A stretch of 64,000 bases of DNA from Thuidium tamariscinum (Eukaryota > Streptophyta > Bryopsida > Hypnales > Thuidiaceae). Of the stretch, positions 1 to 64,000 are shown piece after piece (position 1 is the first letter of the stretch; every line of letters begins with the position of its first letter). Made by a program: the position numbers and the translations under genes. Location of the stretch: positions 18,742,501 to 18,806,500 of the forward strand of contig OX344754.2 of the NCBI GenBank assembly GCA_947034885.2, in the 5' to 3' direction. The notes under the pieces were generated by a model. That model was not told the DNA's origin, searched no databases, and saw only the letters and a list, made by a program, of their open reading frames with translations.

Positions 1-206
1 CAATTAGAATATGAATGAGTGTCAACGTGGTTTATGGCAATGGAATTCCGTTTCATTTGTTTTGAAAAAAAAAGAATGAGTCGGTGGATACTGGTGGAGC
101 CTCCAAGTGCATGTTTCACTAAGCTCAATTTACTCAATACTGTGCGCACCCACATGAACGAAATAGTAATGTGGCGCCGGTGATTGCATGCTGTCGATCT
201 GTGTAG

Positions 207-545
207 GTTGTCGGTGCATTGGTGCTTGGCATTCTTCTTCTTGCCAAGCTGCTCACAAGCAGCAAATACAAGAATTTAAACTTACCTCCAGGCCCTCGGG
301 GTCTCCCGCTCATCGGCTCCTTGCACTTGTTGGGCACATTCCCATAGCGAGATTTGGCCAAAGTGGCGGAGACTTACGGGCCGCTGATGTCCGTATGGTT
401 GGGGCCGAGGCTCATTGTGGTGGCGACCTCCCCGGTGGCAGCAGAGGAGATTCTCAAGACTCAAGGCGCCAATTTCGCGGACCGAATCCCAACTTCTTAT
501 TCCAAAGTGGTTCTTCTTGGAGGTACTCGATCAGTTGCCGCTCTT
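207..545 (+). pseudogene. Cytochrome P450 N-terminal fragment (broken)
   Basis: Reads as the amino end of a plant microsomal P450. A hydrophobic anchor (VGALVLGILLLAKLL) is followed by the proline-rich hinge LPPGPRGLPLIGSLHLLG, then by the first helices and strands (LAKVAETYGPLMSVWLGP, VVATSPVAAEEILKTQ, FADRIPTSYSKVV). These features are typical of class A (CYP71-clan) enzymes. The frame has a TAG at 345-347, where the family usually has a residue before RDLA, and a TAG at 204-206 just before the anchor with no initiator methionine in between. Similarity stops near 540. The I-helix, ExxR and haem-cysteine regions are absent nearby. It is therefore a broken fragment of roughly 110 residues out of about 500. 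It lies about 200 bases upstream of a remorin fragment on the same strand. The subfamily cannot be assigned by eye. Confidence 0.75.
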
Positions 546-758
546 CTTGCTCCCCTCACTTGTAAATCAAATAGAATTCAAATGCTTGGAATGAATGAAT
601 GTTTGAAGATGTGGAATGGAATGTGAAAGTAGACTCTCATTATGAAAAGTACTTAACATACAGGTTTGCAAAATTATTTGCTTCGTCTTGCTCAATGGGT
701 GATTGTCATTTGTATATATGCACTAAGTTTGGTTGAGGATATGGAGGTGTTTCTACAG

Positions 759-1012
759 GAGGTGGTTCTATGCAGAGGGAGAACAAAGCTGAAGCTCGTC
801 TCAGGAAAAATGAAGAGAAGCTCGAGAAGCACAGGGCGAAGTATTTGGAGGTGATGAAGAACGAGATCGCAGCTGCTCACAAGCAAGCCGAGGAAAAGAG
901 GGCTCTGGCAGCGGCCAAGAAGGGACAAAACATCCTGAAAACGGAGGAAATGGCTGCGAAGATCAGGGCCACAGGCATCTTCCCCAAGAAGCTTGGATGC
1001 TTCGCTGCCTAA
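759..1012 (+). pseudogene. Remorin C-terminal exon, orphan fragment
   Basis: The translation from the ATG at 770 (80 residues) is lysine, glutamate and alanine rich and matches the end of the Remorin_C domain: KAEARLRKNEEKLEKHRAKY, then AAAHKQAEEKRALAAAKKGQ, then EEMAAKIRATGIFPKKLGCF. Remorins are plant-specific proteins that bind the inner face of the plasma membrane through a coiled coil and a C-terminal anchor. The final LGCFAA fits that anchor. Possible splice acceptors precede it (CAG ending at 758 or at 775), so this looks like a last exon. The N-terminal part of a remorin is not visible upstream, where a P450 fragment lies instead. It could be the last exon of a gene whose other exons lie before base 1, but the intervening P450 piece argues for an orphaned fragment. 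The frame itself is undamaged. Confidence 0.7.
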
Positions 1013-2420
1013 TTCGTTGTTTGCTCCTACTTTCTTAACTCTCAATTAATTTATCGCCTTTCTATAGTCAGTGGTGGGCACCTAATAACCGTGAACCCCT
1101 TTTGGGGAGTGCAAGGGAAGGACTCTTTCAAGGAGAAATTTGGAGTCTTAGTGTATCAGTAAAACCCATACCGGTAATTTGAAAATTAGAGAGCGGTCCT
1201 GAGGCTGGAGTGACCCATTTGCTGAGGACTCCATCACCTTCCTTAGTGTACAACAATTTTTATGTAGGGAATGTCATCGATCTCTGCGTGTTCACGATGG
1301 AGTTGTCTGATGGGACTCTTTGTTGTAAATTTTCAGTGTGTGCGTCCCAGATGTATCATCTTTATCCCTTTCAATAATAAGTTTTCGAGGTATGCATTGT
1401 TCGTCTTTGATTCATTTTCACGAGGTATGGATTCCGTCTATGACTCTGTCCAGTGCACTGGTTTTGAGGTTCACCTGCAACCACTCGTATCTTGTGAGGT
1501 TGACGATGTGCCATTCCCTATTTCGAGATATCGTATTAAGCTTCATCGTGGATGAATATCATGTAGGTGAACGTGTTTTTGAGGATCACGGGCAAACGAC
1601 CTGATGGTTATCATGACCTAACCTCCCTCTTTCATGTGAGTATTTTGATTTCGATGGTTTGATTAATGTTAAATTTTAGCCTTCGACCAGTCATCTCTGA
1701 GATCTTTTCTTTGTGTCTTTCCTACTTGCGTGAAAGATTGAGTGGGTAGCATGCATCTACTGTCAGGCAATTGCAAAAAAACTATTTGAAATTTTTAGTA
1801 CTTTTTACAGGGTTTTATTCTTGAAGGGATTTAGTTAAGAGGAAGTCCTAGTGTCTGGATTGAAATAGATGTCGTTCCTTAGGAATGATGTCAGATGAAC
1901 TACTGCTGGCATTTTACACTTCTATTACTTTCGATGATCAAACACAGGTGATTAGTCGAGGGGACATCTTCAAATTTTCAGTCTCCCCATCAACCAGCAA
2001 AGATTCTATTACAACTAACGCATCTGGCGTAATCTTTAGGTTTTTTTACTGGATGAAACTATGTTTGATTTAATTTCTGCTACAGATTCAGCTCAAGAAT
2101 GAGACTTTTTTTTTTCTTGACTGTGGAATTTGGATAACCTAAATTCTGAGTTTGAAAGATGAGCCCTGCTTCTATGGCTCTGGGATCCAGTGTGAAAATT
2201 TCTCTTTTCTGATTAGGGACGGAAGCAATTTTGAATTAATGTTCTGCTATGGACTCTGCTCATGAGTAAGATTCTAATTCTGGAAGCTGTTCTTCCTAAA
2301 CCTGAAGCCTAAGGGATAGTTGAAATTGTTCTCCACTCATCTACAATGCAAAGCGCGCTTGAGTCATAGTTTTTGCTCATGGATTTTGGAGATTCCTCAA
2401 TTGTTGTTTTTGAGTTGTAG
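1013..2420. other. No recognisable gene
   Basis: Moderately AT-rich sequence between the remorin fragment and the transporter fragment. Its short open frames have no recognisable domain. It could hold 3' flank of the remorin exon and upstream introns or leader of the transporter, but no exon of either could be supported. Confidence 0.5.
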
Positions 2421-4083
2421 AGGCGAATTTGGGTTGACTTATTTTCAAGATGGGATTCTGTCGTCGGCATTTATGGTTGGGCTATTATCAGCGTCACCTG
2501 TGTTTGCTCATCTATCAAAGACGTAAGCGCAGAATTCCAATTTCTGCTTATGCTATCAGGATATTGAATGTGATAGTTTTTGCGCGTACTCATTCTCTTT
2601 CACTCCAATAATATTGGTTCTAGACTTCTGCAGAGTTTTGTTCAAATGCCGACTGTAACCAAGATTTGGTTGATTACATTATGAAAAATCAAATATTCAG
2701 ATGGGGTTGAATTTTATTCCCCTAGAGAATATGAAGAGTGTTGCATGGGCTTTTCAATAAATAAAAATTAACTTCTACAAAGAGAGTTTCTACATGGCCC
2801 CACTCAAAATCGCGCAGAAAAACGCGGGGCCAGTTTGGACCTATTCGTCCTCTGAATCTCTTGAAAGTAAATCTCTTGAGAGGGTTAAGGATTAAGTCTC
2901 TTGATAATAGATGTAACATTACTTTGCTTGTTCTAATGCATATTTAATGTGCCTCCACAGATGCCAGCCTTTTCGTCTTATTGGATTTGGTCTCTCGGTC
3001 TGGGTGTTTGCGACTGCAGGATGTGGGCTTTCCGTAGGGTTTTGGTCAATTATGAGTTTCCGCATGTGAGTGCATAGCCTTACCATGGTTTCTACAGCCC
3101 CCCCTCTTCTACGTTTTTCATTTTTTTAGAGGAGTTGCAGTTGTTTCTTCACTTGTTGCTGGTTTACCTGACTTGAGAATCCTGTAAACTTGAGCTACCA
3201 TATTCAAACCTCAGCCGCACTTAATCTATATTTTATCACACGTGGCTGCTATTCATGAAACTACGGTAATATGTGGAGTGTTATGCATCTGGAGTACCTT
3301 CCTTACTTTGGAACTTTATTGGCAGGTTGGTAGGAGTGGGAGAGGCGTCCTTTGTTAGTTTGGCTACTCCTTATATACTTGATGTTGCTCCTACTTCACA
3401 GGTAAACTTCTTTTAAAAGATCTATTAACTCCATTTTGTTGTAGAAGCTGTCATGTCTCAGGAGCTACTCGTGAGGGTTAAATTTTGGTTGCCTCATTGT
3501 AGTATGAATGCCTGAAAAGGATCCTTCCTCTTTTTCCCCTGTTGACAACCCCCCTCTCGATTCTTGATATCCCAGGCTTGCTTTTCATTATGCAGAATGT
3601 TATTCTTATTATTATGAACTACAAATAAGATGTGGTTATTGTATTTGCAGCGTTCTTTCATGGATGTCCATTTTCTACATGTTTATACCAGTGGGATATG
3701 TTGTGGGCTATGTCTATGGAGGACTGGTATGTGTTCCACCATTTACATTTTTCCACCTGAGTTTGTGCAGCTGTGGCAATTCGCTCCCACCTTCATTACT
3801 TTTTCATATTTTTCATGTTTTGAAGTTTATTGCACTGAACGGTGTGTTTCTGTTTATCTCAGAGGCCACATCTCCTACTTTGATATCCTTGTTGATCATT
3901 AGCCATCTTGTTTCAAGTGAAAGCTATTGGTTTTTGTCGACCCGCTTTTTATTGTAGATTCGGGGTTTTATATTTGCAGGTCGGAGGAGCACTGGGATGG
4001 CGGGCTGCATTCTGGATTGAGAGTCTATTCATGCTCCCCTTAGCAGTCAATTGGTTTTGTGACTGATCCTGTTTACCTGAAAG
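2421..4083 (+). pseudogene. Spinster-like MFS transporter, partial and frame-damaged
   Basis: Five consecutive exon-like blocks with GT/AG borders encode the first half of a plant spinster homologue, a major-facilitator transporter linked to lysosomal or vacuolar sphingolipid efflux. Blocks are about 2421-2522 (YFQDGILSSAFMVGLLSASP), 2961-3065 (FRLIGFGLSVWVFATAGCGL), 3326-3401 (LVGVGEASFVSLATPYILD), 3651-3726 (WMSIFYMFIPVGYVVGYVYG) and 3980-4083 (VGGALGWRAAFWIESLFMLP). Phases join across the first three. Block four has one surplus T in a run near 3656-3658 relative to the expected RSSWMS. Block five has one surplus A near 4049-4050, which turns a VIGFVTDPVYLKG-like continuation into a stop. 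The first exon and the whole C-terminal half are missing, although 4225-4384 may be the next exon in decayed form. A piggyBac element begins 660 bases downstream. Assembly errors in homopolymers are an alternative cause of the shifts. Confidence 0.75.
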
Positions 4084-4746
4084 GTTTGTATGTCCTTCTC
4101 TTATGAATCAAATGCATTGATTCCTAAGACTCTGGTTCTTTACAGTTCAACCAGGTTTGTATAGCGTATCAAGTCCTTTCAACTCTGTATACCTGGATAT
4201 TTCTAGTGGATGCTTTGTATACCTAAATATTTCTAGAGGATGCTCTGGAGGTTACACGCCAAAATGTTTTCCAGCGCAAGACTGCTTTGAAGGCTCCTCA
4301 CGGGATAGATGTTAACAGGATAGTGGATAACTTGCTTGTAGATTTATTGACAACACTCAATGTTTTGTAGCTAGGCTTCTTCAGGTATTATATGATATGA
4401 CACCATATTCCTATGATATGACAAACATATATAATTTGCTACACTATATTCAAATTTGTGAGTTGCAAGAAGTTGTTATATGAATGGGCATCCAAATCAA
4501 CATTTTTATGTCAATCATCAACACAAACGTGTCAAATTGGACAAAAAAATGAACACTTTTATGTTCACAAAGAACAAAAAAGTGTCAATTTGATTGTCCA
4601 AATCAACACTTTTTTGTTCATCTTTGTCCAAATCAACATGTCCTAATTAACAAAAAAAAATCAATACTTTCTTGTAATTTTGGACGCTGAATTTTCTACT
4701 AGTGCAAGAATAGGTACAGGGATAGAAATGGGTGTTTCTCCCTTAA

Positions 4747-4784
4747 CCCTGGAGCGCGTCGACGTCCAGAAAATGGACGATGAA
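4747..4784 (+). promoter_or_regulatory. piggyBac 1 left end with subterminal palindrome
   Basis: The terminal CCCTGGAGCG is followed, exactly 18 bases in, by the interrupted palindrome GTCCAGAAAATGGAC (4764-4778) and then GATG. The second element has GTCCATTTTATGGAC at the same offset (39894-39908), also followed by GATG. The arms GTCCA/TGGAC are kept while the centre differs, as expected for a transposase-binding site. The binding role is inferred. Confidence 0.6.
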
Positions 4785-6162
4785 CAGATTGGGAGACGCA
4801 CAAAACGCTCAGAACAATGTCTTTTCATCCGATTTTTTTTTAATGACGTACGCAGCTAAGTTCTTCATTGTCCCATGCTTAGAACACTTGCTCAAGCACG
4901 CTGAAGACGCAAGGAAAAATTAGAGAACAGGTATGTGTATAGTTATGGGTGAAAATATAAGATGCCCGAGGCCCAAAAAGCTGTGCACTAGAAATTTTTG
5001 CCTCCAATTTTGAAGGAAGGCAGTCAAGATGGCCCCATTGCGTGTTCATTTTGAATATGAATTTAGTTCAGCACAGAACCCATAAAGAACAATATCCATT
5101 ATTCTTGTCAGCTGCGTGAGTTATTGACGACAAGTACAGAGCTTGCTGGCATTTTGTTATTATTGTCTGACAATGTTATGGGATACACAGTTACACGTCT
5201 GCATTCCAAAATGGCGCTTGGAAATCAATGTGCTGGGAATTGCAGTAACCATTGAAGAAGAGTACAACAGAAAATCCACAAAGGAAAATATCCTCGTCAT
5301 CATAGGACGCCGTTTTCACAGTAAATCAATTTGTGCTTGCTCAGTAAAATATGAAATGCATACAATGGTGAAAAGAAAAAAAAAGGAATAGCGTGTAAGA
5401 AAATTATGGAGTCATTTTACTAATGTTCTCTATAGACCTCTGTAATTAGCTTCAAGTGCTTTAATTAGCTGTGTGCACATTTTCTTGAACTTGTAATTAA
5501 CACCATAAGCTGAAAATGGCGGCTGCAAGCAAGAACCACCACAGACACTGGTAATGTACATCTAGCATCCCGTGAACTACATGAGCCTTCACTTACTCCA
5601 CAACTTTCTTCAAAACAATGGTAGTCCACAGCAAACACACCTCACAAATTCGATCAAATGTTAGTCGTATGTGAAGCATGAATGAGAGAACCTTTGAATT
5701 ACTGAGAGAGATGACTTTCACTGTCTGCCGTTTCAGCGCCGCCCCTGTAGATTCAGTTTTTCCTGCACAAAACCACTGCTGAATTAGGACGTTGCTTTGG
5801 AGTATGCATAGAAAGCACACACCATTTCCAACGATGATTCTTACATGCGCACATATCTTACATGCCGCTCTTCTTGAGTAAGGTACAGTACTAGCACTTT
5901 GAATCACATATTTTTCCTGTTGATGGTAGCTACTGGATTGCTGGTCTGTGACTTTGTGATGAACTGCTCGCATACCTTCATTCTTTTCAGTCATGAATTG
6001 CTTGCGGAAATGCTACACTTGATCTGCTCACATGATGTCATTGTCCTACATCTTAGAATTGCTGATTTCCTGTCGACCTTGCTCTACTGAATTGTGCAAT
6101 CTTCACTTTCACTGAGCGCTTCTTATTTCCTTGAAACCTTCCACCATGCACATCACTTTGTC
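4785..6162. other. piggyBac 1 left internal non-coding region
   Basis: Part of the transposon between its left end and the first conserved coding module. It shares the short block GTCTTTTCATCC with the other element near the end. The open frames here have no counterpart in the second element, so no gene is called. It probably holds the promoter and leader of the transposase transcript. Confidence 0.45.
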
Positions 6163-6472
6163 ATGGGTACTGCTCATTGCAACAGCACTGCTTTACTAGC
6201 TAGCCGATTAGCTATTGAAGAATGGAGTAGCGGAATCGGTGCAACAAAATTTCAAAGGAGACGAATTTTACAACTGCTCGACAAAGATACCTTGCTGCGT
6301 AGAGCTGTTCGCAAAGGAATAGAGAAGACTGACAGTCCGCGTGGCCTTCGATTCCTGTTCCGCTACCACACCACAAGAATTCTTGGGTGAAAGCGATGAG
6401 TCCCTGAGGGTGACGCCACCGGTTTCAATAGTGCTGTAAACGAAGCGCTCCGAGTCCTATTGTGGCCAGACA
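6163..6472 (+). pseudogene. piggyBac 1 accessory N-terminal module (PRGLRFLFR)
   Basis: From an ATG at 6163 the frame reads to ...LLRRAVRKGIEKTDSPRGLR and FLFRYHTTRILG. It then meets TGA at 6388 and again at 6397, and continues as VPEGDATGFNSAVNEALRVL and LWPD. The second element has the same segment without those two stops (LLRRSVKRGVKRKDNPRGLR ... ALRVLLWPD at about 41590-41773), so the segment was protein-coding in the common ancestor. The domain is not one I recognise. It is arginine-rich and could bind DNA, but that is a guess. It may be a separate small protein or a 5' exon of the transposase. Confidence 0.6.
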
Positions 6473-6847
6473 ACAAAAATGGACCTCCTAGAGAAGTGGT
6501 CGAATCTTCCACCGCTCGAGAGCCTTGACGTCGTGCCCTAGGAAGATGTGTTCGCCGAAGTAAGCAATTTCTCTGCGATGGTGGGCGAACTCAAACCGGA
6601 GCATGCCGTTTCTACTCGAAAACGTCCTAGTGACAGTGTCGTGGGCCTGCGCATTTCGAGGAACATGATCACATCATCAACATCCCACAACAAAGCCCCA
6701 ACCACAAAGAACAAGCGACAACAAAGGGAGCGGTTGAAGAGTCCTGAAGCAAGAGAGGATCTATCAGTTCAACACATGCCTTCTCATGTCCCTCAGACGA
6801 CGAACTCGCTTACGTGAAACATCGATGTGCAGAAGTCGGCTCCAACT

Positions 6848-9595
6848 ATGCACGACATCAGTAAGCCACTGGTTTGGAGAGGTGACCTATACGCACTTAT
6901 GGAAGCTGGAGAGGCGTGCTTGCCTGCATCGATAATGGAACCCACTCCTGTGAGGATTCGGCGATCAAGTGTACCGCAGCTTCAAGAACGACTTCTCCAC
7001 TCAGATATCGACGATTGGCTCGTCGGAATGGCTATCCAGTCATACATACAACATGGGCGACGGGAGCTCATGTACATCATTCTACTCGATGACGGAGATG
7101 AGATTCACGTACCTTGCGGACAAGTTGAGCGCATTCAATTGGCACCGGAGCTTCACGACAGCGAACACACAAGACATGCAGCATCCACAGAAGGAGAAAA
7201 ATACCAAGGTCACCCATCGTCGCTAGCTAGTCCCAATGATATCGACAACTGCATTGACGGCATCTACGTACTGAGGAAGTTCTCTTCCCAGCAATGTGTG
7301 GAGCAATCACACCTGAGAGATTCTCAATCGCATTCCGTCGGGAAGCCCCCTCGTCATTACGCGCACTCTGTGTCAACTTCAGAGATGCTCTCCACTCCCA
7401 GAGATCGACATTCCACTAAAGGCATCCCACACACCAGTTGTGGTGCAGATCCTATGCAAGCAACGCGTTCCAAACTGCTACCAACGCCTACATTGCCAAC
7501 ACAAAGCGAGGACTTCCTACCTCCTTTCAGCCCTCTATTCCGCACTCATCTGCTAAGTGGAAGCATTCGTCCTCCCAAGCAGACATTGCTCATATGCGAA
7601 AGCATCGGTGCTGAATGCACAGACGCCTCTAGAGGACCTACTCAAGGACGTGCACAACTTCCCAAGTCAATACAACATGCGAATGGAGATGCAGCAGCTC
7701 CATCAACAAGGGTCGCGGCAAGTACGAGTGCTGTCCCTACTAGAGCACGGAGGAAGAAACCAGTTCAAAAGCACATCAACGTGAACAACACTGACGCCGT
7801 AGCAGCCGGGCCCTCCACTCAACATGCCTTTTCCACTCTAGTAGCTCAAGGAGGTGCACGGAAGGGAGAGTCATCAATCCAAGCGCCATTGTCGCTGACG
7901 GAGATGGCCGTTGGAAGATCCGTTGATGAGAGGGCCGCAAGCCAGGTGGGCCCTGACATGATGGCCCCTGCACCGAGTCGTCATGCTCGTATTCCACGTC
8001 CAAGTACTAAAGCTGCAGAAGCTGCTGCCTTTGCCAGCGAGTTTGCAGAGGCGACGTGGATGACGAATCACGCCACCTACTTACATGACCGAGTCCGCTT
8101 CACAGGTCCTCTACCGGGCCCATCATTTCCTTATCGACGCTTGGCATCGAAGGTCAGTATATTTGGTCGCTTCTGGAGTGAGAGGACACTTCAACGAATC
8201 TGCGACGAAACCAACAGATATGCCAGCGAGATTGATTCGGCAAGCAAGTTACCGATCGGAGGTGCGCATTGGTGGGCGCTTAGCCCGATGGAACTTCGAG
8301 CGTTTTTTGGAATTTCTTTCCTTATGGGGATCAAAAAAGAGCCTAATCATAGATCCTACTGGAATAAGAAATTTCCATTCTTGTATTGCCGAACCATAGC
8401 AAGCACGATGTCTCAGAGTCGATTTGAGGACCTCACTCGCTGCCTGCATGTATGTGATGATGCAATGCTGGACAGAGAGGACATGACAGCGGATGAGAAG
8501 AAATTAGCCAAGCTGAGTTGGCTCATAGCAGAGGTGCAAGGAAAGTGCAAATCGAATTGGAACTTACACAGGGAAGTCACCGTGGATGAATCCATGGTAT
8601 GTTACAAAGGCAAGTATTGCCCAATACGTCAGTACATTCCCAAGAAGCCCACAAAGTGGGGAATCAAGATCTGGTGTTTGGCAGATGCTCAGAAGAAGTA
8701 CGTATATGACTTCGATGTTTACACTGGTTCTTTGAAGCGAATTGGTCACAAGCGTGGTGAGCCTCGAGGTGCGAAGACACCTTACGAAGTTGTCATGCTC
8801 TTATTGCGCGACTTGCATCATAGAGCACACGTTGTTGTGACTGATTGCCTTTTCACGAGTGTGAATCTTCTCGTAGACCTGTGTGCCCTCGGTACGTATG
8901 CGACCGGGACAGTCATGAGTAACCGGCGTGGCCTGCCGAGGTGCTTAGCGCAACGACAGTTATTTGCTGGTGCAACCCAAGGTACCGTCGAGTGGCGCAT
9001 GCATGCAAGTCGGAAATTGAGTTGCGTGGTCTGGGTGGATCGCAAGGCCGTGCTACTGCTCTCATCTTTCTACCCACATGTATCGCGTTTGGGTGAAGAG
9101 TGGCCGACCGTTCCCCACCGCGTGAATGGAAAGGAGGAACAGATAGAGACCTCACCAGTGCACAAAGGTTACACCACTTTTATGCGGGGTGTTGACGTTG
9201 CCGACCAAATGAGGGGGGTATACTCGTCACAGCCACGAAGCCAGAAGTGGTGGCACAGGCTCTTTTTTTACCTACTCGACACAACCGTTTTGAATAGTTT
9301 CATACTTTACGAGGCTATGTGCGAGAGATTGGTGCAGAGGACTATTCCTCGACGGGAGTTTCAGTTGAGCTTGGCGGAGGCACTCTATAAACCGTGGGCA
9401 GTACATCGTGGATGCGTCTCTCAATTTCGACTTGCTATCCCCGCAGTTCATACCCTCGTCCGGACAAACAAACGGAGGAAGTGCAGATTCTGTTTGTCGA
9501 AGACAAGAACCAACTTCTCATGTGTGCAGTGTGGAGGCCTATATTTTCACCTGGGAGATTGCTTCACCGGCAGTCACTTTTCCCTCCGTCGCTGA
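6848..9595 (+). CDS. piggyBac transposase with Tudor-like N-terminus
   Basis: A 915-residue ORF counted from the first ATG at 6848; the frame is open back to 6827. Residues 9-97 form a module shared with element 2: WRG..., a proline-bearing middle, then AIQSYIQHGRRELMYIILLD and DGDEIHV, which resembles a Tudor or Agenet fold. A long low-complexity linker follows to about residue 385. The DDE_Tnp_1_7 core runs from about RFTGPLPGPSFP and FWSERTLQRI to the YLLDTTVLNSFILYE region. Catalytic aspartates are visible at D580 (VTVDESMVCYKGK), D666 (VVTDCLFTS) and D783 with D786 (GVDVADQM). The second block has C where most relatives have N (DN.FTS). The tail (C879, C882, C892, C895, H901, C905, H910) is the usual cross-brace zinc finger. 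The enzyme should cut and paste at TTAA. Relatives are commonly about 600 residues, so the N-terminal extension is long. A spliced upstream start is possible. Confidence 0.85.
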   Translation: MHDISKPLVWRGDLYALMEAGEACLPASIMEPTPVRIRRSSVPQLQERLLHSDIDDWLVGMAIQSYIQHGRRELMYIILLDDGDEIHVPCGQVERIQLAPELHDSEHTRHAASTEGEKYQGHPSSLASPNDIDNCIDGIYVLRKFSSQQCVEQSHLRDSQSHSVGKPPRHYAHSVSTSEMLSTPRDRHSTKGIPHTSCGADPMQATRSKLLPTPTLPTQSEDFLPPFSPLFRTHLLSGSIRPPKQTLLICESIGAECTDASRGPTQGRAQLPKSIQHANGDAAAPSTRVAASTSAVPTRARRKKPVQKHINVNNTDAVAAGPSTQHAFSTLVAQGGARKGESSIQAPLSLTEMAVGRSVDERAASQVGPDMMAPAPSRHARIPRPSTKAAEAAAFASEFAEATWMTNHATYLHDRVRFTGPLPGPSFPYRRLASKVSIFGRFWSERTLQRICDETNRYASEIDSASKLPIGGAHWWALSPMELRAFFGISFLMGIKKEPNHRSYWNKKFPFLYCRTIASTMSQSRFEDLTRCLHVCDDAMLDREDMTADEKKLAKLSWLIAEVQGKCKSNWNLHREVTVDESMVCYKGKYCPIRQYIPKKPTKWGIKIWCLADAQKKYVYDFDVYTGSLKRIGHKRGEPRGAKTPYEVVMLLLRDLHHRAHVVVTDCLFTSVNLLVDLCALGTYATGTVMSNRRGLPRCLAQRQLFAGATQGTVEWRMHASRKLSCVVWVDRKAVLLLSSFYPHVSRLGEEWPTVPHRVNGKEEQIETSPVHKGYTTFMRGVDVADQMRGVYSSQPRSQKWWHRLFFYLLDTTVLNSFILYEAMCERLVQRTIPRREFQLSLAEALYKPWAVHRGCVSQFRLAIPAVHTLVRTNKRRKCRFCLSKTRTNFSCVQCGGLYFHLGDCFTGSHFSLRR

Positions 9596-10926
9596 AGGAA
9601 GTTGAAAGTAGTCGTCGTCGGAGGGCGTGGAGGCGGCGATGAAGTTGTGGGTGCATGGGGAGTCACGTCCAGGAGGGAGTGATTTCTCTGTCATTGTATA
9701 GTGTGACATTTTTTTTTCATCTCACGTCGGCAATTTCTAGAGTAATTACCTCTGCTGTTTTATACGGTCCTTTGCGTTGGCGGTTTCGATTTGACATCGA
9801 CATCGGCAGTCAATTTGGTCTATGGAGCAACCACTGCATCTGATGTTTCAAGCTCCTGTTGATGTCGATCACTACGAAGGGCAAGACTTCTCTGAGAGTG
9901 GAAACACTTGTCAAATTTTGAAGCTGCTGTGCATATGATCGAGCACAGCACTTGCCGCCGTCGACGTCCATATGAATGCGGAAATTCACATCACGGCAAG
10001 GTAGGTATTGATCCACCTTCATCGTTGTGTGTCACTTTGATGAGCTTTCAGGAATTCTGCATGTGCATGCTGACGTGCCTCCTGTGGAATTAGCAATGAC
10101 TCTTGCCATGCAGAAGTGATGGAGGCCAAAAAAACGGTCGATTCGTAGTTTCAGGCCGGCCGGACGTTAGTTGCAGTACAATAATATAATTTACTTTATA
10201 AAACAACTTTGATTCCTACTGACTAAATCCCGAGCTTCTGTTCGAAACGTACACGTACTTAGCATTCATAAGATAAATGGTCCCACATGTAAGTTAACAA
10301 GTCACTGGCACGGGAGCAAGTTTGGAACATCTGAATTTTCAATTCTTTTATTTATTGTTGGCACAAAAAAAAAATTCAATTAATATGAGTTTCGATCCCT
10401 GGGTAATTGTATATGTCTTTGCATCTTTTGCAATCTGCACTCAGAACTAACTCGATCTCACAGGGGGCTCGTACTTGACCACTGTCGTACTCTAGTTGCT
10501 TTTGGATGTGCTGTCTTTTAATTTAGAGTCAATCGATAAATTGATTTACAAGGAGTTTCGAGATTGTGGAGAGACACAGCCGAAGTAAATTCATGTTGAT
10601 GTGATAAAATCAAATAGAGTTCACTGTTTCTCGATGATCAGATTTCGTTATGCTAGTTTCTGAGTCTAAGCGTATAGAAGTAGTGTTAGCTACTAGAACT
10701 GACGTGTCTGCAGGCTGCCGTTGGAATCACATTCACAGGAGAAGGTTACTTTCAATTGTTGCAGTATTATTCATGTGCTTCCCTTTGAGGAGCAAGCACA
10801 AGTTTGTTCTGTTCTTTCAAATATGGTATGTTCATTTCTGTGATTTCATTGTGGATAAGAATGCTTACATCTGTGTCTGAAGTCGTGACTTGTGAATAGA
10901 AGGAAGACGGTAGTGACTCCTGCAAT
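9596..10926. other. piggyBac 1 right internal region
   Basis: Downstream flank of the transposase inside the element. No open frame with a recognisable domain is visible. It presumably includes the transposase 3' untranslated region. Confidence 0.4.
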
Positions 10927-11218
10927 ATGGATCAGGCAGCGAAGTTTTCAAAATCCACCATGACTTCGAGAAGTTCTTGAAGCGATTCAGATGACGTTGG
11001 GGATGCAGTGGCCGCGGCAGTACTTGTAGGAGGACGTACTCGGGATATTAGCTACAGATATCGAATTGGGAGGCACACCTTCCAAGGACTACAAAAAGTG
11101 AAGGTGCAAGAGAACTGATGAGGGGTGTGTGTGCACATACTCTCGTCTTCATAAAAGAGCAGGATGTAGTGCAAAGCTCCACTGAAAGTGGTAGACTTGT
11201 GGAGCACATACGCATGGT
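10927..11218 (+). pseudogene. Possible FLYWCH-like zinc-finger remnant in piggyBac 1
   Basis: From the ATG at 10927 one frame reads MDQAAKFSKSTMTSRSS, a stop, then SDSDDVGDAVAAAVLVGGRT and RDISYRYRIGRHTFQGLQK. One base on, the next frame continues with RCKRTDEGCVCTYSRLHKRA, GCSAKLH and, after two stops, TCGAHTHG. Taken in order, the spacing of aromatic residues, the C...GC.A.L pair and the final H.H resembles a FLYWCH or MULE-type zinc finger (Y.Y....F....WRC.....GC.A.L....H.H). A TGA stands where the tryptophan would be. No counterpart was found at the same place in element 2. The match is by eye and the piece is clearly non-functional. Confidence 0.35.
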
Positions 11219-12092
11219 CTTGTGATTTCATTTGGGTGTCGGCATCACAAAGACTATGCCATTTTCATGTTTTTCGTACATGCTAACGAAAATCATGGCT
11301 AATATATCTCTATGTGAATAGCAAATCGAAAATCATTGCTAATATATTTCTATGTGAATAGCAGAGGTTTGGTGTTTGAGTTGCCATTGCTATGGAAGAA
11401 TGCAACAGAGATTTGCGGTAATTCGAGTCTGGGGGGAGGCAATGTTGTCGGCCGATGTCCACAGAAGCTCTCCGCATGGGACAGAGGAATGAACAGGAGA
11501 ATATAGCCATATGCTCGCTGACATCACTGTCAGTGATAAACACATAAAGAAATTACACCTCGGGTCAAGAGCACATTTCTTAGTCATTTCAACAACACGT
11601 TCCTCATATTATATGGAGTTTAGTAATTGACGTTGGGCAGGCCAAGAGTCGGGGCAGCTCTGACCGCAATCGGCTTCTTCACAGACATCGAAGAACGTCT
11701 TTGCATTACAAGCTCCTCATATTCTGGAACGCACAACTGAAGACCACGAATTGGACACAATCATTGTCTTAACGTCTTCCTCTTACCCTAGCATTTTCTG
11801 GAGGATTTTTTGGAGCTTTTCTCTGGCTGTGAAGGCTTCACGAACAAAGAAGAGATCTTCTGCCCGTCATGGTCAACTGCTCATTCGTCGCAGTCAAAGC
11901 TTATGATCTGTGCATCGCCGAACTTCTAGATGAAAATCCAAGCGCTGGCGAAGAGTATGCGTCGTAATCCTCAAGATCATACGGCAACTTCTGCGATTCC
12001 TATGGTCGATGTCGAACTACTAGAGGCTGCAAATTCTGCAAGTTTTCAGTGTCGTGGCACTTCCCAAATGAGAGTCGACGCTCCAAGGTTAA

Positions 12093-12547
12093 GCATCTCA
12101 GTTCCATTCCTATCAACGAAGAGGGAAATCCGCCTATTACCATCCTGATTTGCAATATGACTATCTTGGGCTAATTTCATGAGAGGCACACATATTGTAC
12201 ATGTGTGTACTTATTTCATGAATCAAACTCAAGTAGAATTATAATTTTCTGATAAAAATTGTGATTTCTCTTAATTTTGTAAGTAGCCAATCTTGAAGTT
12301 ACAAAACCACTTCTAAACTAGGGTCATAAACAACTCATAAACATCCTATAGCCACCGTATCAAGTAGTAAATATTCTCTATTGAAGAAGTGACACATTAC
12401 TTCAATTTATCATAAAATCCTTAATTTTGTCAAAGAAAATTTTGATTTTGTTGTAAGAAATCTTGATTTTGTCATAGAGTGAAGGGAAGGGGAGGGGAGG
12501 GGAGGTGGAAATGGGACCAAAAGTAAGTGATGGAATTGGGCTAAATT
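12093..12547. other. AT-rich spacer with a G-quadruplex motif
   Basis: Sequence between piggyBac 1 and a MITE. The only structured stretch is a run of four G-tracts at 12484-12502 (GGGAAGGGGAGGGGAGGGG), which satisfies the G3+N1-7 rule for a DNA G-quadruplex. No gene is visible. Confidence 0.55.
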
Positions 12548-12947
12548 AAGGTAGAACCACCCATAATCAATCATTGAAGGTATTCTAGACATGATCCAGT
12601 GTAGTGCAAGGCATAGCAAATATTTTCAAAGATGCAATGATAGAAATGATGGAATTACAAAGACTTTGGTGATTTATAGCATGAACTGAAATTACTATGA
12701 ATTTTGAAAGACAAAAAGCACGCCAAATCCATAGCGAATTTTTGAAGTCTTTTAATTCATATCATTCAAAAAACTACTTTCACATTCACTACTTCTTACT
12801 TTCTTGCACACTATTTTGGAACATGTGTCATAAACTTTTAGTCCCAACTTTGAAAGGGAGAAAAACATACATTCTAGCCTTAGTTGGAAATACATCAATC
12901 TATAGGTTGGTTATAGGATGCTAGTTGGTTATAGGTGATTCTACCTT
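12548..12947 (+). mobile_element. MITE family C, copy 1 (AAGGTAGAA ends)
   Basis: A 400-bp element with terminal inverted repeats of about 23 bp. The left end starts AAGGTAGAACCACCCATAA; the right end, reverse-complemented, starts AAGGTAGAATCACCTATAA. Two further copies lie at 14505-14802 (same strand) and 27044-27415 (opposite strand), sharing interior blocks such as TTCTTGCACACTA and AACATGTGTCAT. TA or ATT flanks both ends, so the superfamily (Tc1/mariner or other) is undecided. The short ORF inside is repeat sequence, not a gene. Confidence 0.6.
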
Positions 12948-13499
12948 ATTTGATGAAGTTGCCAATGAAGTTGGGTTACAAATAGTTATGGGTTGGTCTA
13001 TTTTAGTGAAAAATCATATTGAAATCAAAAAATTACTATCATAAGTTCATCATTTTTATGTCATATGCCACAACAAAATATAAATAAAGTAATTTTTTAA
13101 TTTTTAAAAACAAAAATAAATAAAAAATCTATAATATTCATATTGTACATCCAACTACCACAAAACAAAGTCCTACCACCCTTCCTTACCAAGGGCCTTC
13201 TAATAGTATCAAAAACATGATTAGTTGATGCATGGTCTAGGAAATCTCATTGTTGCAAACAACTCATTTTAAAGATATTTAATGGATGGATGGATTGCTT
13301 TGAAAAAGAATTGACAATTTTTCATCCTTTCTCCATATATAATAAACAAATTTTAACTCCTACACACAAGTTCAAACCAATTCCCATCACTTTTTTCACA
13401 TGTTTAGCTTCATAAGCCATTTCTTATGAGTGTTTATAAATGCAAAGACAAGCTCTTTATATAAGTGAAGTGGTAGAAGGTAAAACAAGCTGTATGAAA
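12948..13499. other. AT-rich, no gene seen
   Basis: Low-complexity AT-rich DNA between two MITEs. No coding or structural signal stands out. Confidence 0.5.
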
Positions 13500-13852
13500 C
13501 ATAAGAGGATTTTTGGGCCCCCAGAAGACCGTTTCAAGGGTGTTCCCCGAAATTGTTCCCACTGCTGCAGAGTGCAGACCAGCCCCCTGCTGGTCTGAAT
13601 TTTTGAATTTGGAAAAAAAAATTAAATTTTTTTTTTCAAAAAACTTCAGAATGTATTAAAGAGAAAAAAAAATGATTTAAAAAATAAACTTAATTTATTT
13701 TAATTAAAATTAAAATTAAAATTACTAAAAAAATATTATTTTCTGGCGTGGCAGTCGCTCGACCACATCAGCGTCGCGTTCCCAAAGTTCCCAATATGTT
13801 CCCAACGTTTGGGAACTTGCAGTCTTGTACAGCAGCTGAAAATCCTCTTATG
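13500..13852. mobile_element. MITE family B, copy 1
   Basis: A 353-bp element whose ends pair as CATAAGAGGATTTT and AAAATCCTCTTATG. It contains repeated GTTCCC/GGGAAC blocks near both ends around an AT-rich core. The same layout (GTTTCAAG..., GTTCCC, AT core, TTTGGGAACT) recurs at 28234-28544 in diverged form, so this is a small family. No clean target duplication could be fixed. Confidence 0.55.
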
Positions 13853-14504
13853 TATGTAAATTAGGATTAGTAAAGAGAAACTCAACCTACTCATAGTTAA
13901 CCCCTAACTACCCAATCAACCATATATAATCGATCTGAAATTTCAGGCCCATTTTTGAATGGGCAATTAAATTTCTTTGATTGTTTTAAAAAAAAGAATC
14001 AGGCAGTTTTAAGAGTTAACTATTGAAAACTTTCATTTTTCATTGAAAAAAGTACATATTTGATTATTGAGAGGTCTTCAAAGGCATACATGTACCATAA
14101 GTGAAGTGTAAAGCTTGCCAATTTTACTTCATTTCCTAACTTTATCCAATTTCACTTGATTTGAGATCTAAGAAATTGTACATATCCATTTGCTTTGAGA
14201 ATGGTTTCAATAGAAAGAGAAAAGTGTTTTCATTATATTCACCATTGAAAATTTAAACATACAACTATTAATTTGGAGTTATTTTCAATTTCTACTGATA
14301 AAAAATAATTTCATTTCAACAATTGCAAGGTGTATTGTGTAATGAATTTAATAGCTTTATGTGAAATTAAGTTTTTTAGAAGTGCATTTTAGTGTGCTAA
14401 CATTCTTTGTAGTTTTTATGTCACCTCCAATCCCCAAAAAAATTTATATGCAAATTTGAGAAAGATTGTGGGAAAAGACAATATACTAAATATAAAAAAT
14501 GTAC
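13853..14504. other. AT-rich, no gene seen
   Basis: AT-rich spacer. No open frame with a recognisable domain and no clear inverted repeat. Confidence 0.5.
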
Positions 14505-14802
14505 TAGAAATGATGGGGATTGCAAAAATTAAACTTTGATAATTTTATCACATGAATTGAAAGTACTATGAATTTTGAAAGGCAAAAAGTGCACCGGAAT
14601 GATAGCCAATCTTTGGACTCTTCTAAATCTTGAAAATTACTTTTCCATGAGTCACACCTTCCTACTTTCTTGCACACTACTTTGGGACATGTGTCATGAA
14701 CTTTTAGTCTCAACTTCAAAATCACATTCTAGCCTTGGTTGGAAATACATCAACCTAAAGATTGGCTATGGGGTGTTGGTTGATTATGGACAATTCTACC
14801 TT
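14505..14802 (+). mobile_element. MITE family C, copy 2
   Basis: A direct repeat of the interior and right part of the copy at 12548-12947. Shared blocks include ATGAATTTTGAAAG, CTACTTTCTTGCACACTA, ACATGTGTCAT and the right end CAATTCTACCTT. The left end is worn away or lost. Divergence looks like one base in four or five by eye. Confidence 0.5.
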
Positions 14803-16082
14803 AATCTTTGAGCGCCCCAGCAACCAAAATCCGGCCTCTCCAATTTGAAAAACTTTCTTGTTTGACTATTATAATCTTTTGAGTGGTACGGTCAAAGGAC
14901 ATGTCTTTTTCCCCAAACCTCCGGGTCTATATCGACTACCAATTGGTATAGTTGGTTTATGTCAATTTCTTCTTAGAAGAAAGTGTGAGTGGAATGAGTT
15001 TGGAATGACTTTGGAAAGGTTTGGATTTCAGTGAATTTGCTTTGGATGCTCAGGGGTTAATTGTATCCAATTTGCAAAACCATTCAATCTAAATGTTTAA
15101 CTAAAATGTAAGCCCTCTAAATATGAAAATTAATCTAATGGTGATCTCGAATAGACCTATTTTCATCACACTAAAAATTCATTATTTATTCATGAGTTGT
15201 CCCAAAATGTGTACAAAGAGAAACTTCAATCCCCATATGACTTGCAACAAGATTCAACAACAATTATTTTACACAATGGGAACCATTCTCAATGTGCTTA
15301 TTTGGATTGGCTTTATAAAAGGCTCAAGTTCCAGCCTCTCAGTGCCGCGTTGTGCTTGTTTCAATTCTACAGTATTTCATGAATTACATGCAGTGAAATT
15401 CTTCAGCACTGACTGAACGAAGAACATGATTGACAATTCAGCTACAATAATGGTATTAAGTCATTGCAGAATTGAAGCCAAGTTCTCCGCATTATATGCC
15501 GGGCTTGAATAAGTTAGAACATTCATTCCTGATTTTACATTTTAAATTTCGCTGCATGTTAAATTTCGTTCAATCATGCATTCTGTTTGCATATTCCATG
15601 CCCACTTGCCGAAATTCAAGCACTGTCTGCACTCATGCCCTTGCATGACACGGCAATCGAACTTAAAGTCTAATCGTACTAAAGTTCCTGAACCTTTGGA
15701 ATTAAAAAACTCTAAAACTTTGACTAAATGCGGGCGCAATCGAATGGTTCGGTGACTTCGGTCGGTGTCTGTACACATCGACGGCTGCCGTGAATTGCAA
15801 CATCTCACGCGTTATAAGCATTTGGGTTTTCCCAGAAATTCGAAGTCAGCTTGACGATCTTGCTTGAAGAGGGATCGAGTACATCTTTGTCACTCGTTTG
15901 TTTCAATGCATTCTGCAGTGGCGCCGTGAATTCAAGCTGGGTTTCGTTTCTGTTTTAATTTCTCGCAATTGTTTTAGTGCTGACACATTCACCTGCTTGG
16001 AATTGAAGGTCCCTTCGTTAGGTTTTGCAAGTAAGCTTCGTAGCTTCGTAGCGATTCCGAAGCAAGTGCTGGAGATCGAGGT
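14803..16082. other. No supported gene
   Basis: Mostly AT-rich, rising in GC after about 15,540. The part next to 16083 could be promoter or leader of the possible gene there. Open frames on both strands show no known domain. Confidence 0.4.
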
Positions 16083-16812
16083 ATGGCGATTATCGATGGT
16101 GTGAAGATTAAGTGGGCGATACTGGTAGAGAAGACAAAGCACGCTTCTGCATTTGTTTATTACCTTCATCCAACAAGAAGCCGCCTGAAAAAGAGAGACG
16201 ACGTAGTGGCGATGAAGGCGATTGCCACAGGTGCAATTAATTTCAGACTCAAATCATTTTCAGTACGCGTTACAGGGTTTCATTCCAATTCTCGTTAATT
16301 ATTTTCTTTAAGATGCTGCCTGAATCAGCTAGCCAAGGAAAAGAATCCAGATTATTCCTTTTGTTTCCACAATCTTGGAGCTCATGATCTGTCTGTTAGC
16401 GCGGGTGTGGCTTGAGTTAGAATTGTTTCGTTTCGGCCTGGGTTGGCATGTTTGCATCTGGGCTCAACTGGTTTCAAAAGCGGTCATTATCTTCTTCAAT
16501 TTCAATCTCGTGTGCTTCTCGATTTATTTTTTGAGATCGAGGAGAAATGATCTAATTTCATACTTTTTTAAATTGCTGTGTTGCCGTTGATCCCTCTTTT
16601 AGACTGTCTACTTGAGTTTGAGTGACACTAAAGAAAGGAGAATCTTCTCAACCTAACCATGGTTTGATGTTGATGCAGCGAAGAGGAAAACAAGGGAGAA
16701 AGCAATAAGAAAAAATGCTCAAAACCCTAGACCACGCAGGAAGCACATCCACCTCAACTTCAACTTCGACAACTGCACATGCTTTAGGTGCCAAGGCGCC
16801 AGCTTTCAATGA
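16083..16812 (+). CDS. Possible two-exon small gene, unknown function
   Basis: Exon 1 would run 16083-16230 (starting MAIIDGVKIKWAILVEKTKH) and end ACAG before GTGCAA. Exon 2 would run 16679-16812 after GATGCAG. The phases fit (1 plus 2) and give 93 residues, strongly basic, ending with three closely spaced cysteines (NCTCFRC). The region has higher GC than its surroundings. I recognise no domain, and a frame this short can arise by chance. A non-coding transcript is equally possible. Confidence 0.25.
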
Positions 16813-19800
16813 GACAGATGAAGTCACAACATGGGTCCTCAGGTGCTCTTGCAATTAAGGTATAGGACAGTGATTTTCATCACCTTAAAGGCCTTTTTAA
16901 CATATGTAGGGGTGATTTTTGGAAGATTAATAGAGCTATGGTGAGATCGCTTTCATTGGGTTAATTCAAGAGCTGCATTTGCTTAGACCAATTTTTTTCC
17001 CCTACGATTGTATTGAAGGGATTCTTATGCAATGAGATCAAACTTTTGTCACTATGATTCTATGCATTAAAAGTGGGAGGTTGTAGACCACTCTAAGTGT
17101 CAATAGACAAACCAATTTTGATTCACAAATTAGAGGCCATCGATATTTTGCCCAAGGCATGCTTACAATAATAACTAAGAAGCTCAACCAAGTGTATGAA
17201 AAGATGAGAAGCATTTGGTAGCAGGAATCAATATTGGAGAAATTAAGGATGGTTTTAGCATGGCCAGATTTCAAATGAAAACGGCATTGGTTGAGGAGAG
17301 TTGAAAGCAAATAGTGTTGTAAATATGTGTTTTGGGTACCTCTTTTGCAGGGATTTGGGGATTGCAGACCACGCATTCATCTGAATTAATTCAACGCTTG
17401 TTCAAAACCGCATGATTTAATTTGCCCAGAAAGCAAAGTTGGGCTTGTTCACTTGCATCGCTCAATCCGAGTATTACCTCCAGTTTCATCATTCTCAAGT
17501 AGCTTCTGGAAGTTCTTTCTTAAAGCTCCGTTACTCAGTTTTCTGAGTCGGTGTTAATTGACTCTTGGGTTTGTCGAGGGATCTCTAAATCTTAGGTTAG
17601 CTGATATGCTACTTGCGATGAGACCCAGTTCCAATTTGTAGTTCAAAGTTATGAGAGGCTTTGTCCCTTCGCTTTGCAGCAACGAAGCTACGAGAAGCTC
17701 CGTGTGGCTTGGTTCCGAATGTGATAACTTCGAAGATGTAATTTGTTTCTTGTTAGAAACCAATACTCAGTTATTTGAGTAGCACCGTTGTACATAAGAA
17801 CCTACTCAAGATTTCTCACTTGATATGATTTCTCGCTTCACTGCAGATATAACTTTTCTCTTGATCTTAGTTTTGATCCTTGCTATTCGAATTTTTTTTT
17901 TAAAAGAGTGGTTTTGCCCCGCACTCTAGCTAGTAGACTGAATGGCTGATAGTCGATTCTAAGGTCTCATTTGAAATTAATGCAGTGAAGAAGCATCACT
18001 GGCTCTGACCACAGACGACGTAGTAAGAATTTCATGTTCATTTCACGATCTGGATCATTGCAGTGAAAAAGTTTTGGAGTTGCAAGAGTGTACTCCATAA
18101 AACCATATCGTAGGAAGATACCATCTCTTGACTCTGCTTTCATTGCAAATTACAGTGATAGAACAGATGGCCGAGCCAATAAAAGAAGCCTGCACGCCTA
18201 CAGATTTGATAAAGTAACAAAAGTTCTCTGCCATCTTCAGTACTCCATATTTCACTTTCAAGAGCAACACCATGTCATTTAATTAGTACATGTTCAAAGG
18301 CACTGACTATTGTAGAGCGTTATCATTAAGCTGATCATTGGAGTCGGGGCATGTCAATCCTTGTGATTCCTTTTCTGCAATTTGCTCTTTTGTTGGCTTG
18401 ATAGCCAAGGGGAGATTGAAGGCTTTCTCTTCACAAAGTTACATTTACAACAGATGTAAAGAAGTGTGCATAGATTAATTGCTCAGAGTTAAGGTGGGTA
18501 CACCCAAAAGTGCCACAAATTGGTACTGTGCCTAGTGACTATTATAAGGCTGTTTAGATTTTCATATAGTCTTGTTGGCAAGTGAAAACATGTTCCAATG
18601 CACCACAGAACTCAGCATTTGGATACAACATGCAAAAGTTATCAAGGGTCAAAGTTTGTTTCTGAAAATTCCATCTACAGATTGTGTACACAATTGGTTT
18701 TGAAAATGTAAACAGATTGGTGGAAACACATGATGAAAGAGATGTACATACCCGTCACCTTCACTTGTCATTTTCCAAAAGTCTGCTCTCATGACCCAAA
18801 GCAGAAACTGTTTTGAAGATGATTGCTTAAAACTCAACTAGATTTTGTAAAATTCATAGCACAACAATACGGGTAGTCATGGCTTCTTTGTCAAGCTTTG
18901 AATTTTGTAGGAAAATCAAGTCGTGGCAGTGGATAGTTGGTGTCGTGCCATCCTCTGCCAAGGAATATTCTTGTTCTTCGAAGGCTTTGCAGTTTTTTTT
19001 ATTTTACTCCAGAGGTGAATAACGGTGTGCAAAACCATTCACAAGCAAAGTTGTTACCCCAATTTCGATCTTTTGCTCCAAAAGTTGCCAATCACATCGT
19101 CGAAGCTACCAATCTCACCGAGGAAATAAAAACCAATAAATGCATTTATAGGATTTCAATTCTACATGCTCACTACACCCAAAAGGGATGTTGTAGCTCC
19201 TTCATACTAATCAACTCCCAATTGAATAGTGTTTCCTTTGTTCTTGTGTGAAATCTAGTTGTTGAAAGAAGCCGTGACTACCCCTAATAGTTCAATTGTT
19301 GACCAGCTAACATGACCTTCAATGTATTGTACAGTTATTGGGCATATGGTAAAGTCAAATTATACTTTAAAGATGTGGACAAGAGATTTAGTTGATCAAA
19401 AAGTATACATTGAACAAGAAAAAACTATCACGGAGTGTGCACCCATAATTTTTATTGCAGTTAAGAAATAATATGTATGCAGGAATAACATGTGTTGTTT
19501 AGGAAATAGAAGAAAAGGTGTATTTATTATTAACACTAGTCAGAATGCCTATGTGATTAGACAAATGTGTAAGATTCAAAAATGGTCAAGCTCATCATGT
19601 AGTTTAATCAAGTGGTCTTTTTCCTAGTGGAAAGAGGAAATTCAAAATTTGACTTAAGTTAATGTAAAACTAGTTACAAAGTTTATATGACTAAAGTATC
19701 AATAACTGATAGTACTTACCATAAATCAAGCATATGGCAACACATACTCAAAAGAATACCATAAACATCAAAAATAATGGATTTAATGATACTTGTTCAG

Positions 19801-21030
19801 TGATTTCTTCCATTGAAGGCTTTCTTTACAAGTATGTAGACCTACATCCATAATCAACACTATTTAGAATGCAACACCTACATTCAAACCAAAGAGCATT
19901 GCAAAAAATTAGATATTGACTATAAAAAAATTAACAATCAAAATAGAGAGTGTAAAAAGACCTTTGTGTTGGTTTTTGGTACAATTAGAGACTATACTTT
20001 GAAAGATTATAACTTATTCAAATGGTGATTGAATAATGCTTTGGAATTTGTTGTAATTGCCAATAAGATCTCATAAAAAAAATATTTAATGTGTACATTT
20101 TGTTGTAATTAGTAATGATTTTAGGTGTACATACCCATCAATGGTTTTAACATGTCTTCCTTCACCATTCAAATTCATATGTCTTTTAGGTGTTAATTAG
20201 TGATTCCAGAATTAGTTTATGGAATTTAATGAAATATGCTACCTTCAAGACAAACAAGCATCAATTTGGGCTACCTTCAAGAGTAAATAGTATTGAAAAA
20301 AATAGAAAAGAAAGGTTATAATTGTTGTAAGTTGTGAAGGATTCTTGGGAGTACTATATGGTAAGAGGTCTAGAAAGTGACCTAGTAAGAAAACCCCATC
20401 TCAATGAAGAAATCAACGGAGGTAATCAATCATTTTGTTATGTTTATGCAAAGAGAAATGAATAGTATTGCATTGGCCATGACAATGACAATATTTTGAG
20501 CTGAAATGAATTAATTAGGAATTATTGAAGCAAAGTCACTATAGGTATCTATTACTGTTCATAGGGGCGAGTTGTGATGAGTGCACAAGTGATAGTGAAT
20601 GCACCGATGGAATGCATGAATGCATGAAGACAATTGCTAGAAGAGTTCAAAAAAGTCTTCATAGCGCATGCCAAGAAACCAAAAATAGACTATTGTGTGT
20701 GATGTTGATTAACTAAGAATAGTTTAATTGAATATGGATGTGCTTCTATTAAAAGAAGCACATCACATCTTGCCTTTTCAGACACTGTTTTTTTTATTAG
20801 CCTTAGTGTCTCCAAAATTCAAGCCCACCATTTCTTTATAGTACACAATATATTATGAAATAAAAAAATGCAACCAAGGAGACCTAAAATAAAACTTTGA
20901 TTACTCTCATATAATAAATGGCACAATTTCCTCAAGAAATCAAACCTGGCTGACCTTAGAAAGGTCTTAAAACCACTTACTTTGGGTACAAATTTGCTCA
21001 CAACATTGAACTTACTTCATTTCAATGTAG
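16813..21030. other. Long AT-rich stretch without a gene
   Basis: Four kilobases with only short unrelated open frames on both strands. The stretch 17400-18300 is somewhat richer in GC, but no exon chain can be supported. From 18,500 on it resembles old, worn repeat DNA. Confidence 0.45.
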
Positions 21031-21251
21031 GCATGCACCAACGATGCTAGTGTGTGAGCATGAACATGCGAGCATGTGAGCTTCTAATATGTATATAAGT
21101 AGATATACTACCACCTTTGAAGGTGTTTATAGTAAAACTACCTATAATATAGATACTTATAGTATAAATACACTCTTATCATAGAAGCATCATCTTTGAG
21201 GCTCATAAACTCACACTTCTACGCTCACATACTAACAACCGTGCAGCATGC
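21031..21251. mobile_element. Likely MITE with GCATGC ends
   Basis: An imperfect inverted repeat of 221 bp. The left side starts GCATGCACCAACGATGCTAG and continues TGTGTGAGC. The right side, reverse-complemented, starts GCATGCTGCACGGTTGTTAG and continues TATGTGAGC. The pairing goes on inward through GTGAGC/GAGCTT-type blocks to an AT-rich centre around 21120-21180. No target duplication is evident and no second copy was noticed, so the boundaries are approximate. Confidence 0.4.
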
Positions 21252-21814
21252 ACTGTTTCATAGCCTTCTATAGGAGCGTTTCCAAATGACCGGTTGGTTT
21301 TTGAGCCTACTACCATAATTCATAATTGACTAAACATATGCTAATTTCCAATGTAGAGAAAGTTGCAAATTGGCTATCAAATTCCCTTGTTTGTTGCAGT
21401 TTTGGCCAACATGCTTCCTATAAAGACCTCTTTTTTACTTGTAAGAGTAGTGCAAGAATTTTTTTTTGGTAAAAAACCAGCTAATTTTAGCCAGTTTTGG
21501 GATTGCTGCTGTTGATCTTTGAGCAGGATTGATCCAAATGTGTTGCCCAACAGCCCATACTCATTGTCTTCTTCAAAGCAGACAACGAGCAAGTGAGTCA
21601 GGACCTTGAAACTCGGACTTGGCATTATGGGCCATAGAATTGTCTGATCTCTTTAACAAACATAACTTCTTCTTCTTCTTTTCGAAGCAAATGAAATCAA
21701 AGGTATCTTCTTCATTTTGGCCCCACTCTACAAAGATTCTGCACTCCTTTACATGACTAGCAGATGAGATTCTCTACAAAGGTCTATGATTGTCGAAGAG
21801 ATTCTGAATGTAAC
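21252..21814. other. Unique spacer, no gene seen
   Basis: Flank of the Harbinger-like element. Nothing recognisable on either strand. Confidence 0.45.
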
Positions 21815-22739
21815 TTAGGGTATGTTCCCACCTGCTGTTAGTAAAATTTTAGGTGCATTTACAGGGGGCGTGGTTAGACAGAATGTCCCTATCGAGCCTC
21901 TTTTGGGGCAGGGATGGGATGCGGGCAGATCAAGGGGCTGCTCCTCACCCTTCTGAGGACCCATCAATCTACTTCCAATTCCTGTTTAAATTTGATTTTT
22001 CTAACAAAGTAGATGAGAATGCTATAGAACACAAGATTTTCAAGAAGAAAATTGAAGTACTGATGTGAGTTTTGTGCCACATGTTCATGTATGCCTCACA
22101 ACCAATCGTAGATTGAGATGGGAGAGGAGAGAAACTCTTTATATTAGTGGAGTAGTGGTGGGTGAAACAAACCATGTGGGATATGTGATTTAGGAGAAAA
22201 AAAAGCTCCTCCATTCATGGTTGTGGAAATGCAGGAATTGTGATAAAAGTCAAATTTCAGACCTCATTTAAACATAGTAGACTGTATTCTTTCAAAAAAC
22301 TTCAAACTAAGAAAAGTTGGGGATTCAAGTGAAATTTTACCTCTAAAAATCCGTTTGAGATTTCAATACTCCACCTAATAGTTATGGACAAATTTCAGAG
22401 GAAGTGTTCAAAAATGTCCCCAAAATGTCCTTTCCACACACACACCTCTAGAATTTGTCCAAAACTCTTACGTGAGGCTTCAAAATCTCAAGTGGATTTT
22501 CAGAGATAAATGTTAGCTTGTTTCTCCCACTTCTTTTAGTTCTATTTTTTTTAAAAGAAGCTATAATGCAATGCCCAAATGAAGTCTAAAATTCAACTTC
22601 AAGCACAATTCTTGTGTTTCTAGTTACATCTCAGTATTTTAAGAACTTTAAATCAATATTTCACCATTATTGAAACAACATAACAAATATAATGTAGACA
22701 CTTAAGGTTGTCTAAGCAATGTGACAAGTTATATTGAAT

Positions 22740-22880
22740 CAATGTTGTGAATCAAAGGTATTGTGTCAATAATTTGAATATGGTGATGTAGGAATGTTGA
22801 ATCAACAATTATTCAAAGATATTGTTTCACATTTTCAATATGGTGGTGTAGAATATTGGATCAACAATTGTTCAAGGTTG
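22740..22880 (+). repeat. Tandem units in the Harbinger-like loop, copy 1
   Basis: Two units of about 70 bp with the shared pieces CAATATGGTGNTGTAG, AATATTG and ATCAACAATT. The matching place in copy 2 (47985-48165, opposite strand) has three units, so the array has changed length since the copies separated. Confidence 0.55.
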
Positions 22881-23934
22881 AATTCTTGAAAATCATCTTC
22901 TACAAGGGTTTCTCAAGACTTATAAAACAAAGTGGTCACTTCATTATGTGTTTGTAAGGGCTGGTTCTATTTTAATGGATTCATACTCTCAAGTTGAAAT
23001 GCTTAAATGTTAATTCAACAATGTGTTGTCAAATTTTAATTATTTTGAAATAAAGTTGTTCTCAAAATTTTGCCAAGAATGCTTTGGGGTTTTAATGAGG
23101 GAATAATACCTTTTTATAATTCATACCTTTCAATTGATGTTGATAGTGTACATCAAAACAACATTCAAATTTTAGAAATGTTGGTGAATATCTTATGCCA
23201 ATTGTTCACCCCTTATATATTGCAAGCACTTGATGATAGATTGATGATGATAAAAGAAACTTATCAATATCCAAAATTCCAATTACTTGAGAATGCAAAA
23301 AGAAACTATTTCCTGTCTCAAGCTAATTAGATTGGATTTGAATATTGTATTGTGATGCAAGTATAGATTTATTTATTTTCTGGGTTTGTATGAGGAGGGT
23401 ATTGTACATACAATAAACCCTTTTTGTTTAGTAGGATGTTAAAGCATGTCAGAGCTCTTATTACATAGAAGGTATCTTACAAGAAATGGAACTTCTTATG
23501 AGAAGGTATAAAATATGTATTAATTTCAAATTTAATTGTCTATTGATGACATGATGTTAAAACAATTTAACTTTTGTTATACATTTAACCATTAGGTAAA
23601 CATGGTAAAATGTTCCATTGTTGTTTCAAATAACATTAGATTAATTTTTAGTTGTGATAGCGTCTTTGAAAAAGTGCAATAATGCATCAAATGTTGAAAC
23701 AACAATGAAATAAGGGTGAAGCAAAATTTGAGGTGTAACCATGAATGGCTTCATTTTCTATAAACAAAATTGAGAAGTGTTGAATATGGTACAATGTTAG
23801 TGGTGGAGTATTATCAATGCAGACCACACCTACATGTGCTATTAATAACACATAACTTTCAAGTACTTGAAAAGTACAATTTTTATTTCATTGCTTGAAT
23901 GAAAGTTTGTTATGATTGACAAAATTTATGCATT

Positions 23935-23948
23935 ACACACACACACAC

Positions 23949-23990
<42 letters not shown>
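23935..23990. repeat. AC/AT microsatellite
   Basis: A short (AC)n run followed by about twenty AT dinucleotides. The same compound repeat stands at the equivalent site of copy 2 (39709-39780), so it was present in the ancestral element. Confidence 0.9.
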
Positions 23991-23994
<4 letters not shown>

Positions 23995-25308
23995 TACAAT
24001 GAAGAGTTGAAAATAAAAACATCACTAAGATTCTCATAAAGTAACTATGCGTATATATGATTGAATATGCAATTACACATTGTTTGTATAAAGAAACTAC
24101 CAAACTCTTCTAGGATTTTAGTGGAAGTTAGTAGAATACTCTAAAATCTCCAAAATGCATCTTTTTTACACATGAATAAATTATGAATTTTCACAATACA
24201 AAAAAATTAGTATCCTACAGCAATATCGTACAAATTAGATAGAAATTTGTAAAAACTATCACCTTAAGAAAAGGATCACAATTGGATTCACTTACTCAAA
24301 TAGAAAATTCTATACCTCTAAGATTATACAACACTCAACACTTTTCAATTTTGTTCATAAAAATTAAAGCTACTAATGGTTAAATAGAAACACAAGAATT
24401 GTGCTTGAAGTTGAATTTTAGACTTCATTTGGGCATTGCATTATAGCTTCTTTTAAAAAAAATAGAACTAAAAGAAGTGGGAGAAACAAGCTAACATTTA
24501 TCTCTGAAAATCCACTTGAGATTTTGAAGCCTCACGTAAGAGTTTTGGACAAATTCTAGAGGTGTGTGTGTGGAAAGGACATTTTGGGGACATTTTTGAA
24601 CACTTCCTCTGAAATTTGTCCATAACTATTAGGTGGAGTATTGAAATCTCAAACGGATTTTTAGAGGTAAAATTTCACTTGAATCCCCAACTTTTCTTAG
24701 TTTGAAGTTTTTTGAAAGAATACAGTCTACTATGTTTAAATGAGGTCTGAAATTTGACTTTTATCACAATTCCTGCATTTCCACAACCATGAATGGAGGA
24801 GCTTTTTTTTCTCCTAAATCACATATCCCACATGGTTTGTTTCACCCACCACTACTCCACTAATATAAAGAGTTTCTCTCCTCTCCCATCTCAATCTACG
24901 ATTGGTTGTGAGGCATACATGAACATGTGGCACAAAACTCACATCAGTACTTCAATTTTCTTCTTGAAAATCTTGTGTTCTATAGCATTCTCATCTACTT
25001 TGTTAGAAAAATCAAATTTAAACAGGAATTGGAAGTAGATTGATGGGTCCTCAGAAGGGTGAGGAGCAGCCCCTTGATCTGCCCGCATCCCATCCCTGCC
25101 CCAAAAGAGGCTCGATAGGGACATTCTGTCTAACCACGCCCCCTGTAAATGCACCTAAAATTTTACTAACAGCAGGTGGGAACATACCCTTACTTGCTCC
25201 GAGACTGACTTGGAGATGACTCATTCTTGGAGGCGATGACAGGAAAAAGGTCGACATAAAGACAACAGAAAAAAAAGGCAACAGACAAGCGTTAGAGCAG
25301 CCCACATC

Positions 25309-25515
25309 AACATGCCATAACTGTTCTCTAAATGTTGAGTACCATTGATGTTTTATGTTAGAGGAATGTCCTCCATTGATTTGCTTCGCGGTGTTGTTTG
25401 GAGGCCACTGCAACATGTCAAAACTGTCCTCTAAAAGTTTAATACCATTGATCTTCTATGTTAAAGCAATGTCCTCCATTGATTTGCTTCACAATGTTGT
25501 TTTGGGGTTGCTCTA
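25309..25515 (+). repeat. Tandem duplication of about 100 bp
   Basis: Two head-to-tail units beginning CAACATG and sharing ACTGT, TACCATTGAT and AATGTCCTCCATTGATTTG, then GTTGTTT. Divergence is moderate. It lies just outside the right end of Harbinger-like copy 1. No gene is apparent. Confidence 0.7.
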
Positions 25516-25654
25516 TTTGGAAATTGTGTATTGATATGATACTAGAATCATGTTTTTATATTGATTGTGCTTCATCTCTTGAGAAGAGACCATATCTTGT
25601 TGTGGATCCCAAGAAATGGATTCAATTTTAGACTTATCTCTTAGTGATGGAAGC

Positions 25655-25891
25655 CATAACATTCAGTAGCACTCTGCAAGGTTGCCTTTCCAAGGACGGA
25701 ATGGTGTGGAATATCCCACATCATTCCATCCAAAAGGATGAAATGGTGTTGGATATTCCACACCAAATCAATAACTTTTATTCAGTAGCAAGGCAAAGAA
25801 GCAACGTGTTAGAGTTTAAGCTTGAAATTTGTGGATGACTCTGCTTGCTTGGTAAAAAAGGCAAAGTCTCTTCTTGCTACTGAATGTTATG
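25655..25891. mobile_element. MITE family A, copy 1 (2-bp duplication GC)
   Basis: A 237-bp element with ends CATAACATTCAGTAGCA and TTGCTACTGAATGTTATG, flanked by GC on both sides (25653-25654, 25892-25893). The interior holds two near-palindromes of the type GGTGTGGAATATTCCACACC and an internal extra copy of TATTCAGTAGCAAGGC. Copies 2 and 3 lie at 31119-31291 and 34057-34249. Confidence 0.8.
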
Positions 25892-25893
25892 GC

Positions 25894-27043
25894 GTCCTTC
25901 TGTCCCTGCGGAAGATTACAAGTGAGGAACCAAAATAAATTTTAGTCTTTTCCCAAATTATTGTATACCTTATTTAGATTATTGCAGTTCAAGAATTGCA
26001 AGCTAAAATGTTGAAGAGGTGTAGATAGGGGATACAATTGGGAAAGAGGTGATAATGGATATGTCTGATTACCTTGAATTGCATACTTTCATCGGAAGAA
26101 ATATAGAAAGATAGTAACTTTCAATTGACTATATAATTATGTAAACAAGCAATGTAGACTTCATTTTACATAATGTTGGAATAGGCTATGGATGGATTCT
26201 TGTAGTGCCAAAACAATTGACATATATTGATGAATTTTGGACATTAAAAATGCAGCCAAAATTCAAATTGCAATAAAATATTCAATTTTACAAAAAAAAA
26301 TTCAAATTCCCTATTGGAATTAAAACTAGAAAAATAGACCTTCATTTCATTAGTTGGGGCTCAAACTCAAAAAATGTCATTTTCAAGGAGAAATTTCAAA
26401 TTTTCTCAATTTCTCAAAACACACTAAAATGGCAAATTTTGCCATCCGTTTTCCATAATTATTTCTAAATTACATGAAAACAAACCTTAGTTAAACTACA
26501 CACTCAATTGGAGACTCTTCATAACTCAACATGAAAGGTCTTTCAAAAAAATATAGGTGAAAAAACTACTCTTGAATCCCTCTACCGGCCCAAGAAAGTT
26601 TGCCAAATGCCAAAAAATGGTGCTAGCAGCGTTCCTGGGTTAAACATTATGAACCACTAATCTTCTTCTTAGAAGGAAGATCAATGGTCTGTAATGTTCC
26701 ACGTGTTGCTTTGAAGTGCAGGCATGGGGATGCTCTTCCCACATGAACTCTGCAAAACAACAGGATTTGTAATCAGGTGTTGCACACTCCTGGGATTTGA
26801 AAATGCCAATCCCACCTCATGCATGGGAACACTGGCACTTAGTGTGTGGATTCATAGCAAAAACATGCACACCATTGAGCTCTCAACAACAATATGCCAA
26901 TGCTGGTCACAAGAGTCCTGACAAGTCTTGTGAAGCTAACCACCAATGTTGCCTAGTACTTCACTGTTACACAGTGGAATTGGGGGATGGTTGCAATTTG
27001 AAAACATTGGAAAAAAAATTGGTGAAAAAGTCTATGTAACATG
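25894..27043. other. AT-rich, no gene seen
   Basis: Open frames near 26720-27040 have no domain. The sequence GCGTTCCTGGGTTAA at 26627-26641 looks like an isolated end of a TTAA-type transposon, but no partner end was found. Confidence 0.4.
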
Positions 27044-27415
27044 AAAGCCAACACCCTATAGTCAACTTGTAGATTGACTTATTTCCAACCAAAGAATGTG
27101 TTTTTTCTCCTTTTCAAGGTTGGAATTTATAAGCTCATGACATGTGTTCCAGAGTAGTGGGAAAGAAAGTACAGTACAAAGCAATCCATGGAAAAATAGT
27201 CTCCTTGAATGATCAGACTTGGAAAAGTCTAGAAACTGGCTATAGAGAGAAAACCCAACTGGGTGAAACTGGCTACAGGTCTAGAGCACTTTTTGCCTGC
27301 AATCCTTGTCATCTCTATCATTGCACCTTTTAATATATTTGCTTTGCTTTGTGCTACACCAAACCATATCTAGAGTTGCTTATTTGATCCAGCACATTGT
27401 AGGTGGTGTCACCTT
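27044..27415 (-). mobile_element. MITE family C, copy 3 (inverted)
   Basis: Read on the minus strand it follows the copy at 12548-12947 block by block: TAAGGTG.CACCAC, GATCCAG.GT, GCAATGATAGA.ATGA, ACTACTCTGGAACACATGT, TTGGTTGGAAATA and the final CTATAGG. It confirms that the family is about 370-400 bp long and mobile in both orientations. Confidence 0.55.
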
Positions 27416-28233
27416 AATTTCTATTTAGAGGAAAAATAGAGGAAATAAAAATAGACTTTGTACTTGAATACAAGAAAAAGAGAAAAATAGCTAGTAAAAT
27501 TCAAAAAAATTCCAAACTGTGGTATAGTGGAAACACCCAAAACCGTGCAAACAAGGAATTCAGCGTAGTTGGAGGCAGTGTTTTCTGAAAATGACATTTT
27601 TCTAGTATTAGCGAGTGAAAATCATGAATATTCAAAAATAAATAAATAAATTCCGATACAGTATGTATTTTTTACAAATTTTCAAAGTGTTGGCTCCCTA
27701 GACCTGTGAAACCGTCCAATAGATGCCCCCAAAACTGAACCCTGTGAAAATGAGCATTCAACCAACCAGAGTCTCCTATGTGTCATTCAACTGTGTCAGC
27801 TAATTGTAATTACACAACTGGCAAACACATTAAGGAAAGTCTACTTACAGAATTGGGTGAATCTATGGTCCATCCCAAGGAACATGCACGGGAATGGATG
27901 TTTTGCCCTTAACTGTTCTAGTATAACAAAAAACAAAACTCCCAGCATGCTTTGTGGCACTGTGCACATGCAATTGAAATGGTGGAGTAAATTTCATACA
28001 TTTTCTATATGTTTATGTAGCAAGAAGCAAGGACTTGCATCAATTTTGAAGATGCAATAACATAACTCTACAATTTTAAGAGGTGATAGGGCTAAAATTG
28101 TAACTTGGGCAAATCTAAAACTCACCAGATGCATACAATGAAGATACTGAAGAGATAGTCAGCAGCAAAATATTGCCCAAACAAGCATTTGATTTGAGAA
28201 TAAATCCTATTAAATCATGTTTCATAATATTAG
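27416..28233. other. AT-rich, no gene seen
   Basis: No coding signal. Short open frames only. Confidence 0.45.
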
Positions 28234-28544
28234 AAAGGTTTTGAGGGCAAGGGAGGGCTGTTTCAAGACTATTCTCTATGTTGTTCCCTATATTGTTCAG
28301 AAATTGTGAACTAGTTGATAATGCCTAAATTTTTTAATTAAAAAAATTAATTCAAACATTTTCAAAAAATATTGAAAATTTTCAGTTATTTTAAAATTTT
28401 CAAAAAAATAATAATAAATAATTTTTAAATTAATTTTCTCTTACATGGCAATTTGTTGACTATGTCAAAGTGCTCATGTCATGAGTTCCCACAATTTGGG
28501 AACTCATAATAACTCATAGTCTTTTAATGCCCTCAAATACCTTT
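28234..28544. mobile_element. MITE family B, copy 2
   Basis: Ends pair as AAAGGTTTTGAGGGCA and TGCCCTCAAATACCTTT. The interior repeats the scheme of 13500-13852: GTTTCAAG, GTTCCC, AT core, GTTCCCACAATTTGGGAACT. It is strongly diverged from copy 1. Confidence 0.5.
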
Positions 28545-31118
28545 TAATGTATAGCTGGCACCAAAGTGAACCCTATTTATCATTAGTGATTACTACTACT
28601 TTTGTATTTATAATTTTAAATAACTCAATTCAAGCAAATAGCAAAAAAAGCTACCCCCTAATGATCCATGCAACTGTCTGCATGTCTTTAGGCAACATTG
28701 TTAGACTACATTAGAAAATAATTCAATAATTTGAACTATGGCCATGCTACTAGCAAAACTAAATTGAAGGTTTCAAGGTCCTTTTCAAGGAATGAGAGAC
28801 CTTTGCAATGGGAATTTTCACACAAATATTCAAGATCAAGAAGTACGAAAATTTTCCAAAATGTTGACTAGCATTTTTTTTAAATGAATTTCCAAGCACA
28901 ATGTATTGATTATTTAATCTTAGAATGATGCAACAAATAAAAATGTATGTCATGATGTTTGACACTATAATATATATCTAGCTCTAGAGATTTTCAAAAT
29001 TTTTGAGCATCAAGTGCATTTTGCATGAATTGATTCATTTTTTTTTAAAGTTTTTTTTTTAAACATTCAATTTAATGTGAAAATTTTACAATCAATAGAA
29101 GACATGTAATCATATCTCCCAAAAACATAAATAAAAATCATAATCATTGTAAGTACTTGCAAAATAAAGTTAATAAATAAATAAATATAAGCTCAATTTT
29201 TGAAGATTAAAAGTCTTCAAAATTCAATTGAAATAGACATCTTGGCAATTGTGAACTCATTATGTTAGACTTTATTGGTGCATGTTGACCAATAGCCATC
29301 AATGAACTCTATATTTGTTAACCCCCAAAAGCCCAAGGGGTTAGGACAAAACACAAATGTGTTATAAAATATAAGTGTTACAAATTTTTTGAAGTTATTA
29401 TCAAAGAAGATAATGTAAAGCACAAAAAGTAGAAAGTATCTATACAGTCAAATTAAAAAATATATTTTTAGATTATTTTAAAATGAATTTTGAAGATATA
29501 ACTTCAAAAATTCACCAAAAATACAATTTCTATTTTTATGATTTGAAATTTTTTTTGATTGGTCAAAATTGTGTTTTTTATTGATTTGTTAAAAAATAAA
29601 AATTATTTACTAATGAGAGCATCAGTACTTCCCCCAAATAGTAAGTTTTTCAACACTAAGCAATTTTAGACACTTTGTACTATTTCTCCTTTTTTTTGCT
29701 ATAACTTTTTTTTGACCGTACTGATCTTAGTTTTGAATATCAATGTTGAAAGAAAACCCAATTTTTTCAAAACTCAAAAAAAAAAATTTGAAAAAAGTTT
29801 TTTTTTTGCCCGAAAATTCTGCCCGAAGTCAGGCAGCGACTAGAAAATGGTCATTTGAGCACTTAGGGGTACAAACCCCTAAAGATTTTTATAGCCTTTG
29901 TTTTAATTATTAATTGAACCCCAAATTTTTACATTGAATCCCTCAAATAGATATTTTTTCAATTGAGTAGACACTAAATCCTCTATAGATTTGAACTTCA
30001 TAATTGAAAAATTGGCATCTTTAACCTATAAAGTTCCTTGACTATGCTTTCACAAAAAAATGCTCTAAAATTGCAATTTCTAGTTTAAGTACCAAATTTT
30101 GGAAAAATAAACATTTTTGGACACATGTAACCATAGGATCTTGTTATATACTAGTGTGAAAAGATGTACAGAAACTTCAAAATTTCTATTGTGTAGATTT
30201 CAAGATATTAGTATTCAAATTTACAAAAATCATTTATTTGGCCTTGCAAAAAATTAGGTAGTTGTACATTATAATCTTACATCTGTATGAAAAATTGTAC
30301 AAAATGATAGTACTTCTTAGGATTCATTTTTTAAGGTAAGTTGGCTATGTACTTGAAAATTTGCAAATCACTTAGAACTATGCAACATAAAGGAAGTAAA
30401 TAGTAAATAGAAAGAAGTAGAGAATGTATTCAAAATACCAATTTGCTAAGAATTTAGTTATGAAATCAAAAAAATGCCAATCCAATGGTTCAAATGTTCT
30501 AATAAACAATGTATACCCAATGTTCTGATTTTAAAATTTTAAAATTGAGTTAAATGAAGGACTTCAAAGTTTATTTTAGAGTAGAGAATTCATAATTTCA
30601 CAAAATCAAAAACTCCTCATAACTTTTGACTCCTTGATCAAAATGGAATGATTCAAAGCTTTCTAAGCATACATAAATGAAGAAAACCAATTTCAAATTT
30701 TTGTTTCTAAAAAAGTTATTTTTTCATATCTGCCCACACTACCCAAGTTGAGAAAAAAAAAATCATGCAACAATTTTTTTAACCATGTAGTCAAAAGTTA
30801 TAAAAAAAAGTGTTGGAGTCTCAAAGATATTGTTTGTCTATACCTTCTATTAAAGTTTGGGCCTAAACTATGAAAATCTCTAGTCACACAAGTTAACTCA
30901 TAGTTACTTGTTCTTTTATGCTCCAAATTTGCCCTAGTTTAAATTCACTATTTTCGTCTTAAATTCCTAAATATCATCAAAAATTACACTAACTAGTTCT
31001 AACCAAAATATCTTTACTAGAATCATTTTATACATAATAAAATGGATTATCATTAAATTGATAGATGAAAATCAAAATTTATATTGTCTAACCTTCTTTG
31101 ATTACAAAATTACTACAG
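28545..31118. other. AT-rich stretch without a gene
   Basis: About 2.6 kb of very AT-rich DNA. The sequence GAGCATCAGTACTTCCCCC at 29618-29636 resembles a Tourist-type MITE terminus, but no matching end could be paired with it. No coding signal. Confidence 0.45.
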
Positions 31119-31291
31119 CATAACATTCAATAGCAGCCTGTCACACTGCCTTCAAGTGGATGAAATGGTGTGAAATATTCCACACCATTCAGTAATTAAA
31201 GTTGCAAACTTCAAGAAATGTCAAATGAAATTAGGTGATGGGGACTTCACAAAGGGAAAGGTAGTCCTTCTATGGGCTATTGAATGTTATG
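31119..31291. mobile_element. MITE family A, copy 2 (2-bp duplication AG)
   Basis: A 173-bp element with ends CATAACATTCAATAGCA and GGCTATTGAATGTTATG, flanked by AG (31117-31118 and 31292-31293). It holds one internal palindrome GGTGTGAAATATTCCACACC. It is shorter than the other copies. Confidence 0.75.
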
Positions 31292-32639
31292 AGAGTGTAC
31301 AATATTTAAGTGTTAAATTTTGTACTATATACAACAAATAAATCATAATTTTTATTCAATCAAAATTTGAAATTGATCTGAAAAATATATATTTATACTT
31401 TTTCAAATTTGAGCATATAATATTTGTCCATTTGGCATTAGGAAATTGGAAAAAAAAGTTTCAAATATAGAATCTATTAATATTAACCTAATTTCAAGGC
31501 ACATAATAATATGGAGTTGTACAAGAGGCATTTCCAACATAATCAATTTGCTTGCCACTGTACATTTCAGAACAAAATTAAGGTTTGCCTGTATATCCCA
31601 TGATCTGATATTTTGAAAAGATTGGATTAAAAACTCTAGAAAAGTCATACAAAAAATAATATTCAAAGGCATCTCCAGCTGTGTTTAGAAACCCTTGTAG
31701 ACTACTAAATTATACAGAGTATAATGTTCCGAACATCCATATTTTAAGAGGAAAAATGTGAGCCAACAACTAACCTTGTATTGAAATTAAAAGAATCATG
31801 GGTTAAGTCCTAAATTTTCTTACCTATTTTTTGCAAATAATCTTCAAATCTCTCATTTTCTAAAGCACTGAGTATAACTAAATCATAAAAACATTTTATA
31901 AACTTTCAATCATGCAAATTTTTGGTAGATTGCTACAAAAATTTGTAAAAACAACTTCAGTCCATTTTAGCATATAGATTGCAAGATTATAACATTTGAA
32001 GTTAGAAGAAAGGAAAATTTGGGCCTTGTTTGATAGAGTCATCATAGTTTGACTCAACTTTGTGAAGGAGTCACTATTCAACTCTGGAAACTTGAATCAT
32101 TGAATAGGTAGTTATGTTTTTTTACTTTGAATGCCAACCTTCAAAGATAATAGGGATGTAACATATACAAAAAGTCTTGCACTCAAAAGATGTCTTCACA
32201 AGAACAATTACATGAGTAAGATTTCAAATCTTATTGGAGAATTCATTTTTTAAAGAGTCAAAATTGCAACAATCAACACAATATGTCCTCCTCCAAATCA
32301 ATTAACACCCCCACCCCCCGTAAAGTTATCTCATGAATTTACACTAGAATTCAACCTAATGGTTCCAAAATGATTTTTTTCATTTTTGGAGAATAGCTAC
32401 AGTGGCAACATAAAATGTTACAGGGATGCTCCAAATTGCAACATTCATCCATTTATTGGATGTATAGTATTGTTTTCATCCAAAATTAGGCAAATTCATC
32501 TACTATTTTTTTAATCTCAAAGTCGTCTAGCAATTTCATCCAAAATTTTCAACATTTTTGAGGTGTTTTTTAGCCAAATTATTTTTTGTGGTAGCAAACT
32601 GGCACCAAGAAGAAAAAAAAATCAACCCTGGTGACAACC
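31292..32639. other. AT-rich, no gene seen
   Basis: No recognisable frame or repeat. An open frame on the minus strand at 31403-31672 has no domain. Confidence 0.45.
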
Positions 32640-32921
32640 AGCCCTTTTTTTTTTGGTGATATGGTGCCAGAAAGCACCATTACAAAAAAAAATCTTTTTT
32701 TCGCCAGAAAAGTATCGAAAAAAGTAACCTTTTTTCGCCAAAAATTTACCATTTTTATGAAAACCGTGGATGAAATCGCCAAATTTAGATGATAAAGTGT
32801 ATGAATATAACTATAAAGTATTTTTAGTGCAAAATTTGGATGAATGTAGAAATACAATGCTTCACCAAATTTTAAATGATCGCCATGTTGGCACTTTCTC
32901 AGAAAGCAAAAAAAAAGGGCT
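32640..32921. mobile_element. Mutator-like MITE with 10-bp target duplication
   Basis: A 282-bp element beginning AGCCCTTTTTTTTTT and ending AAAAAAAAAGGGCT. It is flanked on both sides by the identical 10-mer GGTGACAACC (32630-32639 and 32922-32931). A 9-11 bp duplication is characteristic of Mutator-type transposition. The interior has no ORF of note. The terminal repeat is short and partly homopolymeric, so the duplication is the stronger evidence. Confidence 0.65.
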
Positions 32922-33065
32922 GGTGACAACCCCTCCAGTTTTGTTGTTGTGTCTTTGTTACCATGGAATCTCCCAGACCCTACACCTACTTGTTGTCTGT
33001 GTGAGACCTGCGGTGTGAAAATGATTGAAGTTTGAAGTTTTTCTGAATTAGGAAATTATTTTGAC

Positions 33066-33113
33066 TTTTGTTTTTATTTTTATTTTTATTTTTATTTATT
33101 TATTTATTATTTT
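33066..33113. repeat. T-rich simple repeat
   Basis: A run of TTTTTA units passing into TTTA units. Simple sequence of no evident function. Confidence 0.8.
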
Positions 33114-33172
33114 TTGACACAAATAAATTTTGACTTTTATTTTGACTGTGGCCCAGCGACTGCAGTTACTGC

Positions 33173-33275
33173 ACACTACAGTACTGTACTGTAGTGTTTA
33201 TTAATATCTTAAGAGATTCTACACCTGGACAAGGCAGAGCTACAGTCAGAGCCAGCAAACTCTCGGCTCTGACTG
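33173..33275. repeat. Palindrome and adjacent hairpin
   Basis: ACACTACAGTAC and its exact complement stand around a single T (33173-33197). About 45 bases on, ACAGTCAGAGCC (33242-33253) and GGCTCTGACTGT (33264-33275) form a perfect 12-bp stem with a 10-base loop. Both sit in a patch richer in GC than the flanks. No gene is attached to them here. Confidence 0.7.
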
Positions 33276-33507
33276 TCCATGCCCAACGACACTTGGCAAA
33301 CTGCATGCCTTGTGGTAGAATATTCATACCCTATGGTGTTACGCCACGTAGTAAAATTAGTGGGCAAACTTCTCCTTAATTTGCTCGCAGTCTGGCTGCT
33401 TGAGTGAGTCAACTGAAATCAGTCAATCAGTGTTAAACTTATTTATTTGTTTTTTACATTTTGGACACAAATGATCAGCGTGAAAATTTTCAACTGAAGT
33501 CCAAGTG

Positions 33508-33763
33508 GAGGTTAAATCATACCATCGAAGGTGGGCCCCACAGACTGGATTTACCCCAGGGAAAACACTGAAATTTTTTATTTTTTATATTTTATATTTT
33601 TTTCAAATTCAGACTTCAGAATCAGAGACCCCAAATTCGCTCGGGGCCCTTGAACATACACAAAAAACCCAACACTAATATAAACCCCAAACTCTTGTCA
33701 ACCTCTAGTAAAATGAGATTTATCCCGCTGGGCCCACCTTTGATGGTATGATTTAACGTTCTG
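33508..33763. mobile_element. Likely MITE with GTTAAATCATACCATC inverted repeats
   Basis: Inverted repeats 33511-33538 and 33730-33757 match over 28 bases with one difference and end at GGTGGGCCC. The direct repeat CCAAGTG lies just outside on each side (33501-33507 and 33764-33770) and may be the target duplication, with a few bases between it and the inverted repeat. The interior is AT-rich and non-coding. Confidence 0.55.
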
Positions 33764-34056
33764 CCAAGTGAACCAGACCAACGGATCACTCATGTGGCAA
33801 TGATCAAGGTTAACTTACACAACTGGGACCCTCATCACTCATGCAATTTTTTTTTCACTGAAACTTATTCTTGAATTCTTTGTCCAGCCTTCAGAGTACA
33901 TTTGTTGTTTTGCAATGGATTTTCATTTGTTATTGGAAAAAAAAACTTATTCTTGCATAATTTACTTTTACAAGAAAGAGTAGGCGAAATGTGATGATTT
34001 AGACCACATAATTTCAGAAAAAATAGTTTGCTCTCTCATCTTTAATTATGAGGCTG

Positions 34057-34249
34057 CATAACATTCAGTAGCATTGGGTGGCTCTGCCTTTTGGAGGGTG
34101 TGGAATATTTGACCCCCCCAACAGTGCTTCATCAGGAACTAGTGAAGTAAGTAGACATGTGGAGGATGGAGAGGTTGTTGGGTGTGGAATATGCCACACC
34201 CTTCATTGTAGAGAAAAGACAGAGTCACAACGTGCTACTGAATGTTATG
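34057..34249. mobile_element. MITE family A, copy 3 (2-bp duplication TG)
   Basis: A 193-bp element with ends CATAACATTCAGTAGCA and GTGCTACTGAATGTTATG inside the left arm of the palindrome. Flanks read GAGGCTG and TGGGTTTTG. The right arm (about 36196-36208, opposite strand) carries the uninterrupted GAGGCTGGGTTTTG. This proves the element's ends and a TG duplication. The interior has the family's GGTGTGGAATAT.CCACACC blocks. Confidence 0.9.
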
Positions 34250-34334
34250 TGGGTTTTGCAATCAACTTGAATTTTGTCAAAAGCAATTTACACAAATCTG
34301 AAAATAATGCTAAACTTGGTAGTGTTTTTTTGGA

Positions 34335-36123
34335 TTAACCCTGAAATGCCCAAGTCCTCCAAATCTAGTGGTTTGCAAAACTTTGAAACTAAATAAAACT
34401 TAACCAAGTTTCTATTTTTAGTAGTTTATATATTTTTAATTTCTTTTTGAAATCTAATTTTAGCATCAATCCACTAATCTTGTAAATGATTGACTATGAT
34501 TTTTCAGTTCAAAATTTTGTGCAAGGTTTTCTGTTGCAATCTTGACTTTTTGTAGGGTTGAGGGCTCTTGGAAATGAGCCTCAAATACATTAAATCTTAG
34601 AAAAGAAGCCACATTAGAAATTCATTTAAAAAAATTATAGATTAGATTTTGAGAAGCCTTAAACTAATTGGAGATATGCATGTTAGCCCTTTTTACCTCA
34701 TATTTCTTTTGGTGACCAACTTGTTAGATTTGACATGTGAAAAGAGGATTGAAAGATTTGAAGCCACTTCTCAAGTTTTAACACTAGCATGATCAAAGAT
34801 TATAATCTTCCAATCCATAAATGATATTGTTGTGTTTTCTTTTCCTTAGTGCTATCTAATATGTCTAGTTCAAGTTTGTAAGGTTACTTTTGAAAAAAAG
34901 GGTTGCTAATTAAGATTGTAGTAATAGGTGGTTGGCTGAAGCAAATGAGAAGGTTTAATAGATGTTGATAAAGCTTATCAAATGTTGGCTTTTTGTTCAA
35001 TTTTTAATTAGTCCTAGAAGAGTAGAAAAAGTCCTTGGGCATTCAAAGAGTTAAGGTAGAACTAAATCCAATGCCATCAATCACCAAATTCCCACATCTA
35101 TTGGACCTTCCCATTTGTATTAATCACCCGCCCATTACTACAATCTTAGCAATTTTTTGGCATCATGACGATGCACTTGGAAAAGGGACACATCCACATA
35201 TGGTTTAGCATAGGTCAACCAATACTACACCAAATTAGCCCTAATAAACTTTAAGAAAAACAAAAAATTAATTTCTTGTTAGAACATTTGGATTCTACTT
35301 GCAAATGACTTCTCTCAAATTTCTCAATCTCTAGAAGAAAAAAATGTAAGTTAACAAGTAACATTACTTCTCCAAGGTAACTACATTCAATAGGGTTTTA
35401 AGGAGACCAAAAAATTAAAGAGATTAATTCTAAAAATCTATAGATATTTGAAATATAATGTACGATCCTTTTACAAGTCAAATAAGGTAGACATGCCAAT
35501 CACCACAGAGGTGAAATTCAAATCCTTCTCCACAACCCTACATAGACTTGTACAGTCTCAAACTTGGCTTGATTATCAAATGCCATGTTAAGATTTAAAT
35601 TTTTTTGGAATGCGCAAAAATGTTTATTCTTGCTATTGTTATTTCAACTTTAGATTACAAAATCTAAAATTGAACAAAAAAGTCCCTGCAACCTTTCACA
35701 GCATAGTGTGCGGTGCTTGTGTGGTTGCCAAGAGAACTAATTCCTGTATTGATTCCTATAGCAATTCCCATAGCGATAGAAATTCACCTAAATGTGCGTT
35801 CCCATTGTTATTGACATTGTTCCCAACTTTCAATACTTGAGCGTTTCTTGTCCAGTCAATGTCCGGTTTTATACAGTGTGTGGTTAATGACATATTTACT
35901 CTACTTGTTGATGTATAAAAAAGATAGATATTTACTTAGTGAGAAATGTTGATTAATTAGTATGGTCCCCTTAATACCCCAAAATCTGCTTGTAATTCAC
36001 ATGTTACCTTACCACTTGATTTAAAAAATATAAACTACTAAAATAGCAACTTGATTAGGTTTAATTTAGTTTTAAAGTTTTGCAAACCACCAAATTTTAG
36101 TGACTTGGGCATTTCAAGGTTAA
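34335..36123. mobile_element. TTAA-bounded non-autonomous element, piggyBac-like ends
   Basis: TTAA at 34335-34338 and 36120-36123 flank 1.78 kb. The left end reads CCCTGAAATGCCCAAGTC. The right end, reverse-complemented, reads CCTTGAAATGCCCAAGTC. The inverted repeat runs about 95 bases inward (to about 34433 and 36024). No transposase is present. A further end-like sequence (GGGCATTCAAAGAGTTAA, 35035-35052) inside suggests a second, nested or older terminus. A related copy starts at 63778. CC(C/T)T ends with TTAA targets suggest mobilisation by a piggyBac-type enzyme, but only the terminal bases resemble the two piggyBac elements here. Confidence 0.65.
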
Positions 36124-36307
36124 TCCAAAAAACTACCAAGTTTAGCATTATTTTCAGATTTGTATAAATTGCTTTTGACAAAATTCAAGTTGATTGCAAA
36201 ACCCAGCCTCATAATTAAAGATGAGTATGCTATAAATGCAAGAATAAGTTGTTTTTTTCCAATAACAAATGAAAATCCATTGCAAAACAACAAATGTACT
36301 CTGAAGG

Positions 36308-37811
36308 GTTTACCTTACCATGTGATTAAAAAAATTGAACTTGTCCGTACCCTTTCGATGAATGTTTGGGTGGTATTCAAATATGAAAGGTGAAAATCAT
36401 GATTAATGTAAAAAATTGTCTTAGGACTTGTAGTAGATTAATTTTGTCCAAATTTAGGATTTAAGAGTTGTTTGAAAAAAGAAATTCATTTGCCCTTTCC
36501 CTTACAATGAATGTCTAGGTTCTATTGAAATATGAAGGGTGAAAATTATAGGGAGTTATAGTTGTAAAGGCCTCCCCTAGGTATATTTTTGAATTTGTTG
36601 AAAAATCATAATGTAGAATATTGTGAATGGATGGTAGCCACTCCTTCAATGAACTTAATTCTCATGTGAATCATTTGTTTACAAAAACAATCCAAAAATA
36701 CTCATTGGGAGTCAATTTATTGTACAAGATCGACCTTCCTTTTCACACAAACTTCAAAAGATGAACATTTGCACTTTTATCATACAAAGAAGAATTCTTT
36801 GTCATCCATCAAGTACTTAGGGTCAACTTCCATGTAGAATCACGCCTAGAGAAGCCGATGGATGATTGATAGAATGGCAATCTAGTTTTTTTAGGGTTCC
36901 CATCATACCAATCATTGGTGTGCTTTGCTAGTCCCATAATGACATTACATTTACATTATAGGGTTAATTAGAAAGGATGCTACTAACATTTAGTATTTGA
37001 TGAATGACAAGGCATTTTCCTCTAGAGAACAGAAATTCAACTATTCATTCACGGAATTAGGGGTAGAAAGTAGAAATCTTCTATGATACTTTGACTTCAA
37101 GTGAGTGTTTTTTTATATACCAATAATGATTCCTATAATTTCAAAAAGGATAATTTACACATATGTCCTTATATTGTTCTAGGGTTAAGAGCACTTCCAA
37201 TGTTGTTCAAAAAGCCATACGAGAACTCTATTATGACGTGTCTCCAAATTCCCCTACCTTAATGCAACTTGCATGGGCCACTTTTTACTTTGTGTCTTGT
37301 CACTTGCAAAGATAGACTCAACATTTAGAGGAAATTTGAAGAGCCTTGGGAGATGGCATACAATAGCAAAAGTCAACACCTTTTCAACCTTGGTTTCCAT
37401 GCTAATAATGTAACCTCTCCTTTTTTGTATGAAAAATCTATACTTATTAGAGTTAAGTGTAAAGTAAGTGGAATGCCAAACTAGGAGTCGGAGTTTGGAA
37501 AAAACAATGGACCAAACTCCTTGGAGTAACAAAACTTAGGTCCAAAGGAATTTGGTGCCATATTTCATTCCTACTATACTCAGTTATACCTCCTTCTGAC
37601 ACCCTTGTTTCAAACCCGGGTTTCTTTTACAGTCTTAACTCTAGTATAGTATCTCTTGTTTTTTTTTAATATCTTTTTACAATGCAATGAAGGTGCATTT
37701 GGGTTTTGCATTGCCAAGTTTGCATTGGGACATTTTTTTTTCAAAAATTGCCGGAAGAAAATAAGGTCCTCTTACCTCCACTTCAAAACCTGTACACTGT
37801 GCTTATCATAA
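36308..37811. other. No gene; one short direct repeat
   Basis: AT-rich sequence. The pieces at about 36350-36399 and 36492-36548 are direct repeats of each other (shared CCCTTTC, ATGAATGT, ATTNAAATATGAA, GGTGAAAAT), an old local duplication. No coding signal. Confidence 0.5.
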
Positions 37812-38103
37812 GGTAGGGGGCTGTAATTGTGACCCTATCTCTAAAAGCGATTTGGTAGATTTTGCCTCTAACATGTACCGGAAGTGTACATTTCAGGAGG
37901 GGGGCGCTTTTAGAAACCACTTTGTTTTCAACTTCAAAAATTCATAACTAATTTTATGAAGGTCCAAAAAATATGAAATAACTTGGGTTAGATGACAATT
38001 CCATTTTTCTTACCACGAAAATTTACTAAAAATTGTTTTAAGGAGTTTATCTTCCTTCAAATGCAAATCAGCTTGTAAGGGGTTGCTTTTACAGCCCCCT
38101 ACC
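37812..38103. mobile_element. MITE with GGTAGGGGGCTGTAA ends
   Basis: A 292-bp stretch whose ends are the exact inverted pair GGTAGGGGGCTGTAA (37812-37826) and TTACAGCCCCCTACC (38089-38103). The interior is weakly symmetric (AAAGCG and CGCTTT blocks) and non-coding. A clear target duplication is not visible. Confidence 0.55.
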
Positions 38104-38491
38104 TCAGTGTGCTCTGAAGGTTCAATCAACAAACTGGGGGAAGCACTGTGCACCACCACCCCGCTAAGTGTGCTCCCCCTATCGATGCAAGGGTCATAAC
38201 TTTTAGACCAAGCACCATGTCACCAACAAAAGGAGAGATCCAGAGAAAATGGACCTGAACTGTCCAAATTCAAGTAACCCAAGCTTGCTAACCCAAGGTT
38301 GAAAACAAAACCAGCCATTGCATGTAACTCAATGCTCTTGAATTGGTGACCACCCATGACCCATTGCCTCAGAGTTTGACCTGGTATCAAACACCCAGTC
38401 TCCACCATTTTCAACGGGTTTCGGGAATTTCTCAAAAAAGCTATTTTTATGGATCTTGCAAAACCACTGTGACGGACATATTATGCTATTC
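38104..38491. other. Unique spacer before the nested element
   Basis: No gene or repeat recognised. It is the left flank of Harbinger-like copy 2. Confidence 0.45.
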
Positions 38492-39708
38492 TAAGGGTAT
38501 GTTCGCACCTGTTGTTAGTAAAGTTTTAGGTGCATTTACAGGGGGCGTGGTTAGACAGAATGTCCCTATTGAGCCTCTTTCGGGGCAGGAATGGGATGCA
38601 GGCAGATCAAGGGGCTGCTCCACCAGCCCTCTCGAGACCCATCAGTCTACTTCTAATTTTGGTTTAAATTTGATTTTTCCAACAAAGTAGATGAGAATGC
38701 TATAGATCACATGATTTCCAATAAGAATATAGAAGCAATGATGAGAATTTTATGCCACATGTTCTCATGAGCCTCATAGTCAATCTTGTAGTGAAGAAGG
38801 AGAGGAGAGAAACTCTTTATGCTAGTGGAGTAGTGGTGGGTGAAACAAACCATGTGGGATATGTGATTTAGGAGAAAAAAGAGCTCCTCCATTCATGGTT
38901 GTGGAAATGCAGGAATTGTGATAAAAGTCAAATTTCAGACCTCATTTAAACATAGTAGACTATATGTTTTCAAAAAACTTCAAACTAAGAAAAGTTGGGG
39001 AAATAATTACACTTTTACCTCCAAAAATCCGTTTGAGATTTCAATACTCCACCTAAATGTTATGGACAAATTTCAGAGGAGGTGTTCAAAAATGTCCCCA
39101 AAAAATGTCCTTTCCACACACCTCTCTAGAATTTGTTGAGATGAGGCTTCAAAATCTCAAGTGGATTTTTAGAGATAAATGTTAGCTTGCTTCTCCCACT
39201 TCTTTTAGTTCTATTTTTTTTGTTGAAAGAAGCTATTATATGATGTCCAAATGAAATCTAAAATTGAACTTCAAGCACAATTCTTGCGTTTCCACTGAAC
39301 CATTAGTAGCTTCATGTTTTATGAACAAAATTGAAAAGTCTTGAAAATTGTATAATCTTCGAGGTGTAGAATTTTCTATTTCAGTAAGTGAACCCAATTG
39401 TGATCCTTTTCTTAAGGTGATAGTCTTTGCAAATTCCTATCTAGCTTGTACAATATTGTTGTAGGAACACTAATTTTTTAGCATTGTGAAAATTCATAAT
39501 TTATTCATATGTTGTAATAAAAAAATGCATTTTCAGAGATTTTAGAGTACTCAACTGACTTCTACTAAAATCCTAGAAGAGTTTGGTAGTTTATTTATAT
39601 AAACAATGTGCAATTGCATATGCAATTATGTATATATGCATAGTTACTTTATGAGAATTTAAATAGTGATGTTTTTACTCTCAACTCTCCATTGTAAATA
39701 TTTCATTC

Positions 39709-39728
39709 TCACACACACACACACACAC

Positions 39729-39772
<44 letters not shown>

Positions 39773-39780
39773 GTGTGTGT
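39709..39780. repeat. AC/AT/GT compound microsatellite
   Basis: (AC)n followed by (AT)n and a short (GT)n tract, making the block partly self-complementary. It is orthologous in position to 23935-23990 in the other copy. Confidence 0.9.
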
Positions 39781-39908
39781 AATGCATAAGTTTTTTCAAT
39801 CACAATAAGAATTGTACTTTTTAAGTACTTGAAAGTTATGTGTTTTTTAATCGATTTGACAAATACTAATTGTTAACCCTTTAGCGGGCGAGCGTCCATT
39901 TTATGGAC

Positions 39909-41508
39909 GATGCACAGAGCACATGTGCTGTATTTTGCAAAGTGTGCTGTCTTTTCATCCATCCTTTTCGGAGATGCTACCTGCAGTAGTTGGCCATTGA
40001 AATTGAGGAATACCACATCTTGCAATGACGTGAGTATTTTCTGAGTAAATTCTGAGTGCGCACATATCTACAAACGCTGAAATTTTTGTTGACCTTGAGT
40101 ACGACAAACATTATTTCAGGGACCTGCCCACTTGCTCCAGCTATTGCAGGGCAGCGACCTCCTGCCAGTTTTTCGGTGACCTCCATGTCGTCAGCAAAGG
40201 ACTGCAATAAATGCTGCCCTTCTTATTTTATTCTCAGACGTCTGCAATACACGTACACTTCTGGATGAAGAGTGCCATTCAAGGTATACAACAGTGCCAC
40301 ATGTCACATTCCTCTACCTGTGACTATGCTTTCACTAAGAAGAATACGAGGATGGGTTTTTTATATTCCTCCTTTTCCTCGAATTCAAGAATTACAACAC
40401 TATATCTTCAATGCTACCTCTCGAAATCAGCACCGCACTATGGCGCGTGAATACTCTACAAGCCTGTCAGAATACTAGCATGTATCTTTGTCCATTCCAC
40501 AAGCCACTGTTCATTGTGTGCGCGTTCACTCCCAGAATTTATTACCTCCTCCGTAAGAACACAGAATGTCCACAATTGAGACATGGAATATGCACGCAAA
40601 AGACAGTACACTTTTCACTGCAGTACACTTACTCCTTTAGCCAATGCTGTACTGCTTTTCAATTATTTTGGTAATGCACTTGCAATTAGTAGTCGTCAAA
40701 TAGCTATTGCGCTAGACTGAAGTAATTCTTGCTCTCCACTCCTGTTCAGTGAATAAAAACATTTGCATTCTCTTCTTATAAGCCTCCTCAACTAGTCAGA
40801 TTTCCCTCCTCCTCTTTCTCTAGAAAACTTTCTTGTAAAAAATTTCGACTTCAATTCTTCTTTTGTATAGCGACCTTTTTTTTCCATTGCAATAGTCCAC
40901 GCAAATTCTTGTCATCCTCCTCTCTTCTCTGCGCCACTTCCGTTCACATTTCCTACATTCTCAGTACTGTAGTGTACGCTGTTCGCTTGGTCTTCTTTTT
41001 TCACTATCGCTCTCTGCTGATGTTGTCCACAGTGCCTCCCCAGTAGAAATTCCTCATGCCGCTGACGCAGTGCTTCCTTGCCATGCAGCACTTCTCACTT
41101 CGATTTCCAGACATCTGAAATTCCATTCTCCTGTTCCTGCGAATACCTGCAGTCCCTTCCACTTCTGTACACCGACCTCAAGCTAGTTTGTGACATTCTC
41201 TCGGGACACCGTACAGCGTCGTTCTCTGGATTGCTAGATTAGCGGTCTTTCTGTTGTCATCCTCCCAGGTCTCTACGTGTATAGTACTTCGCTGGAACTG
41301 CCGTTCTCAGTCGCCCTCATTCGTTATCCTCAGCAATCCAGTTACTGCTCCTTCCGTAGTAGCTCTTTGTGCACAGTGCAGCAGTTGTCGACTACCATGA
41401 ATTCATATTCGTGGCAGTAGTTTTTTTTTTGGTTTTTTTTTCCCACATGGCCGACGTCCTCACTTCCACTTCACTTCATCATCCCAATCTCCCACTTATT
41501 CGTCAAAC
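39909..41508. other. piggyBac 2 left internal region, pyrimidine-rich
   Basis: Non-coding leader of the element. From about 40,780 to 41,470 the plus strand is markedly rich in C and T with many CTT and TCC steps. This would suit a leader or promoter of the transposase transcript, but no specific element can be named. Confidence 0.4.
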
Positions 41509-41602
41509 AATTAGTACTTGGGCTTCTTCTGTAGGAGCATCATAGGTTCAAACTCGCCAAATCCTTGGGCTTCTCGATCGTCGACAACTGCTTCGAAGAT
41601 CA

Positions 41603-41824
41603 GTGAAGCGAGGAGTGAAGAGAAAAGACAATCCTAGAGGGCTCCGTTTCCTTTTCCGTCATCACAGTGCTCGCATTCTAGGGTGGATAGAACGCATTCC
41701 TGAAGGCCACCCCCAGGGATTCTCAGAAGAAGTCAACCACGCACTCAGAGTCCTTCTGTGGCCTGACATTCCTTCACGTCCTTGCATTTGTCGAGTGTGC
41801 TCTTGTACTACAGTGGGCCAGTAA
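41603..41824 (+). CDS. piggyBac 2 accessory N-terminal module
   Basis: A 73-codon frame from ATG 41603: MKRGVKRKDNPRGLRFLFRH, HSARILGWIERIPEGHPQGF, SEEVNHALRVLLWPDIPSRP and a short tail. The frame is open further upstream from about 41555 with ILGLLDRRQLLRRSV. It matches 6163-6472 of element 1 over about 70 residues with the cores PRGLRFLFR, RILG, PEG, GF and ALRVLLWPD unchanged. The function is unknown to me. It overlaps the next frame by a few dozen bases, so splicing or a separate small protein is possible. Confidence 0.55.
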   Translation: MKRGVKRKDNPRGLRFLFRHHSARILGWIERIPEGHPQGFSEEVNHALRVLLWPDIPSRPCICRVCSCTTVGQ

Positions 41825-41886
41825 CTACAGGAGCTCCGCAAGCGTCCACGCTGTTGCAGGACTGCCTCGCTCGCGAAGTGTTCACA

Positions 41887-42885
41887 ATGCCGTCCAAGAA
41901 AGAAGGTCTTCAGGGCCCTCACCAAATTCGATACAGAACTCGATCTTTTACAAAATCAGCTACATTTACGGAGTCTGACTCGTCAGCACAGGACTCATTT
42001 CGCAGTTCCCGCAAACGTAAAGTCAGCGAAGCTTTTGATGATGACCAGGAATCGACACCGTTGGGCCAACACACGGCACCACTCATGCAGCCCCAGCCCA
42101 CACCGAACATGCTCCAGACAGAGGACCTACCTACTCAAGCGACAGCGTTTGCATCCTCGGCATCAATGTCAGAAGCCTTCACCGACGACATGTGCATCTT
42201 ACCTTGGAGAGGCGAACGATGGTGTGTCCGCTTGCAAGTTCAAGGTCGCATTACTCCATCAAGCAATATTCCGATCCCGGTCCGACTGCCTTCTTCGTTT
42301 CTCAGTCCCCGTAGACCATCAGAGACTTCGAACGCCGGGTGCAGCGTTCAGAGCTCCTACATTCCCTATGTCCCTGATCCTGATGGACTTCCATGGATTC
42401 TGGGCTTAGCTATACAAGCTTATGTCCAAGTTGGACGACAACAACTCATGTATGTCATCATGTTAGACGACGGAAGAGAGCTTCATGTCTCCGCTGCAGA
42501 CGTCGAACCCGTGACCATTGTCAGTCGGCATCAGGACACATACTTCAGTCAACAAGAAATTGGAACCTCATTAGATGCAACGATGGAACATGACGTATCG
42601 TCCATGCACATATACCATGACAGCAATACCTCTGTGGAGCGCATGGAGTCCTTCTTGCCGCTCTCCTCTGCCACTGCTACTCACGATGACGATGTTGATG
42701 ATGAATCATGGGAATCATGGTATGATTTCGCCAACTTCAACCTGGATGACAAATACGAGAACTTCAAAGCCGGTGACGCGCGCACTCCACTATCAACACC
42801 GCAGGCTATTGCGGAGGCATCCCAAGCGTTCACCGATGGCGACCCTGGTTTCCGAAATGCAGGAGCACTCCTCGAAGGTATGTAA
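41887..42885 (+). CDS. piggyBac 2 Tudor-like accessory region
   Basis: A 332-residue frame counted from the ATG at 41887. A basic nuclear-signal-like stretch (SSRKRK) lies near residue 43. The segment at about residues 107-209 (PWRGERWCVRLQVQG, then AIQAYVQVGRQQLMYVIMLD, DGRELHVSAADVEPV) aligns with residues 9-97 of the element 1 transposase. In element 1 this is continuous with the transposase; here the frame ends at 42885 and the transposase resumes in another frame at 42941. GAAG/GTATGT at the end looks like a splice donor, but no acceptor that restores phase was found, so a small length change is more likely than an intron. Confidence 0.5.
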   Translation: MPSKKEGLQGPHQIRYRTRSFTKSATFTESDSSAQDSFRSSRKRKVSEAFDDDQESTPLGQHTAPLMQPQPTPNMLQTEDLPTQATAFASSASMSEAFTDDMCILPWRGERWCVRLQVQGRITPSSNIPIPVRLPSSFLSPRRPSETSNAGCSVQSSYIPYVPDPDGLPWILGLAIQAYVQVGRQQLMYVIMLDDGRELHVSAADVEPVTIVSRHQDTYFSQQEIGTSLDATMEHDVSSMHIYHDSNTSVERMESFLPLSSATATHDDDVDDESWESWYDFANFNLDDKYENFKAGDARTPLSTPQAIAEASQAFTDGDPGFRNAGALLEGM

Positions 42886-42940
42886 ACTGATCCCTGGTAA
42901 CTTCAATCTTGTATTTTCTCCCACTGCTTCATGAAATATC

Positions 42941-45573
42941 ATGCGCCACCGTCAAACTCTGAGCGCTGTCCCGCAGTCAGTGACACACTTCACGTGCCAT
43001 GCAGATCAGGAAGGCGGAACGCACTTCGACGCATCAGGTCGACACACTTATGTAGCAAACACCAAATGTCCAACGCAGCGTCCCATGAGAGAACCTTTCC
43101 ATACTGACTTGTCTGGGATTCGCGGATTGCCTGGCAGCAGTCATGAACCGCTACTGTTCAATGAAGTTCGCCATTTACGTTCACATGACATGCGCTCGCG
43201 TGTTCCAGCAATTACTCCCATAAATTACAGTCCGTTGAACGTCGAGCAGCGTGCGCCGTCCCAAGCGCGCTCAGCCGAAGATCGTGCATCGGCACAGTTG
43301 CAGGCACTATTAGCCGTTGCGGCAGTGCAGACAACGGAGACTGATGTTCAGGGAGGTGCAGTGCCTGACAGTAGAGCACGTGCTGCCTTTCAAAGACTGC
43401 CACCACTGCCTACCAATAGGGATTCACAACGGTCTTCCCGTGCGAAGAAGGGGAAATTTGAAGTGAATGTGGAGGCTGCACCAAATGTTCCAAGGACACG
43501 AGCTGCGAGTTCCGGTGCAGGAGGTGGGGCCACGACAGCGTCTACCGCAGCTGCGTCGCAACGTCGAGACGGGGGTTATGAATCAGCGAAAGTGGCTCGA
43601 CTTCGATTTCTTGCTAAGTATGCGGATGACACTTGGACTATGCAGGAATCCTCGTACACGCAGCAGTCACCACGATTTACCGGTCCAAGAGGCGGTCCAT
43701 CTTTTCCTATTCATCGAATGCCAAGAAAAGGGGCACTGTTCGCGCGATTTTGGAGTGATCGAACTCTGGACCGCATTTGCGCAGACACAAATAGATATGC
43801 CACCAAACTGCATCCACGGACGCGTCAGCCGATGGGAGGTTCGCGTTGGTGGGACCTTGAAAAAGCGGAACTGAAGGCTTTCATCGCTGTAAATATGTTG
43901 ATGGGAATAAAGCGCCTTCCGAACCATCGCAGCTATTGGAACCGTGGTAACTTATTCCTGTACTGTCCAAGCATTACAACCATAATGACTTGTAGACGTT
44001 ACGAAGATATCACCCGTTGTTTACACGTAGCTGATGATAGTGTGCCATCAGCAGGTGAACAGCACGCTGAACTAGACAAATTGAGAAAGATGCGGTGGCT
44101 CATTAGTGAGATAAAAGAGAGGTTCAAGAATAGCTGGAATCTCTTCCAGGAAGTTAGAGCATCACCACTCGCCTGGCAAAATGCGGGTGGTGCTTTGGCT
44201 GGCATTTTGCCAGCCATCCAGTTTGCAAGCTGGACGCCCCACCCATGGCCTCTTAGCAGGCTGAGTAAGCACCGAAATTGAAGGCGACGCAGTGGCTCAG
44301 CTCCGAAGTTGCATCCCCTAGTTGCGGAAAGTCAGCTCCGAGGTTGCGGAAAGTCACAGCGGATTTGTTTGTTTCCTGTCTCCAGGCCGGCTAAGAGGCC
44401 GGAGGGTGGCTGGCAAAATGGGCCTCGTATGCCAGCCAAAGCAAGTTTGCAGGCCGCTCCGACGGACAGGCCATCCAAAATGCAGGACGGGTGGGGCGGA
44501 TTTGGAGGCGCCTGCTAACAAGTCATCCGAAATGCAGGATGAGTGGTGATGCTCTTACAATAGATGAGACCGTCATTCCTTACAAAGGAAAATATTGCCC
44601 AGTTCGGCAATACCTACCGAGGAAACCAACTCGGTGGGGAGTCAAGGTCTGGTGTATAGCCGATGCCAAACACAAATATCTGTTTGACTTCCAGATTTAC
44701 ACAGGAGCGCTCTCCAGAGCTGCACGAACTGCAGGTACACAAAGGGACGCGAAATCGCCATATGAGGTCGTCATGACTTTGATGGACGGTTTGCAAGGCC
44801 GTGCGCATATAGTGTGCACGGATAACTACTTCACCTCCGTGAAGCTCCTCGTCGACTTGGAGTCTTTCGGTACATATGGAGTGGGAACCGTTCGTAGGAA
44901 TCGACTTGGCCTGCCGAAGAGCATGCTTGACTTGAAAACTCTGTCAAAAGAGCCGTAGGGAACTATGATGTGGCGAATGCACGAGAGCCGTCTTGTATCC
45001 TGCGTCGCTTTTGTTGACAGAAAGGCAGTGCTGCTACTGTCCACGTATTTTGCTCCCATTCCAGGTCCCCATGTCGATTGGCCTACAGTACCAAGACGGG
45101 TGCGGGGTATTTTGACGGACCTGCAAACTTCGCCCATGCACAAAGGGTACTGCGATTTCATGCGAGGGGTCGATGGAGCCGATCAGATGAGGGGTTCGTA
45201 CTCTTCCCAAACTCGATCGCATAAATGGTGGCATAAATATTTTTTTTACCTTGTCGATACGACGGCTGTGAATGCGTACATCCTTCATAAAGTGGCAGCG
45301 CAACAGTTGGGGAGGCGGCCGATTAGTCACTTGCAGTTTCAACTAGAACTGGCTCATGAGTTAAGTTGGCCGTGGTCTCATCAAAGGGGGGCTGTGTCTC
45401 ATTTTCGGCTCTCCCAACCAGGAGTGCACGGATTGGTGCGAAGTACCCGTAGACGAAAATGTAGATTTTGCAGGAGTGAGAGGCGGACAAGTTTACTTTG
45501 TCCCCAATGCGGTGGTGTGTACCTGCACTTGGGAGAATGCTTCCAGAGAAGTCATTACGTTGTGAAGAGGTGA
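42941..45573 (+). pseudogene. piggyBac 2 transposase core, interrupted
   Basis: Carries RFTGPRGGPSFP, FWSDRTLDRICADTNRYATK, FQEVTIDETVIPYKGK across the MITE site, VCTDNYFTSVKL, GVDGADQM, WWHKYFFYLVDTTAVNAY and the zinc finger KCRFCRSERRTSLLCPQCGG with later H, C and H. All four expected aspartates are present, and the second block has the common DNYFTS form. A MITE occupies 44157-44554 after codon GTT of FQEV. A TAG at 44956-44958 stands where element 1 has glutamine in ATQGTVEWRMH, consistent with one C-to-T change. Overall it is closely similar to element 1 through the DDE core. Confidence 0.85.
44157..44554. mobile_element. Tourist-like MITE inside the transposase gene
   Basis: A 398-bp GC-rich element with ends GAGCATCACCACTC and GAGTGGTGATGCTC and a TTA duplication (44154-44156 and 44555-44557). 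GAGCATC-type ends with TWA targets are common in plant Harbinger/Tourist MITEs. Without it the reading is GAA GTT ACA ATA GAT GAG, matching the EVTVDE of element 1, so boundaries and duplication are exact. The interior has smaller inverted blocks (CTGGCAAAAT, GCCTCTTAGC and complements) and a repeated GTTGCGGAAAGTCA. Confidence 0.9.
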
Positions 45574-46923
45574 GAGTCTCCCGTGCTTGACGTCAAGATA
45601 GTACGTGAGGTGTGGTTGGAAGCGATCGATCCTTTGTATGGAGGCTGTAAATAATACCGAAGTACTGTATCCGAAGACAACAACACTCCGGCAGTGAAGC
45701 AGTTCATGTCGAAGCGCAGCCGTGAAGCTCGCGGAGAAGAACGTCTGCGGCTGAAGAAATGGAGGTTAGACGTTAGCCCTTTCCGAATGATTTACCTTGT
45801 GGGTGCTGCAGTTGTTGGTATCTGCGTTGATATTGACATGACTGAATTGTAATTGCAGGAGCAGGTTCATGTAATTCTCTTGTAATAACACGATTGTGAG
45901 GAAGGAATCCGTTGTGTACGAGGTATTTTGAAGTGGAGCTGCGCTACATGTGTATATTCTTTCAGTACGTAAGGTATATCGAAGCAACGGCGGTGTAATA
46001 TCGACGACCGGAAGTCTGAGCGTCCATGACTCAGAAAGGGTGGGGCTTCATATCGTGAATCTGTGCGTATGAAGTGTTATGTGAGGTAGTAGCAGTAGAA
46101 GTTATCGTCATGTCAAGTGGCGCTTCAAAAAAAATATGCGGAGCATTTTGTAAGAAGTGCAGTTTTTCACTGTGAAATAAAAGCATAGTATTTGCTCCAT
46201 GTCCGCAGTTGGTCGTCTGTCTGATGCGTCGTGTCATGAAATCAGGGGTTCATGATGTGTGCATTTTTTCAATTCACCCAGGTCGACATTCCTTGCTTCA
46301 TTTTGCATTCCTTCTGTTACATTCCTGAGGCACAGATAATGTAATAAAATAATCGTAGTGCTGACGTCAGGACGCAGCAAATGCAAGGACAGGTTTGGCT
46401 TTATTCTCGTCGGGCATGTACTTGGGTCGTACACGGTCAGGAGGGCAGGGAGGTGTGATACATTTCAGCAGTTCATGCTTTCCGCGGCCCTGCAGCCTGA
46501 TCGCATAGTTCTGTAGACGTAGCACAGAAGTCCTTGGCATTGCAAGATGACAAGATGGAAAGGTAAGCGGATTCTGGTCAGTGTAAAAATTTGTAGAAAT
46601 AATAGAAACAACGTTCTCGCGCATCGATATTTTTGAAGAATTTCTAAAGCCTTGTACACGCAAAAAAAACGGCATGAAAAGAGGAGGTTGTGCACTGCCC
46701 GCAGTGGTCAACGGCCTTGCGGACTCAGTCAAACATTATAATGCACACATCCGCTGCACAGATGAAGCCGTAGTGAATCGTCATGCACTCTAGAGCTTCT
46801 CGTGTTGTAGATCAAGCGGTAACTTCTGCTATTCCGTTGTTTCTGCAGTAGTTTCTGGGCTTCCACTGATTCCTAGTTCACGCAACCCTACTGTGCTTGT
46901 CAATGACTCGAACCACTAAAGGG
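45574..46923. other. piggyBac 2 right internal region
   Basis: Downstream of the zinc finger to the right end. No recognisable coding frame. Unlike element 1, no zinc-finger remnant was seen here. Confidence 0.4.
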
Positions 46924-47984
46924 TTAAAGATATTAGAAGCTTGATATGAATATTTTCTAATCATAAATTTGAACATCAAACAAAGTAAGAATGTCAAAGA
47001 AGTTGTACAATGTTATGTATTATTAATAGCACATGTAGGTGTGGTCTAAATTGATAATACTCCACCACTAACATTGTACCATATTCATTATTCAACACTT
47101 CTCAATTTTGTTTATAGAAAATGAAGCCATTCATAGTTACACCTCAAGTTTTGCTTCCCCCTTATTTCATAGTTGTTTCAACATTTGGTGCATTACTACA
47201 CTTTTTCAAAAATATTTTCACAACTACAAATTAGTCTAATGTTATTTGAAACAACAATGGAATATTTTATTATGTTTACCTAATGGTTAAATGTATAACA
47301 AAAGTTAAATTGTTTTAACATCATGTCATCAATAGACATTTCAATTTGAAATTAATACATATTTCATACCTTCTCATAAGAAGTTCCATTTCTTATAAGA
47401 TATCCTCTATGTGATAAGAGCTCCGACATGCTTTGACATCCTACTAAACAAAAAAGATTATTGTGTCTACAATACCCTCTTCATACAAACCTAGTAAATA
47501 AATAAACAGTACTTGCATCACAATACAATATTCAAATGCAATCTAATTAGCATGAGAGAGGAAATAGTCTCCTTTTGCATTCTTAAGTAATTGGAATTTT
47601 GGATATTGACAAGTTTCTTTTATCATCATTAATCTATCATCATGTGCTTGCAATATATAAGGGGTGAACATTTGGCATAAGATATCCACCAACATTTCGA
47701 AAATCCGAATGTTGTTTTGATGTAGACTATCAACATCAATTGAAAGGTATGAATTATAAAAGGTATTATTCCCTCATTAAAACCCCAAAGCATTCTCTAT
47801 CACAATTTTGAGAGCAATTTTATTGCAAAAGAATTAAAATTTGACAACATCCTTGAATCAACATTTCAACTTTAAGAGCATGAATCAATTAAAATAGAAC
47901 AAGCCCTTACAAGCACAGAATGAGGTGACCACTTTTTTTTATAAGTCTTGAGAAACCCTTGTAGAAGATGATTTTCATGAATTC

Positions 47985-48165
47985 AACCACGAATAATTGT
48001 TGATCCAATATTCTACACCACCATATTGAAAATGTGAAACAATACCTTTGAGTAATTGTTGATTCAATATTCTACAACACCATATTAAAAATATAGAAAT
48101 AATATCTACAAATAATTGTGGATTCAATATTCCTACATCACCATATTCAAATTATTGACACTGTA
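47985..48165 (-). repeat. Tandem units in the Harbinger-like loop, copy 2
   Basis: Three units of about 60-75 bp sharing GATTCAATATTCTAC and CACCATATT. The corresponding site in copy 1 has two. Confidence 0.6.
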
Positions 48166-49699
48166 ATACCTTTGATTCACAACATTGATTCAATATAACT
48201 TGTGGCATTGCTCAAACAACCTTAAGTGTCTATTTTGAGTTTGTCATGTTGTTTCAATAATGGTGAAATGTTCATTTAAAGTTCTTAAGAATTTGAGATG
48301 TCACTAGAAACGTAAGAATTGTGCTTGAAGTTCAATTTTAGATTTCATTTGGACATCATATAATAGCTTCTTTCAACAAAAAAAATAGAACTAAAAGAAG
48401 TGGGAGAAGCAAGCTAACATTTATCTCTAAAAATCCACTTGAGATTTTGAAGCCTCATCTCAACAAATTCTAGAGAGGTGTGTGGAAAGGACATTTTTTG
48501 GGGACATTTTTGAACACCTCCTCTGAAATTTGTCCATAACATTTAGGTGGAGTATTGAAATCTCAAACGGATTTTTGGAGGTAAAAGTGTAATTATTTCC
48601 CCAACTTTTCTTAGTTTGAAGTTTTTTGAAAACATATAGTCTACTATGTTTAAATGAGGTCTGAAATTTGACTTTTATCACAATTCCTGCATTTCCACAA
48701 CCATGAATGGAGGAGCTCTTTTTTCTCCTAAATCACATATCCCACATGGTTTGTTTCACCCACCACTACTCCACTAGCATAAAGAGTTTCTCTCCTCTCC
48801 TTCTTCACTACAAGATTGACTATGAGGCTCATGAGAACATGTGGCATAAAATTCTCATCATTGCTTCTATATTCTTATTGGAAATCATGTGATCTATAGC
48901 ATTCTCATCTACTTTGTTGGAAAAATCAAATTTAAACCAAAATTAGAAGTAGACTGATGGGTCTCGAGAGGGCTGGTGGAGCAGCCCCTTGATCTGCCTG
49001 CATCCCATTCCTGCCCCGAAAGAGGCTCAATAGGGACATTCTGTCTAACCACGCCCCCTGTAAATGCACCTAAAACTTTACTAACAACAGGTGCGAACAT
49101 ACCCTAAGAAACTTCTTGATGGAAAACCGTTATGTTGACTCTGCGCTATTTTGAATAACTCCAATATCTACGTCATACTGTATGTAAATATTAGTCTCCG
49201 CTAATCGGTCTGGGTGAACTGGACCCTCGTGGCCACAAGTCATGATCACAGGGATGCAAGTAAAAACAAGAACCGTGTGACCGTGAAGCTGTGTGTTATG
49301 TGAACAATAATATTCGTCTGTTGCTAGAAAATACTAAAAGACTAAATAGAAAGGAAATTGAACAAAATTATTAAAATGCTATAAATACGGAACTCAACAA
49401 GGTTTTCCTAAGCAACCCTCTTCAGCTAGCCAAGGGTCCGCCTACGTCTTAGGTAGCCTCCACCCTTGACCAAACAGGGTCTGCCCAGGCGCCTTCTTAA
49501 ACAAATGTTTATCTCTGCAATGTGAATAGGGTTATAGATAAGATTTGAAAAATAGAGTTCAAAAATCCACCAAGTCGATGCCATGAACTCTGTCCATAAG
49601 GAGAGAGTTAGTAAAAGCCCCCTATTCTATTCTATGCTTGATTAATTTATCCAACACAACACACCCAGCTATCTGACTGCAAACATGAATTCAGAATTT

Positions 49700-50330
49700 G
49701 CAAATTGTATCGTGCGTGGGAAATTTAAAAAATTCAGCGTTTTCCCAAGTGACCGAGCGAGGAGGTCAGTTCACCCTGGCCCACTAATCAGATTCATGGA
49801 AATTCTTAAAACAAATGCCGAATCTGGCCTTCGCAAACGGTATCGAAAGGAGGGGCTGCCGTACATTTCGTTCTCCTCCTGATTACCGGGGGCCAAGTCA
49901 GCATCACGAGGGGGGAGCTTTCCTGCTTTGATAGAGTCCACCGCCCGAGGCAAGCGGCGATTTGGGGATTGTCGGTTAAGCCGGTCACTGCAACTGCCTG
50001 GGAAAGAGAGACGCAGAATCTAGAAAGATGGGATCCCGCCTCCCGTGACAAGGACGTAAAAGTTATTTAACGGCCGGAAAGAAATAGAAAAGAGAAACAT
50101 CAGAGAGAGCGTGAAACGAGGAAGGAGAGCCGCTCTACTAGCGACTCTTGGGCTGCCTGCGTCTCCGAGCTCCATCCTTGTTGTTGCGAGAGCAATTCCG
50201 CTCTCCATTCCGCAAATTTTGTGCGTGGGATTGATTTCTTCCATGCTGATCGCGGATGCTCTTGCAATTTGTATTTCGCTTGCGTTTCTTTTGGAAGGTT
50301 TGGAGAAACAAGCGTGAAGTATGTCCGCGG
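49700..50330 (+). promoter_or_regulatory. Possible promoter and first leader exon
   Basis: A local GC and CpG increase, with a purine-rich GA stretch at about 50,080-50,130 of the kind often found in plant leaders. No TATA box or start site can be assigned with confidence. The link to the gene at 54119 is inferred only from position and strand. Confidence 0.3.
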
Positions 50331-51473
50331 TTGTTGGCTGTGAAGCTCTTTTCTCGCTCGCGGTAACGAACTGACTATGGTCGGAGAATTTTGAGCGTCT
50401 TTTCTGTGTAGGAGTTTGAAGTCTGGTGAGGAAGGAGCGTTACTTACTTATAGTTGTTTGTGTGACGGGGATGAGAGGGCTAGCGGACCTTCGGTTCAGA
50501 TTAGAGTGTGTTGCGTCGCTTTAATTTCAGTATGGTGCGGTTCGGTTATGAATGTATTGTGCGAATTGCAGGGGCGATTTTCTTTTGCCCCTGTTCTTAG
50601 ACTTTCGGAGCTTCGTCTTAGTTGGAGAATGATCAATTCTGTATTTTCGCAGTAAAGATGACGGTGCGATTCACTTCTTCGAATGCAGCCATTAGTCTTT
50701 ATGAGGTCGTTGAGATTTTGAGCCTTTTTTGGTTGTGGTGTTGGAGCTTCTCTGGTTAGGGCTTGTGCGAATTGCTGGAGCGACTTCGTATTGAGAGCCG
50801 GTTCTTGGATCCTTTTAGCTTCGTCTTGTGTGGAGAGGTATCAATTTCTGTATTTCTGGACCAAGAATAACGTGGCGACTCATTTTTCGTTTGTCATCAT
50901 GAGTTTGTTGAGATTTCTGGTCAGTATCGAATGAAAAATGTTTTCTTGTCTTGTTTGTAGTTTAGCACGTGAAATTTTAGAGGCAATCGCAATTGTAGAT
51001 GCAGCATTGCCCGTGTCTGAAGAAGTCACGCATAGTTTTGAACGCCTTGACCATCTGACGTAGCGATTCTTCCGTTCCCAGTTTCTAGGTTAATATGCTG
51101 CGAGTCACGGTGTCCTTGAGTTCCAGCTTCGTTTTTTCCATGCATAATCGATTTCAAGCTTTTCGTGTTGGAAGATATGTTTTTGCTGTGCACTTGGTAT
51201 TTTGGTTCGAAGCTTGGTTTGAACCATGATTTCAACCTCAAGAAGGTCCTTGTTACTATGTTTTAGGGTGTCTAGGATATTTACATATTTTCCAGTGAGG
51301 TGTTGCACACGTGTCGAGGATGTTTGTCATTATTATTCTCTTACGTTAAAGTCGCAATCAATCTGTATATGTGTTTTATTTTTTCGATTATTGTAGGCAT
51401 TTCGTCTACTTATTGCGCGATGTTCACTGTTCAATTCGGTGCTGGAAGTCTTCAGAGTGATCGTGGTTTAAAG

Positions 51474-51518
51474 CCAGGTGTGCGGATATGTGTCCGAAGG
51501 AGACGTATCCGCACCTGG
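51474..51518. repeat. Strong 45-nt hairpin in the leader region
   Basis: CCAGGTG(TG)CGGATATGTGTCC pairs with GGAGACGTATCCGCACCTGG around a GAA loop, giving a stem of about 20 bp with a small bulge and two mismatches. It is too short for a typical plant microRNA precursor. It may be a chance or transposon-derived palindrome. Confidence 0.6.
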
Positions 51519-54118
51519 ATTTCCTATGAAGAGGTGGAGTTTCCTTTTGCCTGGATGTTTAAATTGCATCGAAACCTAAAGTGGGTGTTCGCTGGCTTAG
51601 GAAAGGGTGTGTCTTCAATTCCGGACTGAAAGCTTCTTGTGCGGTACGCAAAGTAGTGCACGAAGAGGCTTTCAATCGGTCAACAAATTTTGAGAGTTTT
51701 GATGCGTTATAGAAGGTTTATTGAAAACACTGAGTCCTCACAACAGACAACACGATTGCACGGGTGCAAGTGTGAAAATTCATAGGGTTTATTTGTTTCT
51801 TCTATGCTTTTCGTTGCTTCGTAGCTTTGTGTGGTGAAGTTTTGGTGTATTGCTTTTGCAATGATAGAAGTGGAATTTTTAATCGGTTTGGGATCTTCTT
51901 CCTGATTTCATTTGTGGTAGTCTTCTGGAGTCGTAATATACCTCCTTGATACTAATATTCTTCGAAATTAGCCTATGCTATTTTGTCAATTTACACCCTC
52001 GATCTTATCCTATGATGTGTTGCTCATGTCTCTCCGTTTATGCTGTGGCAAGAAATGTTTGGCATTTTGGATGAATTCTCACTAATTAGCCCCTACTTTG
52101 CGTCTTTACAGCATCCGGACGGATTGGAGGGCAGTGCGACTGTACGGTGTTCAGGGATACGGTGTATTTTATAATAAAAAGCAACAAATACCTCTCAGAG
52201 CTGGTAGACTGAGACCGACGAGGCTAGGAGCATTCCCCGACTGGATACAGTACCTGTTGTTGGAAAATTCAATTGTCTACGTTCTACTTCAGGGACATAT
52301 GATTCTGTCGGTGGTCTTGAAATCATTCAAGTATCCTACAAACTTTGAAATAGTGACTGCTGAGAGACGAAAATGAGTCATTGAGGAGCTTGTTTAACCT
52401 CGCATGCTTTTCTGCTCTGATCAAGAAGATGTAGTAGCGGATAAAAAGTTCTTAATTGCATGCCCCTGTATGAGCTCTTAACTTGTATACCTTGAATTAT
52501 TGACAGATTCGCAGCTAGAAGGTACAAATCTGGACGAGGGGAGCATCTTTGTCCTGAGGCTCAAAACCCTGGAAACAGGAGCGCGAATGGCAGAGAGGCC
52601 TTCAATTTGTGTGAGCTGAGAAGGGGTGAAACGCATGTGAAATGTCGGATTGGATTGTACAGTTACAGAATGCTCATGATTAGCTTCTCACTAGTACGGG
52701 AACAGCATTTATCTTGCCGGCTTCCTGGCGTACTCGACTCTACATGAAAGTGGTACTTGGATGGATATTTATGGCTCTTAGAGTGAAAATCTCATAAGTA
52801 TGCTGGAGTTTGTTGTGATTGTAAGCGGTGGGTTGGGCTACATTCTTGTGACTGGATCCTTGATTTACAAAGAAGAGAATATGCGAAATCTCTGGACAAA
52901 GTAAGCGAAGCATATGCCAGAGTATCAAGCAACTGATGAGAATCATGACAATGCAGTTAGTACGACTCATTTCTGTTTCACTTTAAGCAAGAGGGTCTTT
53001 AATAGACGTTTCATCTCGGGAGCTACAAAATGGTTTGGCTGGTGGGGTCAAGATCGAGATCGTAGGGCAGAACTATAACCTTGTCAAGGGTAGGCATACT
53101 GAGACAATAGTTTATCATTTCAAACGCAATGACAGGACTAGAATTTGACTTTAGGCTTGAGATCTCTTCATGACCTTCGAAATTCTAATCACCTCGTTGT
53201 TTTATCCTTGGTTCACTGAGGAGCTCTTTATGTAAGAAGCAACGTCTTTGCTCTGCGACCAATGACGAGTCACTAGGTAAGTCCTGCATTGTGAGCTTTT
53301 TAATTCTTGTTGGATTGGATCTTCTCTATGCATTCGCGAACCTGTCAAAATACAAAGCACAACATACGAATCAACGTTTTTTTTCTACTCATTCTTCTTA
53401 TCAATTTTATGATTTATGATAAATATGATCTGATAGCTTAGTGGTTTACTTTCATTAAAATTGGATGCATTTTTGCTATAGCGTTCGGTTGGCCTTAAAC
53501 TTTCATTTTTTGACCTTATAATTGCCACATTTGTGAGCTGTGAATTGACACGAGAGTAAATTGTATTCGAGGATGTGCAGAATCAGCTCTGTGTTTGTTT
53601 TGTGAATCGTCCTTTAATAATTAGTTAGCAAATACGTTCAAGTAGCCTCGTGATCGCAATAATCAGTTGAAATCATTGGAAGCGATAGTTCTGATTCATT
53701 CCTGGAGCTTAGATCGAGAAGTCTTTACTTTTCAATCAAGATGGCTTGCTTTGTATGCAGGTAATTCTTGAAGATATTATCGCTGTTTGTTGGAACATCT
53801 CGGAGGAAGCTATCTTCTTTGTGCCTCATTTTGTGCCTAATGCTGTATTGTAAGCACTACAAGGGCGCATGCGTGGATTATGCTCCAGATTGCCCTTACT
53901 TTTAAGAATTACGAGATCAAGATCATTAGGTCTGATTGGTTTTTCTCTACCCTGCCCTTCAAAGTGAACATATATGAGAGTCGGCCTTAGCGAGCAGGTC
54001 AACCGACCTGCTTTTACGAACAGTCAGAAGGAGACCGTGTCTATTACTGCAAGATACATTTGAATTCTGCGCTCAAGGCGAGGTGTTATGTGTTTGAGCC
54101 AGTTCTTAGTACAAAACC

Positions 54119-57100
54119 ATGGTAAAGTTCGCAAAACAGTTGGAACTAACCTTGGTGCCGGAATGGAGAGGAGCGTACTGCCAGTACAAACTCTTGAAGA
54201 AGAGATTGAAAAAGATTAAACAAAACCCTTTGGATATTCCAGACGGTCCTGGATTGAGCTCAGTTTCTGGAAGTCCCCTTGATCGTGGGCACAGTCGTCG
54301 AAAGAGCTTCTGGTCGCATATTGATCTCATTCAGGTACCTTATCTAAACTAGTTTCTCGGTCGATAAACTCACCAGCTGGTAGGTTCCACTGAGAAATTA
54401 GAGTAGCTGGAACTTTTTCTGATTTTTCAAACTTAGGTTTTATTCTTTATTGACATGCTCTATTGGAGTGTTTTATTGAATTATTACTTTTAATCTTGGG
54501 AAACATCATGAGATCTTGATTCTCATCGAATTTTTCATTCTGCTCTTCAGGTACATAATAAAAAGTCGGAGACCGGAGACGACTGCGTTTATGAAACAGA
54601 GTTACTAGGGCCAATCGCTCACTCTGTATATGATCAAGCATTTTTCGAAAGCTTAGATGCACAGCTTAATAAAGTAATTGCCTTCTATAAACGAAAGGAG
54701 GAGGAGTTTGTGCAGCGAGGTTCCATTTTAGATAAGCAGATATGTGCACTTACCGGTGTGAAGAAATTGCTGGAGCAGGACCGCATTAGGCAAGATGAAT
54801 ATAGTGAGAGTGGAAGGCAGTCCGAACTTGGTACGTTTAACCACACCCTTACAAGAATGTCGGATCGAACTTGGATAAGTTATTGGAGAAAGTAAGTTCG
54901 CGTAGTACTTTTATGTTGTGCCTGATTTAAGAGCACACTAATGTTTTTTTGCGAATTTAATTTTCATATGGCTAAACTGCTGGTAAGATGACACCTAATG
55001 TGAGTGACTTTGGTTTTACGTTATGGCCTCGTAGATCCAATCTAATTGTTGCTTTCTGCATGAGCAACTTTTCTGGAGTATTAAAACCGTGATTTCTTCA
55101 GGGGAAGCTTTGGCGAGCATGGAGGCTGGCTTGTATGAACAGAACGACGAGCTGCTCGAGTCCATTGCTAAGGCCGCATTTTCTGCCACTGGTGTGCCCA
55201 GCTTACCTATAAGGCGAAGGACAACCGAACCAGCGGACTCTAGCTCACTCGGGTCTACTTCAAGTTCAGCCTCAACAGAGGTTCCTGTAGGCAATCTGTC
55301 AAGGAATGCAAGCACCAGCCAAGTTAGACTAATTATTCCACGCACTACTCCTGCACATACTATTGCAGCACTCACACAGATGCTCTGGGACGATGTCCTC
55401 AGGCAGTCAAAAAGAGCTTCAACGGCTTACAGAGGGCGGGAGGACTATACCGTCAGTCAGAAGAAGGTTCAAAGTGCTACACTCATGTTACGCGCGGCTT
55501 ATGTTGAGTATTATCGTGGGCTTGGTTTGCTGAAAAGTTTCAGGTATGCAAACTCTCATGTACTTTTTGTAATTAATGCTTCCTGTTGCAATCGTCACCT
55601 TGATCACGCTGTGATTTACGCCTTCGGAAGCTACCTGGCTCTCCCCCATGTTGTATTGCCATATTTCGACGTTTCAAGCTCACATCGTTCAACTTGTTGG
55701 ATCTGTGACAGTTCGTTGAACTTGCTGGCATTTGCCAAAATCATGAAGAAATATGATAAGGTAGATTCAAATTGCAGAAGTTGATAATCTGATTGTGTCA
55801 CAGCACTTTGGTACATGGTTAATCTTCCTACAATAGAGGACCTGCAGTTTGAATGGACATTTGACATGTTACCGCTATAATTTTTCTCATATCAATCGTG
55901 CTCTCGTACATTTCGAATAGTTTAAACTATTGGTGTGTCTGACTATCTGCGAAAAAAGGCCGTGGCCTCCCCTTAGTAATTTTCAGTCGTTGCTCGCTAA
56001 TGCGTCTCTTGCATGTCTTATTTGCTTTATTTGGGGACTTGCGATAAGATGCATGACTTTCTCAAGCTTTCTCGTTCGTGGTAAGCAGGTGACCGGCTTG
56101 GACATAGCTGATAAGTACATGGAACATGTGGAGCGTACTTACATTAACAGCTCTGAGAAAGTAAGGATTCACCGTTCTTCTTGAAGGAAGTGGTGAAGTC
56201 TATAAAAATATCTACTTTCTGCCGTTCAGACTCCAGAGAGAAAAATTGGTTCCTGTTGCTAAATTGGGGGTTAAATTTGCTCAAGTGAAGTAGGTTATTG
56301 CCCCTACCCACTGCTTGGGCATTGAGGATTCGAGAACAACACAGTCTGTAATTACAGTCATCGCTTTGAGAAGGCTACATCCGGGGGTTGGGCAGAGTTG
56401 CTGTTGTTAGATCTACGATTTTTTTCCTGTCTCCATGTTTTCAAAGTTTTCTTCATTTCCCTACCTTCCCGTTTTTATATCTGTATTAATTTGCAATCTT
56501 GATTCTCGAGTCAACCTCCTTTCCGACGATTCTTATCTATCGTATCCTAAGTTCATTGAAGTAGAGAATGTGCGAGTCTCTCTGGATTCAGAAAGTCCTA
56601 ATTTAAATTATATTGATTGCCCTATTTTTATCTGTACCTCAGGTTGCATTACTGATGGATAGAGTCGAGGAGATATTTACGGAACATTTGACAGGAGGGC
56701 ATCGTCGACAAGCCATGGCGGCACTAAGGCCCCTGCAACAACCAGCGTCTCATCATGTGACATATTTCCTTGGTACAGAAATCACACTGAACGAACATAG
56801 TGGTGTCTTTTTGCACGAAATTCTATTAAAGCCAGTATATTGAATGAGCTGAAGTGTACACGACATCTAGACTTCCTTAAAATTAGCTACGCCAACTGAT
56901 GGAAATTTTTCTGGGAAATTTTCATGCAGTAACATTTGTATGAAGATATCTGTAGCTGCATCCCTAAATTTAGTTCAGGTGTCCATCTTCTGGATTTACA
57001 GCTCTTTGAGATTAAAGCTCTTGTTCACGTGTTCCTTTCAGCTGGAGTGTAGTCTATTAAATGCGGGAACAACTTTTGGGATAAATAAAGATAAGAAAGG

Positions 57101-60100
57101 AAGAAAAGTTCATATAAACTATGCCATGATTAACTTAATGAGTTAGAATCGTTTTATCAAAATCAGAAATCTTGGTTAACAGGCCTTTTGGTCAGGCTTC
57201 TTCACTGGATGTTCAGTGGCACTCATGGCGGCATTCGGGATTCTTCTCCGGTTAGATGGGGATTACAACGACAAAGGCAGAGTTAGTTATCTGCATACAG
57301 TTTTTCCTACTTTCAGGTTTGGCCACCTATTGATCGTCTCAGGTTACATATTTCTGCTATTTCCAGTAAAGCTTACGTTTGATTTAGTCTCATTTGTTTG
57401 TTCATTTTCATTGACGAGAGCAATTTGTTAAACTTTCAGCAGTATCTGAGCTATCTCAATCGAGTTCCAAGCATAATCTCAAATGGATTGGCTTAGACTT
57501 TTTTTGTTGGGGATTTTTGTTGGATTGTGTGATTATTGTACTATTTGTGTTCCTGATTTAACATATATTCTGGTATTGATTGAACTTGGGAATTTGATAC
57601 TTGGGGAATAAACAGCATGCTAGCACTCATCCTCTTTCACATGTATCTCTACGGATGGAATATCTATTTATGGAGGCGTGCTCGCATCAATTATGCCTTC
57701 ATATTCGAGTTTTCACCTGGTTCAGAGTTACGATACAGAGAAGTTCTTCTTGTGTGTACGGCATTGACCACAATACTGATTGGAGCCATGGTACTTCATC
57801 TGAGCATTCATTCTACGCTCATTCAAGGACAAGCGTCCCCCTATATTGACCTGGTTCCTGTTGCTGTATTTCTGGTAAGTCCTTGGTTGCTTGCCTATTT
57901 GTTGTGGAGTCGATTCTTCAAAATGCGAATTTATATAAGAAAATAAAATTTTTGATTTCAACAGATCTTTGCAATTTGTTAAACCTTCGAATGTTCATGG
58001 GACAGATCTTTTTGGCGATACTGTTCAATCCTCTAAATGTGTGTTACCGCGCCAGCCGCTTCTTCTTTCTGAACGTGATGCTGCATATCATCTGTGCACC
58101 GCTTTACAAGGTGCTTATTCCTGGACTTTTCCTGGACTCATGTGCATTTGAAATCGAGAGAAGATACAGTTCTTGGTGAAAGTATATGGTACATTTGTTT
58201 TTTTGGAAACGCCTTGATGTCTGAGACTGTAAGGATGTCGCGAGCTCTTGTTGAGGATGGTTGTGCACTGGTTTTGTTTTTTATTGACGAAGTAATACAT
58301 CTGTTGAATCTCAGGTGGTGCTAGCTGATTTTTTCGTCGGAGACCAGCTGACAAGCCAGGTGAACTTCTGAAATCGCCATGAACGTCAATCTTGTTCTAG
58401 TTTTTCTGCAGATTGACCTGCATTCTAGATTTGTATACATCACTCTTTGAGGCTTTCACATTATATGAGACGTAGATATAAGGACACTGATATCAATGTT
58501 CAAAGACTGACGGAAAACATGAACAGGTGTCGACACTAAGAAATTTAGAGTTTGTGCTTTGCTACTACTGTGGCGGATATTTCCTAAGCAGAAATAGCGA
58601 TGCCTGCAACAACAGCAAGCGTTTTGAGCATTGGACTTATGTTATAGCCTTGTTGCCCTATTGGTGGCGATTTTGGCAGGTATGAGACTGCCAATTTCCC
58701 GATTTCTACTCCTCCAAGATGATCATTGCTTTTACCCATGCCTTCTTTGTGTCTGAGTATATGTTGTTGATTCTCTCTCGTGCTGCATACTTATAATCTC
58801 TCCTTGGTGTCGCTTGACCACTCGAAACTAATACCTTCTACAGCGTTTTTAAGTCTCGGTCTGTTTTCCACTATATTCTAGGGCAGCTACGTTGTCTACC
58901 TTCTCTATGGCCCTGTGTTTAGTAGCCTAGAAGGGAATTTACGACTATTTTTTTTCTGTTGGTACTTCTCATCAATGAGCTCAAGTGAGAATGATACAAT
59001 AACACTTGCTATGGCTTTCCCTTTGTTTAATAATTGTTTCCAAATTAGTTCAAGCAAGCTCGTGCAGTGTCAGAATACATTGTCCTTCTGATGATCTATG
59101 TAGGACAACTTACGATCATGTACTGCTCTTCCTGATAATGGACGTTGCATCATCTGTTTGGAACAGTGTTTCAGACGCTGGGCTGAGGAGAGGGACTCCG
59201 CACATATAGCAAACGGTGGCAAGTATATGTCAGCAATGGCTGCAGTGGCATTAAAAATAGCCTACTCCAAGAACTCTGGGCCTAGTTGGTTGGCTTTGTT
59301 TTTCATTGCTTCAACAATTGCAACAATTTATCAAGTGTATTGGGACACAGTAGTCGACTGGGGTCTCCTTCGTCGGGATTCCAGGAATAAGTGGTTGAGG
59401 GACGACCTCTTATTGAAGCGCAAATGGGTGTACTTCGCGTCTATGGTATCTCACTACCCTGTCTCCCCACTTGAAATTTCGAAAACCTGCTGCATTTTAT
59501 ATGCTCCGATCATCCATAATTACGTGACAGGTCGACTGGTACTATCGATCACTTTATGAGTCTTGTATACGGTCTTGTTTTTGGGCTGGAGACTAAACTT
59601 GTCAACCACACTTAATACATTTCTAACGAGTACGCTTTCTGTATGTGCTCGTGCCTGTCCTCGCTTGCAGGTTCTGAATATTATACTAAGACTGGCGTGG
59701 ATACAATCGATGACACATCTGACATTTGGATCACTAGACAGTTCTGTTATGGACTTCATATTTGCTGCTCTTGAGATCCTGCGTCGAGGCCACTGGAATT
59801 TTTACAGGTGCTTTCGAACTTTCTATCCCATCACCCGTTTTAGGGATAACATACTTAGAAAAAATCCTTCCAATTCTCTTTTACAACTCCTCTTGTATAT
59901 CAGGATATGTGACTGGAAGGGGGCTAGAGACCACTCGAATGGCCTCGCGATTCTTAGGGTTGTTACTGCAGTACAGCAAAATTTCGCTGAGGTATAAAAT
60001 TGCTACAGTCGTCAAATGATTTCGTTGAATGCTTGCAGGTTAGAAAACGAGCATTTAAACAACGTGGGCAGATATCGAGCTACTAAGCAAGTCCCTTTGC

Positions 60101-60129
60101 CCTTTGAGGATACCTCCCCAGAAAAGTAG
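54119..60129 (+). CDS. PHO1: PHO1-type phosphate exporter (SPX-EXS), 14 exons
   Basis: Plant PHO1 proteins export phosphate, classically into the xylem, from Golgi, endosomal and plasma membranes. Exons: 54119-54334, 54551-54830, 55102-55543, 55712-55760, 56089-56160, 56643-56772, 57196-57316, 57616-57874, 58006-58110, 58315-58359, 58527-58679, 59167-59445, 59671-59807, 60039-60129. All introns are GT/AG, phases join, and the sum is 2379 nt (792 residues plus stop), close to the 782 of Arabidopsis PHO1. The SPX domain (about 1-340) starts [20 protein letters not shown] and has Y23, K27 and a basic helix [10 protein letters not shown] (K322, K325, K326, K329), the expected inositol-polyphosphate site. 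Membrane helices begin at [17 protein letters not shown] (about 397). EXS covers about 560-770 ([45 protein letters not shown]). No damage is seen. Which family member it is cannot be said. Confidence 0.93.
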
Positions 60130-61779
60130 CAGCTCAATATTTCCTTCCGCTTCAGTTAAATGACTGTGGAAGTCCGACAAGCCTGGCTCATCCGAGGTTG
60201 ACCTGCTGCTCTGAGCCAGCAAATATTGAACTTTGATTCTGGTGTGCATTGGCACTGGAACAGGTGCCGTTGCCAACCGTCTGTAGGCCATATCAATCCC
60301 ATAGTTCTATTCCATAAATTGATCCCTCTGTGGGATACAATCACAAACCTCCCCATTCACCCAATTCATGATCTATAGTTTCAAGCTATCATAGCACCAT
60401 TGTGCTTATCAAAATTGCCTTAATTCTTGCGCTCACTGTCTCCAGATTTCTACTCGCTACCTTGGGACTATCTATACCTTGAATTTTGCTTTGTTTGTTT
60501 GAGACGTTGAGATTTAAGAGACCATAAGGCGTTTAGTAGTGTTGGAAAGCTCTTTGCAAGGAAGAATGCACAGACTTTATTTCATGATGTGTGGACCTAC
60601 ATTGTGAAAGTTATTGATTTTCAAAGTTATTGTGAGTTCAAAATCTATATACCTTCAGATAGGTTGTTTTGTTTTGATTTGTCACATTGAGATCTCTAAG
60701 AGTGTGTGTCTTCTAGTGGTGTTCTTGGTATTTGGTACTATGGCATTTCAAAGTAAAAATAAATTTCTAATTTTTTAATCCATAAAAACTTTAAAATTCA
60801 ATAACTTTCATATTGTAGGTTGGAATGCCATAAAATTTTGTTGATTTTGATTTTGATTATGGCAATGGTATAGGGCACACTAGTTTGAATTAAATTATCT
60901 TTTATATTAGGAAAATCAGATTTTTCATATTGCATGATCAAAAGCCACAAAAACAAAGCCCTAGCACTCTTTGTGTACAAAGGTTTCCATTTGTATTAAG
61001 AATGCTACTTCTCACCCCATAACAAACCTTAATGCATAAAAGATTACTTTAAAGATTTACTTTAATTTTGGCAATGGCAATGGCATAGAGTACACAAATG
61101 TACATTGATATGTGTAGTGGACATGATCTCTAGTCCTTGTGTGGTCCATCCCTATGATTGATGGCCTTTATGTGCACATCATCAAGAGCTACAAAATTCT
61201 AAATTTAAAGTTTGTAGTTCAGTAGTAATGGGTTTTTTTTTAAAATTTATTGTGAAGCTAATATGATTGGGGAGAAGTGTCTCCTTAACCATTTTGTGTC
61301 TCGGGGGGAGGGGTCTACAAGTGTTAGAAGTAGAAAACTATATGCAAACAAATGATAGGGGGCTTAAAAAACATTTGAAATAAAAATTTGAATTTGTTTT
61401 TTTATACTACAGGGTACCAAAAATGCCATGCCATGTGTTATAACTACTACAGGGTATAGAAAAATAGGTTCAATTAGAAAAGAATTGGACCTAAGATACT
61501 CCCTTTTTTATTCTTTTTTTGGCCAAAAGTATAAAATTGAGATACCTTAAGAATGGCATATTTGATAATTTCAAACTTTAGGTGTCTTTAATTAGTTGTC
61601 TTTAGTTGTTTTTAAGTGTCTTTAGCTAGCTTCAGCTCGCCTAAATTTTGAAATTGTGGATTCTTGTCCCTATATCTGTTGCAAAGCTATTCCATTCAAG
61701 CCCATTTCGGTCAAGCCCGTTTAGGGTTGTTGGTTTCCTTTCCTTTTCTTTTTTGAAACAAGGGACAGAGACTGAGACG
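60130..61779. other. 3' flank and AT-rich spacer, no gene
   Basis: The first few hundred bases probably hold the 3' untranslated region of the PHO1-like gene. Two weakly similar stretches at about 60465-60560 and 60645-60740 (shared CTATA.ACCTT, TTTGTTT, GAGATNT, AGTGGTGTT-like pieces) may be an old tandem duplication. Nothing else is recognised. Confidence 0.4.
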
Positions 61780-61844
61780 AAAAAGTTGATTTCCTTTCGA
61801 ATTGAAGGTTTTGTGTTTTCGAATTGAGCTAAGGTTTGGACAAC

Positions 61845-62075
61845 ATGGTGTTGAGTTTGAAGACAAAGTTGTTCTCCCTTGTAGACAACACCGCAGGTCC
61901 AGAGCTCAGTAGTCCTTTGTTTTGTAAAGCTAATGACACTTATAGGGAGTTGGAGATTTGGCTAGAAGAATGCAAGTGTGTGATTTGGCTATTTGAATTT
62001 GGGATTTCAAGGATCAATGTCGTATCAGGAAGACATTTGAAGCAATGTATCTTGTCACGGAATGAGTTCACGTAA
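61845..62075 (+). CDS. Unidentified gene start or captured fragment
   Basis: A 76-codon frame from ATG 61845 (MVLSLKTKLFSLVDNTAGPE ... NEFT) within a GC-richer island (61,780-62,290) that begins with a pyrimidine-rich, leader-like stretch. Open reading in other frames continues to about 62,280, where it is cut by the TTAACCC sequence at 62289. I do not recognise the protein. It could be the damaged first exon of a host gene or a fragment carried by a transposon. Confidence 0.25.
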   Translation: MVLSLKTKLFSLVDNTAGPELSSPLFCKANDTYRELEIWLEECKCVIWLFEFGISRINVVSGRHLKQCILSRNEFT

Positions 62076-62288
62076 TGAGTTTACGTACTCCTTGCATTGG
62101 AGAAGGTTGAGGGAAGACCTTCAAAGCGATGTTGCGAAACAGGAAGCAATTACTTCATGGCAGAGCAAAACTTGGAGTTCCTTGAATAGGAGGTCCCCAA
62201 TGCACAAGAGTTGGAAGTTGTTGCCGCCCCGACATTGTAGAAGATGACCGTGGATTTGGGCAGCTGCTAGTAACATCGTGGAGAAGTA

Positions 62289-62305
62289 TTAACCCTTTAA
62301 GGACC
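62289..62305 (+). other. Isolated TTAACCCTTTAAGG transposon-type end
   Basis: TTAA followed by CCCTTTAAGG resembles the left end of piggyBac 2 (CCCTTTAGCGG) at the terminal bases. No matching right end was found before the window closes, so it is only a candidate terminus. Confidence 0.25.
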
Positions 62306-63777
62306 GTGGTTGATTTGGGGGCTGAGCGTAGTTCTTTAAGAAAGTGAATTTTGTGGCCACTCTAAGGATGTAATCTTAGATCAAACTATATAAAGTGTTG
62401 CCATAAGGGATAAATCAACCTTTTAAGGGCTAGAATTTCATATTTTTTGAAGCTTTTTGAAATTAGTTATAAATTTTTGAAGTTCACAAAAAATGGTCAT
62501 CTTTGGTCATCAAAAGCAATACCCTTCTAAAATGTCTAGATTTGGTACATGGAAGAAATCAAAATGTACTTCTAAATCATATTTGCTCTTAGAGCCTTCT
62601 TGAAATTTGAGTTGTTTCCTTTAATCCTCAAAACTCAATGACTTTTTATTTTTAATAATTAAAAAAAATCAAAAATTTATTTTAAAAAAAACATTTTTAT
62701 AAACAAAATTGTGCACACATTGCAACAAAAGATTCCTCTAAAAAAAATTTCCATCTCTGTAGAGTTTGTGCAAAGGAAGGTCACTTTGACCCCATGTGGA
62801 CAATAGACATTTTACTATTTTTATAAAAACTTACCAAAAATCCTTGAAATGTTAGTAGACCTCCGACTTGTCCAATTTGTGGCTTCAAATTCAGATTTTT
62901 GAGTCAAAAATAGGACTAAAACCCCCCAAAATGGCCAAGGTAGACAACCAATTGGGGGCAATTTAAAAATAGTATTTTTTTTTAAATTGAAAAATTTACG
63001 CAACATACAAAAATTTTGTGTGCACCTTCATCCCAAATTTCAAGTTGATAGGGCAAAAGATGCAAAAGTTATGACCAAAAAACTACCTATTGGAGGTCAA
63101 GGGGACAAAAAATAGGACAAGTGTTTCTTGCAATCACCCTTACAAAAAATTTGTATATAAGGAAAAAAATGTGAGTGTCATGGAAAAAAAATAGTAGAAA
63201 AAAAAATGAAGTAAGATAGCATATGATATATTTGTGACAATTGGAGATTTCAAATAATGTATACTTTTTTTTTAATGAATCAAATTTGAAAACCACATAA
63301 TGATAGGGTGCCCTAATTTTCTTTAATAATAATAATAATACCCCCCTCCATTTAACACCCGGTGTTTGCACATATATCCTTATTTTTATAAAGAGAGACC
63401 CGTCTGAATTTTGTGTATGTGTCAATAATTGTAATTGGTTCAAATAATTCATAAAATGGACTTTTGCTTATATAAGAGACATTGAAAATGTATCTCAAGA
63501 AAGTTTTGTATGGAGTGATTATTTGAACTACTTCCTAGGGCTTGAAGTTGGAGAAAATTTTGGCTTTCAAATCAAGACTTTGAGTTCTTAAGATATGTCT
63601 AGTTTTGCTAGCAATTGGATTGGGAACTCAAGTTTTGTTCCAAAACTTTGCCATTTTCACCCCAAAATGTTGTTGAGGACTCAAAACGTCCTTTGAATGA
63701 CTTAACTTAAGACTATACTATAGCCTGTATTGTAAACTTCTTCATTATGATAATACTGACTTTTGTAAAAAAAATGC
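62306..63777. other. AT-rich, no gene seen
   Basis: Homopolymer-rich DNA with a short (AAT)n run at about 63326-63341. The open frame 63087-63452 on the minus strand is a low-complexity F, L and K-rich translation and is not credible as a gene. Confidence 0.5.
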
Positions 63778-64000
63778 TTAACCCTAAATGCCTAAGGCAT
63801 CAAATTTTGGAGTCAACAATAGTTTGAAGTCAATTAAAACCTAACCAAGTTGCTATTTCTAATAGTTCATATTTTCAAAAACTTTGTCTTCAAGTCTAGT
63901 TTAAGCATCGAAAATGTGATCTTGAAAATGATTGATTATGATTTTTCTATTTAAAATTTTGTGCAAGGGTGTACATTGCAATCTTAACTTTCCATAGTGT
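63778..64000 (+). mobile_element. TTAA-bounded element, second copy, cut by window end
   Basis: TTAA (63778-63781) then CCCTAAATGCC. From there the sequence follows 34339 onward with the shared pieces TAACCAAGTT, CTATTT.TA.TAGTT, AATGATTGA.TATGATTTTTC and AAAATTTTGTGCAAGG. The similarity starts at the TTAA and is absent upstream, which supports TTAA as the true boundary of the family. The right end lies beyond the window. Confidence 0.65.

Follow-up and report, generated by a model that had tools for sequence, protein, structure and literature searches.

The window, a 64,000-nucleotide stretch of a moss genome (C6:18742501-18806500 of the 363-Mb, 19-contig Thuidium tamariscinum assembly that we searched), holds two decayed copies of piggyBac-superfamily transposons (Table 1). 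Both terminate in short imperfect inverted repeats with TTAACC ends, and the DDE core of element 1 matches PF13843 with an E-value of 2.6e-71, bearing out the piggyBac identity assigned in a preliminary description of this DNA. The core of element 2 matches the same family as three frame-shifted pieces. Stops interrupt both ORFs of element 1; in element 2, ORF1 holds a stop and the ORF2 frame is broken in more than one place. A single-sequence search identified piggyBac (6x67) and piggyBat (9c0f) as the nearest solved structures, with the core alone aligned. All three catalytic Asp motifs are present in element 1 (W1); across 28 loci, decayed copies included, they were found in 19, 22, and 25 using strict patterns that we assume to represent the piggyBac catalytic triad. 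The C-terminal Cys-rich zinc ribbon pattern was detected at 17 of the 28 loci, W1 and W2 among them, with most of the others ending before the ribbon region in the fetched or matched stretch.

Table 1. Parts of the two piggyBac elements, numbered from the first nucleotide of the window
Feature	Position	Strand	Remark
Element 1, decayed copy	4743..12092	+	TTAACC at either end
Element 1 ORF1, M1-bearing	6163..6528	+	in-frame stops at 6388-6390 and 6397-6399
Element 1 M1 domain, arginine-rich, predicted helical	6223..6468	+	
Element 1 ORF2 frame	6479..9595	+	+1 relative to M1; ATG at 6479
Element 1 M2 domain, predicted Tudor/SH3-like barrel	6875..7138	+	
Element 1 DDE core and C-terminal Cys/His ribbon	8138..9592	+	PF13843 at residues 446-828 of the 6818 frame
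Element 2, decayed copy	39873..46927	+	TTAACCC at either end
Element 2 ORF1	41447..41824	+	126 codons including stop; in-frame TAG at 41543-41545
Element 2 ORF2, 5' part	41887..42885	+	M2 at 42205-42513
Element 2 ORF2, remainder	42935..45573	+	DDE core (PF13843) and zinc ribbon

Two modules, here termed M1 and M2, lie ahead of the core in both elements. M1, approximately 85 residues long, had been assigned to the transposase polypeptide, a placement that the reading frames do not support: it resides outside the transposase frame, in an ORF1 that starts from an ATG of its own and overlaps ORF2 in the clade of element 1. The element 1 transposase frame, previously taken to begin at 6848, is in fact open without interruption from 6818 to 9595 and extends back through two stops (6539-6541 and 6815-6817) to the ATG given in Table 1. 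The intervening 6542-6814 stretch gives a weak Pfam match to zf-CCCH_Mcm10 (E 0.0065, under the family cut-off). In element 2, M1 extends to 41764 and a CxCRxC motif is situated close to the end of ORF1.

This arrangement recurs among related copies. Sixteen window-family loci have an ORF1 ATG, and in 14 of them it is located −306 or −318 nt from where M1 ends; two further loci of that family have no ORF1 ATG. In the overlap clades, the frame encoding M2, the DDE core, and the zinc ribbon is +1 relative to M1. An ATG in the ORF2 frame occurs 4-28 nt past M1 at all 16 selected loci; control anchors placed in those frames have one in 87 of 448 cases. The selected loci, a related set drawn from 31 rows, do not include L002 (ATG lost), L024, L032, L039, or element 2 and ten loci of its subclade. 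The ORF2 frame then remains uninterrupted for more than 900 nt in 11 of the 16 loci and to 886 nt in L015, and is broken within 250 nt in L003, L035, L037, and W1. Elsewhere, ORF2 open frames reach 1214 residues. Pooled pN/pS values past M1 were 0.71 for the ORF2 (+1) frame, 0.90 for the M1 frame, and 0.95 for the third frame, calculated from 12 non-independent pairs; the L029/L033/L034 clade, W1/L003, and L002/L003 do not follow the pattern.

The subclade of element 2 is organized differently, with ORF1 stopping soon after M1 and ORF2 beginning, where its start could be placed, about 90-330 nt further on in varying frames. CxCRxC often stands just ahead of the ORF1 stop in this subclade (L009, L013, L014, L019, and L022, and window 41447-41824), and might bind a metal. 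We also considered leaky scanning as the route to ORF2. Between the two starts, 70 ATGs were seen against 127 expected; out-of-frame ATGs numbered 55 against 83 expected (27 of 29 loci). Since this depletion is modest, and is absent in a family with a 1023-residue ORF2 (8 seen, 8.2 expected), leaky scanning was rejected as a general mechanism.

We searched the host genome with the element 1 modules, which returned 82 places for M1 and 72 for M2. Both occur in 67 of the 84 resulting clusters, a recurrence beyond chance, and the claim that two conserved modules precede the DDE core is supported. The M1-M2 spacing is 447-719 bp in 65 of the 67 two-module clusters and 933 and 2471 bp in the other two. 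The one-module clusters comprise 12 with M1 and five with M2; three M1-only/M2-only pairs less than 8 kb apart look like single elements divided by insertion. Among 20 loci fetched at 10 kb, tblastn placed M1, M2, and the core in that order at 16, including three (L011, L024, and L028) where a long insertion separates M1 from M2. L016 and L018 have M1 and the core without a tblastn match to M2, although a later profile search recovered a 29-residue M2 piece from L018; L025 has M2 and the core without M1, and L026 has M1 alone. Six shorter loci (L002-L005, L007, and L008) all contain both modules, with the core start present in five.

Approaching the question from the transposase, PF13843 yielded 659 candidate places in the genome, of which the 116 best-scoring were scored and all exceeded the cut-off, revealing a large, partly recent piggyBac population in this moss. 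M1 is encoded upstream on the same strand at 109 of these 116 places, with gaps of 0.8-3.9 kb in an 8-kb search range; none was found downstream and three on the opposite strand, with 0.43 expected by chance. The M1 places were pooled from four M1 queries into 335 distinct positions, and because the joint M1-M2 span served as the M1 place for element 1 clusters, their gaps are measured from M2. With M1 at nearly all scored piggyBac places, it is no marker of one family, and the earlier notion of a single unusual family falls away. Twelve loci were picked from the 116 by open-frame length to sample other clades, several being mutually related. An iterated profile located M1 in the first ORF of 11 (L029-L039), and the twelfth, L040, has an M1 match at C1:24973986-24974249, upstream of the core and just beyond the fetched stretch. 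Seven of the 116 places have no M1 upstream; two of these, L043 and L044, contain neither M1 nor M2 within the 2.9-3.0 kb fetched.

Structure prediction and fold searching, which the preliminary description had looked to for both modules, gave a helical M1 without a fold match and, for M2, a barrel whose nearest matches, Tudor domains, fall short of significance. Both models were built from two-row alignments of the window sequences. For M1, the model has five helices (mean pLDDT 71.4, pTM 0.64), and Foldseek returned no meaningful match (best E 3.2 against the PDB and 1.6 against BFVD). No Pfam family exceeded its cut-off or matched convincingly among 17 members, the best being FaeA in one member (E 0.069), and the M1 profile matched no PDB sequence at E ≤ 10. 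The helix pattern had suggested a BEN- or Myb-type domain; Pfam, the PDB profile search, and Foldseek do not support either, and no Myb/SANT family was matched by any of the 17 members at E ≤ 1. Of the 17 aligned M1 members, 15 have a net positive charge, which is +9 to +11 in the six window-family members; the other two are slightly negative. M1 would add a protein domain without a Pfam model.

M2 varies more. At the same position, with little sequence likeness between them, we distinguish M2a in the window family, M2b in L029, L033, and L034, M2c in L031 and L036 (39 places in the genome), and M2d in L030, L037, and L038. L032 and L040 are marginal M2a members, with 21% and 19% identity to element 1, and the class profiles detected no M2 in L035 or L039. 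Single-comparison profile-profile E-values were 0.0009 for m2a-m2b, 0.0013 for m2c-m2d, and 0.0029 for m2a-m2d, all at probabilities below 23%; a strong m2a-m2e score is non-independent, with L032 in both profiles. Given these weak scores, we rejected one sequence family for M2 across all clades. M1 compared with any M2 class profile gave E 0.058 or worse.

The AlphaFold2 model of M2, from the two window sequences, contains five strands (mean pLDDT 62.9, pTM 0.52). Its best Foldseek match in the PDB is the PHF1 Tudor domain 2e5p (E 0.094, probability 0.85, rmsd 8.0, query TM-score 0.36); nothing fell below E 0.001, and TM-scores did not exceed 0.54 among the first 43 matches. Tudor domains or PHF1-H3K36me3 complexes account for six of the first 10 (2e5p, 2m0o, 6yhz, 6hq9, 4hcz, and 6wav), four of them PHF1. 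The prediction for M2 is a small barrel that comes closest to Tudor domains, with no significant score. Its resemblance to Tudor/SH3-like barrels is in line with the proposed Tudor/Agenet type. At the level of sequence families the proposal finds no support: Pfam searches with 18 members brought up no Tudor or Agenet family at E ≤ 1. The best repeated match was DUF3104 (three of 18 members, E 0.059), no Pfam family exceeded its cut-off, and no PDB sequence matched below E 0.11. Near-invariant aromatic or His residues occupy M2 positions W1, Y/W6, W48, Y57, Y/H67, and H78, and net charge is zero or negative in all 18 members.

Selection on the modules was estimated by the Nei-Gojobori method on diverged pairs. 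For M1, dN/dS was 0.039 (L017/L022), 0.096 (L007/L008), 0.24 (W1/L002), and 0.34 (L004/L005), although L017/L022 and L007/L008, which supply two of the lowest values, have a dS close to 1 or higher, and the L029 pairs have reached saturation. M2 gave 0.145, 0.15, 0.33, 0.37, and 0.375, and the DDE core 0.08 (W1/L002 only). These ratios indicate purifying selection on both modules in most diverged pairs, in agreement with the constraint previously suggested; W1/L003, with an M1 value of 0.64, is an exception. Recently split, decayed pairs, the source of several high ratios, ranged from 0.22 to 0.74, with one M1 value of 0.045. DDE and M1 trees of 24 loci concur on the L031/L035/L036, L029/L033/L034, and window-family clades, and M1 is therefore probably older than the split of these clades. 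L038 groups with L030/L037 on the DDE tree and, weakly, with L039 on the M1 tree, which has long branches.

The sequences show that the family with the 1023-residue ORF2 was mobile recently and kept both ORFs open. Eleven M1 places are identical across 92 residues within an open 285-residue frame, and 11 core places lie in an open 1023-residue frame. The element is about 5.1 kb long with TTAA ends. Two copies are alike for 955 bp downstream and diverge exactly past the right TTAA, and the left end, which could be located in one of the copies, agrees with the right repeat in 14 of its 16 positions.

The order of the modules, their co-occurrence, the separate start of ORF1, the ATG that opens the ORF2 frame just past M1 in the overlap clades, the constraint on most diverged pairs, and the recent mobility of one family are read directly from the sequence. 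We put at roughly 60% the probability that the moss elements are piggyBac-superfamily TTAA transposons with two encoded proteins and work like PIF/Harbinger elements. ORF1 would specify a small, mostly basic protein around M1 with five predicted helices, and ORF2 a transposase. The latter would begin with an N-terminal linker, usually followed by M2 or its positional counterpart (a predicted barrel), and continue through a linker that varies to the DDE core and a C-terminal zinc ribbon. Because ORF1 is conserved and is intact in a mobile family, we infer that its product is a required partner, which may bind the element ends, the transposase, or both, as ORF1 does in PIF/Harbinger. M2 would be a barrel for protein interaction, perhaps holding the transposase to chromatin or to the ORF1 protein. 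Translation of ORF2 would start at its own AUG, by way of an internal promoter or of leaky scanning, and would not yield an M1 fusion. A more far-reaching version, which we advance tentatively and at somewhat less than even odds, describes an ancient two-protein piggyBac lineage. Here, M1 would be a new helical DNA- or transposase-binding domain, supplied from its own, partly overlapping ORF as an obligate partner; the transposase would carry a chromatin-facing Tudor-like barrel that has diversified into several sequence classes, and end recognition and target choice would be split between the two proteins.

Alternatively, M1 could be the N-terminal domain of a single fused transposase, with splicing or a +1 ribosomal frameshift linking it to ORF2. 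M1 does lie shortly ahead of ORF2 on the same strand, and many loci have an ORF2 frame whose open stretch begins close to the M1 end, slightly ahead of it or behind it. We nevertheless judge a fusion unlikely, as the ORF2-frame ATG follows directly past M1 at every one of the 16 selected loci, and the W1/L004/L005/L007/L008/L015 clade has, about 70-80 nt past the M1 end, a PWEEVF-like motif encoded by the ORF2 frame, leaving little space for an intron. The early ORF1 stop and varying ORF2 frames in the element 2 subclade also argue against it. One copy, L042 (C1:49388900-49391400), has M1, an M2d-like module, and the core start in one frame; this apparently arose by a frameshift relative to L038, and we rejected the copy as evidence of a fused protein. 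An ordinary explanation, that both modules are N-terminal parts of piggyBac transposases generally and have gone undescribed through poor annotation of N-termini, would fit the near-universal presence of M1 among the scored places of this genome. We regard it as rather improbable: neither module exceeds any Pfam cut-off, their profiles match no PDB chain below E 0.11, the search that found 6x67 and 9c0f aligned their core alone, and a separate ORF1 departs from the layout that the preliminary description calls canonical.

The remaining alternative, advanced in the preliminary description, makes M2 a true Tudor/Agenet reader of methylated histones that chooses chromatin for insertion. The predicted β-barrel, the Tudor and PHF1-H3K36me3 entries among its leading matches, the acidic or neutral charge of M2, and its near-invariant aromatic or His positions are consistent with such a role. 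The low-confidence model and its insignificant Foldseek scores, the lack of Tudor/Agenet matches in the searches above, and the strong differences in the module from clade to clade weigh against it. In a manual alignment to PHF1, we take M2 W48 to fall at Tyr47 and perhaps H78 at Phe71. Of the four residues that form the PHF1 cage, one or perhaps two would thus be matched, and the equivalents of Trp41 and Phe65 are presumably non-aromatic. Trp41 and Phe65 are among the cage positions, and mutating these residues is reported to have abolished or strongly reduced binding by PHF1 (PMC7492083). The idea has some precedent in brown algae, from which a Gypsy element with a Tudor domain is described (PMC12477816). 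Histone reading by M2 is possible but unsupported, and M2 as a chromatin-selecting reader seems quite unlikely to us.

With the piggyBac superfamily (T. ni piggyBac 6x67, piggyBat 9c0f, the PGBDs, and Pgm), the moss elements share the DDE_Tnp_1_7 core, TTAA ends, short inverted repeats, and a C-terminal Cys-rich ribbon; they differ in having a second ORF, whose domain is unnamed, and in the additional conserved module that their transposase carries in its N-terminal part. Compared with the single-ORF layout of about 600 residues given in the preliminary description, they have a separate ORF1 and an ORF2 that can be twice that length. PIF/Harbinger elements such as Ping/Pong likewise encode two proteins, an ORF1 with a Myb-like domain and a TPase, both of which are required for transposition (PMC2836001). 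In contrast to PIF/Harbinger, which uses another transposase family and a 3-bp target, the moss elements have a PF13843 core and TTAA, their M1 matches no Myb model, and their ORFs overlap in several clades. M2 resembles the PHF1 Tudor and SH3-like barrels in its predicted strands and in many of its top Foldseek matches, but without a significant score and with mostly non-aromatic cage positions in the manual alignment.

As a possible histone-reader-like domain on a transposable element, M2 also recalls the chromodomain Gypsy elements and the Tudor-bearing Gypsy-10_Ec32 of Ectocarpus, although those are retrotransposons with the domain at the C-terminus, whereas the moss elements are DNA transposons. 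The authors of the Ectocarpus report describe the Gypsy element as, to their knowledge, the first reported transposable element with a Tudor domain (PMC12477816). Among the open-access piggyBac papers listed, we found no two-ORF or Tudor-bearing piggyBac, and three queries of IMG/VR returned no relatives. PiggyBac is in wide use as a tool for gene transfer, and a single protein is usually regarded as sufficient for it. If the moss lineage keeps a second, separately started small protein at nearly every scored place, it would represent a two-component way of running piggyBac chemistry and would open a route to the question of how TTAA transposons locate their ends and their target chromatin.

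Several further features were observed in the window and beyond. A 1.8-kb stretch at 34335-36123 has inverted TTAACC ends (TTAACCCTGAAATGCC / TTAACCTTGAAATGCC) close to the terminal repeat of the 1023-residue family, and looks like a non-autonomous piggyBac relative. Two related repeats with inverted arms of about 0.8 kb span 38489-49110 (arm identity 99.5%) and 21793-25214 (98.6%). Element 2 sits between the arms of the former, which suggests nesting or an inverted duplication. An exon-like open frame at 55035-55784 resembles what we take to be the SPX part of a PHO1/XPR1 phosphate exporter. The LEAFY C-terminal family has two matches in the host genome, 0.4 kb apart and probably representing two exons of a single gene; the DNA-binding part reads KMRDYVHCY, with Asp where Arabidopsis has His312, which we take to be the form typical of mosses. 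Elsewhere in the genome, several piggyBac cores form pairs whose members lie on opposite strands at a distance of 7-15 kb (C8:23933884/23941055, C9:19502615/19517900, C8:19067897/19080436, and C2:19454829/19467871); three of the four pairs have equal or nearly equal core scores, and the pairs could be inverted duplications or paired insertions.
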